Source: Ornithinicoccus hortensis (GTDB lineage Bacteria; Actinomycetota; Actinomycetes; Actinomycetales; Dermatophilaceae). From it: a DNA stretch of 64,000 nt. The position numbers and the translations under genes were made by a program. Each line of letters opens with the position of its first letter. The stretch's first letter is position 1. Shown piece after piece: positions 1 to 64,000 of this stretch. The DNA lies in NCBI RefSeq assembly GCF_006716185.1, contig NZ_VFOP01000001.1:372001-436000 (forward strand). The letters are read 5' to 3'. The notes below the pieces were generated by a model. The model was not told where the DNA came from, searched no databases, and saw only the letters and a program-made list of their open reading frames with translations.

Positions 1-555
1 CCGGGACGACCAGTAGCAGGTGCCGGAGGCGTCGCCCCGGTCGGTGGTCCAGCCGGTGAAGCCGCCCCCCTCCTGCAGCACCCGGCCGGTCAGCCAGTCG
101 TGCGGCAGGACGACGGTGGCCACCCGGCCCGCCTCCTCCGGCTCGTGCTCGGCCAGCCAGCGCACCTTGGTCGCGGTCATGCTCGCGACCGGCACCACCC
201 CGATCCGGGACGCCCAGGCCTGCGGCCCGCCGAGCTCGGCCACCAGGTCGGCGGCGGCGCCGGCCGAGCGGGTGTCGTTCCACAACAGCGCCTCGCGCAC
301 CACGGTGTCGGCCTCGTCCAGGGCCACCATGCCGTGCTGCTGGCCCCCGACCGCGATCGCCGAGACGCCGTCGAGCAGCCCGCCGGAGACCGCCTCCTGA
401 TAGGCCTCCCACCACCGGTCGGGGTGCACCTGGGTGCCGTCCGGGTGTTTCGCCCGGCCCTCCCGGACCACCTCGCCGGTGGCGGCGTCGCAGACGACGA
501 CCTTGCAGGACTGGGTGGAGCTGTCGACGCCGGCGACCAGGCGACGTTCCGTCAC
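1..555 (-). CDS. xylB: Xylulokinase (FGGY carbohydrate kinase), 3' part outside window
   Basis: N-terminal about 185 residues of a FGGY-family sugar kinase; the C-terminal part lies beyond base 1. It begins [17 protein letters not shown], the phosphate-1 loop of the actin-like fold, followed by the FGGY N-domain motifs QQHGMVALD and LLWNDTRS. Members phosphorylate D-xylulose to xylulose 5-phosphate in the cytosol. It starts 31 bases after the stop of the polyol dehydrogenase gene, which would deliver a ketose, so xylulose or fructose are the plausible substrates. The GTG at 555 is chosen because GGATGGAGG lies just upstream; an in-frame ATG inside that purine stretch is less likely. Substrate assignment is from context. 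Confidence 0.85.
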
Positions 556-586
556 CGGGACCTCCATCCTCACGTGTCGGTGCCCG

Positions 587-2086
587 TCATCGACGGACCA
601 GGGCCTCTACCGTGGCGCGTGCGCCGCGCGAGTGCAAGGACTCCAGGGCCGCGGCGTAGGCCGTGGTGAACCGTTCGTGCTCCACCAGGTCGCCGAACAG
701 GTCCGGGTCGCGCAGGAAGGCCAGCGGGTCCTCGGCCTGTCGCGCGGCGGCGGCCATCACCCGGTCCTTGAGCCGGTCCACCACCTCGATCGGCTCCCCC
801 TGCTCGTCGCGCCCCTCGGCATACCGGGCCCAGGAGGCGACCACGAGGGCGGAGTAGTCGATCGGCCCGTCGTGGGCCAGGTTGTCCCGGATCACCGGCA
901 CCAGCCACTTGGGGATCCGGTCGCTGCTCTCCTGGCAGAGCCGGGCCAGGGTGTCCCGCACCTCGGGGTTGGCGAACCGCTCGATCAGGGTGTGCCGGTA
1001 GGCGTCCAGGTCGGTGCCGGGCACCGGCGGCAGCGTCGGGGCGCCCTCCGTGGCCATGTAGCCGTGCAGGAAATCGACGAACAACGGGTCCTGGCACACC
1101 TCGTGGGCGTAGCGGTAGCCGGACAGGTAGCCGACGTAGCAGAGCGCCTGGTGGCTGGAGTTGAGCATCCGCAGCTTCATCAGCTCGAACGGGACGACGT
1201 CCTCCACGATCTGCACCCCGACGTCCTCGTATGCCGGGCGCCCGTCGGTGAAGTGGTCCTCCAGCACCCACTGGGTGAACGGCTCGGTGACCACCGGCCA
1301 GGCGTCGGCCACGCCGAACTCCTCGGCCAGCGCGGCCGTGTCCTCCTGCGTGGTGACCGGGGTGATCCGGTCCACCATGCAGTTCGGGAAGGCCACCTCC
1401 CGGTCCATCCAGTCGGCCAGCTCCGGGTCCTTGAGCCGGGCGAAGGCGGTGATCATCTTGCGCGCCACGTCACCGTTGCCCGGCAGGTTGTCGCAGGAGT
1501 TCACCGTGAACGGCGGGGTGCCGGCCGCGCGCCGGGCGGCCAGCGCCGCGACGATGAAGCCGAAGGCGGTGCTCGGCGTCGCGCCCTCCTGCAGGTCGTG
1601 CTGGATGCCGGGGTCGCTCGGGTCGAACTCGCCGGTCACCTGGTTCACCAGGTAGCCGCCCTCGGTGATGGTGAGCGAGACGATCCGGGTCGCCGGGTCG
1701 CCCATCACCTCCAGCACCGCCTGCGGGTCCTCCGGCGCGAAGATCATCCGGCGGATGGACCCGATCACCCGGGGCTCGCGGCGCCCGTCGGGGTGCTTGA
1801 CCACCAGGGTGTAGAGCCCGTCCTGGCCGTTCAGGGCGTCCACGATCCGCCGGTCGTGCGGGAGCACGCCCACCCCGCAGATGCCCCAGGTCAGGGCGTC
1901 GGCGCCGCCCTCGTTCATCAGGGAGTCCAGGTACATCGCCTGGTGGGCCCGGTGGAACCCACCCACGCCGAAGTGGACGATGCCGGTGGTCACCGAGGCA
2001 GGGTCGTATGCCGGCACCGCCACCCGGTCGTCGAGCTCGCCCAGGGTGGACAGGGACAGCGGGGTGGCCCCGGGGTTGACGGTCAC
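587..2086 (-). CDS. mtlK: Mannitol 2-dehydrogenase family polyol dehydrogenase
   Basis: 499-residue long-chain polyol dehydrogenase, the usual length for this family, which oxidises mannitol to fructose or arabinitol to xylulose with NAD. The Rossmann start is [15 protein letters not shown] near residue 30, and the family K-x5-N-x2-H catalytic pattern is visible in [18 protein letters not shown]. The GTG start overlaps the stop of the upstream permease by four bases (GTGA), so translation is coupled. A longer open frame continues upstream, but that part overlies the permease gene and is spurious. The neighbouring ABC importer and xylulokinase support a polyol catabolic role; which polyol is not decidable from sequence alone. 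Confidence 0.9.
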
Positions 2087-2976
2087 TTCACGGCTCCCAT
2101 CGACAGGCCCTGCACCAGTTTGTCCTGTGCCGCGAACCCGGCGGCCAGCACCGGCAGGGACACCACCAGGGACGCCGCGCAGACCTGGGCCAGGAACAGG
2201 CCCTGGCTGGTGACGAACCCGGTGAGGAAGACCGGTGCCGTGCCGGCGACGGTGCCGGTGAGCACCCGGGCCAGGAGCAGCTCGTTCCAGCTGAAGATGA
2301 AGCAGATCAGCGCCGCGGAGGCCAGGCCGGGCATCACGACCGGGGCGATGATCGAGCGCAGCGTCCGGATCAGCCCGGCACCGTCGACCTGGGCGGCCTC
2401 GAGCATCTCGGCCGGCACCTCGGCCAGGAACGACTGGAGCATCCAGATCGCGATCGGCAGGTTCATCGAGGTGTAGAGGATGATCAGCAGCCAGATCGTG
2501 TCCAGCAGCCGGAACTGCTGGGCGAACAGGTAGATCGGCAGCAGGCCGGCCACGATCGGCAGCATCTTGGTGGACAGGAAGAAGAACATCACGTCGGTCC
2601 ACTTCTTCACCGGCCGGATCGACAGCGCGTAGGCCGCGGGGAAGGCCAGCAGCAGCACCAGCACCGTCGAGACCACGCTGGCGGTCAGCGAGTTGAGCAG
2701 CGGTGGCCACGGACCGGCGCCGAAGAACGACTTGTAGCCCTCCAGGCTGAGCGGGGCGAACCAGTGCGGGGGGTTGGACGCGGCGTCGGTCTCGGAGTGG
2801 AAGGAGGTCAGCACCATCCACAGCACCGGCGCCACGAAGAGCAACCCGACCACCCAGGCCAACAGGGTCAGCAGCCGGTTGTTGCGGGGGCCCTCGGGCT
2901 TGCCCACCTTGGCCAGGTGCGCCTTGGTGGCGGCCTCGTCGTCGGCCGCCGGGCCGGTCACCGTCTGCTCGCTCAT
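2083..2976 (-). CDS. Polyol/sugar ABC transporter permease (MalG/SmoG type)
   Basis: 297-residue inner-membrane permease of the carbohydrate CUT1 family. Hydrophobic segments begin around residue 35 (LLTLLAWVVGLLFVAP), and the EAA loop that docks the ATPase is seen as EAAQVDGAGLIRTLR near residue 195. It pairs with the permease encoded immediately upstream, whose stop overlaps this ATG by four bases. No ATP-binding subunit is encoded in this operon, which is common in actinobacteria where one MsiK-type ATPase serves several sugar importers; that is inference. It would form the channel for mannitol, sorbitol or a similar polyol. Confidence 0.88.
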   Translation of the reverse strand: MSEQTVTGPAADDEAATKAHLAKVGKPEGPRNNRLLTLLAWVVGLLFVAPVLWMVLTSFHSETDAASNPPHWFAPLSLEGYKSFFGAGPWPPLLNSLTASVVSTVLVLLLAFPAAYALSIRPVKKWTDVMFFFLSTKMLPIVAGLLPIYLFAQQFRLLDTIWLLIILYTSMNLPIAIWMLQSFLAEVPAEMLEAAQVDGAGLIRTLRSIIAPVVMPGLASAALICFIFSWNELLLARVLTGTVAGTAPVFLTGFVTSQGLFLAQVCAASLVVSLPVLAAGFAAQDKLVQGLSMGAVK

Positions 2977-3923
2977 CGCGACTCCTCCTTGAAGATCGTG
3001 AACACGGTGCGGAGGGCAGCCATCGCGATGATCAGCGTGCCGAGCACCACCACGACGCCGGCGGCCGAGGCCCGTCCGTAGTCCTGGGCGGTGTAGAAGG
3101 TCTGGTAGATGAAGTAGGGCAGGTTCGCGGTGCCGAGGCCGCCGGAGGTGATCGTGAAGACGTGGTCGAAGTTCTGCACCACGTAGATCGCCCCGAGCAG
3201 GCCGGACAGCTCGATGTACTGCCGCAGGTGCGGGAGGGTCATGTGTCGGAAGATCTGCCAGGAGCTGGCCCCGTCGATCCGGGCCGCCTCCACCACGTCC
3301 AGCGGCCGGGACTGCAGGCCGGCCAGCAGGATCAGCATCATGAACGGGGTCCACTGCCACACCAGGGCGACGATGATCGCCCAGAGCGGGTTGTTGGTGA
3401 TCCAGTCCGGCTGTGGAGCATTGTCGCCGAAGACCGTGGTCAGCAGCCCGTTGAACAGGCCGTACTCGGGGTTGTAGAGGGCGTGCTTCCACAGCAGCGC
3501 GGCGGCGACCGGGACGATCAGGAAGGGCGTGATCATCATCGTCCGGACGATGCCGCGGCCCAGGAACTTGCGGTCCAGCAACATCGCGATGAGCAGGCCG
3601 AGCACCAGCGAGATCAGCACCACGGCGACGGTGAGCACGATGGTGACGACCACCGCCTGGCGGGTGTTGGTGTCGGTGAACACCCGGGCGAAGTTGTCGA
3701 AGCCGGCGAAGCCGCGCTCGTCCGGGTAGTAGGCGTTCCAGTTCATGAACGAGATGACCAGGGTCGCCGCGAACGGCAGCTGGGTCATCACGATGACGAA
3801 GATCAGCGCGGGCAGCAGCGGGGCCCGGCGGGCCCAGTCGCCCGCCTTGCGCAGCGCCTTGGACTCCGCGGGTGGGGCCTCGCGGGAGGGCTTGGCCGAC
3901 GTGGCGGCGGTGTCGGTGGTCAT
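2973..3923 (-). CDS. Polyol/sugar ABC transporter permease (MalF/SmoF type)
   Basis: 316-residue membrane protein of the CUT1 sugar permease family. A charged cytosolic N-terminus of about 30 residues is followed by the first membrane helix (LLPALIFVIVMTQLPFAATL). The EAA motif EAARIDGASSWQIFRH lies near residue 235. It sits between the binding protein and the second permease, with four-base ATGA overlaps at both ends, so the three genes are translated as a unit. It forms the heterodimeric channel with the following permease. Confidence 0.88.
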   Translation of the reverse strand: MTTDTAATSAKPSREAPPAESKALRKAGDWARRAPLLPALIFVIVMTQLPFAATLVISFMNWNAYYPDERGFAGFDNFARVFTDTNTRQAVVVTIVLTVAVVLISLVLGLLIAMLLDRKFLGRGIVRTMMITPFLIVPVAAALLWKHALYNPEYGLFNGLLTTVFGDNAPQPDWITNNPLWAIIVALVWQWTPFMMLILLAGLQSRPLDVVEAARIDGASSWQIFRHMTLPHLRQYIELSGLLGAIYVVQNFDHVFTITSGGLGTANLPYFIYQTFYTAQDYGRASAAGVVVVLGTLIIAMAALRTVFTIFKEESR

Positions 3924-5287
3924 TCTGCTGCCTTCCGGGCGAGATACCGCTCAGCGACGTCGGAGGCGAGGTCCTGGCCGCGCTCGAGCGCGTCCTCGAC
4001 ACTCATCCGTCCGGCGATGGCGCTGCTGACGTCCTGACTGACCTGGGTCCCCAGGTCGGGGAACTCGGGGATCCCGACGAACTGGATGCCGATCGCCGGC
4101 CGGGGCTGCACGCCCGGGTTAGTCGGGTCGGCCGCCTCGATCGCCGACTTGGTCGGTTCGGCGAAGGCGCTGGCCACCTCCAGGTACTGAGGGTTGTCGT
4201 AGGTCGAGGCGCGCTTGCCGGCGGGGACGCTGGCCCAGCCGATCTCCTCCCCGACCAGCTCCTCGTACTCCTTGCCGGAGGCCCAGGAGACGAACTGCCA
4301 GGCGGCGTCCTGCTTCTCGCTGGCCGCCTGGATGCCCCACGACCAGGAGTACAACCAGCCCGAGCTCTCGGTCTCGACGACCGGCGCCGCGACATACCCG
4401 ATCTTGCCCTGCACGGGGGAGCCGTCGGCCTCCAGCGTGCCGGCCGCGGCGGTGGAGTCGTACCACATGGCCACGTTGCCCTGGGTGAGGTTGTTCAGGC
4501 ACTCGGTGTAGCCGGCCTGCGGGGCCCCGGACGGCCCGTAGTCGTTGACCAGGTCCACGTAGAAGTTGACCGCCTCGGTGAACTCCGGGGCGTCGACCTG
4601 GGCCTGCCAGTCCTCGGTGAACCAGGTGCCGCCGAAGGTGTTCACGACCGTGGTCAGCGGGGCGAAGATCTGGCCCCAGCCGGGCTGACCGCGCAGGCAG
4701 ATCCCGGCCATCCCGGGCTCGGCCCCGTCGAGGGCCTTGGCCAGCTCCCGCACCTCCGGCCAGGTCGGCCGCTCGGGGACGTCCAGCCCGAGCTCGTCGG
4801 TGAGGTCCTTGCGGTACATCAGGAACGAGGACTCGCCGTAGAACGGCTGCCCGTAGATGTGGTCCTCGTAGGACAGCGAGGTCTGCATCGGGCCCAGGAT
4901 GTCGTCCTGGTCGAAGTCCGGGTCCGCGGCGATGAAGTCGTCCATCGGGGCGACCCAGCCGGCGCCGGCGTAGATCGGGATCTCGAAGTTGCTCAGCGAG
5001 GCCACGTCGTACTGGCCGGCCTGGCTGGAGAACTCCTGGCTGATCTTGTCCCGCACGTCGTTCTCCGGCAGGACCGTGAAGTTCACCGAGATCCCCGTCT
5101 CGGCGGTGAAGTGCTCGGCGGTCAACCGCTGCAGGTCGATCATCTGGGGGTTGTTCACCATCAGCACGTTGATCGTGTTGGGACCGCCGCCCCCGATACC
5201 TCCGCCGCCCCAGCCGGCACAGGAGGTGAGTCCCATAGCCGTCAGGGCCGCAACCGCCACCACGGTCGCCCGCTGTCGTCGGCGCAT
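3920..5287 (-). CDS. Extracellular polyol/sugar-binding lipoprotein
   Basis: 455-residue family-1 solute-binding protein. The start at 5287 is preceded by AAGGAG at good spacing and gives a clean lipoprotein signal: MRRRQR, a hydrophobic core and lipobox LTSC with the acylated cysteine at residue 23. A longer in-frame start upstream would spoil the signal peptide. A glycine-rich spacer (WGGGGIGGGG) follows the cysteine. The mature protein has the usual binding-protein features, for example YDVASLSNFEIPIYAGAGW and MAGICLRGQPGWGQ. It should be anchored outside the membrane and deliver a polyol to the two permeases that follow. Confidence 0.88.
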   Translation of the reverse strand: MRRRQRATVVAVAALTAMGLTSCAGWGGGGIGGGGPNTINVLMVNNPQMIDLQRLTAEHFTAETGISVNFTVLPENDVRDKISQEFSSQAGQYDVASLSNFEIPIYAGAGWVAPMDDFIAADPDFDQDDILGPMQTSLSYEDHIYGQPFYGESSFLMYRKDLTDELGLDVPERPTWPEVRELAKALDGAEPGMAGICLRGQPGWGQIFAPLTTVVNTFGGTWFTEDWQAQVDAPEFTEAVNFYVDLVNDYGPSGAPQAGYTECLNNLTQGNVAMWYDSTAAAGTLEADGSPVQGKIGYVAAPVVETESSGWLYSWSWGIQAASEKQDAAWQFVSWASGKEYEELVGEEIGWASVPAGKRASTYDNPQYLEVASAFAEPTKSAIEAADPTNPGVQPRPAIGIQFVGIPEFPDLGTQVSQDVSSAIAGRMSVEDALERGQDLASDVAERYLARKAAE

Positions 5288-5348
5288 GCCGCTCCTTAGA
5301 TCCGCGAGATCCCCATCGTCAACGGCGGCAGATCTCTCCATCGAGAAT

Positions 5349-5407
5349 GCTCATCTGAGCGCCCTTCGGCCACTTATGAGTAAACTGCCTACGCCATACC
5401 GTGTCAA
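5349..5407 (-). promoter_or_regulatory. Polyol operon promoter with two operator-like palindromes
   Basis: On the minus strand TTGACA (5407-5402) and TTTACT (5384-5379) are separated by exactly 17 bases, a good sigma-70 type promoter for the binding-protein operon. Two near-palindromes lie on it: ACTTATGAGT at 5372-5381, overlapping the -10, and GCTCATCTGAGC at 5349-5360, downstream of the start point. Their centres are 22 bp apart, about two helical turns. This fits cooperative binding by the divergent SorC-like regulator, which is inferred. Confidence 0.5.
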
Positions 5408-5460
5408 TAGCGGTGCCGGCGTGCCGGGACGTTTCCGGTCCCGAGTGATGGAGGTGGACG

Positions 5461-6405
5461 GTGGACGCGAGCCAGGGCCCGGCCGAGTTGGTCCTGATGG
5501 CTGCCGTCGCGCGCCACCACTACCTCGACGGGCGCTCCAAGGTGCAGATCGCCGACGACCTGGGGCTGAGCCGGTTCAAGGTGGCCCGCCTGCTCGACGC
5601 GGCCCGCGAGTGCGGGCTGGTCCGGATCGAGATCGGCCAGGTCGACGGCATGGACCTGGACCTGTCCGCCCGGCTCCAGCAGGCCTTCGGGCTCACCCAC
5701 TGTGCGGTGCACGCCGCCCGGGGCAGGATGGGCGAGGACTCCCGGGCCGCACTGGGCCGCACCGCGGCCCGGCTGCTCACCGAGATCCTGCGGCCCTCCG
5801 ACGTGCTCGGGCTGCCGTGGTCCCGCTCGGTGCTGGCGATGACCGAGCACCTCACCGAGCTGTCGCCCGTGCGGGTGGTGCAACTGACCGGCGCCATGGA
5901 GGTGGCCGGCGTCGACGCCAGCGCCGTCGACATCGTGCGCCGGGTCGCCCAGGTCGCCGGCGGGGACAGCTCGATCTTCCACGCGCCGTTCGCCCTCGAC
6001 GACGTCCAGAGCGCCTCCGCGATCCGCCGCCAGGCCTCGGTCCGCGACGGGCTCGCCGCCATCGACGCGGTGACCCACGCCGCGGTCGGGGTCGGTGCCT
6101 GGGCCGACGGCCTGTCCAGCATCTACGCCGTCGCGACTCCCGAGGAGCGGCTCGCGGCCGCGCGGGAGGGCGTGATCGGCGAGGTCTCCGGGGTGCTCTT
6201 CGACGCCTCCGGGACCCCGGTGGTCAACAGCCTCTCCGACCGGCTGATCACGCTGTCCGCCCAGCAGCTCGTCCGCATCCCGGACGTCGTCGCGATCGCC
6301 GTCGGCCGCGACAAGGTCGACGCCGTCCGGGCCGCCCTGCACGGCCACCTGGTCAACGGCCTGGTCACCGACGACGCCCTCGCCACCGCCCTCCTCACCA
6401 CCTGA
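5461..6405 (+). CDS. SorC/DeoR-like sugar-responsive transcriptional regulator
   Basis: 314-residue regulator with an N-terminal helix-turn-helix (YLDGRSKVQIADDLGLSRFK, about residues 19-38) followed by a SorC-type sugar-phosphate-binding domain, with VLGLPWSRSVLAMTEHL and VGVGAWADGLSSIYA typical of that fold. Such proteins are tetramers whose DNA binding is altered by a phosphorylated sugar. It is transcribed away from the polyol operon across a 173-base gap with operator-like palindromes, so it is the probable local regulator. The GTG start has GGAGGTGG upstream at suitable spacing. Whether it represses or activates cannot be read here. Confidence 0.88.
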   Translation: MDASQGPAELVLMAAVARHHYLDGRSKVQIADDLGLSRFKVARLLDAARECGLVRIEIGQVDGMDLDLSARLQQAFGLTHCAVHAARGRMGEDSRAALGRTAARLLTEILRPSDVLGLPWSRSVLAMTEHLTELSPVRVVQLTGAMEVAGVDASAVDIVRRVAQVAGGDSSIFHAPFALDDVQSASAIRRQASVRDGLAAIDAVTHAAVGVGAWADGLSSIYAVATPEERLAAAREGVIGEVSGVLFDASGTPVVNSLSDRLITLSAQQLVRIPDVVAIAVGRDKVDAVRAALHGHLVNGLVTDDALATALLTT

Positions 6406-6428
6406 CCCCCACCCCCCAACCCCGACCG

Positions 6429-6531
6429 GACGCGTGAGCGGGCGGCCCCACCACCCCACCAGACGCGTGAGCGGGCGGCCCCGCACAGCGACCGGACGCG
6501 CGACCGGTCGGCCGGCAGCGCCCGGCGTCCG
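6429..6531. repeat. 33-bp tandem repeat, locus A
   Basis: Three head-to-tail units with the GACGCG core starting at 6429, 6462 and 6495, exactly 33 bases apart. A unit carries a GACGCGTGAGCGGGCGG-like core followed by CCCCACCACCCCACC; the third unit diverges in that tail. The array fills the gap between two convergent genes. Related arrays occur near 31.7, 34.0 and 49.3 kb. Confidence 0.85.
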
Positions 6532-6532
6532 G

Positions 6533-7630
6533 TCAGCCGCCGAGGATCTCCTCGCGACTGCCGTCCGGGGCGACCCAGTAGACCAGGGCATCCTCGGGCG
6601 CGGTGACCCAGGCGAAGCGGCCCTGGACCTCGGTCTGACCGAGCACCTCGGCATACCGGATCTCGGCACCCTCGGCCTCGCCGCCGTCCGGCGCCTCGAC
6701 CTCGACCGCGTGGTCCGCAGAGGGGAGGTAGCCCACGATCTCCCGGTCCTGGCCCTCGTCGAACTCGACCGCCAACCAGGAGCCGAGGTCGCCCTCCATG
6801 TTCGCCTGCTCGTCCCCCAGCCAGACGTGCCAGGTCCCGTCCCTGCCCTGGGTAACGAAGGGGCCGCCCATGTCCGCGCTGTCCCCGAAGTCGGCCAGGA
6901 CCTCCAACACCTGGGTCCAGATGACGCCCCAGGTCCCCGACTCCTCGCCCCACGCCATCCCGAGGGTCTGCTGCTCGGGGTCGGTGAACTCGGTCGTCAC
7001 GTAGGCGTCCAGCCCGGTGCCGGGCAGCGGTTGGCGGTTGACCTCGACCGGCTCGCCCGCCGACAGCACCCGCAGCACCGGCGCGTCGGCATCCACGAGG
7101 CCGAAGAGGACCTCTCCCTCCGGGGTCGACTGCACCTGCGGCGTGACCGTCCGGCCCTCGCGCAGGAACTGCAGCGTGTCGGCGCCTGGCTCCCCCCAGC
7201 CGCCGACCTCCAGTCCGCCGTCTGTCCCCCGAGTGGCATAGGCGACGCGCCCGCCGGACTCCCCGCCGCACGCGTCGAACGCGACGACCGCCGTCGTCCC
7301 GGCGGCCGACCCGGAGAGCGGGAACTCGGCATACGACACCCGCTCCAGATCGATCCGCGTCCCGCCCGGCCCGTCGACGATCCCTCCGCAGTCCGACGCC
7401 CAGGGCGCGGCCGGCAGCACACCCATCGGCCCAGGGTTCAGCCCGGCCGCCCACAGCGCCCCGACGGCCACCACGGCCACGGACCCGGTGGCCACCGCAC
7501 CCCTTCGTGCCCGACGACCCCGGTCAGCCCGGCGCACCGAGCCCACCACCTCGTCGGGATCGAGCCGCAGCCCCGGCGGCGACTCGACCGCGTGCAGTGA
7601 ACGTCCCAGGTCGCGCTCGTCGGTGATCAT
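6533..7630 (-). CDS. Membrane-anchored protein coupled to ECF sigma factor (anti-sigma candidate)
   Basis: 365 residues with no family I recognise by motif. An N-terminal cytosolic segment of about 40 arginine-rich residues is followed by one hydrophobic helix (GAVATGSVAVVAVGALWAAG, about 43-62) and a large acidic extracytoplasmic domain rich in Gly, Glu and Trp. Its ATG overlaps the stop of the SigE-family sigma factor by four bases, the usual position of a membrane anti-sigma factor or co-regulated sensor. I see no HxxxCxxC zinc anti-sigma motif, so the role is inferred from gene order and topology. Exported residues such as SDCGGIVDG and FDACGGESGG could form a disulfide. Confidence 0.7.
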   Translation of the reverse strand: MITDERDLGRSLHAVESPPGLRLDPDEVVGSVRRADRGRRARRGAVATGSVAVVAVGALWAAGLNPGPMGVLPAAPWASDCGGIVDGPGGTRIDLERVSYAEFPLSGSAAGTTAVVAFDACGGESGGRVAYATRGTDGGLEVGGWGEPGADTLQFLREGRTVTPQVQSTPEGEVLFGLVDADAPVLRVLSAGEPVEVNRQPLPGTGLDAYVTTEFTDPEQQTLGMAWGEESGTWGVIWTQVLEVLADFGDSADMGGPFVTQGRDGTWHVWLGDEQANMEGDLGSWLAVEFDEGQDREIVGYLPSADHAVEVEAPDGGEAEGAEIRYAEVLGQTEVQGRFAWVTAPEDALVYWVAPDGSREEILGG

Positions 7631-8151
7631 CGGACCGTCTCCTCGAAATGTGCGTAGTACTTCCTGAGGTTCGCCAGCCCCCGCGCGGCCGTGCTCTTGA
7701 CCGTGCCGGTGCTGATGCCCAGCTCGTGGGCGACCGTCGCCTCGGACAGGTCGCAGTAGTGCCGGAGGACAACGACGCGTCGCTGCTGCTCCGGCAGCGC
7801 CGCGAGCGCCTGGATCAGGTCCTGCTGCACCGCCACGTCGTCGGCGACCGGGGCCGGACCGACCCCCCGGCCACCCCCGTCACCGGACGGTGCGTGCGGG
7901 TCCACCAGCACCTCGCGGCGGTGCTTGCGCCAGGTGTCGTTGCGGTGGTTCACCAGGACGGTGCGGGTGTAGGGCATCGCCTGACCGGGGCGCACCCGCG
8001 ACCACACGGCATACGTCTTGGTCAGCGCTGCCTGGACGAGTTCCTTGGCATCCTCGACGTCTCCGGTGAGGAACCAGGCGACCCGCAGCAGCTCCGGCGT
8101 CGCGGCATGCACGAAGGCGCTGAACTCCTCGTCCCGCTCCCGCTTGCGCAT
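7627..8151 (-). CDS. SigE-family ECF RNA polymerase sigma factor
   Basis: 174-residue ECF sigma factor. Region 2 spans roughly residues 8-75 (PELLRVAWFLTGDVEDAKEL, then TYAVWSRV and MPYTRTVLVNHRNDTWRK). Region 4 is the C-terminal helix-turn-helix (ALAALPEQQRRVVVLRHYCD, then EATVAHELGISTGTVKSTAA). The linker between them is glycine-rich. The ATG has GGAGGTGA six bases upstream. It is followed by an overlapping membrane-protein gene that probably controls it. A GCAACC-N16-CGT element just upstream looks like an ECF-type promoter, suggesting autoregulation; that is inference. Confidence 0.9.
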   Translation of the reverse strand: MRKRERDEEFSAFVHAATPELLRVAWFLTGDVEDAKELVQAALTKTYAVWSRVRPGQAMPYTRTVLVNHRNDTWRKHRREVLVDPHAPSGDGGGRGVGPAPVADDVAVQQDLIQALAALPEQQRRVVVLRHYCDLSEATVAHELGISTGTVKSTAARGLANLRKYYAHFEETVR

Positions 8152-8190
8152 CCGCAGTCACCTCCGATCGCCATGCTGACACCACCACCT

Positions 8191-8215
8191 ACGCAGCACC
8201 CTGTCGAAAGGTTGC
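8191..8215 (-). promoter_or_regulatory. Candidate ECF-type autoregulated promoter
   Basis: Minus-strand GCAACC (8215-8210) and CGT (8193-8191) separated by 16 bases resemble the AAC / CGT elements read by ECF sigma factors. It lies between the MFS gene stop and the sigma-factor start, 40 bases before that start. The pattern is short, so chance is possible. Confidence 0.35.
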
Positions 8216-8218
8216 TCC

Positions 8219-9481
8219 TCACGCCTCGGGTTCGTCGGGCTCGTCGGAGGGCATCACGACCGAGCGGAACGGCGACAGGGTGAGGATCAGCGCCGCGACG
8301 ACCAGGCCACCGATCGCCACCGCGATGGCCGGGCGGTTGCCGTATGCCGAGGCGAACCATCCCGCGAGCGGCGCCGACACGGTGATGGTCCCCCAGTTGA
8401 ACGACCGGATGGTGGCATTCATCCGGGCGCGCAACCGGTCCGGCGTCACGGCGTTCCGGTAGCTGCCCTCGAGCGGACCCTTCAGCCCGTTCGCGACGCC
8501 GTAGACCAATTGGCCGGCGAGGAGGACCAGCACGCCACGCGGTCCGACCGGGGCCACCAGCGCGATCAGGAACGCCACCGGCGTCAGCCAGTCGGCGAGG
8601 ACGCAGATCCGACCGAGCCCGAACCGTTCCGCCAGCCGGGGCGTCAGGCCGGCCGCCAGCACTCCGCTGATCCCCGACGCCGCCAGGACGAGCCCGATCG
8701 AGACGGGGTCCAGCCCGATCTCCTGCGAGGCGTAGAAGACGAAGATCGTCATCACCGAGGAGTTGAAGAAGAACCAGGTATGCAGCGCGATCGCGTAGGG
8801 CGCCAGGGTCCGGTGCCGGTAGACCCACCGGAATCCCTCGGACAACTCACGCCCGATGTGTCGATCCGGCCCCCGGACGGGAGCAGGCTCCTGGACCCGG
8901 ATGAGGCTGACCATCACCGCTGACACGGCATACGTGACCCCGTTGACCAGGATGGCGACCGGGGCGGACAGGAACCGCACCAGGGAGCCGGCGAGGAGGG
9001 GCCCGACCGACTCGGCGGCCGTCATGGACTGCTCGATCCGGGAGTTGGCCGACGGCAGCAGACTCATTGGCACCAGCCGGGGCAGGAACGACTGGTGCGC
9101 CGCCATCGACGCCACCGAGGCGGTCCCCGACACGAGGACGAGGGCGGCGACCATCGGTACCGTCAGCTCACCGAGCAGCGCGAGGACGCCGATAGTGGCG
9201 AACACCACCGCACAGATCGTGTCGCCGGCGATGAGGACCGGGCGTCGCCGGACCCGGTCCACCAGCACGCCGACGAGCATCCCGAAGAGCAGTGACGGCA
9301 GCCACTGCGCGGACCGCACGAGCCCCAGGTCGGCCTGGTCGGCCTGCAGCGTCTCGATCAGGAGCAGCTGCAACGCCAGGTTGGAGGTGAACAGCCCGAG
9401 CCATTTCACGGTGTCGGACAGCCAGAGACGGACGAAGGCCGGGTACTGGAACACCCCGGACCCGGCCATGGGTCCAGTCAA
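8219..9481 (-). CDS. MFS transporter (MFS_3/EntS-like exporter)
   Basis: 420-residue major facilitator with about 12 hydrophobic segments. The early sequence FVRLWLSDTVKWLGLFTSNL and the loop motif VGVLVDRVRRRPVLI between helices 2 and 3 (the conserved MFS loop) match the MFS_3 group, which contains siderophore and drug exporters. The central loop PVRGPDRHIGRELSEGFRW and the second half beginning YAIALHTWFFFNSS are typical. It stands just upstream of the sigma-factor gene on the same strand and downstream of the TctABC genes, with no overlap on either side, so it may be its own unit. Substrate unknown. Confidence 0.85.
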   Translation of the reverse strand: MTGPMAGSGVFQYPAFVRLWLSDTVKWLGLFTSNLALQLLLIETLQADQADLGLVRSAQWLPSLLFGMLVGVLVDRVRRRPVLIAGDTICAVVFATIGVLALLGELTVPMVAALVLVSGTASVASMAAHQSFLPRLVPMSLLPSANSRIEQSMTAAESVGPLLAGSLVRFLSAPVAILVNGVTYAVSAVMVSLIRVQEPAPVRGPDRHIGRELSEGFRWVYRHRTLAPYAIALHTWFFFNSSVMTIFVFYASQEIGLDPVSIGLVLAASGISGVLAAGLTPRLAERFGLGRICVLADWLTPVAFLIALVAPVGPRGVLVLLAGQLVYGVANGLKGPLEGSYRNAVTPDRLRARMNATIRSFNWGTITVSAPLAGWFASAYGNRPAIAVAIGGLVVAALILTLSPFRSVVMPSDEPDEPEA

Positions 9482-9498
9482 TCAGCAGGGCACGGAGC

Positions 9499-11004
9499 TC
9501 AGAAGTCGGCCTTCTGTCGGTTGCGGACCTTGCCGATGACGCTGATCGCGATGGCGACGAGCAGGGCGGCGTAGATCGCGCGGGAGATCCAGCTGTCGAC
9601 CAGGGTCATCGGGTTGTTCTGCGAGAGGTTCATCGCTCCGCGCAGGGACTCCTCGGCCAGCGGCCCGAGGATCACGGCGATCAGGACGGGGGCCAACGGG
9701 ATGTCGAACCTGCGCATCGCGAACGCCAACACCCCGAGCCCAATCATGAAGGCGACGTCGACCATAGCGGCGGTCGCGGCATACACCCCGAGGCAGGAAA
9801 ACATCCCGATCGCGGCGTACAGATAGGCCTTCGGGATCTTGAGCAGTTGGGCCCAGAGTGGAGCGAACGGCAGGTTCAGGATGAGCAGCACGACGAGGCC
9901 GATGAAGAGACTGGCCAGCAGCGCCCAGACAAGTTCGGCGTTGCGGTCGAACAGCAGCGGCCCCGGCTGCATCCCGAACTGGAGGAAGGCGGCGATCATC
10001 ATCGCTGCCGTTGCGGAGGTCGGCAGCCCCAGGGCCAGCAGCGCTCCCATCGCCGTGCCCGAGGTGGCGTTCCCTGCCGCCTCCGGCCCCGCGACCCCGC
10101 GGATGGCCCCCGTGCCGAACTTGGGGTTCTTGCGGCGCCGGTCCAGTCGGCGCTCCAGGCCGTAGGACAGGAAGGTTGGGACTTCGGCCCCACCCGCCGG
10201 GATCACCCCGAACGGCACCCCGAAGCCGGTGCCGCGCAGCCACGCGGGTAGCGCCTCCTTGAACTCGGCCCGGCTCAGGAACGGGCGCCCCTTGGACGGC
10301 ATGAGGGACTGGTCGTCCGGACGGCCGACCTTGGACGAGACGAAGATGACCTCGCCGACGGCCAGCAGAGCCACGGTGATCACCACGATGCTGATGCCGT
10401 CGAACATCGCGATGTTGCCGAAGGTGAACCGCTGCACACCGCTGACCTGGTCGGTGCCGACCATCGCCAGGGCGAGTCCGATGAGCAGCGCCGCTAGCCC
10501 CTTGAGGGCGGAGTCGGCGACCACGGCCGAGATCGCGACGAAGGCGAACAAGGCGAGCGCGAAGTACTCACCAGGACCGAATTTCGTCGCCCAGTTCGCC
10601 AGGGATGGGGCGAAGAACACCACCAGGGTGGTCGCGATGAGACCGCCGATGAAGGCACCGATGGCGGAGGTTGCCAGGGCCTGTGGCGCCCGGCCGTCCT
10701 TGGCCATCCGGTGCCCCTCGAACGTGCCGGCGATCGCGGTGGAGTTGCCGGGCGTGTTCATCAGGATGCCGGCGATGGAGTCACCGAACAGCCCGCCGAA
10801 GTAGATCCCGGCGAACATCACCAGGGCCGAGAGCGGCTCCAGGGTGAAGGTGATCGGCAGGAGCAGGGCCACTGCCATGGCCGACCCCATGCCGGGAAGG
10901 ACGCCGACAGCGGTGCCGATGATGGCGCCGACCAGCACGTAGAACAGCGCCTGGAGGGTCAGCACATCGGCGAAGCCGCCGATCAGGTTGTTCAGCTGGT
11001 CCAT
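9499..11004 (-). CDS. tctA: Tripartite tricarboxylate transporter, large membrane subunit TctA
   Basis: 501-residue polytopic membrane protein of the TctA family. The signature VGVLPGMGSAMAVALLLPIT near residue 33 and GIYFGGLFGDSIAGILMNTPG near residue 67 are the family glycine-rich motifs, and a matching inverted-repeat motif ALLALGLPTSATAAMM occurs in the second half. With TctB and the periplasmic-type TctC it forms an ion-coupled secondary importer for citrate or another carboxylate. Its ATG is one base after the tctB stop. The cargo is not predictable from sequence. Confidence 0.93.
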   Translation of the reverse strand: MDQLNNLIGGFADVLTLQALFYVLVGAIIGTAVGVLPGMGSAMAVALLLPITFTLEPLSALVMFAGIYFGGLFGDSIAGILMNTPGNSTAIAGTFEGHRMAKDGRAPQALATSAIGAFIGGLIATTLVVFFAPSLANWATKFGPGEYFALALFAFVAISAVVADSALKGLAALLIGLALAMVGTDQVSGVQRFTFGNIAMFDGISIVVITVALLAVGEVIFVSSKVGRPDDQSLMPSKGRPFLSRAEFKEALPAWLRGTGFGVPFGVIPAGGAEVPTFLSYGLERRLDRRRKNPKFGTGAIRGVAGPEAAGNATSGTAMGALLALGLPTSATAAMMIAAFLQFGMQPGPLLFDRNAELVWALLASLFIGLVVLLILNLPFAPLWAQLLKIPKAYLYAAIGMFSCLGVYAATAAMVDVAFMIGLGVLAFAMRRFDIPLAPVLIAVILGPLAEESLRGAMNLSQNNPMTLVDSWISRAIYAALLVAIAISVIGKVRNRQKADF

Positions 11005-11005
11005 C

Positions 11006-11554
11006 TCAACCGCCCATCACACCCGGGGGCAGACTGAGCCCCAACATCCCGGAGAACACGAGCTGCATGATCGAGGACATTGCCAACCCGATCAGCAGGT
11101 TGAACAGGTAGCGCCGGTTGCCCAGCCCGATCGTGATCCCCCAGAAGACCAGCGCAGCGGAGATGATCCAACCGACCGTCTCCAGGATCAGTGCGAAGCC
11201 GACGAAGGACCCGACGGTGATCGCGACGGCCGGCCAGTTGCTCGCGGTGCCCTCCCGCATGCTGCCGTCCTCGGCGATCATCGACTCGGGGATGTCGGGT
11301 TGCCGGAGGATCTGGATCGCCAGCAGGATCGCCACCACGAAGCAGGCGACTGCGGCGATCCATGGGAAGACCTTCGGCCCGAACAGTTCTCCGTCGTCGG
11401 CGACGTCCATGTCCAGGATCCCGTAGACGAGGAAGAGCCCCAGGACCAGGAGTACGCCTGGGATCACCAGACCACTGCGGCCCACCCAGAAACCGTGCGG
11501 TCCCACTGGCTCGTGCGTCTCGTGGACCAGTGGGGATCGTGGTTCGTCGGTCAT
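11006..11554 (-). CDS. tctB: Tripartite tricarboxylate transporter, small membrane subunit TctB
   Basis: 182-residue membrane protein with about four helices: residues 28-47, a pair around 66-82, and 108-125 plus 150-170. It has the poor sequence conservation but clear topology typical of TctB. The ending LPPGVMGG is usual for the family. It lies between tctC and tctA in the standard C-B-A order and overlaps the tctC stop by four bases (ATGA). It forms the membrane complex with TctA. Confidence 0.9.
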   Translation of the reverse strand: MTDEPRSPLVHETHEPVGPHGFWVGRSGLVIPGVLLVLGLFLVYGILDMDVADDGELFGPKVFPWIAAVACFVVAILLAIQILRQPDIPESMIAEDGSMREGTASNWPAVAITVGSFVGFALILETVGWIISAALVFWGITIGLGNRRYLFNLLIGLAMSSIMQLVFSGMLGLSLPPGVMGG

Positions 11555-12555
11555 TGCACCAACCCCAGGTCGACGAGGATCTCGGTGATCCGTTCCTGCT
11601 CAGTCTCCAGGAAGGCCCCGAACTCGTCCCCGGTGAGGAAGGACTCCTCCCACCGGTTACGGTCCACGGCCTCCTGCCACTCAGGGGTGTCCACCATCTC
11701 GGTCACGATGTCGATGAGCACCTCCTGCTCCTCCTCGCTCAAGCCGGCCGGGGCGACGAAGCCACGCCAGTTGACCAGGTCGACGGCCGGGTAGCCGACC
11801 TCTTCCATGGTCGGCACGTCCAGGCCCTCGAGCCGCTCGGGCGCGACCACCGCGAGCGCTCGGAGACGGCCGTCCTCGATGAGGTCGCGGAAGTCGTTGA
11901 ACCCGCTGATCCCGACGCCGGGAGTGCCCGAAGCCGTGGACAGCAAGGCGATGGTCAGGTCCCCACCGCCGGCGTATGCGGCGTACTCGATCTCTGCGGG
12001 ATCGATGCCCGCCTCCCGGGCCAGCATCGCGGCAACCATGTGGTCGATGCCGCCCGCAGAGCCTCCACCGATCGGCATCGCCCCCGGGTCCTGCTCCCAG
12101 GCGGCGATGAGGTCGTCCAGCGTCTGGAACTCGCTGTGCTCCGGGACCGCGATGACCTCGAAGTCCTCTGCGAGCCGGGCGATCGGGGTCATCTCCGACA
12201 GGTCCAGATCGCTGGGGCTGAGCGCGATCCCGCCGAGCATCACCGTGCCGGTGACCATGATCGTGGAGGACTCACCATCCATTCGTCTGAGCTGGCTGAG
12301 CCCGATGGTGCCGCCTGCGCCCGGGACATTGAGGACCTGCGGGTTGAGCACGATCTTGTTGCTGCGCAACGCATTCTCCGACTCGCGCCCGACCAGGTCC
12401 CACCCACCCCCGGCGGCGGCGGGCGCGATGATCACGAGCTTGGTGTGCGCGTCGGCCCGCGATCCGGACCGGTTCGCGTCGATGCCGGCGGCGATCACCA
12501 GGGCGGCCACGACCACCACGCCGAGCACCCACCCCACACTCTTCGGGATCCTCAT
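11551..12555 (-). CDS. tctC: TctC-family carboxylate-binding protein
   Basis: 334-residue solute-binding protein of the tripartite tricarboxylate family. The start at 12555 has AGGAGG just upstream and gives a membrane anchor MRIPKSVGWVLGVVVVAALV at the very N-terminus with no lipobox. Family motifs are APAAAGGGWDLVGRE near residue 45, VLNVPGAGGTIGLSQL near 75 and GGGSAGGIDHMVAAMLA near 165. It captures a carboxylate outside the membrane for TctAB. A universal-stress-protein gene is transcribed divergently 139 bases away. Confidence 0.92.
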   Translation of the reverse strand: MRIPKSVGWVLGVVVVAALVIAAGIDANRSGSRADAHTKLVIIAPAAAGGGWDLVGRESENALRSNKIVLNPQVLNVPGAGGTIGLSQLRRMDGESSTIMVTGTVMLGGIALSPSDLDLSEMTPIARLAEDFEVIAVPEHSEFQTLDDLIAAWEQDPGAMPIGGGSAGGIDHMVAAMLAREAGIDPAEIEYAAYAGGGDLTIALLSTASGTPGVGISGFNDFRDLIEDGRLRALAVVAPERLEGLDVPTMEEVGYPAVDLVNWRGFVAPAGLSEEEQEVLIDIVTEMVDTPEWQEAVDRNRWEESFLTGDEFGAFLETEQERITEILVDLGLVQ

Positions 12556-12694
12556 GGAGCCTCCTGGGCGGCCGCTCTGCCGCACGTCCTGCGTCTCTGG
12601 TTCATGCTCGGGACCGCGCGGATCAGAGTCTGCCACGGACGGTGTGCAGTCGCTACGATGCGTGCACCCAGGCCACTCCCCGATGGAGGCCCAG

Positions 12695-13111
12695 ATGTCC
12701 ATAGCGGTAGCTCACAGCGACACGCCGGAAGGTCGGGCGGCCCTGTTGGCGGCCAGCGCCTGGGCGGAGACTCACGACACCGACTTGCTTGTGCTGCATG
12801 TTGAGGGCGACACCGCCTCGGAGACCACGAGGCCCGAGGCCCGTCAGTCGGGGGTCCACGAGGTGGAGCGCGCGGTGACCGACACCTTCCAGCAGCACGG
12901 GGCACACCCGGTGGACTGGAGCGTCGTCGCCACCCCGTCCGGCGGGGACGTCGCATCGGCCCTGCTCGACCTGGTGGTGGAGCACGCCGCGGAGCTCCTC
13001 GTGGTCGGCTCCCAACGCCGCAGCCGGGTCGGCAAGCTGCTGATGGGCAGCACGGTGCAGCGGGTGGTACTCGACAGCCCTGTGCCGGTCCTCGTGGTCA
13101 GGGCCGGCTGA
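12695..13111 (+). CDS. Universal stress protein (UspA family)
   Basis: 138-residue single-domain Usp. It begins MSIAVAHSDTPEGRAALLAA and ends with the ATP-binding type motif GSQRRSRVGKLLMGSTVQRV followed by SPVPVLVVR, the G-x2-R-x8-GS pattern of nucleotide-binding Usp proteins. The ATG at 12695 is favoured over one 12 bases upstream because GGAGG lies at proper spacing only for the former. It is divergent from tctC; no functional link is shown. Confidence 0.9.
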   Translation: MSIAVAHSDTPEGRAALLAASAWAETHDTDLLVLHVEGDTASETTRPEARQSGVHEVERAVTDTFQQHGAHPVDWSVVATPSGGDVASALLDLVVEHAAELLVVGSQRRSRVGKLLMGSTVQRVVLDSPVPVLVVRAG

Positions 13112-13126
13112 GAAGAAACCGCGGGT

Positions 13127-14185
13127 TCATGGCCGTGGCGCCCGACGGAAATGGGCCGTCACCCGCTGGTTCACCCCGTCCACGGTGATCTGCTCGCCAA
13201 ACGGCAGCAGGTGCTGGGGAAGGGTGTGCCCACAGTCGACGTCTTGCACCACGACCATGTCCTCGTGGTATTCGGCCACGGCACGCAACACCTGCTCTCG
13301 GTATGCAGCGCGAGCACGGGAGGCCACGACCGGGTCCGGGACCATCCGCTCGTCATCAACGATCGGTCGGCCCCACACCAGGGCATCGAAGGCAGCCAGC
13401 AGCCCACGCTCCCCAAGCAGGCGCAGCATGCGGTAGACCTCGTGCGGGGACGGCAGCTCCTCGGAGGTCTCCAGCAGCAGGACGCCACCCTGGTACTCCT
13501 CGACCGGCCGCACGAACCGTCCGACCGCAAGCACCCACGACAGGATCTCCAGGCAGCCTCCCCAGAGCCGACCGGTCACGGCGCGGGACGGCCCCGCCCA
13601 GGACCACGGCTCGGCGGGGTAGCTCTCCGGCCGATCGGTCAGCGCCCGCGGGTGGTCCCACCGGTGGCCAACCTCGCTGATCTGAGTGGGTACCTCCAGC
13701 ACGTGGTCGCCCCCGCTCAGCGCCAGCCGGAGGGAGTCCAGGTGCAGCGGGTGGGGTGCAGGCCCGGGACCGATGGAGATCTGGGTGCTGCCTCCGTGCA
13801 CCGCGGGGACGCGGTGATAAGCGAGCCAGCTCAACAGGTTGGTGTTGTCGGAGAAGCCGAGGAAGGGTTTGGGGTCGGCGCGCACCGGCCGTGCATCCAG
13901 GTACGGCGTCATCGTGATCTGGTCGTCGCCACCGATGGTGGACAGGATCGCCCGGATCGAGGGGTCTGCGAAGGCGGCGTTGACGTCGGCCGCCCGCTCT
14001 CGGGGTGTGGTCGTGCGGCGGGTGGTGGGAAACTCCACGGGCTCGAGTCCCAGGCGTTCCCGGAGGCGATCCATGGCCTGCTCATGCACCTGCGGGTAGT
14101 GTGCGGGCGCGGCCCAGGAGGGGGAGAGGACTGCCACCCGGTCACCGGCCCGGACCTCCCGGAGGGTCAGCCAGGCATCATTCAT
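13127..14185 (-). CDS. S66-family peptidase (LD-carboxypeptidase/MccF-like)
   Basis: 352-residue serine peptidase of family S66. The nucleophile sits in the family motif KPFLGFSDNTNLL near residue 112, preceded by ILSTIGGDDQ. The catalytic Glu and His are expected in GGVLLLETSEELPSP and VDCGHTLPQ near the C-terminus. Such enzymes cleave the L,D bond of muropeptides or inactivate microcin C-like peptide nucleotides; the longer MccF-like architecture here favours the second group slightly. The start at 14185 overlaps the stop of the upstream GNAT gene by four bases, better than an upstream ATG that would overlap it more. Confidence 0.88.
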   Translation of the reverse strand: MNDAWLTLREVRAGDRVAVLSPSWAAPAHYPQVHEQAMDRLRERLGLEPVEFPTTRRTTTPRERAADVNAAFADPSIRAILSTIGGDDQITMTPYLDARPVRADPKPFLGFSDNTNLLSWLAYHRVPAVHGGSTQISIGPGPAPHPLHLDSLRLALSGGDHVLEVPTQISEVGHRWDHPRALTDRPESYPAEPWSWAGPSRAVTGRLWGGCLEILSWVLAVGRFVRPVEEYQGGVLLLETSEELPSPHEVYRMLRLLGERGLLAAFDALVWGRPIVDDERMVPDPVVASRARAAYREQVLRAVAEYHEDMVVVQDVDCGHTLPQHLLPFGEQITVDGVNQRVTAHFRRAPRP

Positions 14186-14922
14186 GGTGCCGGTCGCTCC
14201 CATTCGACCCGCACCACCGTCGGCACCCCGCCGATGTGCTCGACCATCCGGTGCGAGTCACGGTTCAACACGTCGGTCTCGGTGATGATCTCGGGAACCC
14301 CCCGCTCCCGCAGCGGCAGGGCGACGGCATACAGCAGGGCGGGCGCGAGCCGGGTGCGCCGCCAGGGACGCCGCACACCGAGGCACCCCAGCCGCGGGGC
14401 AGGGCTGCGGTTCCAGACGCGGACCAAGCCGTCGTACTCACCCGTCTCGGTGCGCACCGCGATCAGATAGAGCGCGGGATCGAACTCGTCGTCGGACAGG
14501 GTCTCGAGCAACTCCGCGGCGGTCGCATACCACCCGGCCGCACCCGGGATGTCCTGCCGGATCTCGTTGTCCAGCCGGGCGACCCTTTCGGGGTCGGCGT
14601 CGGCAACCCGTATGAAGTGGTGCCCGTCCGCGGTCACCTGCCGATCGGGGAGCCGGTCCAGCGGGATCCGCCAGTGCTGCTCGCGCCGCGTGGGACGGAA
14701 CCCTGCGGCACCCAGCGCGTCAGCCGCGGCAGTGTCCGCCTCGTCCAACTCCAGCACCAGGGGACCGGAGACATCGTGGGCGACGGCCGCTGCCAACGTG
14801 GCCCACAGGTCGGGTCGGCCGGTCGGCAGCCGCACGAGTCCCTTGCCGTCGGGGCGCATGATGACGGCCAACTCCGCGCCGTCGCAACTCCAGACGTCCT
14901 CGGCCGTTCGCGTCACCTGCAC
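14182..14922 (-). CDS. GNAT-family N-acetyltransferase
   Basis: About 246 residues with a C-terminal acetyltransferase fold. The acetyl-CoA loop region reads RLGCLGVRRPWRRTRLAPAL, then a helix and ITETDVLNRDSHRMVEHIGG, the terminal GNAT strand. The N-terminal half (GPLVLELDEADTAAADALGA) may be a degenerate second GNAT domain. The start is uncertain: the open frame runs back over pntB, so one of two GTG codons (14922 or 14916) after the pntB stop is the likely start. It is coupled by an ATGA overlap to the S66 peptidase gene; acetylation of amino-nucleotide antibiotics next to an MccF-like peptidase is an attractive but unproven link. Confidence 0.75.
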   Translation of the reverse strand: MQVTRTAEDVWSCDGAELAVIMRPDGKGLVRLPTGRPDLWATLAAAVAHDVSGPLVLELDEADTAAADALGAAGFRPTRREQHWRIPLDRLPDRQVTADGHHFIRVADADPERVARLDNEIRQDIPGAAGWYATAAELLETLSDDEFDPALYLIAVRTETGEYDGLVRVWNRSPAPRLGCLGVRRPWRRTRLAPALLYAVALPLRERGVPEIITETDVLNRDSHRMVEHIGGVPTVVRVEWERPAP

Positions 14923-14968
14923 CAGTCGAGTCCACCAGCGATGGCCACCCCGGGCAACAGGTTTCCCC

Positions 14969-16369
14969 TCACAGGTCCCGCAGCACCGACTCGACCGCCT
15001 CCTTGGCATCGCCGAACAGCATCCGCGTGTTGTCCCGGTAGAACAGCGGGTTCTGCACGCCGGCATACCCGCTGGCCATCGACCGCTTGAGTACCACGAC
15101 GTCCCTCGCGTGCCACACCTCGAGCACCGGCATACCGGCGATCGGCGACCCCGGCTCATCCACGGCCGCCGGATTGACGGTGTCGTTGGCGCCGATGACG
15201 AGGACGACGTCGGTGTCGCCGAAGTCGCCGTTGATCTCGTCCATCCCGAGCACGATGTCGTAGGGCACTTTCGCCTCGGCGAGCAGCACGTTCATGTGAC
15301 CGGGCAGTCGCCCCGCGACGGGGTGTATGCCGAAGCGCACCTGCGCGCCCCGCTTGCGTAGCCGGGCGGTCAGGTCGGCGACGGGATACTGCGCCTGCGC
15401 CACGGCCATGCCGTAGCCGGGGGTGATGACCACCGACCGGGCCTCCCGGAGCAGCTCGGCCACCTCCGCGGCGTTGCTCTCCCGGTAGTCACCGACCCGC
15501 TCGCCCTCCTCGAAGGCGACGCTCTCGGTGCCGAAGCCGCCGGCGATCACCGAGATGAAGGAGCGGTTCATCGCCCGGCACATCAGGTAGCTGAGGATGG
15601 CACCGGAGGACCCCACGAGGGCGCCGGTGACGATCAGCAGGTCGTTGCCCAGGATGAAGCCGGCCGCGGCGGCCGCCCACCCGGAGTAACTGTTGAGCAT
15701 CGACACCACGATCGGCATGTCCCCGCCACCGATCGAGGCCACCAGGTGCCAGCCGAAGGCGAGGGCGATCACCGTCATCAGCACCAGCGGCAGCACCGAG
15801 TGGCTCACCATGAACCAGACGAGCAGCCCAGCGGAGACCACGAGCGCCAGCAGGTTGAGCAGGTGCCGGTGCGGGAGCATCAACGGGTTGGCGGAGATCT
15901 TGGCGCTGAGCTTGAGCGCCGCGATGACGGAGCCGGTGAAGGTCACCGCGCCGATGAAGATGCCGAGGAAGACCTCGACCAGGTGGATGGTCTCCTCCGC
16001 CCCGGTCAGCGGACCGGGAGCGACGTAGGCGTTGTAGCCGACGAGCACCGCCGCGATCCCGACGAAGCTGTGCAGCACCGCGATGAGCTGGGGGATCGAG
16101 GTCATCTCCACGACGCGGGCGCGCCACAGGCCGATCGCCGCGCCGACCGCCATCGCGGCCCCGATCAGTGCGAGCGTCAGGACCGGGTTGTCCGCCTCCA
16201 GCGCGGCCAGCCACACGGTCGCACCGAGCGCGATCGTCATGCCGATGATGCCGAAGGCGTTGCCGCGCCGGGCGGTCTCGTGCTTGGACAGCCCCGCCAG
16301 GGACAGCACGAACAGCACGGCCGCGATGATGTAGGCGGCCTGCACGAGGTTGAGGGAGGTGACGCTCAT
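14969..16369 (-). CDS. pntB: NAD(P) transhydrogenase, beta subunit
   Basis: 466 residues, close to the E. coli PntB length. The first about 260 residues hold the membrane helices of domain II ([20 protein letters not shown], then [14 protein letters not shown]), and the C-terminal about 180 residues are the NADP-binding domain III with [11 protein letters not shown] near residue 315, [20 protein letters not shown] near 390 and [12 protein letters not shown] near 425. With PntA it couples hydride transfer between NADH and NADP+ to proton flow across the cytoplasmic membrane. Its ATG overlaps the pntA stop by four bases. Confidence 0.95.
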
Positions 16370-17922
16370 GCCGCCTCGTCCCGCCGGAACATCCGCAGCA
16401 TCCGCCCGGTGACGGCGAACCCGCCGAAGACGTTGACGCTGGCCACCACCACGGCCCCCAGGGCCAGGCTGCGGACCAGGAGGTCCTCGTTGCCGACCTG
16501 GAGGAGCGCGCCGACCAGGATGATGCCGCTGATCGCATTGGTCTCGGCGAGCAACGGTGTATGCAGGGCGTGCGTCACGTTGGTGATCACGTAGAAGCCG
16601 ACGATGACGGCGAGCGTGAACACGGTGAAGTGGCCCAGGAAGGTCGGCGGCGAGACGCTGGCCACCAGCGCGAAGAGGACCGCGGCGAGGCCCATCGCGG
16701 CGTACCGGCGACGCGGGTCCGGTGGGGGTTTCGGGGGCGAGGGCGCGGGCTCCGGCTCGTCGACGGTAGCGGCTGCGGCCGCTGGGGGCGTGGCCGACAC
16801 GGTGACCGGGGGCGGCGGCCAGGTCACGGTGCCCTCGTGGACCACGGTCAGGCCGCGCTGCACCTCGTCGTCCAGGTCGAGGACCAGGTCACCGTCCGAG
16901 CCGGGGGTGAGCAGCGTGATCAGGTTGGCGATGTTGGTGCCGAACAGCTGCGACGCCTGCGTCGGCAGCCGCCCGGGCAGGTCGGTGTAGCCGATCACCC
17001 TGACCCCGCCTGCGGTCGTCGTGACCTCGCCCGGCACGGTCGCCGCACAGTTGCCGCCGTTGGCCGCCGCCATGTCCACGACCACGCTGCCCGGTCTCAT
17101 GGCGGCCACGGTCTCGGCGGTGATCAGCCGGGGCGCCGGCCGGCCCGGGATGAGGGCGGTGGTGATGACGATGTCGGCCTCGGCGCACTCCTGCGCATAC
17201 ACCTCCATCGCCCGTGCCTCGAGGTCCTCGTCCATCTCGCGGGCGTACCCGTCGGCGCTGGGCCCCTGGTCGGGGAGCTCGATCTGGACGAACTCGGCGC
17301 CCATCGAGGCGACCTGCTCGGCCACCTCCGGCCGGATGTCGAAGGCCCGGACAATGGCGCCCAGGCTCGAGGCGGCGCCGATCGCGGCCAGGCCGGCGAC
17401 CCCCGCGCCGATCACGAAGACCTTCGCCGGCGGCACGGTGCCGGCGGCCGTGACCTGGCCGGTGAACACCGACCCGAACTGGTGCGCCGCCTCGACCACG
17501 GCCCGGTAGCCACCGATGTTCGCCATCGAGGAGAGCACGTCCAGCGACTGCGCCCGGGAGATCCTGGGCACCGCGTCCATCGCCAGGGCCGTCACCCCAC
17601 GGGCGGCGAGCGCGTCCAGCAGGTCCGGGGACAGCGCCGGGCTGAGCAGCGCGACCAGGGTGGTGCCCGGTCGCAGCCACGCGATCTCCTCGGTCGAGGG
17701 CGCGTTGACCTTCAACATCACGTCGGCGGACCACACCTCCGGTCCGGGGTCCACGGTGGCGCCCGCCCCGGCATACGCCTCGTCCGGATAACTGGCCCGG
17801 CTCCCCGCCCCGGACTGGACGGTCACGGCATACCCCAGGGCGACCAGCCGACCCACCGACTGCGGCGTCGCGGCGACGCGCGTCTCCCCGGGGAGCGACT
17901 CCAACGGGACGCCAATGCGCAC
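16366..17922 (-). CDS. pntA: NAD(P) transhydrogenase, alpha subunit (single-chain type)
   Basis: 518 residues from a GTG with AAGGAG upstream. The start [20 protein letters not shown] closely resembles E. coli PntA. Domain I binds NAD(H): [20 protein letters not shown] near residue 175 and the RQD-loop region around [21 protein letters not shown] proline-rich linker (about 385-430) leads to four C-terminal membrane helices ([15 protein letters not shown] onwards). Many actinobacteria split this protein into PntAA and PntAB; here both are one chain. The open frame continues upstream of the GTG but without a ribosome site. Confidence 0.94.
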
Positions 17923-17987
17923 AGGGGCTCCTTCGCCTCGGGTCGACGGCGGTCCCCCGTCCCGTGGACCGTCCGCCGCTTCGCACC

Positions 17988-18575
17988 CTACAAGGAGGGT
18001 CCGACCGGGCCCGGGAGGTCCCCGGCCGCGAGGTCGGCGGGGACGACCCGGAGGGGCCACGGCCGGGCCAGTTCTGCCACCTCGTCGCCGGCAGCGCGGG
18101 CCACCTCGCGGTAGCCGTCGGCGTCCAGCTCCCAGGCCCGCAGGGACGGCTCGTCCGGGTCCACCACCCAGTAGGACGGGGTCCCTGCCTGCTCGTAGCG
18201 CAGCAGCTTTGCGCCGAGGTCGAAGGAGCGGGTGCTGGGCGAGAGCACCTCGACGACCAGGGCAGGAGGGCCGTCGACCCACCCCGCCGTGACGGTGGCC
18301 GGTGCCGCGACCAGCAGGTCCGGCTGCACCACGGTGTCCGTTCCGAGCCGGACGTCCAGCGGTGCGGCATACACCCGGTGCCCCGGCGTGATCGTCGACC
18401 GCAGCAGGAACAGCAGCTCGGTGACCACCTGCTGGTGGCGCGGGACGGGCGACGGGGTCACGACCAGCACCCCGTCGATGAGCTCGTAGCGGTGCCCGTC
18501 CTCGACGTCACGGATCGCCTCGAAGTCCTCGAGGGTCAACGGCCGGCTCAGCGGAGGGGTCGGCATGACTCCCAT
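17988..18575 (-). CDS. Uma2-family (DUF820) putative restriction endonuclease
   Basis: 195-residue Uma2 protein with the PD-(D/E)xK nuclease core: [13 protein letters not shown] near residue 35, the Asp in VVQPDLLV near 90, the Glu in [15 protein letters not shown] near 112 and the Lys in [11 protein letters not shown], then YWVVDPDEP. Such genes are widespread and often duplicated in actinobacteria and cyanobacteria; their biological role is not established. Two in-frame ATGs (18575 and 18566) are possible; the first has AAGGGGG upstream. It is on the same strand as pntAB, upstream of it. Confidence 0.85.
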
Positions 18576-18656
18576 AGTCCCCCTTCCCTCCCATGCGGTC
18601 CAGGTTGGCACGGCACGCCGGACGCGGGGCCGTCCGTCCACAGCCGGGCCCGCAAC

Positions 18657-19625
18657 CTACCTGCCGACCAGCGCCTCCCGGACGTGCGCAGCCAGCTGCA
18701 CCGAGGCGTCGATCTCGACCCGGCGGATGGACACGCTCTCGATGTTGAAGCCGAACGGCATACCCAACCGGGTGCAGAAGTCCGCGAGGCCGGCCGCGAT
18801 CTCGGCGCACTGGCGCAGCGACTCGGCGAGCGGGTCCTCGGCACGCTCGAGCTGGTTGAGCAGCCACCGGGGCAGGTTCACCCCGAGCCACTGCAGGAAG
18901 TCCAGCGTCTTCAGCGACCCGCAGACCGAGAGGGTGAAGACCAGCGGTGCCGGCCGCACCCCCCGGTCCACGCACGCGTAGTAGTAGTCGGAGACCAGGT
19001 CCTTGGCGGCATCGATGTCGTAGACGACCTGGGTGACGAAGAAGGACGTACCCGCCGCCTGCTTGCGGAGCATCCGGTCGTGCTCGTCACCGCGCGCGGC
19101 GTGCCGCTCCGGGATGGCGACGGCGCCGAGCGGCAGGGCCGCGCCGCTGTCGCGCCACAGCGACTGGGCCTCCGCGAGCCGGGTGCGCACCCGGGTGGAG
19201 CCGGTGGACGCGCCGACCAGGACGGTGGCCACCCGGTCCGGGTCCTGGTCGGTCAACCACTGCTTGAGCTCGGTCGGCTCGTACTTGCCGACGGTGCGGT
19301 AGACGACCACGGGACCGTCCCAGCCGGTGAGGTGGGTCCGGAAGTCCGCCGGGTCCATCGTGGGCAGGTAGGGGAAGGGGCGCTCCTGCGGGTTGCGGTC
19401 GCTCTCGTCCTCGATGTCGTAGAGGATCAGTGCGTCCAGGTCCAGGTCGCGCAGCCGGCCGGTCATCACCTCGGCGATGCGGGCCCGGTCCGCCTCGGGC
19501 GTGTTCTGCCGGGGCGGGGTCATGCTGAACAACAGCAGGGGCCTCCCGGGCGCGGCCAACCGTGCCCCGAGGCCGGCCCGTGCCGGCTGCCGCGTGCCCA
19601 CCAGTTCGCCTCCTGTCGGCGTCAC
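18657..19625 (-). CDS. Methylenetetrahydrofolate reductase-like protein, divergent
   Basis: 322 residues resembling the MetF beta/alpha barrel (ALILYDIEDESDRNP, VLVGASTGSTRVRTRLAEAQ, KQAAGTSFFVTQVVYDIDAA near residue 190). The N-terminal FEFFPP-like motif that carries the catalytic Glu in classical MetF is replaced by LLLFSMTPPRQ, so normal 5,10-methylene-THF reduction is uncertain. It is coupled to metB by a four-base GTGA overlap and therefore lies under the SAM-I riboswitch, which argues for a role in methionine or one-carbon metabolism. The GTG at 19625 is chosen for that overlap; a later ATG at about 19523 is possible. Confidence 0.75.
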   Translation of the reverse strand: MTPTGGELVGTRQPARAGLGARLAAPGRPLLLFSMTPPRQNTPEADRARIAEVMTGRLRDLDLDALILYDIEDESDRNPQERPFPYLPTMDPADFRTHLTGWDGPVVVYRTVGKYEPTELKQWLTDQDPDRVATVLVGASTGSTRVRTRLAEAQSLWRDSGAALPLGAVAIPERHAARGDEHDRMLRKQAAGTSFFVTQVVYDIDAAKDLVSDYYYACVDRGVRPAPLVFTLSVCGSLKTLDFLQWLGVNLPRWLLNQLERAEDPLAESLRQCAEIAAGLADFCTRLGMPFGFNIESVSIRRVEIDASVQLAAHVREALVGR

Positions 19626-20830
19626 GCTACCTCGCTGCGGTGGGCCGGGTCGGCCGCCTCCGTCGCCTCCAGGGCCCGGTCGAGGCCGGCGCGCAGGTCA
19701 GCGACCAGGTCGGCGGCCTCCTCGATGCCGACGGACAGCCGCAGCAGCCCGTCGCGGATCCCGGCGACCTCGCGGGCCTGCGCGCTCATCGAGGCGTGCG
19801 TCATGGTGGCCGGGTGGGCGACCAGGCTCTCCGTGCCGCCCAGGGACTCGGCGAGGCTGAAACATCGCAGCCCGTCCAGGAACGCCCGCACCGCCAGCTC
19901 GCCCCCCACGAGCTCGAAGGACAGCATCGCGCCAAAGCCCTTCTGCTGCCGGGCCGCGAGCTCGTGGCCGGGGTGGTCCGGCAGGCCCGGGTAGTAGCAG
20001 GCGGCCAGCGCGGGGTGGTCGGCCAGTTCCTCGACCACCGCCGTCACGTTCTCCTGGTGTGCCCGGATCCGGGTATGCAGTGTCCGCAGGCCGCGCAGGG
20101 TCAGGTAGGAGTCGAACGGGCTGCCCACGATGCCCAGGACGTTGGCCCAGTAGGCGAACTCCTCGTGCAGCTCCCGGTTCGCCGCGATCACGGCGCCGCC
20201 GACGACGTCGCTGTGGCCGTTGATGAACTTGGTGGTCGAGTGCACGACGGCGTCCACGCCGAACTCGAACGGCTGCTGCAGCACCGGGGAGAGGAAGGTG
20301 TTGTCCGCCACCACGAGGGCACCGACCCGGTGAGCGGCCTCGGTGACCGCGGCGATGTCGGTGACCCGCAGCAACGGGTTGGACGGCGTCTCGAGCCAGA
20401 CCACCTTCGGGGGGTTCGGTCCGGAGAGCGCCTCCTGGACGGCGACCGGGTCGCCGAAGTCGACCGTCCGGCTCGCGAACTGACCCCGGCCGGAGAGGGA
20501 GTCGAACAACCGCCAGCTCCCGCCGTAGCAGTCGTGCGGCACCAGGATCGTGTCGCCGGGCCGCAGCAGCGCCTGGGTGCAGAGCGTGATCGCCGCCATG
20601 CCGGTCGCCGTGATCGTCCCGCCGTAGCCGCCCTCCAACGTGGTCAGTGCCTCGGCGAGGACGTCGCGGGTCGGGTTGCCGCTGCGGGTGTAGTCGTACT
20701 CCCGGGGCACGCCGAACTCGGCGAAGCTGAAGTTGCTGGACAGGTACAGCGGGGGGATGACCGCGCCCTGCGCGGGATCGCTGTCGATGCCGGTCCGCAG
20801 GCCGCGGGTCAGTCGGGAGATCTCGGTCAT
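19622..20830 (-). CDS. metB: Cystathionine gamma-synthase / trans-sulfuration PLP enzyme
   Basis: 402-residue Cys/Met-metabolism PLP enzyme. Substrate and cofactor motifs are SRLTRGLRTGIDSDPAQGAV at the start, YDYTRSGNPTRDVLAEALTT near residue 45, and HSTTKFINGHSDVVGG near 195, where Lys forms the internal aldimine. The C-terminal SLGGTESLVAHPATMTHASM is typical of gamma-synthases that join acyl-homoserine to cysteine. A SAM-I riboswitch in its leader supports a methionine-biosynthetic direction. Discrimination from cystathionine gamma-lyase is by regulation and context. Confidence 0.9.
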   Translation of the reverse strand: MTEISRLTRGLRTGIDSDPAQGAVIPPLYLSSNFSFAEFGVPREYDYTRSGNPTRDVLAEALTTLEGGYGGTITATGMAAITLCTQALLRPGDTILVPHDCYGGSWRLFDSLSGRGQFASRTVDFGDPVAVQEALSGPNPPKVVWLETPSNPLLRVTDIAAVTEAAHRVGALVVADNTFLSPVLQQPFEFGVDAVVHSTTKFINGHSDVVGGAVIAANRELHEEFAYWANVLGIVGSPFDSYLTLRGLRTLHTRIRAHQENVTAVVEELADHPALAACYYPGLPDHPGHELAARQQKGFGAMLSFELVGGELAVRAFLDGLRCFSLAESLGGTESLVAHPATMTHASMSAQAREVAGIRDGLLRLSVGIEEAADLVADLRAGLDRALEATEAADPAHRSEVA

Positions 20831-20924
20831 GTCGGTCGCGCCCTTCCCAGGTGTCCGGCCGCCAGATCCTGCGGGTGCGGACGATGGGCGCTACCCGGGG
20901 GCGGGCCTGCGACCCGTCCACGAG

Positions 20925-21045
20925 CTCCATCTTCCGGCCGACCCCGAGGGGCCGCCGCAGGATTTGGCACCTTTCCCGCGGGTTACCCCGCGGGAGGCTG
21001 CCCCGGCTTCATCGGGCCTGTCCCTCTGCCGGTCGTGATGGATTT
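20925..21045 (-). ncRNA. SAM-I (S-box) riboswitch upstream of metB
   Basis: Read on the minus strand, the region has the S-box core in order: AGAGGGACAGGCCC, GATGAAGCC, GGGGCAGCC, a long GC-rich P3-type hairpin (CCCGCGG / CCGCGGG), GGTGCCAAATCCTGC and finally GGAAGATGG. The 5' strand TCCATC (21042-21037) pairs with the 3' strand GATGGA (20931-20926) as P1. The ATG of metB is about 95 bases after the element. Known S-box elements turn expression off when SAM binds. I saw no clear terminator before metB, so translational control is possible. Confidence 0.9.
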
Positions 21046-21072
21046 CGTTCGGAAGCCTAACCCATCACGACC
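21031..21072 (-). terminator. Hairpin directly after LLM gene, sharing its 3' arm with the S-box P1
   Basis: A perfect 11-bp inverted repeat, GGTCGTGATGG at 21031-21041 and CCATCACGACC at 21062-21072, with a 20-base loop. On the minus strand the 5' arm starts on the base after the TGA of the LLM gene. No U-run follows, so it may stabilise the 3' end or act as a weak terminator of the SAM-IV operon. Its 3' arm contains the TCCATC-pairing bases of riboswitch P1, so the two structures compete. Confidence 0.6.
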
Positions 21073-22179
21073 TCAATGCGAAAGGAGACCCGCCTCACAC
21101 CGCGCCGCTAACGCAGGATCTTCGGTAGGAGTCATCGGCGCCGCGAGCGGCCGCGACGGGATCGACGCGCGCAGCGCCGGTGCCACCTCCGACTGGAACA
21201 GCTCGAGGCTGGCCCGGTGCTGGGCCCCGGTCAGCCCCTCGCCGTCGGCGGACACGTGGAGCACCTCGTGCCCGAGCTGCTCGTGGTAGCGGTGCACCTT
21301 GTCGACGACCTGCTCGGGGCTGCCGATCAGCGCCGAACTGCGCTCGACGAAGTCCTCGTAGTCCCGGAACGACGGCTCCACCCCGAGCGCCGCGAACTGC
21401 CGGGTCCGGGCCTCGTAGACCGGCCGGTAGAGCCCGACCGCCTCCTGGCTGTCCCGGGTCACCACCAGGCCGGCGGAGCCCGCACCCACCAGGGCCTCCG
21501 CGGGGTCCCGGCCGGCCGCCGCCCACTGCTCCCGGTAGTACCGGACCAGTTCGGCATACGGCCCCACCGGATGCGTAACGTTCGCCGAGAACAGCGGTTC
21601 ACCGAATTCGATCGCCAGGTCGACCGAGGCGGTGCTCGTCGCGCTGCCGTGCCACACCCGGATCGGGCGCTGCAGCGGCCGGGGCCACACCTCGGCGTCG
21701 ACCAGCGGCGGGCGGAACCGGCCGGACCAGGTGATCCGGTTGTCCCGCCAGAGCCGCCGGAACACCTCGTAGGACTCGCGGTTACGGGCCCACTGGTCCT
21801 CGGGGGTGACCTGGAAGAGCTCCCGCTGGGCCGAGCCGTTGCCCTTCCCGATGATCAGCTCGAGCCGCCCGTCGGCCAGGTTGTCCAGCGTCGCGTAGTC
21901 CCCGAAGGCACGGACCGGGTCCAACAGGCTGAGCGTGGTCACGCCGGTGAACAACCGGATCCGGCTGGTACGCGCGGCGATGTGGCTGAGCACCACGGGC
22001 GGCGAGGAGGAGATGAACGGCCGCTCGTGGCGCTCGCCCACGGCATACCCGTCGAAGCCGAGCTGCTCGGCCAGCACCGCGTTGTCAACCACCTGGCGCA
22101 GCCGCTCGTGGGTCGACAGATGGGTCCCGTTGACCGGGTCGGGGACGTGCGTGATCAGGGTGAGCGCGAGGAACTTCAC
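21073..22179 (-). CDS. LLM-class flavin-dependent monooxygenase
   Basis: 368-residue luciferase-like TIM-barrel oxygenase. It opens KFLALTLITHVPDPVNG and has DNAVLAEQLGFDGYAVGERH near residue 35, VLSHIAARTSRIRLFTGVTT near 65 and DNLADGRLELIIGKGNG near 100, the usual FMN-phosphate and barrel motifs; IGSPEQVVDKVHRYHEQLG marks the C-terminal end. These enzymes use reduced FMN supplied by a separate reductase, here presumably one of the two encoded in the same operon. The GTG start overlaps the stop of the ABC ATPase by four bases and has AAGGAG upstream. Substrate unknown; a sulfur compound is inferred from SAM-IV control. Confidence 0.87.
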   Translation of the reverse strand: MKFLALTLITHVPDPVNGTHLSTHERLRQVVDNAVLAEQLGFDGYAVGERHERPFISSSPPVVLSHIAARTSRIRLFTGVTTLSLLDPVRAFGDYATLDNLADGRLELIIGKGNGSAQRELFQVTPEDQWARNRESYEVFRRLWRDNRITWSGRFRPPLVDAEVWPRPLQRPIRVWHGSATSTASVDLAIEFGEPLFSANVTHPVGPYAELVRYYREQWAAAGRDPAEALVGAGSAGLVVTRDSQEAVGLYRPVYEARTRQFAALGVEPSFRDYEDFVERSSALIGSPEQVVDKVHRYHEQLGHEVLHVSADGEGLTGAQHRASLELFQSEVAPALRASIPSRPLAAPMTPTEDPALAARCEAGLLSH

Positions 22180-23876
22180 GCGGGGACTCCTTGGGCGTTG
22201 GGGTGCCGCGTCCCGGCGATCGCCGAGAGCAGCTCGTGGGTGTAGGGGTGCGCCGGGCGCTCGAAGACCTGCTCGGTGGGGGCGAGCTCGACGATCCGCC
22301 CCTGGCGCATGACCGCGACGTCGTGCGCGATCTGCCGGACGACGGACAGGTCGTGGGTGATGAACAGGTAGGCCAGTCCGTCCTGCGCCTGCAACTCGGC
22401 GAGGAGTTCCAGCACCTGCGCCTGCACCGAGACGTCGAGCGCCGAGACCGCCTCGTCGCAGACCACCAGGTCGGGGGACAGGGTGAGCGCCCGCGCGATC
22501 GCCACGCGTTGCCGTTGGCCGCCGGACAGCTCGGCCGGCTTGCGGGTCAGCGTCCCGCCGGGCAGCGCCACCCGGTCGACGAGGCGGGCGGCCAGCTCGC
22601 GCTGCGAGGCGCGGGTGCCGACCGAGAACGCACGCAGCGGCTCGGTGACCAGCTCCTCGACGGAGAACCGCGGGTCCAGCGACGCATACGGGTTCTGGTA
22701 GATCAGCTGCGCCCGCCGCCGCAGCTCGCGCCACGGGCGGCCCGAGGCGGTGGTGATGTCGGCGCCGTCGAAGGTGATCGTGCCGGACGTCGGGTCGGCC
22801 AGCCGCAGCACCAGCCGGGCCGTTGTGGACTTGCCCGAGCCGGACTCGCCCACCAGGGCCAGCGTGCGGCCCCGGTGCAGCTCGAAGCTGACGTCGTCGA
22901 CGGCCCGCACCACCCGCGGGCCGCTGCCCCGGGTGGCCGGGAGCGCGAAGTCCTTCACCAGGTGCTCGGCCCGGACCACGGGCGTCGCCTCCTCCGGCAC
23001 CGGCACGGACGGGGCGTATGCCGGGCCCGTCACCCGGGCGCCGAGGCCGGGCGCGCTGGCCAGGAGCCGCCGCGTGTAGGCGTCCTGCGGGTCCTCCAGG
23101 ATCTGCCGGACGGGGCCCTCCTCGACGACCAGGCCGCCCTGCATCACCACGATCCGGTCGGCCCGGTCCGCGGCCACCCCGAGGTCGTGGGTGACCAGCA
23201 GCACCGAGCTGCCCAGGTCGGCCGTCAGGGTCTCCAGGTGGTCCAGGATCCGGCGCTGCACGGTGACGTCCAGCGCGCTGGTGGGTTCGTCGGCGATCAG
23301 CAGGTCGGGGCGTCCGGCGATCGCGATGGCGATGAGCACCCGCTGCCGCATGCCGCCGGACAGTTCGTGCGGGTACTGGCGCAGCCGCACCTCGGGGCGG
23401 TCCAGCCCGACCCGCTCCAGCAGCCCCAGCGCCTCGGCCCGCGCGGCGGCCCGCGGCAGCCTGCGGTGCGCGGTGACCGCCTCGAGCACCTGCGGCCCGA
23501 TCCGCTTCACCGGGTTCAGCGAGACGCTCGGGTCCTGTGGGACGAGGCCGACCTCGCGTCCCCGGACGGCGCGCAGCCGGCGCTCGCCCCACCGGGCAAT
23601 GTCCCGTCCGCGCACCGCGATGGTGCCGCCCTCGACGGCGGCGTTCTCGGCGAGGAGCCCGATCACCGCGTGGGCCAGTGTGCTCTTGCCGGACCCGGAC
23701 TCCCCGACGAGCGCGACGACCTCACCGCGCCCGACGGCCAGGTCGACGCCCCTGAGCGCCTCCACCCGACCCCGTGAGGTCTGGTAGCTGACGCGCAGGT
23801 CACGGACCTCCAGGACGGTGTCGGTGCCGGCCGGGTCGGGCTGCCCGGCCCGGTCGGACGGCGTGCCCCGGCTCAC
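22176..23876 (-). CDS. Peptide/nickel-type ABC transporter ATPase, fused DppD-DppF form
   Basis: 566 residues with two complete ATP-binding domains. Domain 1 has Walker A GESGSGKST near residue 57, signature LSGGMRQRV and Walker B LLIADEPTSAL; domain 2 repeats these with GESGSGKST near 335, LSGGQRQRV and LVVCDEAVSAL. In classical oligopeptide importers these are separate DppD and DppF genes; the fused form is common in some bacteria. The GTG start overlaps the upstream permease stop by four bases (GTGA). It would drive uptake through the two permeases encoded upstream. Confidence 0.92.
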   Translation of the reverse strand: MSRGTPSDRAGQPDPAGTDTVLEVRDLRVSYQTSRGRVEALRGVDLAVGRGEVVALVGESGSGKSTLAHAVIGLLAENAAVEGGTIAVRGRDIARWGERRLRAVRGREVGLVPQDPSVSLNPVKRIGPQVLEAVTAHRRLPRAAARAEALGLLERVGLDRPEVRLRQYPHELSGGMRQRVLIAIAIAGRPDLLIADEPTSALDVTVQRRILDHLETLTADLGSSVLLVTHDLGVAADRADRIVVMQGGLVVEEGPVRQILEDPQDAYTRRLLASAPGLGARVTGPAYAPSVPVPEEATPVVRAEHLVKDFALPATRGSGPRVVRAVDDVSFELHRGRTLALVGESGSGKSTTARLVLRLADPTSGTITFDGADITTASGRPWRELRRRAQLIYQNPYASLDPRFSVEELVTEPLRAFSVGTRASQRELAARLVDRVALPGGTLTRKPAELSGGQRQRVAIARALTLSPDLVVCDEAVSALDVSVQAQVLELLAELQAQDGLAYLFITHDLSVVRQIAHDVAVMRQGRIVELAPTEQVFERPAHPYTHELLSAIAGTRHPNAQGVPA

Positions 23877-24823
23877 CGGAAGCCACCCCACTCCCCGTCC
23901 AGGGCCTTGGAGACCCGGTTCACCGCGAGCACCGTGGCGGCGATGGTCAGTCCGGGCAGCGTGGTCAGCCAACTGGCGGTCGCCAGGAAGTTGCGCCCCT
24001 CGGACACCAGCGACCCCCACTCGGGGGCCGGTCGCGGCGCCCCGTAGCCCAGGAAGCTCAGCGCCGAGACGGCCAGGATCGCCATCCCGAACTCGAGCAC
24101 CGCCAGCGCCAGGATCGGGCCGGAGGCGTTGGGCAGCACGTGCCAGCGCAGCGTCACGTGCCAGCGGGACCCGAGGGAGCGGGCGGCCTCGACATACGTG
24201 GCCTGGCAGACCCGGAGGGTCTGCGACCGGGCGATCCGGGCGAAGGTGGCGATGCTGCCGACGGCGACGGCGATCGCCACGTTGGTGGGGCCGAAGCCGA
24301 GGGCGGCGATCAGCGCCAGCGACAGCAACAGGGACGGGATCGCCATCAGCACGTCGACGACGCGCATGACGACGTTGTCGACCCACCCGCCGAGGAAGCC
24401 GGCGGTCACCCCGAGCAAGCCGCCGACGACCAGGGCCAGGCCGACGGCGACCAGCGCGGTGCGCAGGGACAGGGCGGTGCCGTGGACGACCCGGGTGAAC
24501 AGGTCCCGACCGAGGTGGTCGGTACCGAACAGGTGGGCCGCGCTGGGTGCCTGGAGCTTCTCGGCGGTGATCCCGGTCTCCGGGTCACCCGGCGCGACGA
24601 GGCCGGGGGCGAAGGCGGCCACCACGACCACCAGGAGCAGCGCGAGGCTGAGCACGAGGCCGGGACGGCGCACCGCGAACCGGACCGCCTTGGGCCACCG
24701 GGCCGCGGGGAGAGCACGCGACCGGGACCGCGCCGGCTGCTGCAGCGCGCCGCCGGCGGGTGCCGGCCGGTCACCGCCCTGGGCGGGTGGGTCGAGCAGG
24801 ACCGTGGTCTGGGTGAGCGACAT
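23873..24823 (-). CDS. Peptide/nickel-type ABC transporter permease DppC
   Basis: 316 residues. A long polar N-terminus (about 55 residues, Pro/Ala/Arg rich) precedes the first helix (GLVLSLALLLVVVVAAFAPG). The motif HLFGTDHLGRDLFTRVVHGT near residue 95 is the DppC signature, and the ATPase-docking EAA loop is YVEAARSLGSRWHVTLRWHV near 215. It follows the DppB permease after a 13-base gap and overlaps the ATPase gene. It forms half of the transmembrane channel of the SAM-IV-controlled importer. Confidence 0.91.
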   Translation of the reverse strand: MSLTQTTVLLDPPAQGGDRPAPAGGALQQPARSRSRALPAARWPKAVRFAVRRPGLVLSLALLLVVVVAAFAPGLVAPGDPETGITAEKLQAPSAAHLFGTDHLGRDLFTRVVHGTALSLRTALVAVGLALVVGGLLGVTAGFLGGWVDNVVMRVVDVLMAIPSLLLSLALIAALGFGPTNVAIAVAVGSIATFARIARSQTLRVCQATYVEAARSLGSRWHVTLRWHVLPNASGPILALAVLEFGMAILAVSALSFLGYGAPRPAPEWGSLVSEGRNFLATASWLTTLPGLTIAATVLAVNRVSKALDGEWGGFR

Positions 24824-24836
24824 GGGGCTCCCCCTC

Positions 24837-25784
24837 TCAGGAGTAGGACCGGCCGACGGCGACCCGGGGGTCGGCCAGCGGCAGGACGAGGTCGACGAGC
24901 AGGTTGGTCAGGACGAAGACCGTGGCACCGAGGACGACGACGCCCTGGACCACCGGGAGGTCCTGGAAACTGACCGAGCTGACCGTGAGCCGGCCGACGC
25001 CGGAGCGGCTGAACACCGTCTCCACCACGACCGAGCCGGCGATCAGGTTGCCGATCACCAGGCCGAGGACGGTCAGCACCGGCAGCGAGGCGTTGCGCAG
25101 CGCGTGCCGGGCGTGGATCGCGATCCTGCCGATCCCCTTGGCCCGGGCGGTGACGACATACGGCTCGCGCAGCGCGTCCTGCAGGCAGGTGGCCAGCACC
25201 TGGGCGATCAGCGCACCGATCGGCACGGCCAGCGTCACCGCCGGCAGCACCACCGACCGCCACCCCTGGTCGCCCATCGCCGGGAACAGGCCGAAGGTGA
25301 AGCTGAACCACTGCACCAGCACCAGCCCGACCCAGAAGGTCGGCAACGACACCGCCACCGGCGGCAGCGCCAGCAGGAACTGCCGGACCCAGCCGACCGA
25401 GGTGTAGGTCGCCACCAGGGCCAGCCCACCGCCGATCAACACGGACAGCACGAGCGCGCTGGCGGCCAGCTGCACGGTGCTCGGCAGGGCCTGGGCGATG
25501 GCGGCGGTCACCGCCTGCCCGGACTGGACGGACGCCCCGAGGTCACCGTGCAGCGCGGACCACAACCGGGTGCCGTACTGCACCAGGAACGGGTCGTCGA
25601 AGCCGTACTGCGCGCGCAGCGCGGCCAGCTCCTCCGCGCCCACGGGGGCGCCCTCCATCCCGCCGGAGGCCATCGCCGCCACCGGGTCGCCGGGCAGCAG
25701 GTAGAGCACGACGAAGGAGACCGTGTAGGCGGCCCACAGCACCGCGACCGCCAGGCCGAGCCGGAGGAGCACGTAGCGAGCCAT
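24837..25784 (-). CDS. Peptide/nickel-type ABC transporter permease DppB
   Basis: 315 residues with six hydrophobic segments. The start ARYVLLRLGLAVAVLWAAYT and FVVLYLLPGDPVAAM is the standard DppB N-terminus, and the EAA-like loop reads REPYVVTARAKGIGRIAIHA near residue 205. It lies two bases from the binding-protein stop and pairs with DppC. The cargo of such importers ranges from peptides to nickel, opines and glutathione-like thiols; the monooxygenase neighbours suggest a sulfur-containing ligand here. Confidence 0.91.
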   Translation of the reverse strand: MARYVLLRLGLAVAVLWAAYTVSFVVLYLLPGDPVAAMASGGMEGAPVGAEELAALRAQYGFDDPFLVQYGTRLWSALHGDLGASVQSGQAVTAAIAQALPSTVQLAASALVLSVLIGGGLALVATYTSVGWVRQFLLALPPVAVSLPTFWVGLVLVQWFSFTFGLFPAMGDQGWRSVVLPAVTLAVPIGALIAQVLATCLQDALREPYVVTARAKGIGRIAIHARHALRNASLPVLTVLGLVIGNLIAGSVVVETVFSRSGVGRLTVSSVSFQDLPVVQGVVVLGATVFVLTNLLVDLVLPLADPRVAVGRSYS

Positions 25785-25787
25785 CGA

Positions 25788-27491
25788 TCAGCGCTCGATC
25801 CAGGCGTCGTAGAGCTGGACCCGGGAGCCGGCGTCGAAGGCGACGCCTTGCACGGTCGGTCCGACGCCCAGGACCGTGGTCAGCTCGACGACCGGCACGA
25901 CGTGCCGCTCGGTCACGATCTGCGCCTGGGCCCGGGCGGCCAGCTCAGCGCGCTCGGCCGGGTCCGCGGCCCCCGCCTGAGCCTCCAGCACGTCGTCCAG
26001 GTCGGACGGCTCGAGGCGGTAGCTGTTGGCCAGGCCGGTGTGGAACGAACCGCGCAGGATGTCGGCGTCGGCACGGGTGATGTTGCCCCAGTTGGCGTCG
26101 AAGTTGCCCTCGGCCACGGTGGCGGCCCAGTCCGCGACCTGGCCCTCGGTCAGGGTCACCTCGATGCCCACGGACGCCAGCTGCTGCTGGATCAGCTCCA
26201 GGGTGGGGGCGTTGGTCGCGGCGTTGTTGAACCAGAGGATGTCGAAGGACGCCCGCTGTCCGTCCTTGGCGTAGACCCCGTCCTCACCCTTGGCGTAGCC
26301 CGCCTCGGTCAACGCGGCCTCCGCCGCGACCGGGTCGAACCGTAGGTGTTCGGACTGGTCGGCATACAGCGGGGTGGTGGAGGCCAGGACGCTCGTGGCG
26401 GGAACGTTGTAGGTGGTGTAGACGGTCTCCACGATCTCTTCACGGTTGATGGCCAGCGCGATCGCCTCGGTCACCGCCGGGTCGGACAGCACCTCGTTGT
26501 CGTGGTTGACGTAGAGGCCGAACGGGATGCCGGGGTTGGCCCGGGCCAGCAACTGCGCGTCCGCCGCCTTGAGCGGCTCCTCGTCCTGCGGGGCGATGTT
26601 GCCGATGACGTCGACCTGGCCGGACTGCAGCGATCCGGACCGGACGCCGGACTCGGGCACGACGGAGAACTCCAAGGTGTCCAGATAGGCCTCCCCGGTG
26701 TGCTGCCACAAGGAGGATCCCCAGTCGTAGCCCTCCCGCTTAGCCAGCGTGATCGAGCTGTTCGGCTCGTAGTTCTCCAGCGTGAACGGGCCGGACCCGA
26801 CGACGCTGGCGCACCGCTCGTCGTCGGACTGTGCGGCCGACTCCGGCGACAGCAGCCCGAGGGTATGCGTCGAGGTCGCCTGCAGGAACTGGGCGTTGGG
26901 CCGGTCGAACTCGACGGTGAAGGTGCGGTCATCCTCGACGGTGGTGCCGGCGTAGCCGTCGAGGTAGCCCTTGATCAGGGCGCCACGCGCCCCGATGTCC
27001 GTGGCCCGGTCCAGGTTGGTCTTGACCGCCTCGGCGTCCACCGGGGTGCCGTCGCTGAAGGTGGCCCCCTCCTGCAGATGGAAGGTGTAGGCGCTGGCGT
27101 CGTCGTTGACCTCCCACGACTCGGCGAGCCAGGGGACGATCTCCCCGGTCTCCGGGTCCTGGTCGGTCAGGGAATCCACGAGGTGGCGGATCGAGTAAAT
27201 GGTGTCGTTGCTGCCGACCTGCTGCGGGTCGACGCAGCCCTGGTCGGATCCGACGGCAAACCGGAGGGCACCGCCGGGCGTGACCTCTTCGGGTGCCGAC
27301 GCCGGCAGCGCGCTGGCCGCCGCGCCGTCGCCGCCCTCGCCGTCGGTCTCTGTGGCTCCTCCTGGCGCGCATGCCGCGAGGAGGAGTGTGGCACCGAGGG
27401 CGCCGGGGGCGAGGAGGGTATGCCGGGAGGCCCGGTGCCGGGCGGCGCCGGCCCGGAACGTGGGTCGGGTGGTGTGGTTCATGGGTGTCAC
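25788..27491 (-). CDS. ABC transporter substrate-binding lipoprotein, family 5
   Basis: 567-residue family-5 binding protein. The N-terminus is arginine-rich (RHRASRHTLLAPG), then a hydrophobic stretch and lipobox LLAAC with the cysteine at residue 41; an acidic low-complexity linker follows. Domain motifs include GGALRFAVGSDQGCVDPQQ, YTFHLQEGATFSDGTPVDAE near residue 130 and SGPFTLENYEPNSSITLAKR near 240. The GTG at 27491 overlaps the flavin reductase stop by four bases; an ATG nine bases later has GGTGA upstream and is an alternative. It selects the imported substrate for DppBC and the fused ATPase. Confidence 0.9.
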   Translation of the reverse strand: MTPMNHTTRPTFRAGAARHRASRHTLLAPGALGATLLLAACAPGGATETDGEGGDGAAASALPASAPEEVTPGGALRFAVGSDQGCVDPQQVGSNDTIYSIRHLVDSLTDQDPETGEIVPWLAESWEVNDDASAYTFHLQEGATFSDGTPVDAEAVKTNLDRATDIGARGALIKGYLDGYAGTTVEDDRTFTVEFDRPNAQFLQATSTHTLGLLSPESAAQSDDERCASVVGSGPFTLENYEPNSSITLAKREGYDWGSSLWQHTGEAYLDTLEFSVVPESGVRSGSLQSGQVDVIGNIAPQDEEPLKAADAQLLARANPGIPFGLYVNHDNEVLSDPAVTEAIALAINREEIVETVYTTYNVPATSVLASTTPLYADQSEHLRFDPVAAEAALTEAGYAKGEDGVYAKDGQRASFDILWFNNAATNAPTLELIQQQLASVGIEVTLTEGQVADWAATVAEGNFDANWGNITRADADILRGSFHTGLANSYRLEPSDLDDVLEAQAGAADPAERAELAARAQAQIVTERHVVPVVELTTVLGVGPTVQGVAFDAGSRVQLYDAWIER

Positions 27492-28051
27492 CGATCAGGG
27501 GTGGGGTCGGATGCAGGAAGGGCCGGGGCGATCTCGCGATAGCCACCGTCGTGGTAGGCGAGTGGGGGTCCCGGGGTGTGCTCGAGGTCGACCACCTCGG
27601 CCAGCACGACGGCGCTGTCGCCGACGTGCGTGCGGCTGCGGACCGCGAGGATGAGACGGGCCAGGGCACGGTCGAGGACGGGCAGACCGTGCGGCCCGGA
27701 GGCCCAACTTCCGGCAGCGGCGAACCGGTCGATGCCGCTGGTGGCGAACGCCGTGGCCACGTCCTGCTGGTCCCGGTGGAGCAGGTGGGCCGCCACGTGG
27801 CCGGCGCGCTGGAGGGTCGGCCAACTGGACGCGCCCCGGGAGATGTTGAAGCTGACGTAGAGCGGGTCGACCGACACCGACACCAGGGAGGTGGCGGTGA
27901 AACCGACCGGGCGCAACGGCCCACCGGCGGTGATCACGCTCACCGTGCCGACCGCGCTGCGGAAGGCGGCCCGGAAGGCGCTCGCGTCCGGGCCCGGCTC
28001 CCCGGTCAGGCCGGTCGCCCCATCGTGGGCGGTGAACGCGTGGGCGGTCAT
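27488..28051 (-). CDS. Flavin reductase (FMN-binding split-barrel, NtaB/HpaC type)
   Basis: 187 residues of the flavin reductase-like split barrel. The typical sequence FRAAFRSAVGTVSVITAGG leads to PVGFTATSLVSVSVDPLYV and SFNISRGASSW, the FMN-binding region, with HLLHRDQQDVATAFA later. These enzymes pass reduced FMN to two-component monooxygenases. The gene is overlapped at both ends by operon neighbours, so it is likely made in proportion to the LLM oxygenases. The operon also encodes a flavodoxin-like FMN reductase, so two unrelated reductase folds are present. Confidence 0.88.
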   Translation of the reverse strand: MTAHAFTAHDGATGLTGEPGPDASAFRAAFRSAVGTVSVITAGGPLRPVGFTATSLVSVSVDPLYVSFNISRGASSWPTLQRAGHVAAHLLHRDQQDVATAFATSGIDRFAAAGSWASGPHGLPVLDRALARLILAVRSRTHVGDSAVVLAEVVDLEHTPGPPLAYHDGGYREIAPALPASDPTPDR

Positions 28052-28629
28052 CGTCCTCCTCCCGTCACGACGGGCTGTTCGGCTCGGACGCCCGCTGCGG
28101 TCAGCGCACGCTGCAGGGTGCCCGCGTGCTCGCCCACCCAGTCGGCGACGACCGTCTCAGCGTCCGGTACCTCCGGCTCGAGCAGCGACACCGCCCCAGA
28201 CGGGACCTGCGCGCCGAGCTCCTCGAGGAGCAGCTGCAGCGTCGCGGCCACGGAGTCACGGTGATCGGGCTTGCCGGCGATGGCCACCGGCACGGCCACC
28301 ACCCCCGCGAGGTCGCCGGCCTGGTAGGTGTCCAGGAAGATCTTCAGCAACCCGGTGTAGGTGCCCTTGTAGGTCGGGGTCGCCACGACGAGGAGCCGGG
28401 CCGAGCGGACCGCACCCCACGGGTCCGGATGCGGTGCCGCCGCCGTGGCCGGCTCGGCGGTGAACGTGATGCCGACGAGCTCGGCCAGTTCCAGCACCTC
28501 CGGTGTGTCACCGAGGTCCAGGTCGGGCAGGGCTGCCCGGACCTGTTCCACGACGGTGCCGGCCAGGGCGGAGGTGCGGGACCCCGCGCGCGGGTTCCCG
28601 ACCAGGACCACGGTCTGTGCGGTGCTCAT
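28048..28629 (-). CDS. NADPH-dependent FMN reductase, flavodoxin-like (SsuE/MsuE type)
   Basis: 193 residues. The FMN phosphate loop is VVLVGNPRAGSRTSALA at residues 7-23, and PTYKGTYTGLLKIFLDTY near residue 85 is the SsuE/MsuE signature. The protein supplies FMNH2 to sulfonate-type monooxygenases. The ATG overlaps the stop of the NtaA-type monooxygenase by four bases, and its own stop overlaps the next reductase. A longer open frame continues upstream but overlies the oxygenase gene. Confidence 0.9.
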   Translation of the reverse strand: MSTAQTVVLVGNPRAGSRTSALAGTVVEQVRAALPDLDLGDTPEVLELAELVGITFTAEPATAAAPHPDPWGAVRSARLLVVATPTYKGTYTGLLKIFLDTYQAGDLAGVVAVPVAIAGKPDHRDSVAATLQLLLEELGAQVPSGAVSLLEPEVPDAETVVADWVGEHAGTLQRALTAAGVRAEQPVVTGGGR

Positions 28630-30023
28630 GCGGACTCCTTCCGGACCCCGGCTGCCGCCGCGGTCTCCCAGTCGGTGGCGGGGCGGGCAGCGGACAGCCC
28701 CAGCTGGTCGCGCAGGGTCGACCCCTCGGCATAGGAGGCGCGCAGCGCACCCCGCTCCACCAGGAGCGGCACGACCTGGTCGACGAACGCGTCCAGGCCC
28801 CCGGGGGTGATGTGCGGCACGAGGATGAACCCGTCGCTGACCTCGGTCTGCACCGCGTCGATGAGAGCATCGGCGATCGTCTCCGGGCTGCCCACGAAGG
28901 CCTGCCGCTGGCCGCGCTCGATGGCGACCTCGCGCAGCGTGAGGTTCTTCTCCTCCGCGAGGGCCCGCAGGCGGGTGACCTCCGCGCGGGCGTCGTCGAC
29001 GTGCCGGGCCCGGCCCTGGATGATGCTCGAGGGGCCGACCTCGGGCTCCACGTCGGGCAGCGGCCCGTCGGGGTCGTAGCCGGAGAGGTCCCGGTTCCAC
29101 ACCTGCTCCAGGAGCAGGATCGCGGTCTGCCCGCTGACCTGCTGGCGGCGGATGTCGGCGGCAAGCTCCGCGGCCTCCTCGTCGGTGTCGCCGACTACGA
29201 AGGTGACCCCGGGGAGGATCTTGAGGTCGTCGGGGCGACGGCCGTAGCGGGCGAGCCGCGACTTGACGTCGCGGAAGAAGGCCCGCCCCGCCTCCGGGGT
29301 GCCGTGCCGGGTGAAGATCACGTCCGCGGTGCGTGCCGCGAACTCGCGTCCCCCGTCGGAGTCGCCCGCCTGGAAGATCACCGGGTGCTGTTGGGGCGAG
29401 CGCGGCACGTTGAAGTGGCCCGCGATGTCGAAGTGGTCGTCGTGGTAGCCGAACTCCCCGACCGTCCCGTCCGCCAGGAAGCGCCCGTGCTCCTGGTCGC
29501 CGGCGACCGCGTCGACCTGCCAGGAGTCCCAGAGGTGCCGGGCCGCCCGGACGATGCTCTCGGCGCGCTCGTAGCGCAGCTCCCGGTCGAGGTAGCCGCC
29601 GCGGCGGAAGTTCTCGCCGGTGAAGGCGTCGGAGCTGGTGACCACGTTCCACCCGGCGCGGCCGCCGGACAGGTGGTCCAGGGTCGCGAACTGGCGGGCC
29701 ACCTCATACGGCTCGTTGAAGGTGGCGTTGATGGTGCCGACCAGCCCGAGGTGGTCGGTGACCCCGGCGAGCGCGGCGAGCACCGGGAGGGTGTCCGGCC
29801 GACCGACGACGTCGAGGTCGTGGATCAGGCCGCGCTGCTCGCGCAGCCGCAGGCCCTCGGCGAGGAAGAGGAAGTCCAGGTGCCCCCGCTCGGCAGCCCG
29901 AGCGAACCGGCGGAAGGAGTCGAACTCGATGTGGCTGCCGGAGCGCGGGTCGCTCCAGACGGTGGTGTTGTTCACCCCGGGGAAGTGCGCCCCGAGGATG
30001 ACCTGCTTGGGGGGTGTGCTCAT
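28626..30023 (-). CDS. NtaA/SnaA/DszA-family FMN-dependent monooxygenase
   Basis: 465 residues, the length of the nitrilotriacetate / pristinamycin / dibenzothiophene-sulfone monooxygenase group, longer than SsuD. Motifs: VILGAHFPGVNNTTVWSDPR at the start, FDSFRRFARAAERGHLDFLF near residue 35, HLSGGRAGWNVVTSSD near 118 (a family hallmark), and PVIFQAGDSDGGREFAA near 210. Members oxidise C-N or C-S bonds using FMNH2. The corynebacterial SeuA/SeuB proteins for sulfonate esters belong to this group, making an organosulfur substrate reasonable. AAGGA precedes the ATG. Confidence 0.9.
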   Translation of the reverse strand: MSTPPKQVILGAHFPGVNNTTVWSDPRSGSHIEFDSFRRFARAAERGHLDFLFLAEGLRLREQRGLIHDLDVVGRPDTLPVLAALAGVTDHLGLVGTINATFNEPYEVARQFATLDHLSGGRAGWNVVTSSDAFTGENFRRGGYLDRELRYERAESIVRAARHLWDSWQVDAVAGDQEHGRFLADGTVGEFGYHDDHFDIAGHFNVPRSPQQHPVIFQAGDSDGGREFAARTADVIFTRHGTPEAGRAFFRDVKSRLARYGRRPDDLKILPGVTFVVGDTDEEAAELAADIRRQQVSGQTAILLLEQVWNRDLSGYDPDGPLPDVEPEVGPSSIIQGRARHVDDARAEVTRLRALAEEKNLTLREVAIERGQRQAFVGSPETIADALIDAVQTEVSDGFILVPHITPGGLDAFVDQVVPLLVERGALRASYAEGSTLRDQLGLSAARPATDWETAAAAGVRKESA

Positions 30024-30047
30024 GTCGGTGTCCTTGGAGTTGGGTGG

Positions 30048-31286
30048 TCAGGCGCTGGCGGCGTAGCGGTTGACGGCGGCCGGCAGGCCGAGCCGTTCGC
30101 GCAGCGTGGAGGGGCCGTATGCGGTGCGGAACAGTCCGGCGCGCTGGAGCGCCGGGACGAGGGCGTCGGTGATCGCCGGGAGGTCGATCGCGTGCTCGGC
30201 GGGGCGGAGCCGGAAGCCGGCATACCCGAGGGCGTGCCACCGCTGGACCAGGTCGGCCAGCGCTGCCGCGTCCCCGGCGAAGACCAGGGCGTCGGAGGTG
30301 AACTCCTCCCCGGCGACCTCGTCGAGTTGCCTCAGCCGCGCCGCCCCGTCGCCGTGCTCCGGGGTGGACAGCACCACCTCGAGGTCGGCGAAGACCTTGA
30401 GCGGGGTGTCGGCGGTCCGGTGCTGCCCCTCCAGCTCGCGGACCTGCGCCAGGATGGCCGCGGCGTCCTCGTCGTCCCGGGGCGTGACGTAGAGGACGTC
30501 GGCGCCGCGGGCGGCCAGTTCGTAGGGGATCGGCTGGTGGCCGAGCGCGGTGACGACCGGCTGCCCCTGCGGCGGGCGCGGGGTGATCGAGGGGCCCTTG
30601 ACCGAGAAGTATTCGCCCTCGAAGTCGATGTAGTGCAGCTTGTCCCGGTCGATGAACCGCCCGGTGGCGGCGTCGCGGATCTCGGCACCGTCCTCCCAAC
30701 TGTCCCACAGCCGGCGGACCACCTCGATGACGTCGCCCGCCTCGTCGAACAGGCTGCGCAGCTGCGCCTGCGCCTCCGGGGAGGCGAGGTCGCGTGCGTC
30801 ACGGACGTCCCCGAACGGCGCGGCCCGACGACCGACGTGCGCCGCCTCGGCCGGGCGGGCAGAGACCTGCACCCGCCAACCGGCCCGTCCGAGGCTGACG
30901 TGGTCCAGGGTCGCCAGGTTCTTGGAGACGTGGAACGGCTCGGTGTGCGTGGTGGTGATCGTCGGCACGATGCCGATCCGTTCGGTGCGGGTGGCGACCC
31001 AGCTGGCGACCAGGCTCGCGTCGAGGCGGCCGACCAGCCGCGAGGTGGTCGGCACCGGGGCGGGACCGAACGGGGTGCCGGCGTGCAGCGCCAGGCTGTC
31101 CTCGATGGTGATGAAGTCGATCAGTCCCCGCTCGGCGGTCAGCGCCTGATCGGTCCAGTATCGACCGGTGAAGACCTCGGTGGCCCGGGAGCCGGTCCGC
31201 CGCCAGGAGGCGGGGTGCCAGCCGGTGCCGTCCAGGGCGATGGCGAGGTGCACGGGGGTGTCGGAAGTGGGCAGCGTCGAAGTCAA
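30048..31286 (-). CDS. LLM-class monooxygenase, first gene of SAM-IV operon (TTG start)
   Basis: 412-residue relative of the NtaA/DszA group, with LAIALDGTGWHPASWRRTGS at the N-terminus, LATLDHVSLGRAGWRVQVSA near residue 128 and PPQGQPVVTALGHQPIPYEL near 235. It is the first gene after the SAM-IV leader. The start is TTG at 31286, supported by AGGAGATC seven bases upstream and by lack of a nearby ATG or GTG with a ribosome site. The gene product should work with the operon's flavin reductases; substrate unknown. Confidence 0.85.
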   Translation of the reverse strand: MTSTLPTSDTPVHLAIALDGTGWHPASWRRTGSRATEVFTGRYWTDQALTAERGLIDFITIEDSLALHAGTPFGPAPVPTTSRLVGRLDASLVASWVATRTERIGIVPTITTTHTEPFHVSKNLATLDHVSLGRAGWRVQVSARPAEAAHVGRRAAPFGDVRDARDLASPEAQAQLRSLFDEAGDVIEVVRRLWDSWEDGAEIRDAATGRFIDRDKLHYIDFEGEYFSVKGPSITPRPPQGQPVVTALGHQPIPYELAARGADVLYVTPRDDEDAAAILAQVRELEGQHRTADTPLKVFADLEVVLSTPEHGDGAARLRQLDEVAGEEFTSDALVFAGDAAALADLVQRWHALGYAGFRLRPAEHAIDLPAITDALVPALQRAGLFRTAYGPSTLRERLGLPAAVNRYAASA

Positions 31287-31542
31287 CGAGATCTCCTGTG
31301 GGTGCAGGGCGGTCCGTCGTCGGACCGGGAGGTGGGGTCGGGGACCCCGGGTTTAAGGGGGAAGGTGCTGCGTGCGGGACGTCGGTCAGCGGTGCTGACA
31401 GGCCCCTCGGGCCGAGCGCATCCGAGCGGGCCCGGCGTCCTGACATCGGGCGGACAGGTTGCGCTGCTGCTCCGGGATGACGCTGAACAAGGGAGTGACC
31501 TCCGTGGCTGTCGCACTTGCCGATCGCGGTATTGCGACCGGC
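31287..31542 (-). promoter_or_regulatory. 250-nt leader between SAM-IV aptamer and first structural gene
   Basis: No coding sequence is evident. On the minus strand three compact hairpins are visible: GTCAGC-ACC-GCTGAC (31399-31385), GGGGTC-CCC-GACCCC (near 31340-31354) and CGGTCCG-ACGA-CGGACCG (31327-31310), the last ending 23 bases before the TTG. None has a U-run. They are candidate expression-platform elements of the riboswitch, either hiding the ribosome site or acting as Rho or intrinsic-like stops. Confidence 0.45.
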
Positions 31543-31622
31543 CCGGTCCTCACCTGGAGCACCCCACTGCGAGAGAGGGTTGCCGCCCAGCAAGCCAGGG
31601 CTTGACGCTGGGGCTCATGACC
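31543..31622 (-). ncRNA. SAM-IV riboswitch, leader of the organosulfur operon
   Basis: Minus-strand sequence follows the SAM-IV consensus closely: GGTCATGAGCCCCAGCGTCA, AGCCC, a TGG/CTTGCTGG hairpin, GGCAACCCTC, then GTGGGGTGCTCC and AGGTGAGGACC. The 5' GGTC (31622-31619) pairs with the 3' GACC (31548-31545) to close the structure. SAM-IV is known from actinomycetes upstream of sulfur genes and represses when SAM is bound. It begins about seven bases after a promoter -10, so the transcript starts essentially at the aptamer. Confidence 0.92.
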
Positions 31623-31628
31623 GAGATG

Positions 31629-31659
31629 AACATAACACGGCATTCGGATGATCCGTCAA
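31629..31659 (-). promoter_or_regulatory. Promoter of the SAM-IV organosulfur operon
   Basis: Minus-strand TTGACG (31659-31654) and TATGTT (31634-31629) with a 19-base spacer. The expected start point coincides with the first base of the SAM-IV aptamer. The second SAM-IV unit shows the same geometry. Confidence 0.65.
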
Positions 31660-31709
31660 TAGCGTTATGCATCTCGGCAGCGTGACCTACCTCACCCCCG
31701 CCTCCCCGA

Positions 31710-31800
31710 CCAGACGCGCGACCGGTCGGCCCCACCACCCCACCAGACGCGCGACCGGTCGGCCCCACCACACGACCAGACGCGCGACCGGGCGATCCCG
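31710..31800. repeat. 33-bp tandem repeat, locus B
   Basis: Three units starting at 31710, 31743 and 31776, exactly 33 bases apart, each beginning CCAGACGCGCGACCGG and continuing with CGGCCCCACCAC. Unlike the other arrays it lies between two divergent promoters. The units are nearly identical to locus A in the same orientation and to locus C inverted. Confidence 0.88.
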
Positions 31801-31819
31801 ACGATCGGCATACAAAGCC

Positions 31820-31857
31820 TTGACGGCCTCACCGCCGACCCCTACTGTCCAATTGGA
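31820..31857 (+). promoter_or_regulatory. Promoter of secreted hydrolase gene with overlapping palindrome
   Basis: TTGACG (31820-31825), a 17-base spacer and TACTGT (31843-31848) form a strong promoter. The perfect 10-bp palindrome TCCAATTGGA (31848-31857) starts at the last base of the -10 and covers the expected transcription start, a classical repressor position. MarR- or GntR-type regulators use similar AT-centred sites; no regulator gene is adjacent. Confidence 0.55.
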
Positions 31858-31935
31858 TAGGCCACTAGGCCAAGTCCTGTGCGGACACCAGGGGGTATCA
31901 ATGGGGTGCCCTCGTTCCACGAAGGGGAACAGCAC

Positions 31936-33918
31936 ATGAAGGCACGCACCATCTGGGGACGGGGAATCTCCGCGACCCTGCTCATCGGAGTTCCAGCCCT
32001 GCTCCCAGTAGCGGCCCATCCCGGGGTGATCACGCCCGAGGCCGGCTCCACCGACGCCGACCCTCACCTAGAGATGGTGGTCGAATCACGCACTCCGCTG
32101 GAGGGCGTCGACTCCGACTACGAACGGCTCACCGGCCACGTCTACGGAGAGGTAGACCCCGATGACCCGGCGAACGCCGCCATCGTGAACCTGGACAAGG
32201 CGCCCGTGAATGACCAGGGGATGGTCGAGTACAGCGTCGACTTCGAGATCCACAAACCGACCGACATGAGCGAGGGCAACGGCACCCTGCTGTATGAGGT
32301 GGTCAACCGGGGTAGGCCGCTGATCCCGGCCTTCGTCAACGGCGAGGACACCCTGCTCTACGACGAAGGATTCACCCTCGTGTGGTCCGGGTGGCAGGGC
32401 GACCTCCCGGAGTCCGAGGCCACCCTCAACGCCGACTTTCCCGTCGCGACGGACGACGGAGAGCCCATCGTCGACCTCGTCCGCGACGAGTTCGTCGACC
32501 AGGGCACGGGGACCTGGACCGGAACGCTGAGCTACCCGGCAGCATCCCTGGACCGCGAGGAGGCCTCGCTGACGATCCGGGAGAAGGAGAGCGACCCGCG
32601 CCAGCCCATCGACGACTGGCAATACGTCAACGACCAGCAGATCGAGGTGACCCACCCCGGCGCACCGTTCGACTCCGGCGCCATCTTCGAGTTCATCTAC
32701 CCCGGGACCGAGCCGACGGTGCTCGGGCTCGGCCTGCTCAGCACCCGGGACATCAACTCGTTCCTGCGGTTCGCCGACCAGGACAAGGAGGGCAACCCGA
32801 ATCCGCTCGGCGGCGAGTCGATCGACAATGCCGTGGCGCTCGGGGTGTCCCAGAGCGGGCGCTACCTCCGGGAGTTCATCTACGAAGGCTTCAACCAGGA
32901 CCTCGACGGCCGACAGATCTTCGACGGGGCGATGCCGATCATCGCGGGCTCCCGCCGCATCTGGCTCAACTACGAGTTCGCCCAGGTCGGTCGTTGGTCC
33001 AAGCAGCACGAGGAGCACCTGCAGCGCGGCGACCAGTTCCCGTTCACCTACCCCACCATCCAGGACCCGCTGACCGGCGAGACCGACGGGATCCTGCAGG
33101 CCTGCAGCGCCACGCAGACCTGCCCCAAGATCATGCACGTGGACGGCGAGTACGAGGTATGGGGTGCCCGCGGCTCCCTCGTGGTGACCGACGGGGACCC
33201 GGCCGGACCGACCGACGTGACGATGCCGGACACGGTCCGGCTCTACATGGTGGCGGGCACCCCGCACGGCGGGGCGAACGCCATCCTGCCGCCGAACGAC
33301 GACCTCGGGATCTGCCAGCAGGTCAACACCCCGCTCGGCACGCAGGCGGTCATCCGATCGCTGGTCCTGCGCCTGGACAGCTGGACGGCAGACGGGGTCA
33401 CCCCGCCGGCCAGCAACTACGGCTCGGCCGACGCCGGCACGCTCGTCGGCTCGGCGCAGGACGAGACGCGCTTCCCCGATATCCCGGGCGTGACCTACAA
33501 CGGACTGTTCAACTACCTGAGGGTCACCGACTACGCCACGACGCCTCCGACCGAGGGTGCCGAGTATGCCGTCCTGGTGCCCCGGGTCGATGTCGACGGC
33601 AACTCCCGGGCCGGGATCCGGTTGCCCGCTCTGGAGGCGCCGCTGGCCACCTACACCGGGTGGAACCACCGGTCGGCCGGCAACGCGGAAGGCGAGCTGT
33701 GCGGCTCCTTGGGATCCTTCATCCCGTTCGCCGCGACGAAGGCGGAGCGGATCGACAACGGCGACCCGCGCCGGTCGCTCGAGGAGCGCTACAGCTCCGA
33801 CGACCGGTATGTGTCTCGGTACTCGACCTGGGCACACTCCCTGGTCCGCAAGGGCTACCTACTCCCGGCCGATGCCCAGTCGATGATCGAGGAGGCGAAG
33901 GGCATCTCCGTCCGCTGA
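31936..33918 (+). CDS. Secreted alpha/beta-hydrolase domain protein (Abhydrolase_10-like)
   Basis: 660 residues with a Sec signal (KARTIWGRG, then ISATLLIGVPALLPVAA, cleavage near residue 27). The body carries conserved blocks LLYEVVNRGRPL near residue 105, FTLVWSGWQGDL near 140 and the nucleophile elbow GVSQSGRYLREFIYEGFNQD near 310, where Ser of SQSGR is the probable catalytic residue; GAMPIIAGSRR follows. I place it in the large alpha/beta hydrolase domain family of unknown substrate. The ATG at 31936 (AAGGGG upstream) gives the cleanest signal peptide; an upstream in-frame start does not. Only one full-length gene lies between arrays B and C. Confidence 0.82.
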   Translation: MKARTIWGRGISATLLIGVPALLPVAAHPGVITPEAGSTDADPHLEMVVESRTPLEGVDSDYERLTGHVYGEVDPDDPANAAIVNLDKAPVNDQGMVEYSVDFEIHKPTDMSEGNGTLLYEVVNRGRPLIPAFVNGEDTLLYDEGFTLVWSGWQGDLPESEATLNADFPVATDDGEPIVDLVRDEFVDQGTGTWTGTLSYPAASLDREEASLTIREKESDPRQPIDDWQYVNDQQIEVTHPGAPFDSGAIFEFIYPGTEPTVLGLGLLSTRDINSFLRFADQDKEGNPNPLGGESIDNAVALGVSQSGRYLREFIYEGFNQDLDGRQIFDGAMPIIAGSRRIWLNYEFAQVGRWSKQHEEHLQRGDQFPFTYPTIQDPLTGETDGILQACSATQTCPKIMHVDGEYEVWGARGSLVVTDGDPAGPTDVTMPDTVRLYMVAGTPHGGANAILPPNDDLGICQQVNTPLGTQAVIRSLVLRLDSWTADGVTPPASNYGSADAGTLVGSAQDETRFPDIPGVTYNGLFNYLRVTDYATTPPTEGAEYAVLVPRVDVDGNSRAGIRLPALEAPLATYTGWNHRSAGNAEGELCGSLGSFIPFAATKAERIDNGDPRRSLEERYSSDDRYVSRYSTWAHSLVRKGYLLPADAQSMIEEAKGISVR

Positions 33919-33952
33919 CGCCGACCGGGCGCCCGTCGGCAGGACGGCGGGC

Positions 33953-34084
33953 GCCCGGTCACGCGTCCGGTCGCCCCTAGAGACAGCCCGGTCGCACGTC
34001 CGGTCACCCCCTGGGGCCGCCCGGTCGCACGTCCGGTGGGGTGGTGGGGCCGCCCGGTCACACGTCCGGTCGGGTGGTGGGGTC
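33953..34084. repeat. 33-bp tandem repeat, locus C
   Basis: Four units starting at 33953, 33986, 34019 and 34052, each exactly 33 bases apart, with the core GCCCGGTCGCACGTCCGGT. The last two carry a GGGGTGGTGGGG tail. The array is the reverse complement of loci A and B and lies between convergent genes, reaching the stop region of the following LLM gene. Confidence 0.88.
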
Positions 34085-35216
34085 AGGGGCGGGCGAACCA
34101 GGCGGCGGCCAGCAGCTCGTGGGAACGCGCCCGCGCCTCGTGGTCATGCGTGATCGTCGTGATCAGCAGCTCGTCGGCGCCGGTCGCGGCCTGCAGCACG
34201 CCGAGCTGGTCGGCGACCCTCTCCGGACTCCCCACGAACCGGGTCCGGAGGCGGTCGTCCACCAGGGCCTCTTCCTCGGGCGGCAGCGGGTCGGCGGCGG
34301 CCTCCTCGGGCGTGGGATACGGGATCGCCCCGCGGCCGGTGCGGATCGAGGCCACCCACTGCCCGTAGCCGGCCGCCAGGTATTCGGCCTCGTCATCGGT
34401 GGGGGCCACGACCACGTCCGCGGAGACCGTCACGTGCGGTGCCGTCAGCCGGTCACCGGGGACGAAGCTGTCCCGGTAGTGGCCGACGGCGTCGATCACC
34501 CCGGACGGCGCGACGTGGTAGTTCGCGCCGAACGGCAACGCGCGCTGCCCGGCGAGCGCCGCGGACTCGCCCTTGGAGCTCCCCAGGATCCACAGCTCGG
34601 GGTCGCTCGGGGTGTCGGCTGCGGCCCGGTCGAGCGACAACTCCCCGACCTCCAACGTCCCGCCGAGGATGTCCTGGATCGTGGTGACGATCTCGGCATA
34701 CCCCTCCGGCTGCGCCCCCTTCAGGTAGAGCAACGACTGGCTCGCGCGGAACCGGGGACCGGACAGCAGCGGACCGAGCGCCACCGGCGCTGGGACGAGC
34801 AGCCCCTCGGGGGTGGTGTACTCCTGCGCCGCGGGGCGCGGCGGCAGACCCGTCGGTTTGTCAGCCCCCGGCGCCCGGCGCAGTCCGGAACGCCCCAGGC
34901 CCAGGTCGATCCGTCCCGGGAAGGCCGCCGCCAGGAGCGCGAACTCCTCGGCGATCGACAGGGCGGTGCGGTGCCCGGCCAGCACCGCGCCCGAGCCGAG
35001 CCGGATCCGCGTGGTGTCCCCCGCCGTCAGCGCGATGGTCAGCGCCGGGGACGACCCGACGACCCCGGGGTTGAGGTGGTGCTCGGCGAACCAGTAGCGG
35101 TGGTAGCCGGCCGCCTCGGCCCGGCGCACCAGGTCTCGGCTGTTGGTCAGCGCCTGTGCGGCGGTGCCGCCGCTGCTGACGGGGACGAGGTCGAGGACAC
35201 CCAACGGGACGGGCAT
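34083..35216 (-). CDS. LLM-class monooxygenase (MsnO8-like) under SAM-IV control
   Basis: 377 residues of the luciferase-like group with MsnO8-type N-terminus PLGVLDLVPVSSGGTAAQAL and RAEAAGYHRYWFAEHHLNPG near residue 35; GSGAVLAGHRTALSIAEEFA near 75 and FPGRIDLGLGRSG near 98 are FMN-barrel motifs, and VGSPERVADQLGVLQAATGA ends the barrel. A SAM-IV riboswitch lies in its leader and AGGAG precedes the ATG. It is a single-gene unit without its own reductase, so it probably draws FMNH2 from the large operon 4 kb away. Confidence 0.87.
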   Translation of the reverse strand: MPVPLGVLDLVPVSSGGTAAQALTNSRDLVRRAEAAGYHRYWFAEHHLNPGVVGSSPALTIALTAGDTTRIRLGSGAVLAGHRTALSIAEEFALLAAAFPGRIDLGLGRSGLRRAPGADKPTGLPPRPAAQEYTTPEGLLVPAPVALGPLLSGPRFRASQSLLYLKGAQPEGYAEIVTTIQDILGGTLEVGELSLDRAAADTPSDPELWILGSSKGESAALAGQRALPFGANYHVAPSGVIDAVGHYRDSFVPGDRLTAPHVTVSADVVVAPTDDEAEYLAAGYGQWVASIRTGRGAIPYPTPEEAAADPLPPEEEALVDDRLRTRFVGSPERVADQLGVLQAATGADELLITTITHDHEARARSHELLAAAWFARP

Positions 35217-35271
35217 GAGAACTCCTGGGACAGATCGGCATACGTGCTTGCGGACCCGGGTAGGCCAGCCT

Positions 35272-35355
35272 GGTCATCACCTGGAGCACCCCGTCACCAT
35301 GCGGAAGGGTTGCCGTCCGGCTCAGCCAGGGCTTGGACACCGGAACTCTCGACCG
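35272..35355 (-). ncRNA. SAM-IV riboswitch, second copy
   Basis: Minus-strand elements in consensus order: GGTCGAGAGTTCCGGTGTCC, AAGCCCTGG, CTGAGCCGGACGGCAACCC, GGTGACGGGGTGCTCCAGG and TGATGACC. The 5' GGTC (35354-35351) pairs with the 3' GACC (35275-35272). The core GGCAACCC and GGGGTGCTCCAGGTGA match the copy at 31.5 kb. The element ends about 55 bases before the ATG of the LLM gene with no terminator visible, so translational control is likely. Confidence 0.9.
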
Positions 35356-35361
35356 GCACCG

Positions 35362-35392
35362 ACAATACCGACCCGACCGCGGGCGCCGGCAA
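35362..35392 (-). promoter_or_regulatory. Promoter of the second SAM-IV unit
   Basis: Minus-strand TTGCCG (35392-35387) and TATTGT (35367-35362), spacer 19 bases, with the aptamer beginning about seven bases downstream. The same 19-base spacer and distance occur at the other SAM-IV promoter. Confidence 0.55.
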
Positions 35393-35440
35393 TCCGCCCC
35401 CTCCCCGGTGACCACGGCTTTCCTCTAGCCTCAGTCCCCT

Positions 35441-35623
35441 ATGGACGAGGAGCACCAGGACGACCCGCCCGTCACCGTCGCGCAACTCACCCGGGACCGG
35501 CTGGGCGAGTTGAGCGCCGGCGAGCGCAAGGTGGGCAGGGCGCTCCTGTCGGCCTATCCCGTCGCGGGCCTGGAGACGGTGGCCCAGCTGCCTCCAGCTG
35601 CAGGGAAATCTGATCGGGGCTGA
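35441..35623 (+). pseudogene. Truncated RpiR/MurR-type regulator remnant
   Basis: 60-residue reading frame matching only the first helices of an RpiR-type helix-turn-helix domain: VTVAQLTRDRLGELSAGERK, then VGRALLSAYPVAGLETVAQL. In intact family members the recognition helices and a C-terminal SIS sugar-phosphate domain (total about 280 residues) follow; here the frame ends after PPAAGKSDRG. No continuation is found in the next bases, which belong to a convergent GNAT gene, so the 3' part was deleted. A TAGCCT box nine bases before the ATG suggests a former leaderless promoter. Confidence 0.65.
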
Positions 35624-35632
35624 GTGGTCCGA

Positions 35633-36181
35633 TCAGTCCCCGAGGTCGTCCCAGTCGAACGTGCTCGTGCCGCCGCTCTCCCAGTCCTGCCGCAGGATCC
35701 CGTAGGCCACCGAGGCGACCGGCGCCCCGCCCTCGACCGGCCACCCCTGCCGGTAGTGCGCCTCCTTGACCCAGCCAGCGCGCAGGAACGTCTTGCGCAT
35801 CGCGATGTTGTCCTCGCGGGTCTGCCCCTCGAACCGGTTGACCGCTGGCATCGTGCCGAAGACGTGGTCGGCGGCGGCCCGCAGGATCGGCACACCCAGA
35901 CCCCGTCCCCGGAACGCTCCGTCCAGGCGCAGGTCGAACAGCGGCGCACCATCGGTGAGGTCCTCCAACCGGAAGAAGCCGATCCGGCCCAGCTCGTCGT
36001 GCTCGATCCAGAACGAGTCGTTGTCCTCGTCCCGGAAGGCCCCCTCGGCGATCGAGGCCCCGACCTGCTCCGAGGTCAGGCAGGTCCGCACGTGGAACGG
36101 GAACTCGTTGCGGGTCATGAAGTCGACGAGCCCGTCCCGGTCGTCACCCGTCGGGTCGAGTCGGACGAAGCTGATGGTCAC
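35633..36181 (-). CDS. GNAT-family N-acetyltransferase (RimJ-like)
   Basis: 182 residues with the RimJ/RimL-like arrangement: FVRLDPTGDDRDGLVDFMTR, WIEHDELGRIGFFRLEDL, the acetyl-CoA loop DGAFRGRGLGVPILRAAADH near residue 95, NRFEGQTREDNIAMRKTFLR and AGWVKEAHYRQGWPVEGG. The start is GTG at 36181; a TAGCGT -10 box sits exactly seven bases upstream, so the mRNA is probably leaderless. A longer frame upstream lacks support. Substrate unknown. Confidence 0.83.
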   Translation of the reverse strand: MTISFVRLDPTGDDRDGLVDFMTRNEFPFHVRTCLTSEQVGASIAEGAFRDEDNDSFWIEHDELGRIGFFRLEDLTDGAPLFDLRLDGAFRGRGLGVPILRAAADHVFGTMPAVNRFEGQTREDNIAMRKTFLRAGWVKEAHYRQGWPVEGGAPVASVAYGILRQDWESGGTSTFDWDDLGD

Positions 36182-36188
36182 GGAGGCG

Positions 36189-36194
36189 ACGCTA
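36189..36194 (-). promoter_or_regulatory. -10 box of leaderless GNAT gene
   Basis: TAGCGT on the minus strand, followed by seven bases and the GTG start at 36181. The spacing puts the transcription start on the start codon. The same TANNNT-N7 arrangement occurs at several other genes in this window. Confidence 0.45.
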
Positions 36195-36209
36195 CCGGGC
36201 AGCCGGTCA

Positions 36210-37253
36210 TCAGCTGACCCGGCGAGCCGCAGAAACTGCACGGACAAGGGCCATCCCACCGACCGCCCCCACGACCAGTCCGGCAGCCCCGATCGCCGTC
36301 GGTCCCCAGCGGTGCGGGTCAGGGTCCGCCTCGCGCAACGCCTCGGCGACCGCCCGGCGGTACCCGGCGGTGCCGCCCGGCGGCGGTCCCACCAGCGCGT
36401 CGAGGTCGCGCTCGCGGACCACGACCTCGTGCACCAGGGAGCCGACGAGCGGCTTGGCGAGTCCGGCGTCCAGCGGCGTCACCAGCCCCACCCAGTGACT
36501 CGCCAGCCCGGGCGTGAGGACCGGCACGGTCACCACGAGACGGCGACGCAGGCCGGCGACCTGGGCGAACTGCTGCATCATTTCGGCGAACGTCAAGACG
36601 TCCGGGCCGCCGATGTCGAAGGTGCGGTTGATGCCGGGGTCGAGATCCGCCGCACCGGCCAGGTAGTGCAGCACGTCCCGCACCGCGATCGGTTGCACCC
36701 GGTTGCGCACCCACACGGGCGCGACCATGGCGGGCAGTCGCGTGGTCAGGTAGCGCAGCATGTCGAACGAGGCCGACCCGTCGCCGATCACGACGGCAGC
36801 CTGGAGCACGGCCGTGTCGACACCGGACTCCAGCAGGATGCGACCCACCTCGACTCGCGAGGCCAGGTGTGGCGACAGCTCACCCTCCGGGTGCAGCCCG
36901 GAGAGGTAGACGATCCGAGCGACTCCGGCCTCCCGGGCAGCAGCGACGAACTCCCGCACCATCCGGGCATCGCCCTCCCGGAAGTCCCCCTGCCCGTCCA
37001 TGGAGTGCAACAGGTAGTACGCGACGTCGACGCCCTCCGTCGCCCGGCGCAGGCTCGGACCGTCGGTGGCGTCGCCTTGGACGGTCTCGACCTGGCCACC
37101 CCACGCCCGCGCGGCCACCGCGTCCGGGTGCCGGCTCAGCACACGCACCCGGTAGCCGCGCGCCAACAGCACCGGCACGAGGTGCCCGCCGATGTAGCCC
37201 GTGGCACCGGTCACGAGGACGGTGCGGTCGCGGTATGCCGTGGAGCGGGTCAT
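36210..37253 (-). CDS. NAD(P)-binding SDR/NmrA-like protein with C-terminal helix
   Basis: 347 residues. The Rossmann start is VLVTGATGYIGGHLVPVLLA at residues 12-31, then VRVLSRHPD and VQGDATDGPSL. ARIVYLSGLHPEG and FDIGGPDVLTFAEMMQQFAQ are typical of atypical extended SDRs that lack the Tyr-x3-Lys pair. A hydrophobic C-terminal stretch (TAIGAAGLVVGAVGGMALV) suggests membrane attachment. The ATG overlaps the CPBP protease stop by four bases, so the two are coupled. Function unknown. Confidence 0.83.
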   Translation of the reverse strand: MTRSTAYRDRTVLVTGATGYIGGHLVPVLLARGYRVRVLSRHPDAVAARAWGGQVETVQGDATDGPSLRRATEGVDVAYYLLHSMDGQGDFREGDARMVREFVAAAREAGVARIVYLSGLHPEGELSPHLASRVEVGRILLESGVDTAVLQAAVVIGDGSASFDMLRYLTTRLPAMVAPVWVRNRVQPIAVRDVLHYLAGAADLDPGINRTFDIGGPDVLTFAEMMQQFAQVAGLRRRLVVTVPVLTPGLASHWVGLVTPLDAGLAKPLVGSLVHEVVVRERDLDALVGPPPGGTAGYRRAVAEALREADPDPHRWGPTAIGAAGLVVGAVGGMALVRAVSAARRVS

Positions 37254-37894
37254 CGGAGGGCCTCCAGGACGGGGGGAAGCAGGAAGAGGATGCCGGTCGA
37301 CCAGGTCAGGTGGGTCACGACCGGTTCGAGGACCCCGCCCGTGGACCGTCGCTGCAGCCCGGTCACCACTCCCAGGACCGCGGCCGCCAGGGCGAGCAGC
37401 ACCACGCCGGCGCCGAGGGTGGTCAACGTGTAGGCGGCCGCGGTCACGGGCACGGCATACCGGGTAGGGACGATGGTGTGCAGCGCGCCGCGGAAGAAGA
37501 CCTCCTCGCAGGCTCCGGTGACCGCGGTGACCAGCCACACCACCAGCAGTGGGCCAGACGTCGTGTGGTCGAGCAGCCGTTCCACCGGCCCCGCCATGAC
37601 GGGGATACGAGCCACGAGCACTGCGCCCACCAGGAACAGCCCGACCAACGCGAGTCCGAGCAGGAAGGCAGGGACCGGCCGACCCCGACCGGCGGGCACC
37701 GGTGCCCCGATCAACACCGCACCGCCGACCCAGACGACCGCTACGGCCAGCGTCCAGAGGAAGAAGATCGGGTCGCCGGGTTCGCTCCGCACCGCCAACG
37801 CCAGGAGCACGGTGCCCAGCACCAGGCTGGCCACGGCGATCAGCGGGGCGGCCACCCGGTGATCGGTCCACACCAACTGTGCCGTCGTCCTCAC
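37250..37894 (-). CDS. CPBP-family intramembrane glutamic protease
   Basis: 214-residue polytopic membrane protein with the CPBP/Abi motifs: EEVFFRGALHTIV (the EExxxR pair) near residue 130 and the last-helix His in EPVVTHLTWSTGILFLL near 200. About six hydrophobic segments are visible. Such proteins cleave membrane substrates in CaaX-like, bacteriocin-immunity or anti-sigma roles. The start is GTG at 37894. It is coupled to the SDR gene downstream. Confidence 0.85.
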   Translation of the reverse strand: MRTTAQLVWTDHRVAAPLIAVASLVLGTVLLALAVRSEPGDPIFFLWTLAVAVVWVGGAVLIGAPVPAGRGRPVPAFLLGLALVGLFLVGAVLVARIPVMAGPVERLLDHTTSGPLLVVWLVTAVTGACEEVFFRGALHTIVPTRYAVPVTAAAYTLTTLGAGVVLLALAAAVLGVVTGLQRRSTGGVLEPVVTHLTWSTGILFLLPPVLEALR

Positions 37895-37978
37895 CGGGCC
37901 ATTGTGGTCGCTGATCGCCCGACATGTCGGCCGAAGGGGTAGTCATCACAACGCCCACGCGGACTGGGCGGCGATCGA

Positions 37979-39979
37979 TCAGTCCTCGGCCGCCCCGGTG
38001 AGGAACGCATCCATCAACGGCCCCGCGGTCGCCGAGCCCCGGAAGCCCTCCTCCACGAACACCGCCACCGCCAGGTCGCCCTGCGTGGCCACCATCCAGA
38101 CATGGGTCAGGGGCGGGTCCTCCTCACCGAACTCCGCGGTGCCGGTCTTGGCGAGGACCGGGTCGCCGGGGACGTCCTCGAGCATCGAGGCGCCGCCCTG
38201 CGTCACGACCCCCCGCATCATCTCCTCCAGCGCGGCGGTCTCCTCCGGGCTGAGTTCCCCGCCGGGGGCCGCGGTGGTCGCGGTGGCGTCGTCCACCCCG
38301 CCGTCATGGGCGAGCACCCGCGGCACGACCGTCGAGCCCTGGTGGATGCTGGCGACCACCCCGGCCATGGCGGCCGGGGACACCAGCACCCGACCCTGAC
38401 CGATCATGGACACGGCGTGCTCGGTCTCGGTCTCCGCGTCCTCAGGGACGGACCCGCTGAAGGCGGTGACCGGCATACCCCAGGTCCCACCCAGCCCGAG
38501 GTCGGCCGCGGCCGAGGCCAGGTCCCCCATCGACACCGCGTCGCGCTGGGCGACGAAGGCGGTGTTGCACGAGTGCGCGAGGGCGCTGGACAGCGGGATC
38601 TCGCCGAGTTGGGAGGCCGGGTACTCCTCCACGTTGGTGACCCGGTAGCCGTCCACGTCGAGGGAGTCGGTGCACTCGACCGTGCTCTCCGGGGTCATGC
38701 CGGACCGCAGCAGCGCGAGCGCGGTGACGAGTTTGAAGGTGGATCCGGGCGCATACTGTCCCGCGAGCGCCGTGTCGACCCCTTCGGACCCCGGCCCGTT
38801 CGCGACGGCCAGCAGGTCACCGGACGCGGAGTCGAGCGCCACGATCGCACTCGACGGTCCGACGTCGGCCAACGTCTCCTCGGCGAGTTCCTGCAGCCCG
38901 GAGTCGAGCGTGAGCCGGACCGGTTCCGCATCCTCGGCGGCGCGCTCGAGCAACGTGTCGACGACCTCCCCGTCGGCGGACTCCTCCACCACGAGGAGTC
39001 CGGGTGAGCCTGCCAGGTCGTCCTCGAGCGCCGCGGCGAGGCCGGACAGCCCGACCACGTCGCCGACCTGGTATTGACCGGGATCGGCCTCCATGATCTC
39101 CTGCGTCACCGGGCCCACCCGACCCAGCAGGGGTTGCGCGAAGGTCCGCGTCGGCCCGAGCACCTGCTCCTCCTCGAGGGCGCGGGCCCCCGGGATGTCG
39201 TCCGCGGCGGCCGCCAGCGCGTCCCCGTCGCCGTCGGACTCCCGGTAGGTGATCAGGTCCACGAAGGCCTCCGGCCCCGCCGCCTCGACCGCCGCGACGA
39301 AGTCACCGGGGGTGATGCCGGCGGCTTCGGCGAGCGCCTGCGCGGACTCCGCGGCCTCGTCCGCCTCGACCAGCGTCTTGTCGATCCCGAACCGCCGCAC
39401 CGGGCGCTCGGTCAGCAGGGGTTCCCCGTCCCGGTCCACCAGGTCGGCCCGCTCGGCGGCCACCGTCCGGAGCGAGAGGTGGTTGCCCGGCCGTATGCCG
39501 AGCACGTCCGGTTGCCAGGTCGCGGCCCACGCCCCGTCGACGACGTTCATCGTCAGGGGCGCCGTGAGTTGGAACTCCTCGTCCCCCTCCAGGTCCCAGG
39601 TCAGCGTGAGCGTGGCCTCCGCCGACTCCTCCGTGACGGACACGTCGCCTGCCTCGACGGTCAGGGGTACCTCCCCCATCCCGGCATAGGCCACGTCCCG
39701 CGCCTGGGCGGCCTCACCGGCCACCCCGTCGGGCACCGCCGAGGTCACGGCCGCGTCGACACCGGCCGGCGCGCCTTCGGTCGGGTCGCTGCCACCGCCC
39801 TCCCCCTCGGCGGGCGCCCCGTCCTGCGGCACGAGCGGCGCCCGGGAGAAGTCTCCGGTCTCCAGCGCCGCAGCCACCTGGTCGGCGACCTCCTGCGGCG
39901 ACCCCTCCAGCTCGTCGCTGCAGGCGTTGAGACCGACGGCGGCCAGCAGCACGAGCGGCAGGGCGAGGCGGGTCCTCAT
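37979..39979 (-). CDS. Penicillin-binding transpeptidase lipoprotein with MecA-N domain
   Basis: 666 residues. Signal MRTRLALPLVLLAAVGLNAC with the lipobox Cys at residue 20. An NTF2-like MecA-N domain follows (ITLTWDLEGD-type strands, about 105-150), then a PBP dimer region and the transpeptidase domain with all three motifs: STFK near 413, SCN near 470 and KTGTAEF near 610. This is class B PBP architecture (D,D-transpeptidase cross-linking peptidoglycan outside the membrane), but with a lipid anchor in place of a membrane helix. It ends 84 bases from the CPBP gene start. Confidence 0.9.
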   Translation of the reverse strand: MRTRLALPLVLLAAVGLNACSDELEGSPQEVADQVAAALETGDFSRAPLVPQDGAPAEGEGGGSDPTEGAPAGVDAAVTSAVPDGVAGEAAQARDVAYAGMGEVPLTVEAGDVSVTEESAEATLTLTWDLEGDEEFQLTAPLTMNVVDGAWAATWQPDVLGIRPGNHLSLRTVAAERADLVDRDGEPLLTERPVRRFGIDKTLVEADEAAESAQALAEAAGITPGDFVAAVEAAGPEAFVDLITYRESDGDGDALAAAADDIPGARALEEEQVLGPTRTFAQPLLGRVGPVTQEIMEADPGQYQVGDVVGLSGLAAALEDDLAGSPGLLVVEESADGEVVDTLLERAAEDAEPVRLTLDSGLQELAEETLADVGPSSAIVALDSASGDLLAVANGPGSEGVDTALAGQYAPGSTFKLVTALALLRSGMTPESTVECTDSLDVDGYRVTNVEEYPASQLGEIPLSSALAHSCNTAFVAQRDAVSMGDLASAAADLGLGGTWGMPVTAFSGSVPEDAETETEHAVSMIGQGRVLVSPAAMAGVVASIHQGSTVVPRVLAHDGGVDDATATTAAPGGELSPEETAALEEMMRGVVTQGGASMLEDVPGDPVLAKTGTAEFGEEDPPLTHVWMVATQGDLAVAVFVEEGFRGSATAGPLMDAFLTGAAED

Positions 39980-40130
39980 GGGCGTATCAACTCCGTCGGT
40001 CTTCGGTTTCGGACCACGGTGCCACAGTCCGGTGACAGTCGCCGTGGCGCAGGCCTTCCGGCGGATCCGGCCCGCCCTCGGCGTGGACTCCACCTGCCGT
40101 CGTCCCCGCCCACCGCTACCGTCGGAGTCC

Positions 40131-41249
40131 ATGGTGCACCACCTCTCCCGACAGGACGCGCGACGGCTCGCGGTCAGCGCACAGGCGCTGACCGCCGACC
40201 GGCTGCCCGACCTGATGGCCGTCGCCCGCCGGCTCACCGTGCTGCAGCTGGATCCGGCGCGTCCGGTCGGGGCACCGAGCGCCCAACTGGTGGCATGGAG
40301 CAGGCTCGGGTCGGCATACGACCCCGCGGAGCTGGACGACGCGCTCGACCGGCTGGAGCTGGTCGATCTCACCGGCTTCGCGCGACCCGCGGAGGACATC
40401 GCCCTGTTCTACGCGGAGATGGCGGCGTGGCCGGGGGTCGACGCGCCCGCCTGGCGGATCGCGCAGGAGGGCTGGATCGCGGCCAACGCGGAGTGTCACG
40501 CGGACATCCTGGAGCGGCTGCGCCAGGACGGCCCGTTGCCGGCCAGCGAACTGCCGGACACCTGCGCGGTCCCGTGGCGGTCCTCGGGGTGGAACAACAA
40601 CCGCAACGTCCGGATGCTGCTGGACCTCATGGTGGAGCGCGGCGAGATCGCGACCGCGGGTCACGACGGGCGCGAGCGGTTGTGGGACCTCGCCTCCCGG
40701 ATCTATCCGGACCTGCCCGCCGTGCCCCCCGACGAGGCGGACCGCACCCTGCGCGAGCGGCGCCTGCAGGCGTTGGGGATCGCCCGCGCGCGGGCCGCCA
40801 AAGCGCCGACCGAGCCCAACGACGTGGGTGACGTCGGCGAGGAGGCCGTGGTCGACGGCGTGCGGGGCACCTGGCGCGTCGACCCCACGCTGCTCGACCA
40901 GCCGTTCACCGGGCGGACGGCCATCCTGTCCCCGCTGGACCGCCTGCTGATCGACCGCAAGCGGATGGTCGAGCTGTTCGAGTTCGACTACCAGCTCGAG
41001 ATGTTCAAGCCCGCGGCGAAGCGGCGGTGGGGCTACTGGGCGATGCCCGTCCTGTATGCCGACCGCCTGGTCGGCAAGGTCGACGCCACCGCGGACGTGG
41101 GCTCGGGTGTGCTGCGAGTGGACGCGGTGCACCAGGACGAGCCGTTCGACACGGCGATGGCCGGCGAGGTCCAGCAGGAGATCGAGGACCTGGCGCAGTG
41201 GCTCGAGCTCGACCTGAAGATGTCGGAACCGGTGGGAACGGATGCTTGA
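40131..41249 (+). CDS. Winged-helix YcaQ-like (HTH_42) protein
   Basis: 372 residues of the winged-helix family that includes the DNA-crosslink glycosylase YcaQ/AlkX. The family N-terminus is LSRQDARRLAVSAQAL with VARRLTVLQLDPARPVG near residue 37; GWNNNRNVRMLLDLMVERGE near 165 is a winged-helix segment, and ILSPLDRLLIDRKRMVELFE and FDYQLEMFKPAAKRRWGYWA near 285 are signature blocks. The related enzymes unhook interstrand crosslinks. The TACCGT box eight bases before the ATG suggests leaderless expression. Confidence 0.83.
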   Translation: MVHHLSRQDARRLAVSAQALTADRLPDLMAVARRLTVLQLDPARPVGAPSAQLVAWSRLGSAYDPAELDDALDRLELVDLTGFARPAEDIALFYAEMAAWPGVDAPAWRIAQEGWIAANAECHADILERLRQDGPLPASELPDTCAVPWRSSGWNNNRNVRMLLDLMVERGEIATAGHDGRERLWDLASRIYPDLPAVPPDEADRTLRERRLQALGIARARAAKAPTEPNDVGDVGEEAVVDGVRGTWRVDPTLLDQPFTGRTAILSPLDRLLIDRKRMVELFEFDYQLEMFKPAAKRRWGYWAMPVLYADRLVGKVDATADVGSGVLRVDAVHQDEPFDTAMAGEVQQEIEDLAQWLELDLKMSEPVGTDA

Positions 41250-41274
41250 CATCGCACACCTGTACGAGTAGCGT
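41246..41274 (+). promoter_or_regulatory. Promoter of the DUF222-HNH gene inside the end of the previous gene
   Basis: TTGACA (41246-41251) and TAGCGT (41269-41274) with a 17-base spacer. The -35 overlaps the TGA stop of the YcaQ-like gene. The ATG of the HNH gene is 60 bases downstream. Confidence 0.6.
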
Positions 41275-41334
41275 GGTGTCACGAGGTTGGGACGAGGGGT
41301 CTCGACCGGGAGGACTCACCGGGGGGTGGGGTGG

Positions 41335-43062
41335 ATGCGACTCATCGAAGAGTCCGTCGGTGTGGACCGGTTGCCCGCCGCGCCGGCCCCGCTCCCGCCG
41401 GAGCCCGACAGCCTGATCGGGCAGGTGTCCGCACTACGGGCCCGGTTGCAGGACACCACCGCCGACGAGGTGCCCGAGCACGAGGTGCTGGACGCGTTGC
41501 GTGGGCTGGAGGACCTCACCCGTGCCGCCGCAGCCGCCACCGCCCGCCTCTCGGCACGCTTCCAGACCGACGAGCTGGCCCGGCAGGCCTCCAACGGTGT
41601 GCCCGCCTCCCGCCGGGGCAGGGCCGTGGCCGACGACCTGGCACTCACCCGCAAGACCTCGCCCTACCGGTCCAGCCGGGAGCTCACCGCCTCCCGGGCG
41701 CTGGTCACCGAGATGCCCCACATGCTGGCCGCCCTGGCCGCCGGCGACCTGGATGCCGGCGCCGCGCGCATGGTCACCGAGGAGACCGTCTGCCTCGAGC
41801 CACACCACCGGGCACGGATCGATGAGGTGCTCGCCCCGAGGGTCCACGGCATGTCCGCCAATCAGCTTCGGGCCGAGGTCCGCGCGCTGGTCCAGGAGCT
41901 GGACCCGCAAGCCCTGGTCCGGCGGGCCCGCAAGGCCGCCAAGGACCGGGGCGTCTGGGTCCGCCCGGTGCCCGATGTGATGGCGCTTCTCTCGGCCCGG
42001 TTGCCCGCCGCCGCGGCCATCGCCTGCCACAAGGCCCTGGCCGACCACGCGACCGCGCTCAAGGCATCCGGGGACGAGCGCTCCAAGTCCCAGATCATGG
42101 CCGATGAACTGTTCGCCCGGCTCACCGGTCGCAGCGCCGCCGAGGGGGTCGACGTCGAGGTCCAGATCGTGATGACCGACGCCTCCCTGTTCTCCGGCGA
42201 CCCTGCCGCCGCAATCCTCAACGGCTACGGGCCGGTGCCGGCGCAGTCGGCCCGCGACCTGCTCTACCCCGAAGACGACAGCACCCCGGACGGCCCACCT
42301 CCCGCCCAGGACACCCCTGGCGCGAGCACCCCGGACGGCCCACCCCCCGCCCAGGACACCCTTGGCGCGAACACCCCGGACGACTCTGGCCAGGGCGCCA
42401 CGCCCGAACGGGCACAATCCGACATGGCGCCAACCGACACGCCGCCGAGGGGTTCGACGCCCACTGGGACGACGTCAGCTGGCACAGCGCCCAACGGGAC
42501 GGCACAGCCCGACACAGGCGCAGGCCTGTGCCCGGACGGCCCGCGGTGCACGAAGTTCTCCTGCAACCTGCTGCACGGGACGCCCCTGCCCAAGGGCCCT
42601 CCCGCGCCGTCTCACCACACACCCTCGACGACCGGTGATCCGCCGGCTGGAGTCCCCCCCGCCGCTCGCGGATCCACTCAGTCGGCTGGCAAGAGCACCC
42701 TGGAGCGGCAGGCCTACCGGGCGGCCAAGGTCTACCTGCGCCGGCTCTATGCCGACCCGCAGACCGGACGCCTCACCGCACGCGACACCCGCCGGCGACG
42801 TCTCCCCGCCGACCTGCGGGCGACCCTCGTCAGCCGGGACCAGTACTGCCGCACCCCATGGTGCGGGGCACCGGTCCGCCACGCCGACCACCCCATCCGG
42901 TGGTCCGAAGGCGGAGCCACCGACCTGGCGAGCAACCAAGGACTCTGCGAACGCTGCAACCTCGCCCGCGAACGCGAGCGGGCCTGTCACCTCGCACCCT
43001 CCGAGTACCTCCCACCACCACCTATTCTGCCCACCCTCATCCCGCAGCCACGGGCAGGATGA
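41335..43062 (+). CDS. DUF222/13E12-repeat HNH endonuclease
   Basis: 575 residues. The N-terminal DUF222 domain (about 1-290) contains RGRAVADDLALTRKTSPYRS, LAAGDLDAGAARMVTEETVC and LPAAAAIACHKALADHATAL. A proline/threonine-rich low-complexity linker (about 315-460) includes a 15-residue tandem repeat. The C-terminal HNH nuclease has RDQYCRTPWCGAPVRHADH and then GGATDLASNQGLCERCNLAR, with Cys pairs and the HNH His. Such genes are abundant and multicopy in actinobacteria, often in mobile contexts. The ATG at 41335 follows GGGGTGG; it has its own promoter. Cellular role unknown. Confidence 0.88.
   Translation: MRLIEESVGVDRLPAAPAPLPPEPDSLIGQVSALRARLQDTTADEVPEHEVLDALRGLEDLTRAAAAATARLSARFQTDELARQASNGVPASRRGRAVADDLALTRKTSPYRSSRELTASRALVTEMPHMLAALAAGDLDAGAARMVTEETVCLEPHHRARIDEVLAPRVHGMSANQLRAEVRALVQELDPQALVRRARKAAKDRGVWVRPVPDVMALLSARLPAAAAIACHKALADHATALKASGDERSKSQIMADELFARLTGRSAAEGVDVEVQIVMTDASLFSGDPAAAILNGYGPVPAQSARDLLYPEDDSTPDGPPPAQDTPGASTPDGPPPAQDTLGANTPDDSGQGATPERAQSDMAPTDTPPRGSTPTGTTSAGTAPNGTAQPDTGAGLCPDGPRCTKFSCNLLHGTPLPKGPPAPSHHTPSTTGDPPAGVPPAARGSTQSAGKSTLERQAYRAAKVYLRRLYADPQTGRLTARDTRRRRLPADLRATLVSRDQYCRTPWCGAPVRHADHPIRWSEGGATDLASNQGLCERCNLARERERACHLAPSEYLPPPPILPTLIPQPRAG
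42280..42384 (+). repeat. 45-bp in-frame tandem repeat in the HNH linker
   Basis: Two 45-base units (42280-42324 and 42325-42369) plus 15 bases of a third, encoding STPDGPPPAQDTPGA twice with small changes. It lies in the low-complexity linker, where slippage would only change linker length. Confidence 0.85.
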
Positions 43063-43112
43063 GACCGTCGGTCCGCGACGCACCGGCATCTTCATCGGTG
43101 AGCGAAAGACCC

Positions 43113-43409
43113 TCAGTCGTTCCCCATATGGGCGCGCAACTCAGCGTTCTCGTGTTCCAGATCCAGCACCATCGCCACGCCAGCGAGGTTGAGCCCAGCG
43201 TCGAGCAAGTCCCCGATGCGGCGCAGCCGCTGGAGGTCCTGCGGACTGTAGCGACGCGTTCCACCAGCAGTCCGCGCAGGATCGAGCAGTCCACGTGACT
43301 CGTAGTGCCGCAGGTTCTGGGCGCCCATGCCCACGAGCTCGGCCGCCACGGAGATGCCATAGACCCCGAGATCGGAATCGGGCACCCGCTCCGGCTCTCG
43401 ACTGCTCAC
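43113..43409 (-). CDS. MerR-family regulator, HspR-like
   Basis: 98 residues, a MerR winged helix with almost no effector domain: YGISVAAELVGMGAQNLRHY near residue 17, then ESRGLLDPARTAGGTRRYSP and DLQRLRRIGDLLDAGLNLAG, ending in a short helix LEHENAELRAHMGND. This size and the Hsp20 gene opposite resemble HspR, the MerR-type repressor of actinobacterial heat-shock genes. A 141-base gap with repeats separates it from hsp20. Autoregulation and hsp20 repression are inferred. Confidence 0.85.
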   Translation of the reverse strand: MSSREPERVPDSDLGVYGISVAAELVGMGAQNLRHYESRGLLDPARTAGGTRRYSPQDLQRLRRIGDLLDAGLNLAGVAMVLDLEHENAELRAHMGND

Positions 43410-43467
43410 GCTCGGTCCACCACTCTCGGGGTTGCATCTATCTGTCGCTTGTGCTACAAGAAATCTA

Positions 43468-43533
43468 TGACGTTAGTCATCGATTATACGTCATGAGTTT
43501 GACCGACTTGACGTCATGAGTTTGACCGACTTG
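43468..43533. promoter_or_regulatory. Operator-like repeats between the MerR gene and hsp20
   Basis: A perfect 23-bp tandem direct repeat (43488-43510 and 43511-43533), each beginning ACGTCATGAGTTTGACC and joined so that TGACGTCA forms a palindrome at 43509-43516. An inverted repeat ATGAC-GTTA-GTCAT lies just before at 43468-43481. The cluster sits immediately upstream of the hsp20 ribosome site and is a plausible binding region for the divergent MerR-like protein. The canonical HAIR sequence is not present exactly. Confidence 0.5.
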
Positions 43534-43550
43534 GCGTGGAGGTGGGACGG

Positions 43551-44006
43551 ATGGTGCTGCTGCGTAGCAATCCCGTCAGGTACGTCGACCCGGCCGCGGA
43601 GACACGCCGCCGGACCGACGGACCGTCAGAACGAGCTCGGGTCATCCCGATGGATGCCTGGCGCGAGGATGACGCATTCGTCATCGAGTTCGAGTTGCCG
43701 GGCCTCGACGCGGAAGCCATCGGCCTGGATGCTGAGCGGGGGGTGGTCACCATCACTGCCGAACGGCCGGACCTTACGGACGACATCGAGCCGATCGTGG
43801 CAGAGCGGCCCCGGGGAACCTTCCGGAGGCACTTGGTGCTGGGTGAGAACCTCGACGTCGACGACTGCGTTGCGAAGTACGACGCTGGCGTGTTGACGTT
43901 GCGCGTCCCGCTGGCCCGCGAGACCAGAAGCCACAAGATCCCGATCTCATCGCCAGAGGAGCCTCGCCCGGACGCCGCGTCCACGGAGCGTGGTGGTGGG
44001 TCATGA
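43551..44006 (+). CDS. Small heat-shock protein Hsp20 (alpha-crystallin)
   Basis: 151 residues. The alpha-crystallin domain runs from RVIPMDAWREDDAFVIEFEL through GLDAERGVVTITAERPDL to RGTFRRHLVLGENLDVDDC and KYDAGVLTLRVPLA. The N-terminus is short and the tail is polar with the I-x-I type anchor HKIPISSPEEP. It binds unfolding proteins without ATP. The ATG at 43551 has GGAGG eight bases upstream. It is first in a small chaperone operon with a J-domain gene; control by the divergent MerR protein is likely. Confidence 0.9.
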   Translation: MVLLRSNPVRYVDPAAETRRRTDGPSERARVIPMDAWREDDAFVIEFELPGLDAEAIGLDAERGVVTITAERPDLTDDIEPIVAERPRGTFRRHLVLGENLDVDDCVAKYDAGVLTLRVPLARETRSHKIPISSPEEPRPDAASTERGGGS

Positions 44007-44299
44007 CAACGATCACGAGCCCGCCCCCCGTCAGAGACGCTGACCCGGGACACCGAGGAGTTCTCGGTGAGGCGCTTTACGCCGAGCAGGAGTGGATCGA
44101 CGCCGAGTTCGAGGCCCTGATGCGGTCCGGCTGGCCAGAGCGCCCCGACGGGCAGGACCGGACTCAACCCCCACGACGTCGGCCGCAGGAAGGTCGGCTC
44201 ACACGGACCCCGCGACCCCTCGTCCCAGCGGCGCAGCGGCGGCGTCACCGAGGACGCGGTCGACAGCGGAGCCCTCCGGGCCCTACATCGTCCACCTAG
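44003..44299 (+). CDS. Small hypothetical protein coupled to hsp20
   Basis: 98-residue frame whose ATG overlaps the hsp20 stop by four bases (ATGA). The N-terminal half contains an acidic amphipathic segment (ALYAEQEWIDAEFEALMRSG, about residues 25-44), while the second half is arginine/proline-rich and of low complexity. I recognise no family. The overlap supports translation of at least the first half; the basic tail has the composition of a non-coding frame, so the original stop may have been lost. Function unknown. Confidence 0.5.
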   Translation: MTTITSPPPVRDADPGHRGVLGEALYAEQEWIDAEFEALMRSGWPERPDGQDRTQPPRRRPQEGRLTRTPRPLVPAAQRRRHRGRGRQRSPPGPTSST

Positions 44300-44488
44300 T
44301 CCATGCCCCCGGTGGCCCTGCCGGGTGCAGGATCCCGCGGCTCCCGTCAGCCGGCCGGTTCAGTGAGGTGGCGGCGCAAGAGCGCCCAACGGTGACACCC
44401 CGACACGTGGAACTGACCCGGTTGATGGGAGCCGCACCATGCCACGCGAGACGCTGCCGTGTACCGGCTGTTGAAAGGAGGTGCCCAC

Positions 44489-44851
44489 GTGTCTCTCTCG
44501 CGGGACCCGTATGCCGTGCTCGGCGTGCCGCGCCACGCCGCCCCTCAGGAGATCAGCCGCGCCTACCGGGTACTCCTCCGCCGGTACCACCCGGACACGC
44601 GGCCACCCGTCGCCGCCGCGTCACCAGCCGGAGGTCCGGCATCCGACGCCCGGCTGCAGGACATACTCATGGCCTACGCCGCACTCCGGAAGACTCGCGG
44701 CAGAGCCGCGGGCGCTGCCGCGACGTACGAGCCGCACGCGACGCGCATCCCGGTGACCATCCGCCGGGCTCCCGCTCCACCAGGGAGACAGGCTCCAACG
44801 ATCGTGGCCGGCCCCGTGAGGTGGGGCCCGTCCGAGGTCAGAGGGCGGTAG
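44489..44851 (+). CDS. J-domain (DnaJ-like) co-chaperone
   Basis: 120 residues. A J-domain occupies residues 5-60: DPYAVLGVPRHAAPQEISRA, YRVLLRRYHPDTRPP with the essential HPD, a low-complexity insertion in the loop, and DILMAYAALRKTRGR. No zinc-finger or C-terminal substrate domain follows; the tail is basic and proline-rich. It should stimulate a DnaK ATPase. The GTG is chosen because AAAGGAGGTG lies six bases upstream; the frame extends 10 codons further without support. It follows hsp20 and a small gene on the same strand. Confidence 0.85.
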   Translation: MSLSRDPYAVLGVPRHAAPQEISRAYRVLLRRYHPDTRPPVAAASPAGGPASDARLQDILMAYAALRKTRGRAAGAAATYEPHATRIPVTIRRAPAPPGRQAPTIVAGPVRWGPSEVRGR

Positions 44852-44873
44852 TCGACGGCCCCGGCAGCCAGTC

Positions 44874-45218
44874 CTACTCGAGCCACTCCGTGACGAACTC
44901 CGGGTTCGCGTGGATGTGCACAGCCTCATACCCCTGCGGCCCCGTCGAGAACCGGTGCGGCGTGTCGGCGGGCACCACGAGCACCTGACCCGCGCGACCT
45001 TCCACGGTCTCCGAACCGATGGTGAAGGTGGCCGAGCCACGCCGGATGATGAACGTCTCGGCATACGGATGCTGGTGCAGCCGCGGCCCCACACCGGCCT
45101 GCGATGTGGCCTCCAGGATGATCGAGATGTTGGCGTCCCCGGGAAGGCGCTGATAGTTCTCGGTCCAGTCCTCGCCGTCGTCCCGGCCGTCGGCGCGTTC
45201 AATGACGAATCCGTCCAT
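44874..45218 (-). CDS. Cupin-domain protein
   Basis: 114-residue single cupin. Motif 1 is HQHPYAETFIIRRGSATFTI near residue 47 (GxxxHxHxxxxE-like, G of VGPRLHQHPYAET) and motif 2 is AGQVLVVPADTPHRFSTGP near 80, so metal ligands His/His/Glu and His are present. The leaderless layout (TAGGTT, seven bases, ATG) selects the start at 45218 over an upstream GTG. It is convergent with the J-domain gene. Substrate unknown. Confidence 0.85.
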   Translation of the reverse strand: MDGFVIERADGRDDGEDWTENYQRLPGDANISIILEATSQAGVGPRLHQHPYAETFIIRRGSATFTIGSETVEGRAGQVLVVPADTPHRFSTGPQGYEAVHIHANPEFVTEWLE

Positions 45219-45225
45219 GGTTTCG

Positions 45226-45231
45226 AACCTA
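45226..45231 (-). promoter_or_regulatory. -10 box of leaderless cupin gene
   Basis: TAGGTT on the minus strand, seven bases before the ATG at 45218. This spacing places the transcript start on the start codon. Confidence 0.45.
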
Positions 45232-45330
45232 ACGCTCACGCCCCGGCAGGGCACACCGATTTGGTTCGTCGGAGGTCCCGGCCGCGCCCAACCGTGGCCT
45301 CCCGGTCGGCCCTTCGCGAGACGACGCTCG

Positions 45331-45537
45331 CTACTCCCTCGGGTAGTCCTCGTCCGCCTCCCCGACGGACGCCGCCTGCTCGATCCGGTCCGCCTCGTCT
45401 GCGGTCATGTCATCGGCAGTGATGTCAGCGGCCGTGGGCTTGGACGTCTCGTCGACGGCCTCGTCCGCACTCACGTTTTGGTCCACGCGGTCGCCCTCGC
45501 CGCCGCCACCTTCGAGATCCCGTGGTGAGTGCGTCAT
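45331..45537 (-). CDS. Small highly acidic hypothetical protein
   Basis: 68 residues beginning MTHSPRDLEGGGGEGDRVDQ with 24 or so Asp/Glu and almost no hydrophobic core, ending SVGEADEDYPRE; probably disordered. The ATG has a strong ribosome site (GGAGGAG) at correct spacing, which is the main evidence that it is real. It stands alone between the cupin gene and an SDR gene on the same strand. I know no family; similar acidic proteins occur in stress-resistant actinobacteria. Confidence 0.6.
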   Translation of the reverse strand: MTHSPRDLEGGGGEGDRVDQNVSADEAVDETSKPTAADITADDMTADEADRIEQAASVGEADEDYPRE

Positions 45538-45654
45538 GGTCTCCTCCAGATGGGCGAGTGAGCCAACGAGCCCCGTCGGCGGGTCCCGCGTCGTCGCTGG
45601 TCCTGCGGGCTCTTCCAGGATCGGGCAGGTCCTCGCCCGGCGCAACCGGCCGGC

Positions 45655-46440
45655 TCACCGCACTCCGGTGCCGCCGATCAAGAGCTCCTCGGCGTAGGCG
45701 TCCCGAGGGTGGTCCAGCACGGAAAGGATCATGGCCGCGGCCGACGAAGGGGCGACGAGGGTGGCGGGGTCGTAGTCCCTTCCGAATGCGGTGCGCACGC
45801 GTTCCAGCAGGTCGGTAGCGGTGGCCGGCGGGAAGACGGATGTCACGCGGACTCCCGACGCGGACTCCTCGGCGCGCAACGAATCCGCGAATTCGCGCAG
45901 TGCCGCTTTGGTGGCGACGTACCCCGACCACTTCGGCACCCCGGTGACACCGGGTGCGGCATTGACCAAGATGACGTGCCCGGCGCCGAGCCGGAGGGCA
46001 GGCAGCAGGGCCGCCGTCAGCCGGCCCGCCGAGGCGACGTTGACCTCCCACACCTCGGTCCAACTCTCGGGCGTCGTGTCCGCGACAGCCACCACGTCGC
46101 CAACGGCCGCGTTGTGCACCAGCACGTCGACCTCTGGCAGCGAGCGCAGGGGCTCAGGCACGTCCCGCTTGGCCGCCTGGTCCCAGATCACCGGGACGAC
46201 GGTGCCGGTCGCGGGGTCGGCACCCCTGGCCCCCCTGGGGGGACCGTCGCCGCCCGACTGGGAGGCGGCGGCCCCACACGCGAGGTCCACGACTTCGGCG
46301 AGACGTTCCTCCGAGCGACCGACCGCCAGGACCCGATACCCGCGGGCAATCAGCCGGTAGACGAGGTGCTCCCCGATCCCACCCGTCGCTCCGGTCACCA
46401 CGGCGGTAGGGACAGGGGACGCGCTGGTCACGCGCCTCAT
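45655..46440 (-). CDS. Short-chain dehydrogenase-like protein, catalytic Ser not seen
   Basis: 261 residues with a classical SDR fold: AVVTGATGGIGEHLVYRLIA near residue 13, VDVLVHNAAVGDVV near 103 (the NNAG-type motif), and YVATKAALREFADSLRAEE near 170 with Tyr and Lys. The position of the catalytic Ser, normally in a VNxSS stretch about 13 residues before the Tyr, reads VNAAPGVTGVPKW, so Ser is replaced by Ala. It may be an inactive or non-standard enzyme. Insertions around residue 55-80 lengthen the loop after the NADP-binding helix. Confidence 0.83.
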   Translation of the reverse strand: MRRVTSASPVPTAVVTGATGGIGEHLVYRLIARGYRVLAVGRSEERLAEVVDLACGAAASQSGGDGPPRGARGADPATGTVVPVIWDQAAKRDVPEPLRSLPEVDVLVHNAAVGDVVAVADTTPESWTEVWEVNVASAGRLTAALLPALRLGAGHVILVNAAPGVTGVPKWSGYVATKAALREFADSLRAEESASGVRVTSVFPPATATDLLERVRTAFGRDYDPATLVAPSSAAAMILSVLDHPRDAYAEELLIGGTGVR

Positions 46441-46464
46441 CCTGCCACGGTGGAGGATCGGGGG

Positions 46465-47285
46465 CTACCTGCCGTCGCTCAGCCCCCGGGCCCACGCTGT
46501 CCAGGCCGGGAGCTGCTCGTCACGCACGGCAGCACCCTCGTCGTCGCCGTACAGGTACCACTGGACCACCAGCGAGGTGACGCCCCCGTAGTGCATCGTG
46601 GCGAGCCCCGCGATGCCGGGTCCCGGCGCCTTGGTGCGCACGAAGATCTGCTCGTCGTCCACGCATTCGACGACACCGGCCAGTGGCGGCACGGGCGATG
46701 CGGTGGCGACGTCCCGGCCCACGGCACCCGGACGCAGCCCCGCGAGCCCCACGAGGTCCCACCGCCCGCCTTCCGGGTTTGTGCCGGTCCCGACCTCCTG
46801 CTGCACGAGCAAGGTGGTCACGGATTGGCCGGCGAAGTGCGTCAGGTAGAGGTGCATGATGCGCAGCGCACTCGTCCAGCCCTCGAGAGTCTGGTCCACC
46901 GTCGCGCCACTGGTCGCCGCCGGCGAGGAACCCCGAGGAGAGGCGCACCACACAGGTGTCTCCGGAGACTGCCTCGATCAAGAACTCGGTGTTCCAGGTC
47001 AACACGGGGTCTCGGGGCCGTGCCAGTCGGCCTCGTCGTAGGCGATGCGGCGCCGGGGTTCGTATGCCGTGATGGTCCCCTCGGGGTCACCGTAGGACCC
47101 GTGGTGGGTCACCATCCGGCCACCGACGTGTGGCTCGACGTCGGCCGGTACGAAACCAGGCCTTGATGCCGGGGCCGGTGGCGATCGCCTCCCAGACTTG
47201 CTCCGGGGTGCCGGGGACGGGGACCTCGAGCACGGCGCGGTAGCGGCCTTCCTCGTCGTCGATGGACCTGCGGATCTCAAATCAT
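46465..47285 (-). pseudogene. SRPBCC (AHSA1/START-like) protein, multiple frameshifts
   Basis: Pieces of one SRPBCC protein read in order across three frames: EIRRSIDDEEGRYRAVLEVP with PEQVWEAIATGPGIKAWF, then VPADVEPHVGGRMVTHHGSY, then VLTWNTEFLIEAVSGDTCVV, then ATVDQTLEGWTSALRIMHLY to the end QLPAWTAWARGLSDGR. The breaks are single-base indels near 47280 (extra T), 47155 (extra T), 47005 (missing base) and 46905. The ATG at 47285 is followed at once by a stop unless one T is removed. Intact neighbours argue against poor sequence quality. The partner ArsR-type gene upstream is also broken. Confidence 0.85.
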
Positions 47286-47708
47286 GGGGCTGCTCCTCGG
47301 GGATCGGGTAGGCACCGACGAGCAGCCGGTGACGTCGGCCGCCCCCGGAACGCTCGTCGTGGTGCCGGGCGATGACGGCGTTGACCGCCTCGGTCAGGTC
47401 ACGGGCGAAGTCGGCCCGCGCGTCGGGTGTCACGAAGGTGATCTCGGCGTCGAGCGCGAGGATCTGCACAGGGCTGCCTGTGTCCTGCGACCGGCGCAGC
47501 AGGACGCCCACCTCGCGCAGCGCGCGGCCCGCCAGTGCCGCGAGGTAGGCCCCGGAGAGGCGGTCGGGGCGCCCGACGGAGTCCGGCTGTGCCGCGGCGG
47601 CACCGAGGGCCTCGGGCGAGACCAGGTAGGGAGCCGCGCCCGCACCGGGTCGAGCGCGGCGATGGCCGCCTCGGGGACGGCGATCACGTCCACGGATGGC
47701 CTGCTCAC
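47277..47708 (-). pseudogene. ArsR-type regulator with its helix-turn-helix deleted
   Basis: The frame begins VSRPSVDVIAVPEAAIAALD and PVRARL, the N-terminus of the actinobacterial ArsR-like regulators that pair with SRPBCC genes, then jumps out of frame straight to YLVSPEALGAAAAQPDSVGR and the intact C-terminal part VREVGVLLRRSQDTGS-like to HRLLVGAYPIPEEQPHD. Roughly 65-70 residues holding the whole winged helix are missing at about 47625. Its stop has also been lost through the extra T that breaks the SRPBCC start. It cannot bind DNA as written. Confidence 0.8.
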
Positions 47709-47739
47709 GACGCCATCGTGCCTTTGACAGTTTTTGTTG

Positions 47740-48288
47740 TTAATCGTCGAGCGGGCCCGCCAGAGCGGCTCGAAGTCGCTCCACCGTCGGGGCGACGCCG
47801 CCGTTGGCGTCGACCACGACGGCACCGGTGCGCTCCTCCCGGAGAGCCGTCATGGAGGCGACAAACGCCTCGGCATCCTCGGGATCCGAGAGCGGACCGT
47901 TCACGAGGTGTTCGGGCCGCTGCGGGTCCGCCCGGCGAGCGGAGAGCCGCTGCCTCAACCTGTCGGCCGAGACGTCGAGGACGACCTCGCACCACCGTGC
48001 TCCGACCTCCCCCGCCAGATGTTCCAACTCCTCGATGTAGGGGGTGCGTGCGAGGTACTGCCCGACCAGCACGTCGCGCCCGTCCGTCAGGTGAGCCCTG
48101 GCCAGCGCCAGTGCGAGGCGCCGGGCCGCGAGGCCCGACTCGGGCTGGTAATCCGCCCAGCGGCCCAGGGAGTGCTTGAGCAGGTCCACGTCGAGCGCCA
48201 GCGCCAGGGGGCGGGACTCCACCACCTTGGACACGACCGTGGACTTGCCGGAGCCGGGGGCGCCGTTGACCAGCGCGAGCAGGGACAT
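47740..48288 (-). CDS. AAA/P-loop ATPase, kinase-like
   Basis: 182 residues with Walker A LVNGAPGSGKSTVVSKVVES at residues 6-25, an ALALDVDLLKHSLGRWADYQ segment resembling the DxD of nucleoside or small-molecule kinases, and CEVVLDVSADRLRQRLSARR with the LID-like arginines. It ends DANGGVAPTVERLRAALAG. Such stand-alone proteins are annotated as AAA ATPases or zeta-like kinases; the substrate is unknown. It is divergent from a phosphotransferase gene 84 bases away. The upstream frame has no start evidence; the ATG at 48288 is chosen at the P-loop. Confidence 0.8.
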   Translation of the reverse strand: MSLLALVNGAPGSGKSTVVSKVVESRPLALALDVDLLKHSLGRWADYQPESGLAARRLALALARAHLTDGRDVLVGQYLARTPYIEELEHLAGEVGARWCEVVLDVSADRLRQRLSARRADPQRPEHLVNGPLSDPEDAEAFVASMTALREERTGAVVVDANGGVAPTVERLRAALAGPLDD

Positions 48289-48372
48289 GCCCCAGGGGTA
48301 GGCACGTTCCGGGACGGTGGCCTGCGGATAACCCGTTGCGTCGGGCCGCTCCGGGAGACTTGTATCAATCCG

Positions 48373-49284
48373 ATGAGCACGCTCCACACCGACGAGGTCG
48401 ACATCGACGACTCGACGCTCCGTCAGCTGGTCGACGACCAGTTCCCGCAGTGGCGCGGACTGTCGCTGCGGCCCGCGGGGCACGGGACGGACAACCGGAT
48501 GGTGCGCCTGGGGGACGAGCTCGTGCTGCGGCTGCCGAGGACCCCGGGGACCGCCGAGGACGTGGCCAAGGAGAGCTGGTGGTTGCCGCGGCTCTCGCCG
48601 CACCTGCCGCTGGAGGTCCCGACTCCGATGGGCACCGGCGCCCCGGGGGCCGGGTACCCGTTCCCGTGGTCGGTCTACCGGTGGATCGAGGGGGAACCGG
48701 TGGACCCCGAGCGGCTCCGGGATCCCGAGCTGTTCGGCGTCGATCTCGCGCGGTTCGTCCGTGCGCTACACCGGATCGACCTGATGGGCGCCACCCGTGA
48801 GGGCACGCTGAGCCACTACCGCGGCGGACGGCTGAGCGATCTCGACGCCTCAGTCCGGACAGACCTCGAGGCCTGCCGGTGGCTGCCCGGCCTCGACCTG
48901 GACCTGACGCGGCTGGAGGCGATCTGGGAGGACGCGGTGGACCAGAGCCTTCCGGCCCAACCGCACACGTGGATGCACAGCGACCTCAAGCCGTCCAACC
49001 TGGTTGTCCGCGACGGCCGGCTGGTGGGCGTCATCGACTTCGGCGGGCTGTCCGTCGGCGACCCCGCCGGCGAGCACGCCGCCATCTGGGACCTGCCGGC
49101 TGCGGCACGACGCTCGTATGCCGAGGAGCTGGCGATCCCGCGCGGAACCCGGGTATTGGCCCGGGCCTGGGCGCTGGCCATCTCGCTCTCGGGTGTCCCC
49201 TACTACTGGGAGACGTGGCCGCCATTCGTCCAGGAGTGCCTGCGCAGGCTGCGGCTGATCCTCGCCGATCCGGACGACCTGTAG
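48373..49284 (+). CDS. Aminoglycoside phosphotransferase-family kinase
   Basis: 303 residues of the APH/ChoK fold: LSLRPAGHGTDNRMVRLGDE near residue 30 (nucleotide loop), VLRLPRTPG, YPFPWSVYRWIEGEPVDP near 97, the catalytic loop HTWMHSDLKPSNLVVRDG near 200 and VGVIDFGGLSVGDPAGEH near 217 in place of the kinase DFG. Many such actinobacterial proteins have no proven antibiotic substrate. No ribosome site precedes the ATG and a TTGTAT box lies seven bases upstream, so the mRNA is probably leaderless. Confidence 0.86.
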   Translation: MSTLHTDEVDIDDSTLRQLVDDQFPQWRGLSLRPAGHGTDNRMVRLGDELVLRLPRTPGTAEDVAKESWWLPRLSPHLPLEVPTPMGTGAPGAGYPFPWSVYRWIEGEPVDPERLRDPELFGVDLARFVRALHRIDLMGATREGTLSHYRGGRLSDLDASVRTDLEACRWLPGLDLDLTRLEAIWEDAVDQSLPAQPHTWMHSDLKPSNLVVRDGRLVGVIDFGGLSVGDPAGEHAAIWDLPAAARRSYAEELAIPRGTRVLARAWALAISLSGVPYYWETWPPFVQECLRRLRLILADPDDL

Positions 49285-49298
49285 CGGCGACCGGGACG

Positions 49299-49380
49299 CC
49301 AGACCACGCGTCCGGTGGCCGTCAGGAGCGCCAGACCGCGCGTCCGGTGCCCGTCAGGAGCGCCAGACCACGCGTCCGGT
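49299..49380. repeat. 32-bp tandem repeat, locus D
   Basis: Units begin CCAGACC at 49299, 49331 and 49363, exactly 32 bases apart, each with the core GCGTCCGGT and a GTCAGGAGCG tail. The core matches the 33-bp arrays at loci A-C, but the spacing is one base shorter and the tail differs. It fills the gap between convergent genes. Confidence 0.85.
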
Positions 49381-50930
49381 CAGATCACCTCGAAGGCGGC
49401 CATCATCATCATGTCCTCGTGCTCCAGATTGTGGCAGTGGAAGACGTACTTGCCCCGGTAGCCGTCGAACCGCAGCAGGATCTCGGCGCGCCCGCCGTTG
49501 TCCAGGTTGACGGTGTCCTTCCATCCGGAGTTGAACGGCCCCGGATCATCGTCCCCGTTCGCGGCGAGGACCTGGAAGGGCGCCAGGTGGATGTGGAACG
49601 GGTGCTCGACGTTCAGGCCCCGGATCGTCCACTTTTCCACCGTGCCCAGCCTGGGTTGCGCGACGATGGTGTCCGGGCTGAAGGCCTCGCCGTTCACGGT
49701 CCACAGCGTCATCCCGTGGGCCTCGGCCCCGCCCCGCTGGAGCACGAACTCCCGTTCGGCCACCGCGTCGGCTTCGGTCAACGTCTCCAGGTCGGCGAGC
49801 CGGTCCGGCACCACGCTGTCGTCCTGCTCCTCCCGGGCGACCACGAACCGCATGACCTCGGCCGTGCGGCCCCGCCCGCGCTCGTTGACCAGGGTGATCT
49901 CGTCACCGACGGCATGACCGGAGAAGTCCACGACGACGTCGAACCGCTCCGCCTGCGCGATATCGATCTCCTCGTGCTCGACCGGTGCGGCGAGGAGCCC
50001 CAGGTCGCTGCCGATCTGGACGAAGGAGGGTCCGCCGTCCAGCCGGAGCCGGTAGCGACGTGCGTTCGACGCGTTCAGGATCCGGAACCGGTAGCGGACC
50101 GCCGCCACCTCGAGCACCGGCCACGGCGCCCCGTTCACCAGGATGCAGTCGCCCAGCACCCCGCTCATGAAGTCCGAGGTGACCCCCGGCATACCGGTCA
50201 GCGAATCGTCGACCGAGGGATAGGCGAATGACCCGTCCGACGCGAACGCCCGGTCGCAGACCAGCAGCGGGATGTCCCGGTCCCCGGACGGCAGCCCCAG
50301 CGACTCTTCGTGCTCGTCGTGGACCAGGTGGAAGCCGGCGAGGCCCCGATAGACCTGTGGCCCGGTGAAGTCCATCCGGTGGTCGTGGTACCAGAGCGTC
50401 GCGGCCGGCTGATCCATTTCGTAGACGTACTCCCGGTCGCTCCCCGGCAGCACCAGGTCCGTCGGGAAGCCGTCGTGCTCGGGCGCCGTGACCCCGCCGT
50501 GCAGGTGCACGACCGTCGGCACCGGCAGGTCGTTGCGGTGCCGCACGACGGACCGGCGACCACGGCGCGACACCACGGTGGGGCCCGGAAAGGTGCCCTC
50601 GTAGCCCCAGACCTCGGTGGTCCGTCCCGGCAGGATCTCGGCCTCGCCTGGCCGCTGGGTGATCTCGTAGTAGTCGGTCGTGCCATCGGTGCGCACCGGG
50701 GCGAGGACGTCCGGGATCGGCAGCGGGACACGGAACGGCTGCGGCAGTTCGACCTCGCTCTCCAGCAGGCCGCCGGCGCTGCCCTCGGCGCTGTTGTTGC
50801 CGCCGCCGCTGGGGAAGATGCTGCTGCAGCCCGTCAGCGCCGGCGGTGCGACCAGCCCGCCCAGGGCCAGCGCGCCGAGCCGGACCACGGTGCGGCGCGT
50901 TGGCCCCTCCCCGGACGGGTGATCCGTCAC
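49380..50930 (-). CDS. Multicopper oxidase (CotA/bilirubin-oxidase-like), exported
   Basis: 516 residues. Tat-type signal RRTVVRLGALALGGLVAPPA ends in a lipobox LTGC, so it is probably a Tat-exported lipoprotein. All four copper-ligand motifs are present: HLHGG near residue 143, WYHDHR near 180, HPFHIHLAPFQVL near 443 and HCHNLEHEDMMMM near 497 with the type-1 Cys. The methionine-rich C-terminus (MMMM) may hold the axial ligand. It oxidises phenols, metals or bilirubin-like compounds outside the cell. The GTG overlaps the stop of the membrane-protein gene by four bases. Confidence 0.93.
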   Translation of the reverse strand: MTDHPSGEGPTRRTVVRLGALALGGLVAPPALTGCSSIFPSGGGNNSAEGSAGGLLESEVELPQPFRVPLPIPDVLAPVRTDGTTDYYEITQRPGEAEILPGRTTEVWGYEGTFPGPTVVSRRGRRSVVRHRNDLPVPTVVHLHGGVTAPEHDGFPTDLVLPGSDREYVYEMDQPAATLWYHDHRMDFTGPQVYRGLAGFHLVHDEHEESLGLPSGDRDIPLLVCDRAFASDGSFAYPSVDDSLTGMPGVTSDFMSGVLGDCILVNGAPWPVLEVAAVRYRFRILNASNARRYRLRLDGGPSFVQIGSDLGLLAAPVEHEEIDIAQAERFDVVVDFSGHAVGDEITLVNERGRGRTAEVMRFVVAREEQDDSVVPDRLADLETLTEADAVAEREFVLQRGGAEAHGMTLWTVNGEAFSPDTIVAQPRLGTVEKWTIRGLNVEHPFHIHLAPFQVLAANGDDDPGPFNSGWKDTVNLDNGGRAEILLRFDGYRGKYVFHCHNLEHEDMMMMAAFEVI

Positions 50931-51394
50931 CGCTGGTCACCTGCCGCGGATCCGGTATGCCGACCCGGTGCCACCGGGTGAGCCGGCGCACGGCCGACGC
51001 CGCGCGCCCGCTGCAGCAACAGCGCGAGACCCCCCGCGACCAGGCCCCAGAGGGCGTTCGTGATCAGCAGCGGGATGATCCCGAACGGCGTCGCCAGCGG
51101 GCCCTTCAGCTCACCGCTGAGGATGGGCGACAGGATCGCGCTGACGATAACCGCCAGCACGGCATAGACGATCCCGGCGGCTACCAGCGTCGCGACCGGT
51201 CGGTGCACCCGGCTGAGCCCCACGGCGAGCACCCAGACGGCGGTGATGACGGTGGTCAGGGTGAGGACGGTGCCGGGCTGGCCGAAGACGTCGGTGAGGC
51301 CGACGATGGAGAACAGCGGGCGGATCATGGCGAAGGCCCCCAGGCCGATGGCGAGGGGCCAGTGGATGGTTCGTGGTGTGGTCGTGGTGTTCAT
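50927..51394 (-). CDS. Four-helix membrane protein upstream of multicopper oxidase
   Basis: 155 residues with four hydrophobic segments (about 13-30, 40-60, 68-88 and 108-127), a short N-terminus MNTTTTPRTIHWPLAIGLGA and a basic C-terminus. I recognise no enzyme motif. It is translationally coupled to the copper oxidase by a GTGA overlap and is divergent from a sensor kinase gene 143 bases away. It could be a small transporter or helper for the oxidase; that is guesswork. Confidence 0.75.
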   Translation of the reverse strand: MNTTTTPRTIHWPLAIGLGAFAMIRPLFSIVGLTDVFGQPGTVLTLTTVITAVWVLAVGLSRVHRPVATLVAAGIVYAVLAVIVSAILSPILSGELKGPLATPFGIIPLLITNALWGLVAGGLALLLQRARGVGRAPAHPVAPGRHTGSAAGDQR

Positions 51395-51537
51395 GCTTCG
51401 ACGCTAGGTCCGGCCGACTGGTCGGCCTGTCGGTCCGAACTCGTCACTTCCCGGACGGGTATGCGCCCCTGGCAGACCCCCGGTGTCGCCTTTCGACGTA
51501 CCCGCCCGGCCGCGGTCGGTGCCACGATGGAGGCACT

Positions 51538-52773
51538 GTGTCCAACGCCGAGACCCGAGTGAACGCCCTGTCCGGGGAGTCCGCTGCCCAGTCCCCGCGC
51601 GCCAGCGCCGCGGGGGACGTGCCTGCCTGGGTCCTGACCTCGCTCGGTGCCGCGGTCCAGGCGATCGCGGTCGCGCTGATCATCGCCGTGGGGTCGGCCG
51701 ATGGACCGCCGCCGGGGATCGGGCCCTACGTCTTCGCCCTGGGGTTCGGTGCCGTCCTGCTGTTGCGCTCGGTGGCGCCGGTGGCGGTGCTGGTGGCGGC
51801 GGTACTCGGCACCTTCGCCTACTACGCGGCGGGCTACCCGCCGATCGGCATGGCCGTCCCCGTCTTCGGCGCCTTCTACAACGCTTCCGAGCGAGGGCGG
51901 GTGGCTGTCGCGACGGTGACCGGCGGGGTGCTGCTGGCGGTGTCGCTGTACTTCCGGATCCAGGACGGGGAGTCCAGCGCCGTCCTGGCCTACGACGTCA
52001 TCACCAATGCCGCGCTCATCGGATGCGCGGTCGCGCTCGCCCTGATGGTGCGCGGGCGGCGGCACCTGCGCGAGGAGCAGGAGCGCGCGCTCCTGCTGGA
52101 GCGGCAGGCCCAGCAGGAACGGGCGGCACGCCAGTTGGAGGCCCAGCGCCTCCAGGTGGCGCGGGACGTACACGACTCGATCGGCCACGCACTGTCGCTC
52201 GTCTCGGTGCAGGCCCGGGTGGCGCAGCAGTCGCTCGGGCGCGACGAGGCGGGCGTGTCCCGTGCCCTGGACAACATGGTGCAGGCATCCTCGACCTCGC
52301 TCGCCGACCTGCGGCGCACCCTGGCGACGCTGCGCTCGGATCGGGACGACAGCGGCCACGCCCCGGTGACGCTCGACGGGATCGAACGCACCGCCCAGGC
52401 GGCCCGCGACGCCGGCCTCGACGTCGAGCTGGACCTGGACCTCGGTGACACCCAGGTGCCGGGGCCGGTCGCGGGCGCCGCGTTCCGGATCGTGCAGGAG
52501 TCGGTCACCAACGTGCTGCGGCACGCCCGCGCCGAGCACGTGCGGATCGGAGTCCGCGTCGCTGACGGACAGGTGCACGTGGAGGTCGCCGACGACGGCC
52601 GGGGCGCAGCGGCCGCAGGACGGGACCGCGGCCGCACCGGGCAGGGGATCTCAGGGATGCGCGATCGGGCGGCGCTGCTCGGCGGCTCGCTGGAGATCGC
52701 GTCCGGGGACCAGGGTCTGCGCGTGCTCGCCGCCCTGCCCCTCAACCCGGATGCGGCAGAGGTCGGCCGATGA
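51538..52773 (+). CDS. NarL-type sensor histidine kinase
   Basis: 411 residues. Four to six helices occupy about residues 30-170 (VLTSLGAAVQAIAVALIIAV onwards), then a coiled segment RHLREEQERALLLERQAQQE. The HisKA_3 phospho-acceptor is LQVARDVHDSIGHALSLVSV with His near residue 217, and the HATPase has FRIVQESVTNVLRHARAEHV and DDGRGAAAAG. The GTG is preceded by GGAGG. Its stop overlaps the response-regulator ATG by four bases, forming a standard pair. The signal is unknown. Confidence 0.9.
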   Translation: MSNAETRVNALSGESAAQSPRASAAGDVPAWVLTSLGAAVQAIAVALIIAVGSADGPPPGIGPYVFALGFGAVLLLRSVAPVAVLVAAVLGTFAYYAAGYPPIGMAVPVFGAFYNASERGRVAVATVTGGVLLAVSLYFRIQDGESSAVLAYDVITNAALIGCAVALALMVRGRRHLREEQERALLLERQAQQERAARQLEAQRLQVARDVHDSIGHALSLVSVQARVAQQSLGRDEAGVSRALDNMVQASSTSLADLRRTLATLRSDRDDSGHAPVTLDGIERTAQAARDAGLDVELDLDLGDTQVPGPVAGAAFRIVQESVTNVLRHARAEHVRIGVRVADGQVHVEVADDGRGAAAAGRDRGRTGQGISGMRDRAALLGGSLEIASGDQGLRVLAALPLNPDAAEVGR

Positions 52774-53426
52774 TCCGGGTCGTCATCGCCGAGGACGAGC
52801 CCCTGCTGCGCAGCGGGCTCACCGCGCTCGCTGAGCACGACGGCGACATCGAGGTGGTCGCGGGCGCCGACCAGGGCGGCGCCGCCCTGGCCCGGGTCCG
52901 CGAGACCCGGCCGGACGTGGTGCTGATGGACATCCGGATGCCGGGGCTGGACGGGATCGCCGCCACCCAACTGATCACCGAGGACCCCGACCTGGCAGAC
53001 GTCTCGGTGCTGGTGCTGACCACGTTCGCCGAGGACCAGACCGTCGTCGAGGCACTCCGGGCCGGCGCCGCCGGATACCTGCTCAAGGACGTCGCGCCGG
53101 AGGACCTGCGGGAGGCCGTGCGGGCCGTGGCGGCCGGCCGGCCGGTGCTGTCGCCGGAGGTGACCGCCACCGTGATGCGTGCGGCCGCGAGTGCCCGGTC
53201 CGGCGCCGACCACGACCTGATCGCCCACCTGGCGCCGCGCGAGGTGGAGGTCCTCACCGGGGTGGGCGAGGGCCTGAACAACGCCGAGATCGCGGCCCGG
53301 CTGTTCATCAGCCCCGCGACGGCACGCACCTACGTGAGCCGGCTGCTGCGCAAGCTCGATGCCCGGGACCGGGCCCAGCTCGTGGTGATCGCGCACCGCA
53401 GCGGTCTGGTCGACCGGCACGGCTGA
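52770..53426 (+). CDS. NarL/FixJ-family response regulator
   Basis: 218 residues. The receiver starts MIRVVIAEDEPLLRSGLTAL with the phospho-accepting Asp in VVLMDIRMPGLDG near residue 54 and Lys in GAAGYLLKDV near 105. The C-terminal LuxR helix-turn-helix is LAPREVEVLTGVGEGLNNAE, then FISPATARTYVSRLLRKL. It is coupled to the kinase gene and ends 42 bases from a convergent response-regulator gene. Confidence 0.92.
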   Translation: MIRVVIAEDEPLLRSGLTALAEHDGDIEVVAGADQGGAALARVRETRPDVVLMDIRMPGLDGIAATQLITEDPDLADVSVLVLTTFAEDQTVVEALRAGAAGYLLKDVAPEDLREAVRAVAAGRPVLSPEVTATVMRAAASARSGADHDLIAHLAPREVEVLTGVGEGLNNAEIAARLFISPATARTYVSRLLRKLDARDRAQLVVIAHRSGLVDRHG

Positions 53427-53468
53427 GCGTCGGTCCCGGGGCGGGGGCTGGGCCGTTCGCGCTGGGCT

Positions 53469-54107
53469 TCAGGGGTCGGGATAACCGGCCTCCCGGGCCT
53501 GCACGATCAGCTGGGCCCGGTCGCGTGCGTGCAGCTTGGCCAGCATGGTCGCGGTGTAGTTGCGCACCGTCTTCTCGCTCAGGCCGAGAGTCCGGGCGAT
53601 CTGCACCGTGGACCGGCCACGCACGATCTCGGCGAGCATGTCGTGCTCCCGATCGGTGAGCTCCGGGAACGGCCGGGCGCTCTGTCGTGGGGCGTCGAGC
53701 TGGCGCTGCACCCACGCGGCGGCCTGCGGCGCCAACACGGACTGGCCGCCGTGGACCGCCTGCACGGCACGCACCAGGTCGTCCAACCCGGCGTCCTTGA
53801 GCAGGTAGCCACGGGCACCGGCCCGCAGCGCGGGGACCACGGTGTCGTCCTCCAGCATGGTGAGCACCAGGACCGCGGTGCGCCCGGCGATCTCCTTGGT
53901 GGCGGCCAGTCCGCCCATGCCGGCCATCCGCAGGTCCATCAGGACGACGTCGGGCGACAGGGCGCCGACCTGTTCGATCGCCTCCTCGCCCGACCCCGCC
54001 TCACCGACGACCTCGACCTCGGACGCCCGGGCGGCCAGCAGCGTCTTGATCCCCTCGCGGTAGAAGACGTGGTCGTCGACCACCAGCACCCTGATCGGCT
54101 CAATCAC
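53469..54107 (-). CDS. NarL/FixJ-family response regulator (second system)
   Basis: 212 residues from GTG at 54107, which has GGGAGGTG upstream. Receiver IRVLVVDDHVFYREGIKTLL with Asp in VVLMDLRMAGMGG near residue 55 and Lys in GARGYLLKDAGLDD; LuxR domain FPELTDREHDMLAEIVRGRS, then GLSEKTVRNYTATMLAKL. Its start overlaps the upstream kinase stop by eight bases. The ribosome site and start are duplicated by a 45-bp tandem repeat that also provides an in-frame upstream GTG, so a longer N-terminus of 15-30 residues is possible. Confidence 0.9.
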   Translation of the reverse strand: MIEPIRVLVVDDHVFYREGIKTLLAARASEVEVVGEAGSGEEAIEQVGALSPDVVLMDLRMAGMGGLAATKEIAGRTAVLVLTMLEDDTVVPALRAGARGYLLKDAGLDDLVRAVQAVHGGQSVLAPQAAAWVQRQLDAPRQSARPFPELTDREHDMLAEIVRGRSTVQIARTLGLSEKTVRNYTATMLAKLHARDRAQLIVQAREAGYPDP

Positions 54108-55946
54108 CGGACACCTCCCGCGCTGCCCGCGTGCCCGGTTGCCGTGTCCCACCGGACACCTCCCGCGCTGCCCGCGTGCCCGGTTGCCGTGCCCCACCGG
54201 AGACCGCGCCGGGCAGGAGCGCGGTGAGCCGGGTCCCTCCCCCGGTCAGGCGGTGCACCTCGAGGGTGCCCCCGAGCTCCTCGGCCCGCTCCCGCATCGA
54301 CCGCAGCCCCGCGCCAGGGACCACCCGGTCCGGCAGCCCGGTCCCGTCGTCGCGGACCACCAGCCGCAGTCCCCGCGGATCGCCCTCCAGCCGCAGCCAG
54401 ACACCCTGCGCCCCGGCGTGCCGGGCCACGTTGGTGAGTGCCTCGGTCGCGATCCGATAGGCCGCGATCTCCACGACCGGGCCCAGCGGCGGCAGGTCGT
54501 CGTTGTCCACGGTCACCGGCACCCCGTCGATCCGTCCGGCGGCGGCCCGGATCGACCCGGCCAGGCCCAGCTCGTCCAGCTCCGGAGGTCGCAGCGCCCG
54601 GACCAGGGTGCGGATCTCCCCGATGACGGCCCGGGTCCGGGTGCCCACATCCTCCAGCAGCTCCTCCGCGGCGGCCGGGTCCCGGCGGACCAGACCCCGC
54701 GCCGCGTCCACCCGCTGGTAGAGGCTGGCCAGGGTCGGGCCGAGCCCGTCGTGCAGGTCCCGCTGCAGTCGGGCACGCTCGTCCTCCCGGGCGCGCAGGA
54801 TCCGCTCGCGCGACTCACGCAGATCGGCCAGCAGGGCGTGCGGGTCCAGGCTGTGGCCGTAGACGAATCGGTCGACCAGGCGTTGCACCCGCAACCGGAG
54901 CGGGTGCAGGAACACCGCCAGCAGGCAGGTGGCCACCAGCGCCGCGGCCCACCCGTTGCCCCGCCACACGAGCCCGCCGAGGGCGACGGACACGGCATAC
55001 AGCAGCGCGACGAGCGCGGTCAGGGTGCCATAGACCAGCGCCCGGTTGACCCAGACGTCCACCTCGTAGAGCCGGTGCCGGAGCACCGCGACGACGACGG
55101 AGGCGCACAGCAGCACCACCGCGGCAGAGCTGAGGAGCTGGTAGCCGGCCTGACCGAGCAGGCTGGCGACCGTGGGCCGGTCCAGCACCTCCGCCAGCGG
55201 CAGCCGGACCAGCACGACCCCGAGCCAGAGCACCAGGGCGGCCATCACACCACGCACCTGGCGACGCTGCTCCGGGTCCGCGCTGGTCCGGTAGCGGTGC
55301 ACGGCCGCGTAGGCGCCGGTCGCGGCGATGACGAAGAGAGGCAGGACCGCCGCCATGCTGTCGACGCTGTTGGCGGCACCTGTGGCCTCCAGGAGCAGGA
55401 GCCACGGCAGGTAGAGAGCCAGTGCGAACACGCACCAGCGGCTCCACCGGGGCACGAACGGCCGTCCGGGAAGAGGTAGGCGAGGGCGAACGCCCCGCAC
55501 CAGCCCAGACCCTGGAGCAGCTCCACCGTCCAGGTCGGGGAACCCGCAAGCCCAGCGCCGTAGATCGCCACGAGCGCCCCGCCCGTGGTCGCCCACACGG
55601 CGAGGACCGAGCCGAGGTAGAGCCGGAACCAGGAGCGCGCCCCACGGAGCACCAGCAGCGCGGCAGTCACCCCGGCGACCGCCCAGAGCAGGTCGAGAAG
55701 CATGAAGTAGGCCGCCAGCACCGGGAACGGACACAGGTGCGGCGCTGACGGGCTCCTGCAGCGCGGAGGGGACCAGGTGTCGGGCAGCGACCACAGCACC
55801 GCGGCCTGCTGCGTGGCCGGGCTGCGCGCCCAGGCGACCACCCCGACGCCGAACAGGAGGACGCAGACCCCCACCACGGCATACGCGCCGAACCGGCCGA
55901 CCCGCCACCGGGACGGGTCGGCCGCGGCCAGGGGCACCACGGTCAC
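54100..55946 (-). pseudogene. Sensor histidine kinase, apparently frameshifted
   Basis: The N-terminus reads in one frame from GTG at 55946 (TVVPLAAADPSRWRVGRFGA, several helices to LGWCGAFALAYLFPDGR), and the remaining protein reads in another frame from PFVPRWSRWCVFALALYLPW to the end. A single base is missing near 55460 in GGACGGCCGTTCGTG. The second part is a complete NarL-type kinase core: LQRDLHDGLGPTLASLYQRV with the phospho-His and DDGTGLPDRVVPGAGLRSMR. Either the gene is inactive, a shorter kinase starts internally, or one base was lost in sequencing. Paired with the response regulator downstream. Confidence 0.75.
54105..54194. repeat. 45-bp tandem duplication at kinase-regulator junction
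   Basis: Two 45-base units (54105-54149 and 54150-54194) differing by one base, followed by CACCGGA of a partial third. On the minus strand each unit contains GGGAGGTGTCCGGTG, a ribosome site followed by GTG. In the kinase frame it adds 15 residues (TRQPGTRAAREVSGG) to the C-terminus. Confidence 0.9.
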
Positions 55947-55995
55947 CCCGGGTCACCCCAGGCTGGCCGAGGTCGCGCACCCCGCGGTGGAGTGG

Positions 55996-56670
55996 TCACT
56001 CTGCGGACGGTACGCCGGTGCGCAGCAGCGCACCCCCCACCGCCGCCCAGAAGAACCCCAGCAGGAACGGCGGCAGCCCCGCGTCCGCCCCTGCGAGGTC
56101 GCCTGGACCGAGCAGGACGGGCAGGTAGATCAGCAGCTCCACGGCCCAGTACAGGACGTAGATGACACCGACCACGATCGCGGTCCGTCGGGCGATGCCG
56201 GCCCGGACGAGGGTGCCGAGCACCAGCAGCGAGGCGGGGTGGACGCCGACCCAGCCGATGAGGAGGCTGAGCACGAAGCCGGTCGTGAACAGCGGGCTCT
56301 CGCCCCAGGTCAGGGTCCCGGCGCCGATGCCGAGCAGGTGCACCGCAACGTGGGCCACGGCGAGCACCGTCACGAGCCCGCCCAGATAGGGCACCGCGCG
56401 GGTGAGTCGGGTCCGGGGCAGCCGTCGGGCGATCCCGGCAAGCCCGACCGCGGCCAGGACGGGCGGCAGCACCCACAGCAGGGCGATCGCGACCCAGCCG
56501 GGTCCGAGTTCACCGATCTGGTCGGGGGTGAGCTCGGCGGAGCCGAGCTCGACGCGGGGGCGCAGCAAGGTCGCCGAGAGGACGACGGCGATGTAGGCGG
56601 GCAACGTGGCGACCAGCAGCCAGGCCGGTCGGGTCAGTCGGGTGGACGGTCGGGTCGGGGTGAGCACCAT
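55996..56670 (-). CDS. Polytopic membrane protein of unknown function
   Basis: 224 residues with about six hydrophobic segments: LLVATLPAYIAVVLSATLL near residue 20, VAIALLWVLPPVLAAVGLAG near 62, then VPYLGGLVTVLAVAHVAVHL and VLSLLIGWVGVHPASLLVLG. No motif I recognise. It lies just upstream of the frameshifted kinase on the same strand, 49 bases from its start, and could be its sensor partner or target. It is divergent from a small hydrolase gene across a 213-base gap with nothing else recognised. Confidence 0.75.
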   Translation of the reverse strand: MVLTPTRPSTRLTRPAWLLVATLPAYIAVVLSATLLRPRVELGSAELTPDQIGELGPGWVAIALLWVLPPVLAAVGLAGIARRLPRTRLTRAVPYLGGLVTVLAVAHVAVHLLGIGAGTLTWGESPLFTTGFVLSLLIGWVGVHPASLLVLGTLVRAGIARRTAIVVGVIYVLYWAVELLIYLPVLLGPGDLAGADAGLPPFLLGFFWAAVGGALLRTGVPSAE

Positions 56671-56883
56671 GGGGGGCTCCTCTGTGCGGGGCGGGTGGAC
56701 GGGTCCACGGTCGGCCGCCCGGTGTCCCGGGCACCAGGGTCAACCGTCCCGACGCTCCGGGCGATCTGCCGGGGGCCGACAAGAACCCGGGTCCGACAAA
56801 GAATTCGACACCGGATGGTCGGCACGGCACGGTGGAGATCGGGACGCATGCCGGACAAGCCGACCCCACCGAACGGAGCAGTC

Positions 56884-57630
56884 ATGGTGAACCGCCCGGG
56901 ATACCTCAACCCGTTCATCCTCGACGTGGCGGGGGTGGCGCCCGAGGCGCTATCCGACCGCGCCGACCTCTACCTGCCCGAGGGACCGGGACCGTTCCCG
57001 GTCGTGGTGCTGGTCCCGGGGATGCTGCGCGAACCACCCGAGGTCGGCCCCCGGGAGTGGCCGGTGTTCCGGGGATACGCGGCGTTGCTGGTCAGCAAGG
57101 GCGTTGCCGCTGTGGTGGTCGGCCACGAACTGACGCACGGACCTCAGTACCCCGAGGCGCTGCGGACGGTGCTACGCGCGCTGGACTCGGCTACGGCGCG
57201 GCCGGAGGTCGACTCGAAGCGGACCGCCTTCTGGGTCTTCTCGGCGGGTGGCCCGTTGGCCCTGGCTCTGCTCGCCGAGCACGGTGACCGGTTCGAGAGC
57301 CTCGCCCTGACCTACCCCCTGTTGGAGTCCGACCACCTGGCCGACTGGCCCTCCCCGGACGCTGCCGTCGCGGGGCTGGGCGACCACCAACTGGTGATGA
57401 CGACCGTGGGGCAGGAAGTACCGGACCTGGCGCCCGGGCAACGGGCCTTCCTCACGGCTGCTCGGGCATCCGGTGCCGAGATCGAGCACATCGACCTACC
57501 CGAGGCCTACCACGGGTTCGACTCCCAGGACCCCACCGACGATGGTCGCCGGGCGATCGGCCGGGCGGTCAGGTCGGTCGCGCACCGGCTGCTCGGGACC
57601 GACCCTATGACTGACGGGACGACGGTGTGA
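56884..57630 (+). CDS. Alpha/beta-hydrolase family protein
   Basis: 248 residues of a dienelactone-hydrolase-like fold. PFPVVVLVPGMLREPPEVG near residue 37 is the oxyanion region, and TAFWVFSAGGPLALALLAEH near 115 places the nucleophile Ser in FSAGG. His is in DLPEAYHGFDSQDP near 218. The ATG at 56884 is preceded by CGGAG; an ATG 36 bases upstream is possible. Its stop overlaps the next gene by four bases. Substrate unknown. Confidence 0.82.
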   Translation: MVNRPGYLNPFILDVAGVAPEALSDRADLYLPEGPGPFPVVVLVPGMLREPPEVGPREWPVFRGYAALLVSKGVAAVVVGHELTHGPQYPEALRTVLRALDSATARPEVDSKRTAFWVFSAGGPLALALLAEHGDRFESLALTYPLLESDHLADWPSPDAAVAGLGDHQLVMTTVGQEVPDLAPGQRAFLTAARASGAEIEHIDLPEAYHGFDSQDPTDDGRRAIGRAVRSVAHRLLGTDPMTDGTTV

Positions 57631-58256
57631 ACCCCGACCCAGGCTCGATCGAACTCCCCGCGCCGCCCGACTTTCCGGTCACCCTCACGGTCCGGGTCGA
57701 GCTCGACGGGTCCGAGCCCCTCGTCTGGCGCAGACTCGTGCTCCCGGGTGACCTGAACCTGGTGGAGTTGCACGACATCCTGCAACGGGCGATGGGCTGG
57801 ATGGACACCCACCAGCACCAGTTCGCGCCGGGCACGAACGACAGCCCGTGGCACGGTCCCTCCTTCGTGACCGAGCTCGATCGCGAGGAAGGCGTCACCG
57901 GCACGGCGGAGGCGGATGCCCGGCTGGACCAGGTGTTGCACCGGGTCGGGGACACCCTCAGCTACACCTACGACTTCGGTGACGAGTGGCACCACACCCT
58001 CATCCTCGAGCAGGTGGGGCCGCACAACCGGAGCGTCCCGCACGTCCTGTGCACGGCAGCGGAGATGGCCTGTCCGTTGGAGGACGTGGGCGGCGTCGGC
58101 GCGCACAACGCACTGGTGGCTGCGCACCGGGTCGACCCGGCCCTTCCCGACGTGGACGACTACATCCGCGACTGGATGCCAGAGGGATGGGAGCCGGACG
58201 TCGTGTCGCTCGAGTCGATCAACAGGCTGCTGCAGTCGGGTCCGCGATCCTTCTGA
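57627..58256 (+). CDS. Plasmid pRiA4b ORF-3 family protein
   Basis: 209 residues matching the pRiA4b ORF-3-like family: VTLTVRVELDGSEPLVWRRL and VLPGDLNLVELHDILQRAMG near residue 40, then GWMDTHQHQF, YTYDFGDEWHHTLILEQVGP near 115 (a family hallmark) and YIRDWMPEGWEPD near the end. The function of the family is unknown; it is common on plasmids and in chromosomes. The GTG start overlaps the hydrolase stop by four bases. Confidence 0.85.
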   Translation: MNPDPGSIELPAPPDFPVTLTVRVELDGSEPLVWRRLVLPGDLNLVELHDILQRAMGWMDTHQHQFAPGTNDSPWHGPSFVTELDREEGVTGTAEADARLDQVLHRVGDTLSYTYDFGDEWHHTLILEQVGPHNRSVPHVLCTAAEMACPLEDVGGVGAHNALVAAHRVDPALPDVDDYIRDWMPEGWEPDVVSLESINRLLQSGPRSF

Positions 58257-58262
58257 GGGCCC

Positions 58263-58790
58263 TCAGGGCGTCGCGATCAGCTTGCCGCTGCGGGAGAGCT
58301 CGGGGTCGGTGCACGAGGACAGGTCGAAGCAGCAGGGTCGACGCTTGCCGTCGCGCAGCTTGGAGATGCTGACCTCGATCCGGCGCTCCCGGGTCTGCGG
58401 GTTCCGGGTCGCGTTGACCCAGCGCACCCACTCCCAGCGGGCCATCGGGGTGATGTCGGCCCACTCGCCCGAGATGTCGGACGCCGCCGCCAGCGCGGCG
58501 CCGAAGTCCTCGGGCAGCTCCGGCTCCGGCCACTCCTTCGTCGGCTCCAACTCGCCGGACACGGTGTCGCCGTCGGCCAGCGAGAGCGCCCGGCTCAGGT
58601 GGTCGTCGACCGCGATCCAGTGGCCCTTGCGGCCATCCGGCTCGAGCACCGTGGAGACGGCGTGGCCGTTCAGCTCGGCATCGACCGCGACCTGCCCGCG
58701 CGAGGGAAGCTCCCCGCTGGCCTCCGCGGGCAGGGGGACGATCAGTCGGTCCGCGATCTGCTGGACCCGCGCCTCGAAGCTGATGGTCAT
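58263..58790 (-). CDS. YdeI/OmpD-associated (DUF1905) family protein
   Basis: 175 residues. The N-terminal DUF1905 part has FEARVQQIADRLIVPLPAEA and GELPSRGQVAVDAELNGHAV, and the C-terminal YdeI part has WEWVRWVNATRNPQTRERRI and EVSISKLRDGKRRPCCFDLS. Proteins of this type are linked to cationic peptide or bacteriocin tolerance in other bacteria. The ATG at 58790 is preferred over a GTG three codons upstream because TACCGT lies exactly seven bases before it, giving a leaderless mRNA. Confidence 0.8.
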   Translation of the reverse strand: MTISFEARVQQIADRLIVPLPAEASGELPSRGQVAVDAELNGHAVSTVLEPDGRKGHWIAVDDHLSRALSLADGDTVSGELEPTKEWPEPELPEDFGAALAAASDISGEWADITPMARWEWVRWVNATRNPQTRERRIEVSISKLRDGKRRPCCFDLSSCTDPELSRSGKLIATP

Positions 58791-58797
58791 GGCGCTC

Positions 58798-58803
58798 ACG
58801 GTA
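58798..58803 (-). promoter_or_regulatory. -10 box of leaderless YdeI-like gene
   Basis: TACCGT on the minus strand followed by seven bases and the ATG at 58790. Confidence 0.45.
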
Positions 58804-58815
58804 GCGCCAGGGGGT

Positions 58816-59427
58816 TCACCGTGCAGTCGGCGCTCGGTAGGTGTGCCAGGTTTCGGTGATCTGGTAGCCCACGGCCCGGTTCATGGCCAGGCTGGCCCGG
58901 TTGGCGTCCGCGCCGCCGGTGCCGAACAGGGTCCGACCCTGCTCCACGTGGGCCAGCACCGAGGTCGCCTTCAGCGCCGTGGCCAGGCCCCGCCCGCGGT
59001 GATCGGGGTGCACCGCGGTGAAGTCCGTCTCCACCCGGTCCCCGGCCAGGAGCGTCACGGTCACCGCGACCAGCGCGTCGGCATACCAGATCCCCCACGC
59101 GCGACCACGCCCCAACAGTGCCCGCGCGGCCGCTTCGTCCAGCGGCTCGTGGTGGGTCGCCACGCCCCCCGGGTAGTCGGCGGCGGTCCGCGCGTCCAGC
59201 GCCAGCAGGTCGGGTATGTCGCGGGGCGCGATCTCGCGGACCAGGTACCCGCGCACAGGCGGGCGATCCGCGAGGTCCCTCAGCCGGGCGATGGCGCGGT
59301 CGTCTGCGGGGTCCACCTCGAGCCGGGCTCCCCACGACGTCGCGACCAGCTCCCACCCGTCGGCGACCACCCGCCCGCACCGCGGGTCGTCGGCACGCAG
59401 GACGAGTTCGGTCTCCAGGTCAGGCAC
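58816..59427 (-). CDS. GNAT-family N-acetyltransferase
   Basis: 203 residues. The acetyl-CoA motif is TDFTAVHPDHRGRGLATALK near residue 135, preceded by WGIWYADALVAVTVTLLAGD and followed by FGTGGADANRASLAMNRAVG and GYQITETWHTYR, a standard GNAT end. The first about 60 residues are extra and may form a partial second domain. The GTG at 59427 follows TACCCT by six bases, favouring leaderless initiation. It is divergent from an amino-acid-type ABC operon. Confidence 0.85.
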   Translation of the reverse strand: MPDLETELVLRADDPRCGRVVADGWELVATSWGARLEVDPADDRAIARLRDLADRPPVRGYLVREIAPRDIPDLLALDARTAADYPGGVATHHEPLDEAAARALLGRGRAWGIWYADALVAVTVTLLAGDRVETDFTAVHPDHRGRGLATALKATSVLAHVEQGRTLFGTGGADANRASLAMNRAVGYQITETWHTYRAPTAR

Positions 59428-59513
59428 GCCTCCAGGGTAGGCACGCGGTGCGACTACGATTGCCGCACGCCCGACCTGACCGGGTGCCACGCCCCTGCCT
59501 CCCTGGAGTTGCC

Positions 59514-60431
59514 ATGTCCCGCATCCGCCTCTCCGCCCTCGCCACCCTCTGGGTCGCGGCCCTCCTGCTGTCCGGGTGCGGCGGCGACGATGAACCGGAC
59601 AGCACGACGGGGGAGTCGGCCGGCGCGGAGGCCGGCGGCACGGACGCCGATGACGCGACCGGAGGGGGTGAGGACGCCGGCGCCTGCACCGCGGAGTCGC
59701 TGGAGACGCTCACGCCGGGCACGTTGACGTTGAGCACCTCGGAGCCGGCCTTCGAGCCGTGGATGGTCGACGACGACCCGGCCAACGGCGAAGGCTTCGA
59801 GTCGGCGGTCGCGTATGCCGTGGCCGAGCAGCTCGGCTACGACGCGGCCGATGTCACCTGGGTGCGGAACCCGTTCGAGGCGACCATCGCCCCCGGTCCG
59901 AAGAACTTCGACCTGGCGATCAACCAGTTCTCGATCACCGAGGAGCGCAGGCAGGCGGTCGACTTCACCTCCGGCTACTACGACGTGCGCCAGGCCGTGG
60001 TCTCCAAGGAGGGCTCGAGCGCGGCGGACGCCGGCAGCCTGGCCGACCTGCAGGACACCCTCCTCGGCGCCCAGGTGGGCACCACCAGCCTGACCTCGGT
60101 CGAGGAATTCATCGACCCGTCGCAGGACCCGCTGATCTTCAACAGCAACGAGGAGGCCAAGCTCGCGCTCGACAACGACCAGGTCGACGCGATCGTGGTG
60201 GACCTGCCCACGGCGTTCTACCTCACCGCGGTCGAGATCGAGGGCGGCGTCATCGTCGGCCAGCTCCCGCTGACCGGGGACGCCGAGCAGCTCGGCTTCG
60301 TGCTCGACCTGGACAGCCCGGTCACCGACTGTGCGACGCAGGCCGTCGACGCGCTGCGCGAGGACGGCACGCTGGAGGAGCTGGCGACCGAGTGGCTCGC
60401 CGACGTCGCAGGGGCGCCCGAGCTGCAGTGA
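59514..60431 (+). CDS. Amino-acid-type ABC transporter substrate-binding lipoprotein
   Basis: 305 residues of family-3 binding proteins. Lipobox LSGC with Cys at residue 22, then an acidic/serine linker to about 60. The domain starts GTLTLSTSEPAFEPWMVDDD and includes FEATIAPGPKNFDLAINQFS, RRQAVDFTSGYYDVRQAVVS and VDAIVVDLPTAFYLTAVE. GGAG precedes the ATG by six bases. With the following permease and ATPase it forms a polar amino-acid importer; the ligand is unknown, possibly a charged amino acid or related metabolite. Confidence 0.9.
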   Translation: MSRIRLSALATLWVAALLLSGCGGDDEPDSTTGESAGAEAGGTDADDATGGGEDAGACTAESLETLTPGTLTLSTSEPAFEPWMVDDDPANGEGFESAVAYAVAEQLGYDAADVTWVRNPFEATIAPGPKNFDLAINQFSITEERRQAVDFTSGYYDVRQAVVSKEGSSAADAGSLADLQDTLLGAQVGTTSLTSVEEFIDPSQDPLIFNSNEEAKLALDNDQVDAIVVDLPTAFYLTAVEIEGGVIVGQLPLTGDAEQLGFVLDLDSPVTDCATQAVDALREDGTLEELATEWLADVAGAPELQ

Positions 60432-61279
60432 GCCTGCAGGATCCGTCTCCGCTGGAGCTGTCCCGCCGCAGGCTGCGGGCCAGCCGGTCCCGCCGGTCCA
60501 CACTGACCGCGCTGGCCAGCACCCTGGTCTTCGCGGTCGTCCTCTACCTGGTCATCACCAACGCGCCGGGCTGGCCGCGCACGCAGCAGACCTTCTTCAA
60601 CCCGCAGGTCGCGTGGGACTCGCTGCCGAAGGTTCTGGAGGGCCTGTGGCTGAACATCCGGGTGCTCGCCGTCGCCGCCGTGTGCACCCTGGCGCTGGCC
60701 CTCGTCGTGGCCGTGCTGCGCACCCTGCGGGGGCCGGTGTGGCTGCCGCTCCGGCTGCTCGCGACCGGCTTCGTCGACCTGTTCCGCGGCATCCCGCTGA
60801 TCGTGCTGCTCTACCTGATCGGCTTCGGCGTGCCGGCGCTACGGTTCACCGACTCCCGGATCGACCCGGTCATCCTGGGCACGGTCGCGCTGGTGCTCAC
60901 CTATGCCGCCTACGTCTCGGAGGTGTTCCGGGCCGGGATCGACAGCGTCCACCCCAGCCAGCGGCTCGGCGCGCGCTCGCTCGGCCTGAGCTACGGCCAG
61001 TCGATGAAGCTGGTGGTGCTGCCCCAGGCGGTGCGCCGGGTGACCCCGCCGCTGCTGAACGACTTCGTCGCCATGCAGAAGGACGTGGGACTGATCTCGC
61101 TGCTCGGCCCGCTCGATGCGGTCCGGGCCGCGCAGATCTCCTCGCAGAGCGCCTTCAACTTCACCCCGTATGTCGTGGCCGCCCTCCTCTTCGTGCTGTT
61201 GTCGGTGCCCACCGCCCGGCTGGCCGACTGGGCGTCCGCGCGGGCCGCGCGCCGCGAGCAGAGCGGAGCGGCACTGTGA
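60428..61279 (+). CDS. Polar amino-acid-type ABC transporter permease
   Basis: 283 residues. Helices begin at about residue 27 (LTALASTLVFAVVLYLVITN); GLWLNIRVLAVAAVCTLALA is the His/Glu/Gln-Orf permease start near 75, and the docking loop VFRAGIDSVHPSQRLGARSL with GLSYGQSMKLVVLPQAVRRV is the EAA-type signature near 165. The GTG overlaps the binding-protein stop by four bases and its stop overlaps the ATPase GTG by four. Only one permease is present, so it probably acts as a homodimer. Confidence 0.9.
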   Translation: MSLQDPSPLELSRRRLRASRSRRSTLTALASTLVFAVVLYLVITNAPGWPRTQQTFFNPQVAWDSLPKVLEGLWLNIRVLAVAAVCTLALALVVAVLRTLRGPVWLPLRLLATGFVDLFRGIPLIVLLYLIGFGVPALRFTDSRIDPVILGTVALVLTYAAYVSEVFRAGIDSVHPSQRLGARSLGLSYGQSMKLVVLPQAVRRVTPPLLNDFVAMQKDVGLISLLGPLDAVRAAQISSQSAFNFTPYVVAALLFVLLSVPTARLADWASARAARREQSGAAL

Positions 61280-62073
61280 CCGGACGGGACACCACGCTGG
61301 ACCTGCCTCTGGGGCCCCGCCGGCGCGAGCAGGTGGTACTGGACGTCCGCGGCCTGGTCAAGGCCTACGACGACACCGTGGTGCTCGGCGGGATCAACCT
61401 GACCGTCGCCGAGCACGAGGTGGTCACCCTGATCGGGTCCTCCGGGTCCGGCAAGTCGACCCTGTTGCGCTGTGCCGGGGTGCTCGAGCCGATCAGCGAC
61501 GGCCAGATCCTGCTGGACGGGCAGGACATCAGCGACCCGCGGATCGACGCCGACGCGGTCCGGGCACGGTTCGGCGTGGTCTTCCAGGCATACAACCTCT
61601 TCCCGCACATGACGGTGCGGGACAACGTGACCCTGGCGCCGAGGGTGGTGCACGGGGTGTCCGCCAAGGATGCACGGGCGCGCGCCGAGGCACTCCTGGA
61701 GCGGGTCGGACTGGCCGACAAGGCGGACGCCTACCCCGACCGGCTCTCCGGCGGGCAGCAGCAGCGGGCCGCGATCGCCCGCGCCATCGCCGTGGAGCCC
61801 CGGGTGCTGTTGCTCGACGAGATCACCTCGGCGCTGGACCCCGAGCTGGTCGGCGAGGTGCTCGCCCTGGTGCGGGAGCTCGCGGCCAGCGGCGCCACGA
61901 TCCTCATGGCCACCCACGAGATGGGGTTCGCCAAGCAGGTCGCCGACCACGTGGTGTTCCTCGACCAGGGCGTCGTCTGCGAGGAGGGGCCGCCGGCCCA
62001 GGTGCTCGGCGAGCCCACCCAGCCGCGCACCCAGGAGTTCCTGGGCCGGGTGATCGACGCCGGACGGCTCTGA
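61276..62073 (+). CDS. Polar amino-acid-type ABC transporter ATPase (GlnQ-like)
   Basis: 265 residues with Walker A TLIGSSGSGKSTLLRCAGVL near residue 48, Q-loop VFQAYNLFPHMTVRDNVTLA near 98, signature LSGGQQQRAAIARAIA near 155 and Walker B VLLLDEITSALDPELVGE. Final in a three-gene overlapping operon; it energises uptake through the permease. The Ala-Tyr pair at residues 102-103 is encoded by GCATAC, one of the window's over-used hexamers. Confidence 0.92.
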   Translation: MTGRDTTLDLPLGPRRREQVVLDVRGLVKAYDDTVVLGGINLTVAEHEVVTLIGSSGSGKSTLLRCAGVLEPISDGQILLDGQDISDPRIDADAVRARFGVVFQAYNLFPHMTVRDNVTLAPRVVHGVSAKDARARAEALLERVGLADKADAYPDRLSGGQQQRAAIARAIAVEPRVLLLDEITSALDPELVGEVLALVRELAASGATILMATHEMGFAKQVADHVVFLDQGVVCEEGPPAQVLGEPTQPRTQEFLGRVIDAGRL

Positions 62074-62107
62074 AAGGGCCTGCCAGAACCGCCCGCGGCC
62101 GACGCCG

Positions 62108-62578
62108 TCAGAGCGGACCCAGCACGTCGCCCGGGTCCGCGGCGAGCTCCAGCGTCTCCAGAACGGTGAGCAGCTGGCGCTCCTCGTAGCGGAAGTGGGA
62201 CTCCATCGTCGCCGCGATCCCCTCGAGGTGCCCGGTGAGTTCGGCCGGTCCGGCGGACCGGTCGACCGCGGCCTGCAGGCCGGCCAGCAGGTGGTTGATC
62301 ATCGAGTGGTCCTGCTGCAGCGAGCGCAGCGTGTCCCGCAGCTCCGGATGCGCCACCGCGATCGCCGGGAACAGGTCCCGGTCCTCGCCCTCGTGGTGCC
62401 CGGTCAGCGCAGCGCAGAAGCCGTGGCAGAACAGGAGCAGGTCGCGGCTGGCACGCCCGGGCTCCTGCCCGTCGGCGACGGCCTCCATCGTGACCCGCAG
62501 TGCGGTCCGCAGCCGTTCGTGCACGGTGCGCAGCTCGGTGCTCCAGGCGATCAGCCTGGTCTGTTCGCCCTCAGTCAC
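62108..62578 (-). CDS. Hemerythrin-domain protein
   Basis: 156-residue four-helix bundle with the hemerythrin-type ligands spaced as expected: ELRTVHERLRT, FCHGFCAALTGHHEGEDRDL near residue 60, QQDHSMINHLLAGLQ near 90 and MESHFRYEERQLLTVLETLE near 130. It can bind a di-iron site and sense or carry oxygen, iron or NO. It is convergent with the ABC operon and stands alone. Confidence 0.88.
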   Translation of the reverse strand: MTEGEQTRLIAWSTELRTVHERLRTALRVTMEAVADGQEPGRASRDLLLFCHGFCAALTGHHEGEDRDLFPAIAVAHPELRDTLRSLQQDHSMINHLLAGLQAAVDRSAGPAELTGHLEGIAATMESHFRYEERQLLTVLETLELAADPGDVLGPL

Positions 62579-62700
62579 GCGAGGGCGAAGGGGTCGACGT
62601 CATCAACGTCGTCCTCCTTCGTGTCCGGCGCCTCCATGCCTGACACGGTCTGTCACCGGCACGCGACGCTGGCGGGAGCCTACCTGAGAGGGTGGATCCC

Positions 62701-63723
62701 ATGGCGAACCGCGCAGTCATCCTCGGCGGCACCGGAACCCTCACCCGGACAGCGGAACTGATGGCGGACCACGACTGGCGGGTCACCGTCACCGCACGCA
62801 ACCCGGACACCGTCCCCGGCCACCTCGCCGGCCTGGGGGTCGACGTCGCCCTCGTCGACCGCGACGACGAGGCGGCCACCGCCGCGGTCGTCGGCGCCGG
62901 GGCGGACCTCCTCGTGGACGGGCAGTGCTACACCCCGGAGCATGCCCGGTCGCTGGCCCGGTGGTCGCGGGCGTGCGGCTCCACCGTGATGCTCTCCGCC
63001 AAGGCGGTGTATGTCGACAGCCGGGGGCGGCACACGAACTCACCGGAGGCGCCGGTCTGGGACGGCACGCTCACCGAGGACCGGCCGACGATGGAGTTCC
63101 ACGGGGAGCCCTACGCCTCCGCCGAGGGGTACGGCGCCAACAAGGCGGAGGCCGAGCGGGTCCTGCGGGCGGAGGGCCAGCGCATGACGGTGCTGCGGCC
63201 CAGCAAGATCCACGGCGCCCACCTGCGCCGGGCCCGGTTGTGGGAGATCGTGCTGCGGGTGCTCTGCGACCGGCGCCGGATGCCGGTCCGGCGCGGCGAC
63301 CTGGTGGAGTCCACCACCTCGACCGAGGTGATCGCCCGGGCGGTCTGGGCGGCCGCGCAGCACCCGGCGACGCGGGTGCTCAACGTCGCCGACAGCGACC
63401 CCCGCCCCGCCCGGGACCTGGTGCGGGAGGTGGCCGAGCTGGCCGGTGGCCCGCTGGACCTCGTGGACGTCGACGGGTGCGACTGCCCCGAGTCGGTCGG
63501 GCGCCTCCCCTGGACGGTCGACATGGTGCTCGACACGACCGCGCTGCGGGCGCTGGGCGTGCCGGACGTGAGCTTCGCGCAGACTGCCGCCGCCGAGGTG
63601 GACTGGCTCAGGTCGCTCGCGACCCGCACCGACGACGGTGCCTGGGCCATCCCCGACGGGATCGAGGTCGGGACGCCCGACCTCGCGGCGGAGGACGCCT
63701 GCCTCCGGCGGGTGCGGGGTTAG
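62701..63723 (+). CDS. NAD-dependent epimerase/dehydratase-like protein
   Basis: 340 residues with an extended-SDR Rossmann start NRAVILGGTGTLTRTAELMA, AGADLLVDGQCYTPEHARSL near residue 80, MLSAKAVYVDSRGRHTNSPE near 100 and YGANKAEAERVLRAEGQRMT near 145, where Tyr-x3-Lys (YGANK) is the catalytic pair. TVLRPSKIHGAHLRRARL follows. The product is unknown; it may act on a sugar nucleotide or be a regulatory homologue. The ATG at 62701 is preceded by GAGGGTG. It is divergent from the hemerythrin gene. Confidence 0.82.
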   Translation: MANRAVILGGTGTLTRTAELMADHDWRVTVTARNPDTVPGHLAGLGVDVALVDRDDEAATAAVVGAGADLLVDGQCYTPEHARSLARWSRACGSTVMLSAKAVYVDSRGRHTNSPEAPVWDGTLTEDRPTMEFHGEPYASAEGYGANKAEAERVLRAEGQRMTVLRPSKIHGAHLRRARLWEIVLRVLCDRRRMPVRRGDLVESTTSTEVIARAVWAAAQHPATRVLNVADSDPRPARDLVREVAELAGGPLDLVDVDGCDCPESVGRLPWTVDMVLDTTALRALGVPDVSFAQTAAAEVDWLRSLATRTDDGAWAIPDGIEVGTPDLAAEDACLRRVRG

Positions 63724-63731
63724 CGGGCGGA

Positions 63732-63800
63732 GTCAGCGCGGAAGGCGCCCGAGCGTGCAGGGTCAGCGCGGGCGAGGTCAGCGCGTGCCGGGTCAGGCTG
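63732..63800. repeat. Short GTCAGCGCG direct repeats after the epimerase-like gene
   Basis: GTCAGCGCG occurs three times (near 63732, 63763 and 63778) with irregular spacing in the gap between two convergent genes. It is a weak, irregular array and is not of the 33-bp type. Confidence 0.5.
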
Positions 63801-64000
63801 ACCGGGCGAGGGCGAGCAGCGCGTCCGTCCGCGGGCCCGGACCGTGCCAGGTGATCCGGGAGACCGCCGTGACGACGGCGTTCACCCGGCTCCAGGCGAG
63901 CAGCCGGTCGGGGTCCAGGTCCACCAGGGACGCGAGTTCCCGGGCACGGGGCACCATCTGACCCGGCGCGCCGTCGACGACCACGAAGTCGACCATGTCG
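63793..64000 (-). CDS. Kinase-like C-terminus (aminoglycoside phosphotransferase type), cut by window end
   Basis: Last about 68 residues of a gene that starts beyond base 64000: DMVDFVVVDGAPGQMVPRAR, then ELASLVDLDPDRLLAWSRVN and ending GPRTDALLALARSA. The LDPDRLLAWSRVNAVVTAVS helix resembles the C-terminal lobe of streptomycin-6-phosphotransferase-like kinases. An internal ATG near 63996 is not taken as the start because the frame continues through the window edge. Confidence 0.5.
   Translation of the reverse strand, partial: DMVDFVVVDGAPGQMVPRARELASLVDLDPDRLLAWSRVNAVVTAVSRITWHGPGPRTDALLALARSA

Follow-up and report, generated by a model that had tools for sequence, protein, structure and literature searches.

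What does the SAM-controlled operon of Ornithinicoccus hortensis bring into the cell and oxidize? In the window, a stretch of 64,000 nucleotides (contig NZ_VFOP01000001.1, positions 372,001 to 436,000), the initial annotation had described a nine-gene operon with three LLM oxygenases, two flavin reductases, and a peptide-type importer, and the gene families, strand, and junctions all bear this out. The nine genes lie on the minus strand and run from 31286 down to 21073 without internal stops; five of the eight junctions are 4-nt overlaps, and at the others 24, 3, and 13 nt separate the genes. They encode LLM1, a divergent NtaA-group LLM oxygenase (30048..31286; PF00296 86 bits, TIGR03860 243 bits, below the cut-off of 280), LLM2 (28626..30023; TIGR03860 415 bits, above cut-off), an SsuE/MsuE-like NAD(P)H:FMN reductase of the flavodoxin type (FMN_red, 28048..28629; PF03358 65.5 bits, under the SsuE and MsuE equivalog cut-offs), a split-barrel flavin reductase (Flavin_Reduct, 27488..28051; PF01613 105 bits), a family-5 substrate-binding lipoprotein (SBP_bac_5, 25788..27491; PF00496 266 bits), two BPD_transp_1 permeases, B (24837..25784; PF00528 and PF19300) and C (23873..24823; PF00528 100 bits), the importer ATPase (22176..23876; PF00005 in two stretches, oligo_HPY), and LLM3, a CE1758/2I7G-like LLM oxygenase (21073..22179; PF00296 251 bits). 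One refinement is that the ATPase is a single gene with two fused ABC domains (ABC_tran), so the importer comprises four genes. By Pfam and NCBIfam families, there is no peptidase among the nine. Also on the minus strand are a lone fourth LLM oxygenase, LLM4 (34083..35216), and genes for a metB-like Cys/Met PLP enzyme (19622..20830; PF01053, Cys_Met_Meta_PP, 436 bits) and a MetF-like protein (18657..19625; PF02219, MTHFR, 26.1 bits against a cut-off of 24, a weak and partial match to residues 172-265 only).

Three riboswitches on the minus strand had been proposed for these genes, and all three score above the Rfam gathering thresholds that we used for such calls: a SAM-IV element on the main operon (31508..31622; RF00634, 108 bits, cut-off 38), a second SAM-IV ahead of LLM4 (35239..35354; RF00634, 71.7 bits, cut-off 38), and a SAM-I element for metB and the MetF-like gene (20924..21044; RF00162, 73.7 bits, cut-off 44.4). 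Both SAM-IV matches span the full model (positions 1-116 of 116). LLM1 starts 221 nt beyond the end of its SAM-IV, and the aptamer is therefore clear of the ribosome-binding site of LLM1. A scan of 20800-35800 for consensus terminators and promoters gave no match, and the leader folds no better than shuffles (z -0.69). A polycysteine leader was dropped as a candidate because it is not conserved, the short ORF in the window having two cysteines only. There is a cysteine-rich short ORF after SAM-IV in Ornithinimicrobium cavernae, and the 155 sources scanned (3.04 Mb) hold 58 such ORFs, seven of them on the same strand as an LLM1 and at most 5.5 kb upstream of it. In the genome from which the window comes, SAM-IV is also found upstream of metY-metX-type genes. 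The operon shares the RF00634 aptamer, well above cut-off, with the actinomycete SAM-IV regulon, and differs in that SAM-IV here precedes genes for import and oxidation in addition to those for methionine biosynthesis.

The NtaA group includes NTA, EDTA, alkane, and hexachlorobenzene oxygenases, so the substrate might be free of sulfur (an aminopolycarboxylate or an aromatic compound), with the riboswitch reflecting one-carbon or methionine balance. We regard this as highly improbable, since the gene set is accompanied by SAM-IV or SAM-I elements in several genera and, in six loci (L054, L075, L085, L107, L132, and L205), lies next to genes for homoserine acetyltransferase and O-acetylhomoserine sulfhydrylase.

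LLM2 helps to narrow the substrate. The nearest solved structure to LLM2 is YtnJ/CmoJ (1tvl/6ask) at 288 bits, followed by NTA monooxygenase (265), 7e36 chain B (231), and BdsA (227), and 170 of 415 positions aligned with CmoJ are identical (41%). LLM2 is, by homology, a putative CmoJ-type C-S monooxygenase. LLM4 belongs to the MsnO8 family, TIGR03558 (284 bits, cut-off 167), of which we take CmoO (YtmO) to be a member, and at the family level LLM4 is a candidate sulfoxidase in the CmoO role. LLM1 and LLM2 fall in a group with BdsA/DszA and DmoA, and the nearest folds to an AlphaFold2 model of LLM1 (pLDDT 82.7) are BdsA, which is the closest, NTA monooxygenase, and YtnJ/CmoJ. The best solved relative of LLM3 is 2i7g. 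LLM3 reaches 232 bits against the CE1758 model, TIGR04036, whose cut-off is 479, and the score of the FMN reductase against CE1759 (TIGR04037, cut-off 176) is 40 bits; with both proteins under the curated cut-offs, we rejected a corynebacterial CE1758/CE1759-type LLM pair. A relation to corynebacterial enzymes is a weak lead. The suggestion that the importer is not SsuABC holds, as it is of family 5, and none of the four LLMs reaches an SsuD cut-off, so the SsuABCDE sulfonate system is not matched.

The BdsA/DszA and DmoA grouping, the fold of LLM1, and the closeness of LLM3 to the CE1758 family would also suit an operon for which sulfones, sulfonate esters, or sulfonates are the sulfur source (SfnG, DszA, or SeuABC-type) and which has recruited a peptide-type importer. 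Some importer-LLM neighborhoods elsewhere carry a rhodanese-type sulfurtransferase, and a Streptomyces plasmid run (L059) adjoins an ABC importer of the SsuA type together with genes for an aryl-sulfate sulfotransferase and a sulfatase-like protein; both observations lean the same way. The L059 surroundings would also suit general sulfur scavenging, which counts against a role confined to cysteine derivatives. L059 is the only one of six annotated plasmid loci around LLM1 with an SsuA-type gene. We consider this explanation unlikely because LLM2 scores higher against CmoJ than against BdsA or DmoA, because an SfnG (592 bits, cut-off 383) is already present elsewhere in the genome, with a flavin-reductase-like gene and under a SAM-I of its own, and because the importer and acetyltransferase of the Streptomyces form of the operon, described below, indicate an amino acid.

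The known system that our operon most calls to mind is the CmoO/CmoJ (ytn) salvage of S-alkylcysteine in Bacillus subtilis, in which the substrate is acetylated, sulfoxidized by CmoO, cleaved at the C-S bond by CmoJ, and deacetylated. The accessible text of PMC12757645 gives a scheme of acetylation, breakdown, and deacetylation, and that of PMC10863075 has CmoJ cleaving N-acetyl-S-alkylcysteine sulfoxides once CmoO has sulfoxidized them. Our operon shares the CmoJ-type NtaA-group monooxygenase and, if LLM4 acts as suggested, a second flavin monooxygenase for sulfoxidation; its Streptomyces form further includes a GNAT acetyltransferase along with an ABC importer of the amino-acid type. The importer of the Bacillus ytn cluster is presumably of the amino-acid type. 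In contrast, the nine genes in the window include neither a GNAT nor a deacetylase, the importer is of family 5, and LLM1, LLM3, two flavin reductases, and SAM-IV control are added. The operon looks like an actinobacterial counterpart of the Bacillus salvage route with another importer. The S-(2-succino)cysteine pathway of B. subtilis (scm, yxe), likened here by its description, likewise employs a flavin monooxygenase, ScmK, whose substrate is an N-acetylated cysteine thioether, but its acetyltransferase and deacetylase are inside the cluster. One of three Peribacillus plasmid records, L217, was examined and has no ytn-like cluster.

The gene set is found in other actinomycetes as well. Within the class, LLM1 turns up in 24 of the 138 genera and 88 of the 394 genomes that were sampled, and LLM2 lies within 400 nt of LLM1 in 129 of 133 LLM1 hits. 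All nine genes recur in identical order in Ornithinimicrobium cavernae, where LLM4 is divergent from the operon on the LLM1 side and the two SAM-IV elements stand back to back, which supports the earlier inclusion of LLM4 in the set. In the Streptomyces form, the LLM1-LLM2 pair, often under SAM-IV, is accompanied by the amino-acid ABC importer, the GNAT, LLM3, and LLM4. Streptomyces sp. NBC_01558 has all of these in one run (amino-acid ABC, GNAT, LLM1, LLM2, LLM3, and an LLM4 relative with 54% identity), which adjoins homoserine acetyltransferase, O-acetylhomoserine sulfhydrylase, and SsuE; its content is reminiscent of the scheme in PMC12757645. Among the 80 LLM1 runs of named genomes, 34 are preceded by SAM-IV, and our own model detected it in only 3 of 19 runs with the peptide importer. 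Because the LLM pair, the riboswitches, and an importer recur together in other genomes, their grouping is more than chance. The annotated plasmid records that we read give the oxygenase-pair genes generic names only.

The presence of the acetyltransferase follows the type of importer. GNAT is absent from all 19 runs with only a peptide-type importer and present in 34 of the 54 with only an amino-acid type; merged by genus, the counts are 0/11 and 5/6 (Fisher p about 0.001). Since GNAT is also missing from 20 of the 54 amino-acid-importer runs and from 47 of the 59 runs that have no importer, its absence, taken alone, counts as weak evidence. One run (L175) has both importers and GNAT together. 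A DUF1684 protein, which matches just two uncharacterized solved proteins, is encoded in 10 of the 19 peptide-importer runs and was not found in the genome from which the window comes.

The importer is less informative about its ligand. The best NCBIfam match of the binding protein is TIGR04028, at 334 bits against a cut-off of 468.5, and it also matches the GsiB and NikA models below their cut-offs. Its sequence profile gave numerous matches among family-5 proteins, the best being 5u4o, for which no ligand is listed, and no match at a stricter limit, so that it indicates no ligand. Sulfur peptides (glutathione-type conjugates, lanthionine, or oxidized-methionine peptides) might be what is imported, with the oxygenases acting on the peptide or on freed amino acids; the importer type and the GsiB and NikA matches agree with this, and a peptide bond blocks the amino group as acetylation would. 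We believe this is quite unlikely, given that the nine genes lack a peptidase and that family-5 binding proteins take many non-peptide ligands; the AlphaFold2 model of the binding protein (pLDDT 50.6, from a 9-row alignment) is too poor for the ligand pocket to be read.

Oxygenases of this sort had been described as unlinked to a Dpp importer; records from Pantoea, Agrobacterium, Ketogulonicigenium, and Streptomyces do show that link. NCBIfam models named after KPN_ loci exist for a binding protein (TIGR04028, KPN_01854) and an LLM (TIGR04027, KPN_01858), and this neighborhood, seen in Pantoea agglomerans (L222), shares with ours the order of binding protein, two permeases, two-domain ATPase, and LLM. 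Against TIGR04027, LLM3 and LLM4 score 85 and 45 bits, short of the cut-off of 412.9. The Pantoea locus differs in having a single LLM, together with a CMD-domain protein and an M20 amidohydrolase beside the related importer, with no NtaA pair or flavin reductase annotated. Importer-plus-LLM neighborhoods occur in several phyla, so the gene set is a variant of an existing arrangement and not the first of its sort. Our literature search, mostly outside subscription journals, found no paper on the gene set, and the accessible parts of three sulfur-omics papers do not describe it.

The initial annotation had called this SAM-controlled import and oxidation of an organosulfur compound of unknown substrate. 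The first part remains the best reading, and the kinship of LLM2 with CmoJ, together with the acetyltransferase and amino-acid importer that the Streptomyces form carries, narrows the substrate to S-substituted cysteine derivatives. On balance, and with moderate confidence, we favor a SAM-repressed salvage regulon for such compounds. The best reading is that they arrive N-acylated (as mercapturates, the products of mycothiol conjugate amidase) or as peptides. Judging by riboswitch class, low SAM would release expression from the SAM-IV and SAM-I elements, and the family-5 importer would take up a cysteine thioether with its amino group already blocked, as an N-acetyl form (mercapturate) or as a peptide. 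LLM4, on the CmoO precedent, may convert the thioether to a sulfoxide, and LLM2, with its near-constant neighbor LLM1 as likely partner, would cut the C-S bond as CmoJ does, the two flavin reductases presumably providing FMNH2. A chromosomal M20 hydrolase could then strip the acyl group, and MetB and the MetF-like protein may channel the recovered sulfur into methionine. For LLM3, further oxidation or a second substrate is our guess.

Mycothiol conjugate amidase is encoded in the genome (a match of 465 bits against a cut-off of 277), and its product, in the accessible text of PMC4267739, is a mercapturate released into the medium. The genome also has 15 M20 matches, all outside the window and none in the operon, and its best relatives of the Pantoea amidohydrolase, whose place next to a related importer and an LLM speaks for the salvage reading, are 38% and 35% identical. 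A community-scale mycothiol cycle is a tentative and rather doubtful extension, in which actinobacteria would cut mycothiol conjugates to mercapturates and release them, and the importer and the CmoO/CmoJ-like oxygenases would retake these without an acetyltransferase, regaining the cysteine sulfur under the control of the SAM riboswitches; the same literature search turned up no report of bacteria using mercapturates as a sulfur source. If the mercapturate reading is true, the excreted end product of mycothiol detoxification gains a fate, and the enzymes become candidates for taking groups off cysteine-conjugated xenobiotics. More generally, an oxygenase pair that recurs across genera gains a concrete and testable candidate substrate class, the results suggest that S-alkylcysteine salvage, studied in Bacillus, extends to actinomycetes, and the two exchangeable importers may mark free versus N-blocked substrates.

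Neither the Streptomyces nor the g18 GNAT has a relative in the operon, and the genome has no clear relative of the Streptomyces enzyme, the best match being 27.9 bits over 62 residues. A different GNAT (Acetyltransf_3), unrelated to it, is encoded at 35633-36217, upstream of the second SAM-IV, and could be an acetylating enzyme; relatives of this gene are found near two loci of one other genus.

On the minus strand of the window, the stretch from the main riboswitch to a metF-like gene runs from 31622 to 18657 and consists, in order, of a SAM-IV riboswitch, the LLM oxygenases LLM1 (30048-31286) and LLM2 (28626-30023), a flavodoxin-type FMN reductase, a split-barrel flavin reductase, a family-5 (peptide-type) binding lipoprotein, two permeases, a fused two-domain ATPase, a third oxygenase, LLM3 (21073-22179), a SAM-I riboswitch, metB and the MetF-like gene. 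Further out on the same strand, a second SAM-IV is followed by a lone oxygenase, LLM4 (35354 to 34083). All three riboswitches exceed the Rfam gathering score, none of the nine operon genes contains an internal stop, and gene junctions range from -4 to 24 nt. Family scans bear out the gene families assigned in the initial annotation, with the single exception of the importer ATPase, whose two domains are encoded by one gene. A plus-strand alpha/beta hydrolase gene (PF20091, 31879-33918) sits between the operon and LLM4. A search of the other 145 loci found no relative of it, which suggests an insertion separating the two SAM-IV units.

The best solved relative of LLM2 is YtnJ, since renamed CmoJ (288 bits, with identity at 170 of 415 aligned positions), followed by NTA monooxygenase (265) and BdsA (227). 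LLM1 scores 243 bits against TIGR03860 (cut-off 280), and its predicted model (pLDDT 82.7) has BdsA, NTA monooxygenase and YtnJ as nearest folds; by sequence it is a divergent member of LLM2's group. Its near-constant pairing with LLM2 suggests that LLM1 may be a partner subunit, and entry 7e36 contains two different LLM-type chains. LLM4 belongs to the MsnO8 family according to a curated family model, and we take Bacillus CmoO to be a member of the same family.

Counting matches with E up to 1e-60 as present, we found LLM1 in 32/297 genomes (12/94 genera) of the order and 88/394 genomes (24/138 genera) of the class. Its spread is patchy, since it was not found in the single genome of the same genus or in the 19 same-family genomes listed in the order search. 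The closest relative among named genomes, at 69% identity, is in Ornithinimicrobium cavernae, where LLM4 is divergent from the operon and the two SAM-IV elements lie back to back. O. cavernae has the same nine genes in identical order, and among 133 LLM1 matches in 146 sources (the window plus 145 loci, most chosen for LLM1 and 11 for the binding protein), 129 have LLM2 on the same strand within 400 nt. In one genus (L044, L045, L047, L048, L049), an extra short LLM1-like gene (L044 7803-8897, 315 aa) directly follows SAM-IV and precedes LLM1 or the importer.

We delimited runs as same-strand matches to the query set, allowing gaps of at most 1.5 kb; a longer unrecognised stretch therefore ends a run. 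The 133 LLM1 runs comprise 19 in which the family-5 importer is the sole importer, 54 with a polar amino-acid ABC importer alone, one with both types and 59 with neither, and some of the loci stop near LLM1. Streptomyces sp. NBC_01558 exemplifies the amino-acid importer form, with a GNAT acetyltransferase and LLM1 to LLM4, followed by homoserine acetyltransferase, O-acetylhomoserine sulfhydrylase and SsuE. In a quick LLM2 tree of 71 rows (no more than three for each genus, importer and GNAT class), the family-5 label requires at least 9 changes against all other rows (shuffled mean 14.7), of which starred branches force 6, and 5 changes when importer-less rows are removed. These changes argue that the importer was probably swapped on more than one occasion while the oxygenase pair stayed the same. 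Strong relatives of the binding protein (E up to 3e-100) occur in 31/394 genomes, and LLM1 is found in 29 of these 31 versus 59/363 of the others (Fisher p 7e-19, ignoring kinship and treating both searches as one draw). A DUF1684 gene (for example L036 10937-11743), whose solved relatives are all uncharacterised, occurs in 10/19 family-5 runs, 1/54 amino-acid-importer runs and 1/59 importer-less runs; it was not found in the window's genome.

Rfam SAM-IV was present in 9 and absent from 10 of the first 19 same-order loci. A custom model built from 16 elements, three from the window's genome, gave 41 matches in 80 named-genome loci kept out of model building. Of these 80, 34 have a SAM-IV in an upstream position in the LLM1 run, and 29 of the 34 are amino-acid-importer runs; across all 133 runs the number is 47. 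Among the family-5-only runs it was found in 3/19, namely the window, O. cavernae and Blastococcus L120, and in L195 and L196 it precedes a family-5 importer whose run has no LLM1. A Rfam search of 26 loci (27 less own-genome L053) placed SAM-I before the importer in Rhodococcus aetherivorans (L126) and in L040. Also in L040, an aminotransferase class V gene that has its own SAM-IV (7648-9155) directly precedes SAM-IV and LLM1, and L042 has a relative in the same position. In O. cavernae (L060, 9673-9852), a short ORF in the leader after SAM-IV ends in a polycysteine-like run and may provide an additional control that senses cysteine; the window counterpart has two cysteines only. Streptomyces cadmiisoli (L055) has an annotated putative leader peptide directly before LLM1 (11769-11879), and the custom model found no SAM-IV in that locus.

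According to two reports on Bacillus, S-alkylcysteine is acetylated and then oxidized by CmoO to a sulfoxide, from which CmoJ cleavage yields an aldehyde and N-acetylcysteine sulfenic acid, followed by reduction and deacetylation (PMC10863075; PMC12757645). For ScmK, of the related succinocysteine route, the second report states that no activity was detected on the non-acetylated substrate (PMC12757645).

The Streptomyces-form GNAT is present in 34/54 amino-acid-importer runs, 0/19 family-5 runs, 12/59 importer-less runs and the single run with both importers. By genus, the first count was 7/8 for the amino-acid-importer form versus 0/12 for the family-5 form; merging genera (two of the 8 are Streptomyces plasmids and two of the 12 may be a single genus) gives 5/6 versus 0/11, p about 0.001. 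Nothing in the window's genome is clearly related to this GNAT. Based on this skew and absence, we propose that the family-5 importer may import a substrate whose amino group already carries a block. Candidates would be N-acetylcysteine S-conjugates, which one report describes as the mycothiol conjugate amidase product released to the medium (PMC4267739); the genome encodes this amidase (465 bits). Alternatively, the substrate may be cysteine thioethers bound in peptides. Several observations count against this mechanism: the operon has no deacetylase, and the genome's 15 M20 matches lie elsewhere; a GNAT (Acetyltransf_3, 35633-36217) with no sequence kinship to that of the Streptomyces form lies upstream of the second SAM-IV; GNAT is also missing in 47/59 importer-less runs; and one Streptomyces run (L059) adjoins an SsuA-type importer and sulfatase-type genes. 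Relatives of the Acetyltransf_3 GNAT occur in L047 and L045.

Family-5 importers also accompany LLM genes elsewhere: the Pantoea neighbourhood includes a CMD protein and an M20 amidohydrolase, and those of Ketogulonicigenium and one Streptomyces plasmid include a sulfurtransferase. In Agrobacterium the importer occurs with two LLM-annotated proteins, the second related to LLM2 at 30%, and in Rhizobium acidisoli (L226) it lacks an annotated LLM but has part of an LLM2 relative just upstream. NCBIfam models exist for this type of binding protein and LLM, and our literature search found no paper on the function of the importer-LLM neighbourhood or on the actinomycete LLM1-LLM2 pair. Thus the parts and logic are known, while their combination and control make up a new variant; the substrate assignment is a prediction.

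The whole genome (3.94 Mb, one contig) has three SAM-IV matches, two in the window and one at 9110-9226 of L053 (G000:C1:843000-862900), ahead of the genes for O-acetylhomoserine sulfhydrylase and homoserine acetyltransferase (6247-8819). Two SAM-I matches exceed the cut-off, the metB element and one at 10916-11004 of L219 (G000:C1:928000-942000). The latter lies upstream of a flavin-reductase-like gene and the dimethylsulfone monooxygenase SfnG (8882-10610; 592 bits, cut-off 383), which form another SAM-controlled LLM operon in the same genome. From this placement, SAM control seems to span methionine synthesis, sulfone use and the LLM1-LLM2 operon. PF00296 matches number 24 across the genome, and at least two represent fragments of the single gene LLM4. 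One further SAM-I match falls short of the cut-off (40.5 bits against 44.4) and is followed by what, from sequence appearance, looks like an ABC ATPase gene and then two lipoprotein-like genes.
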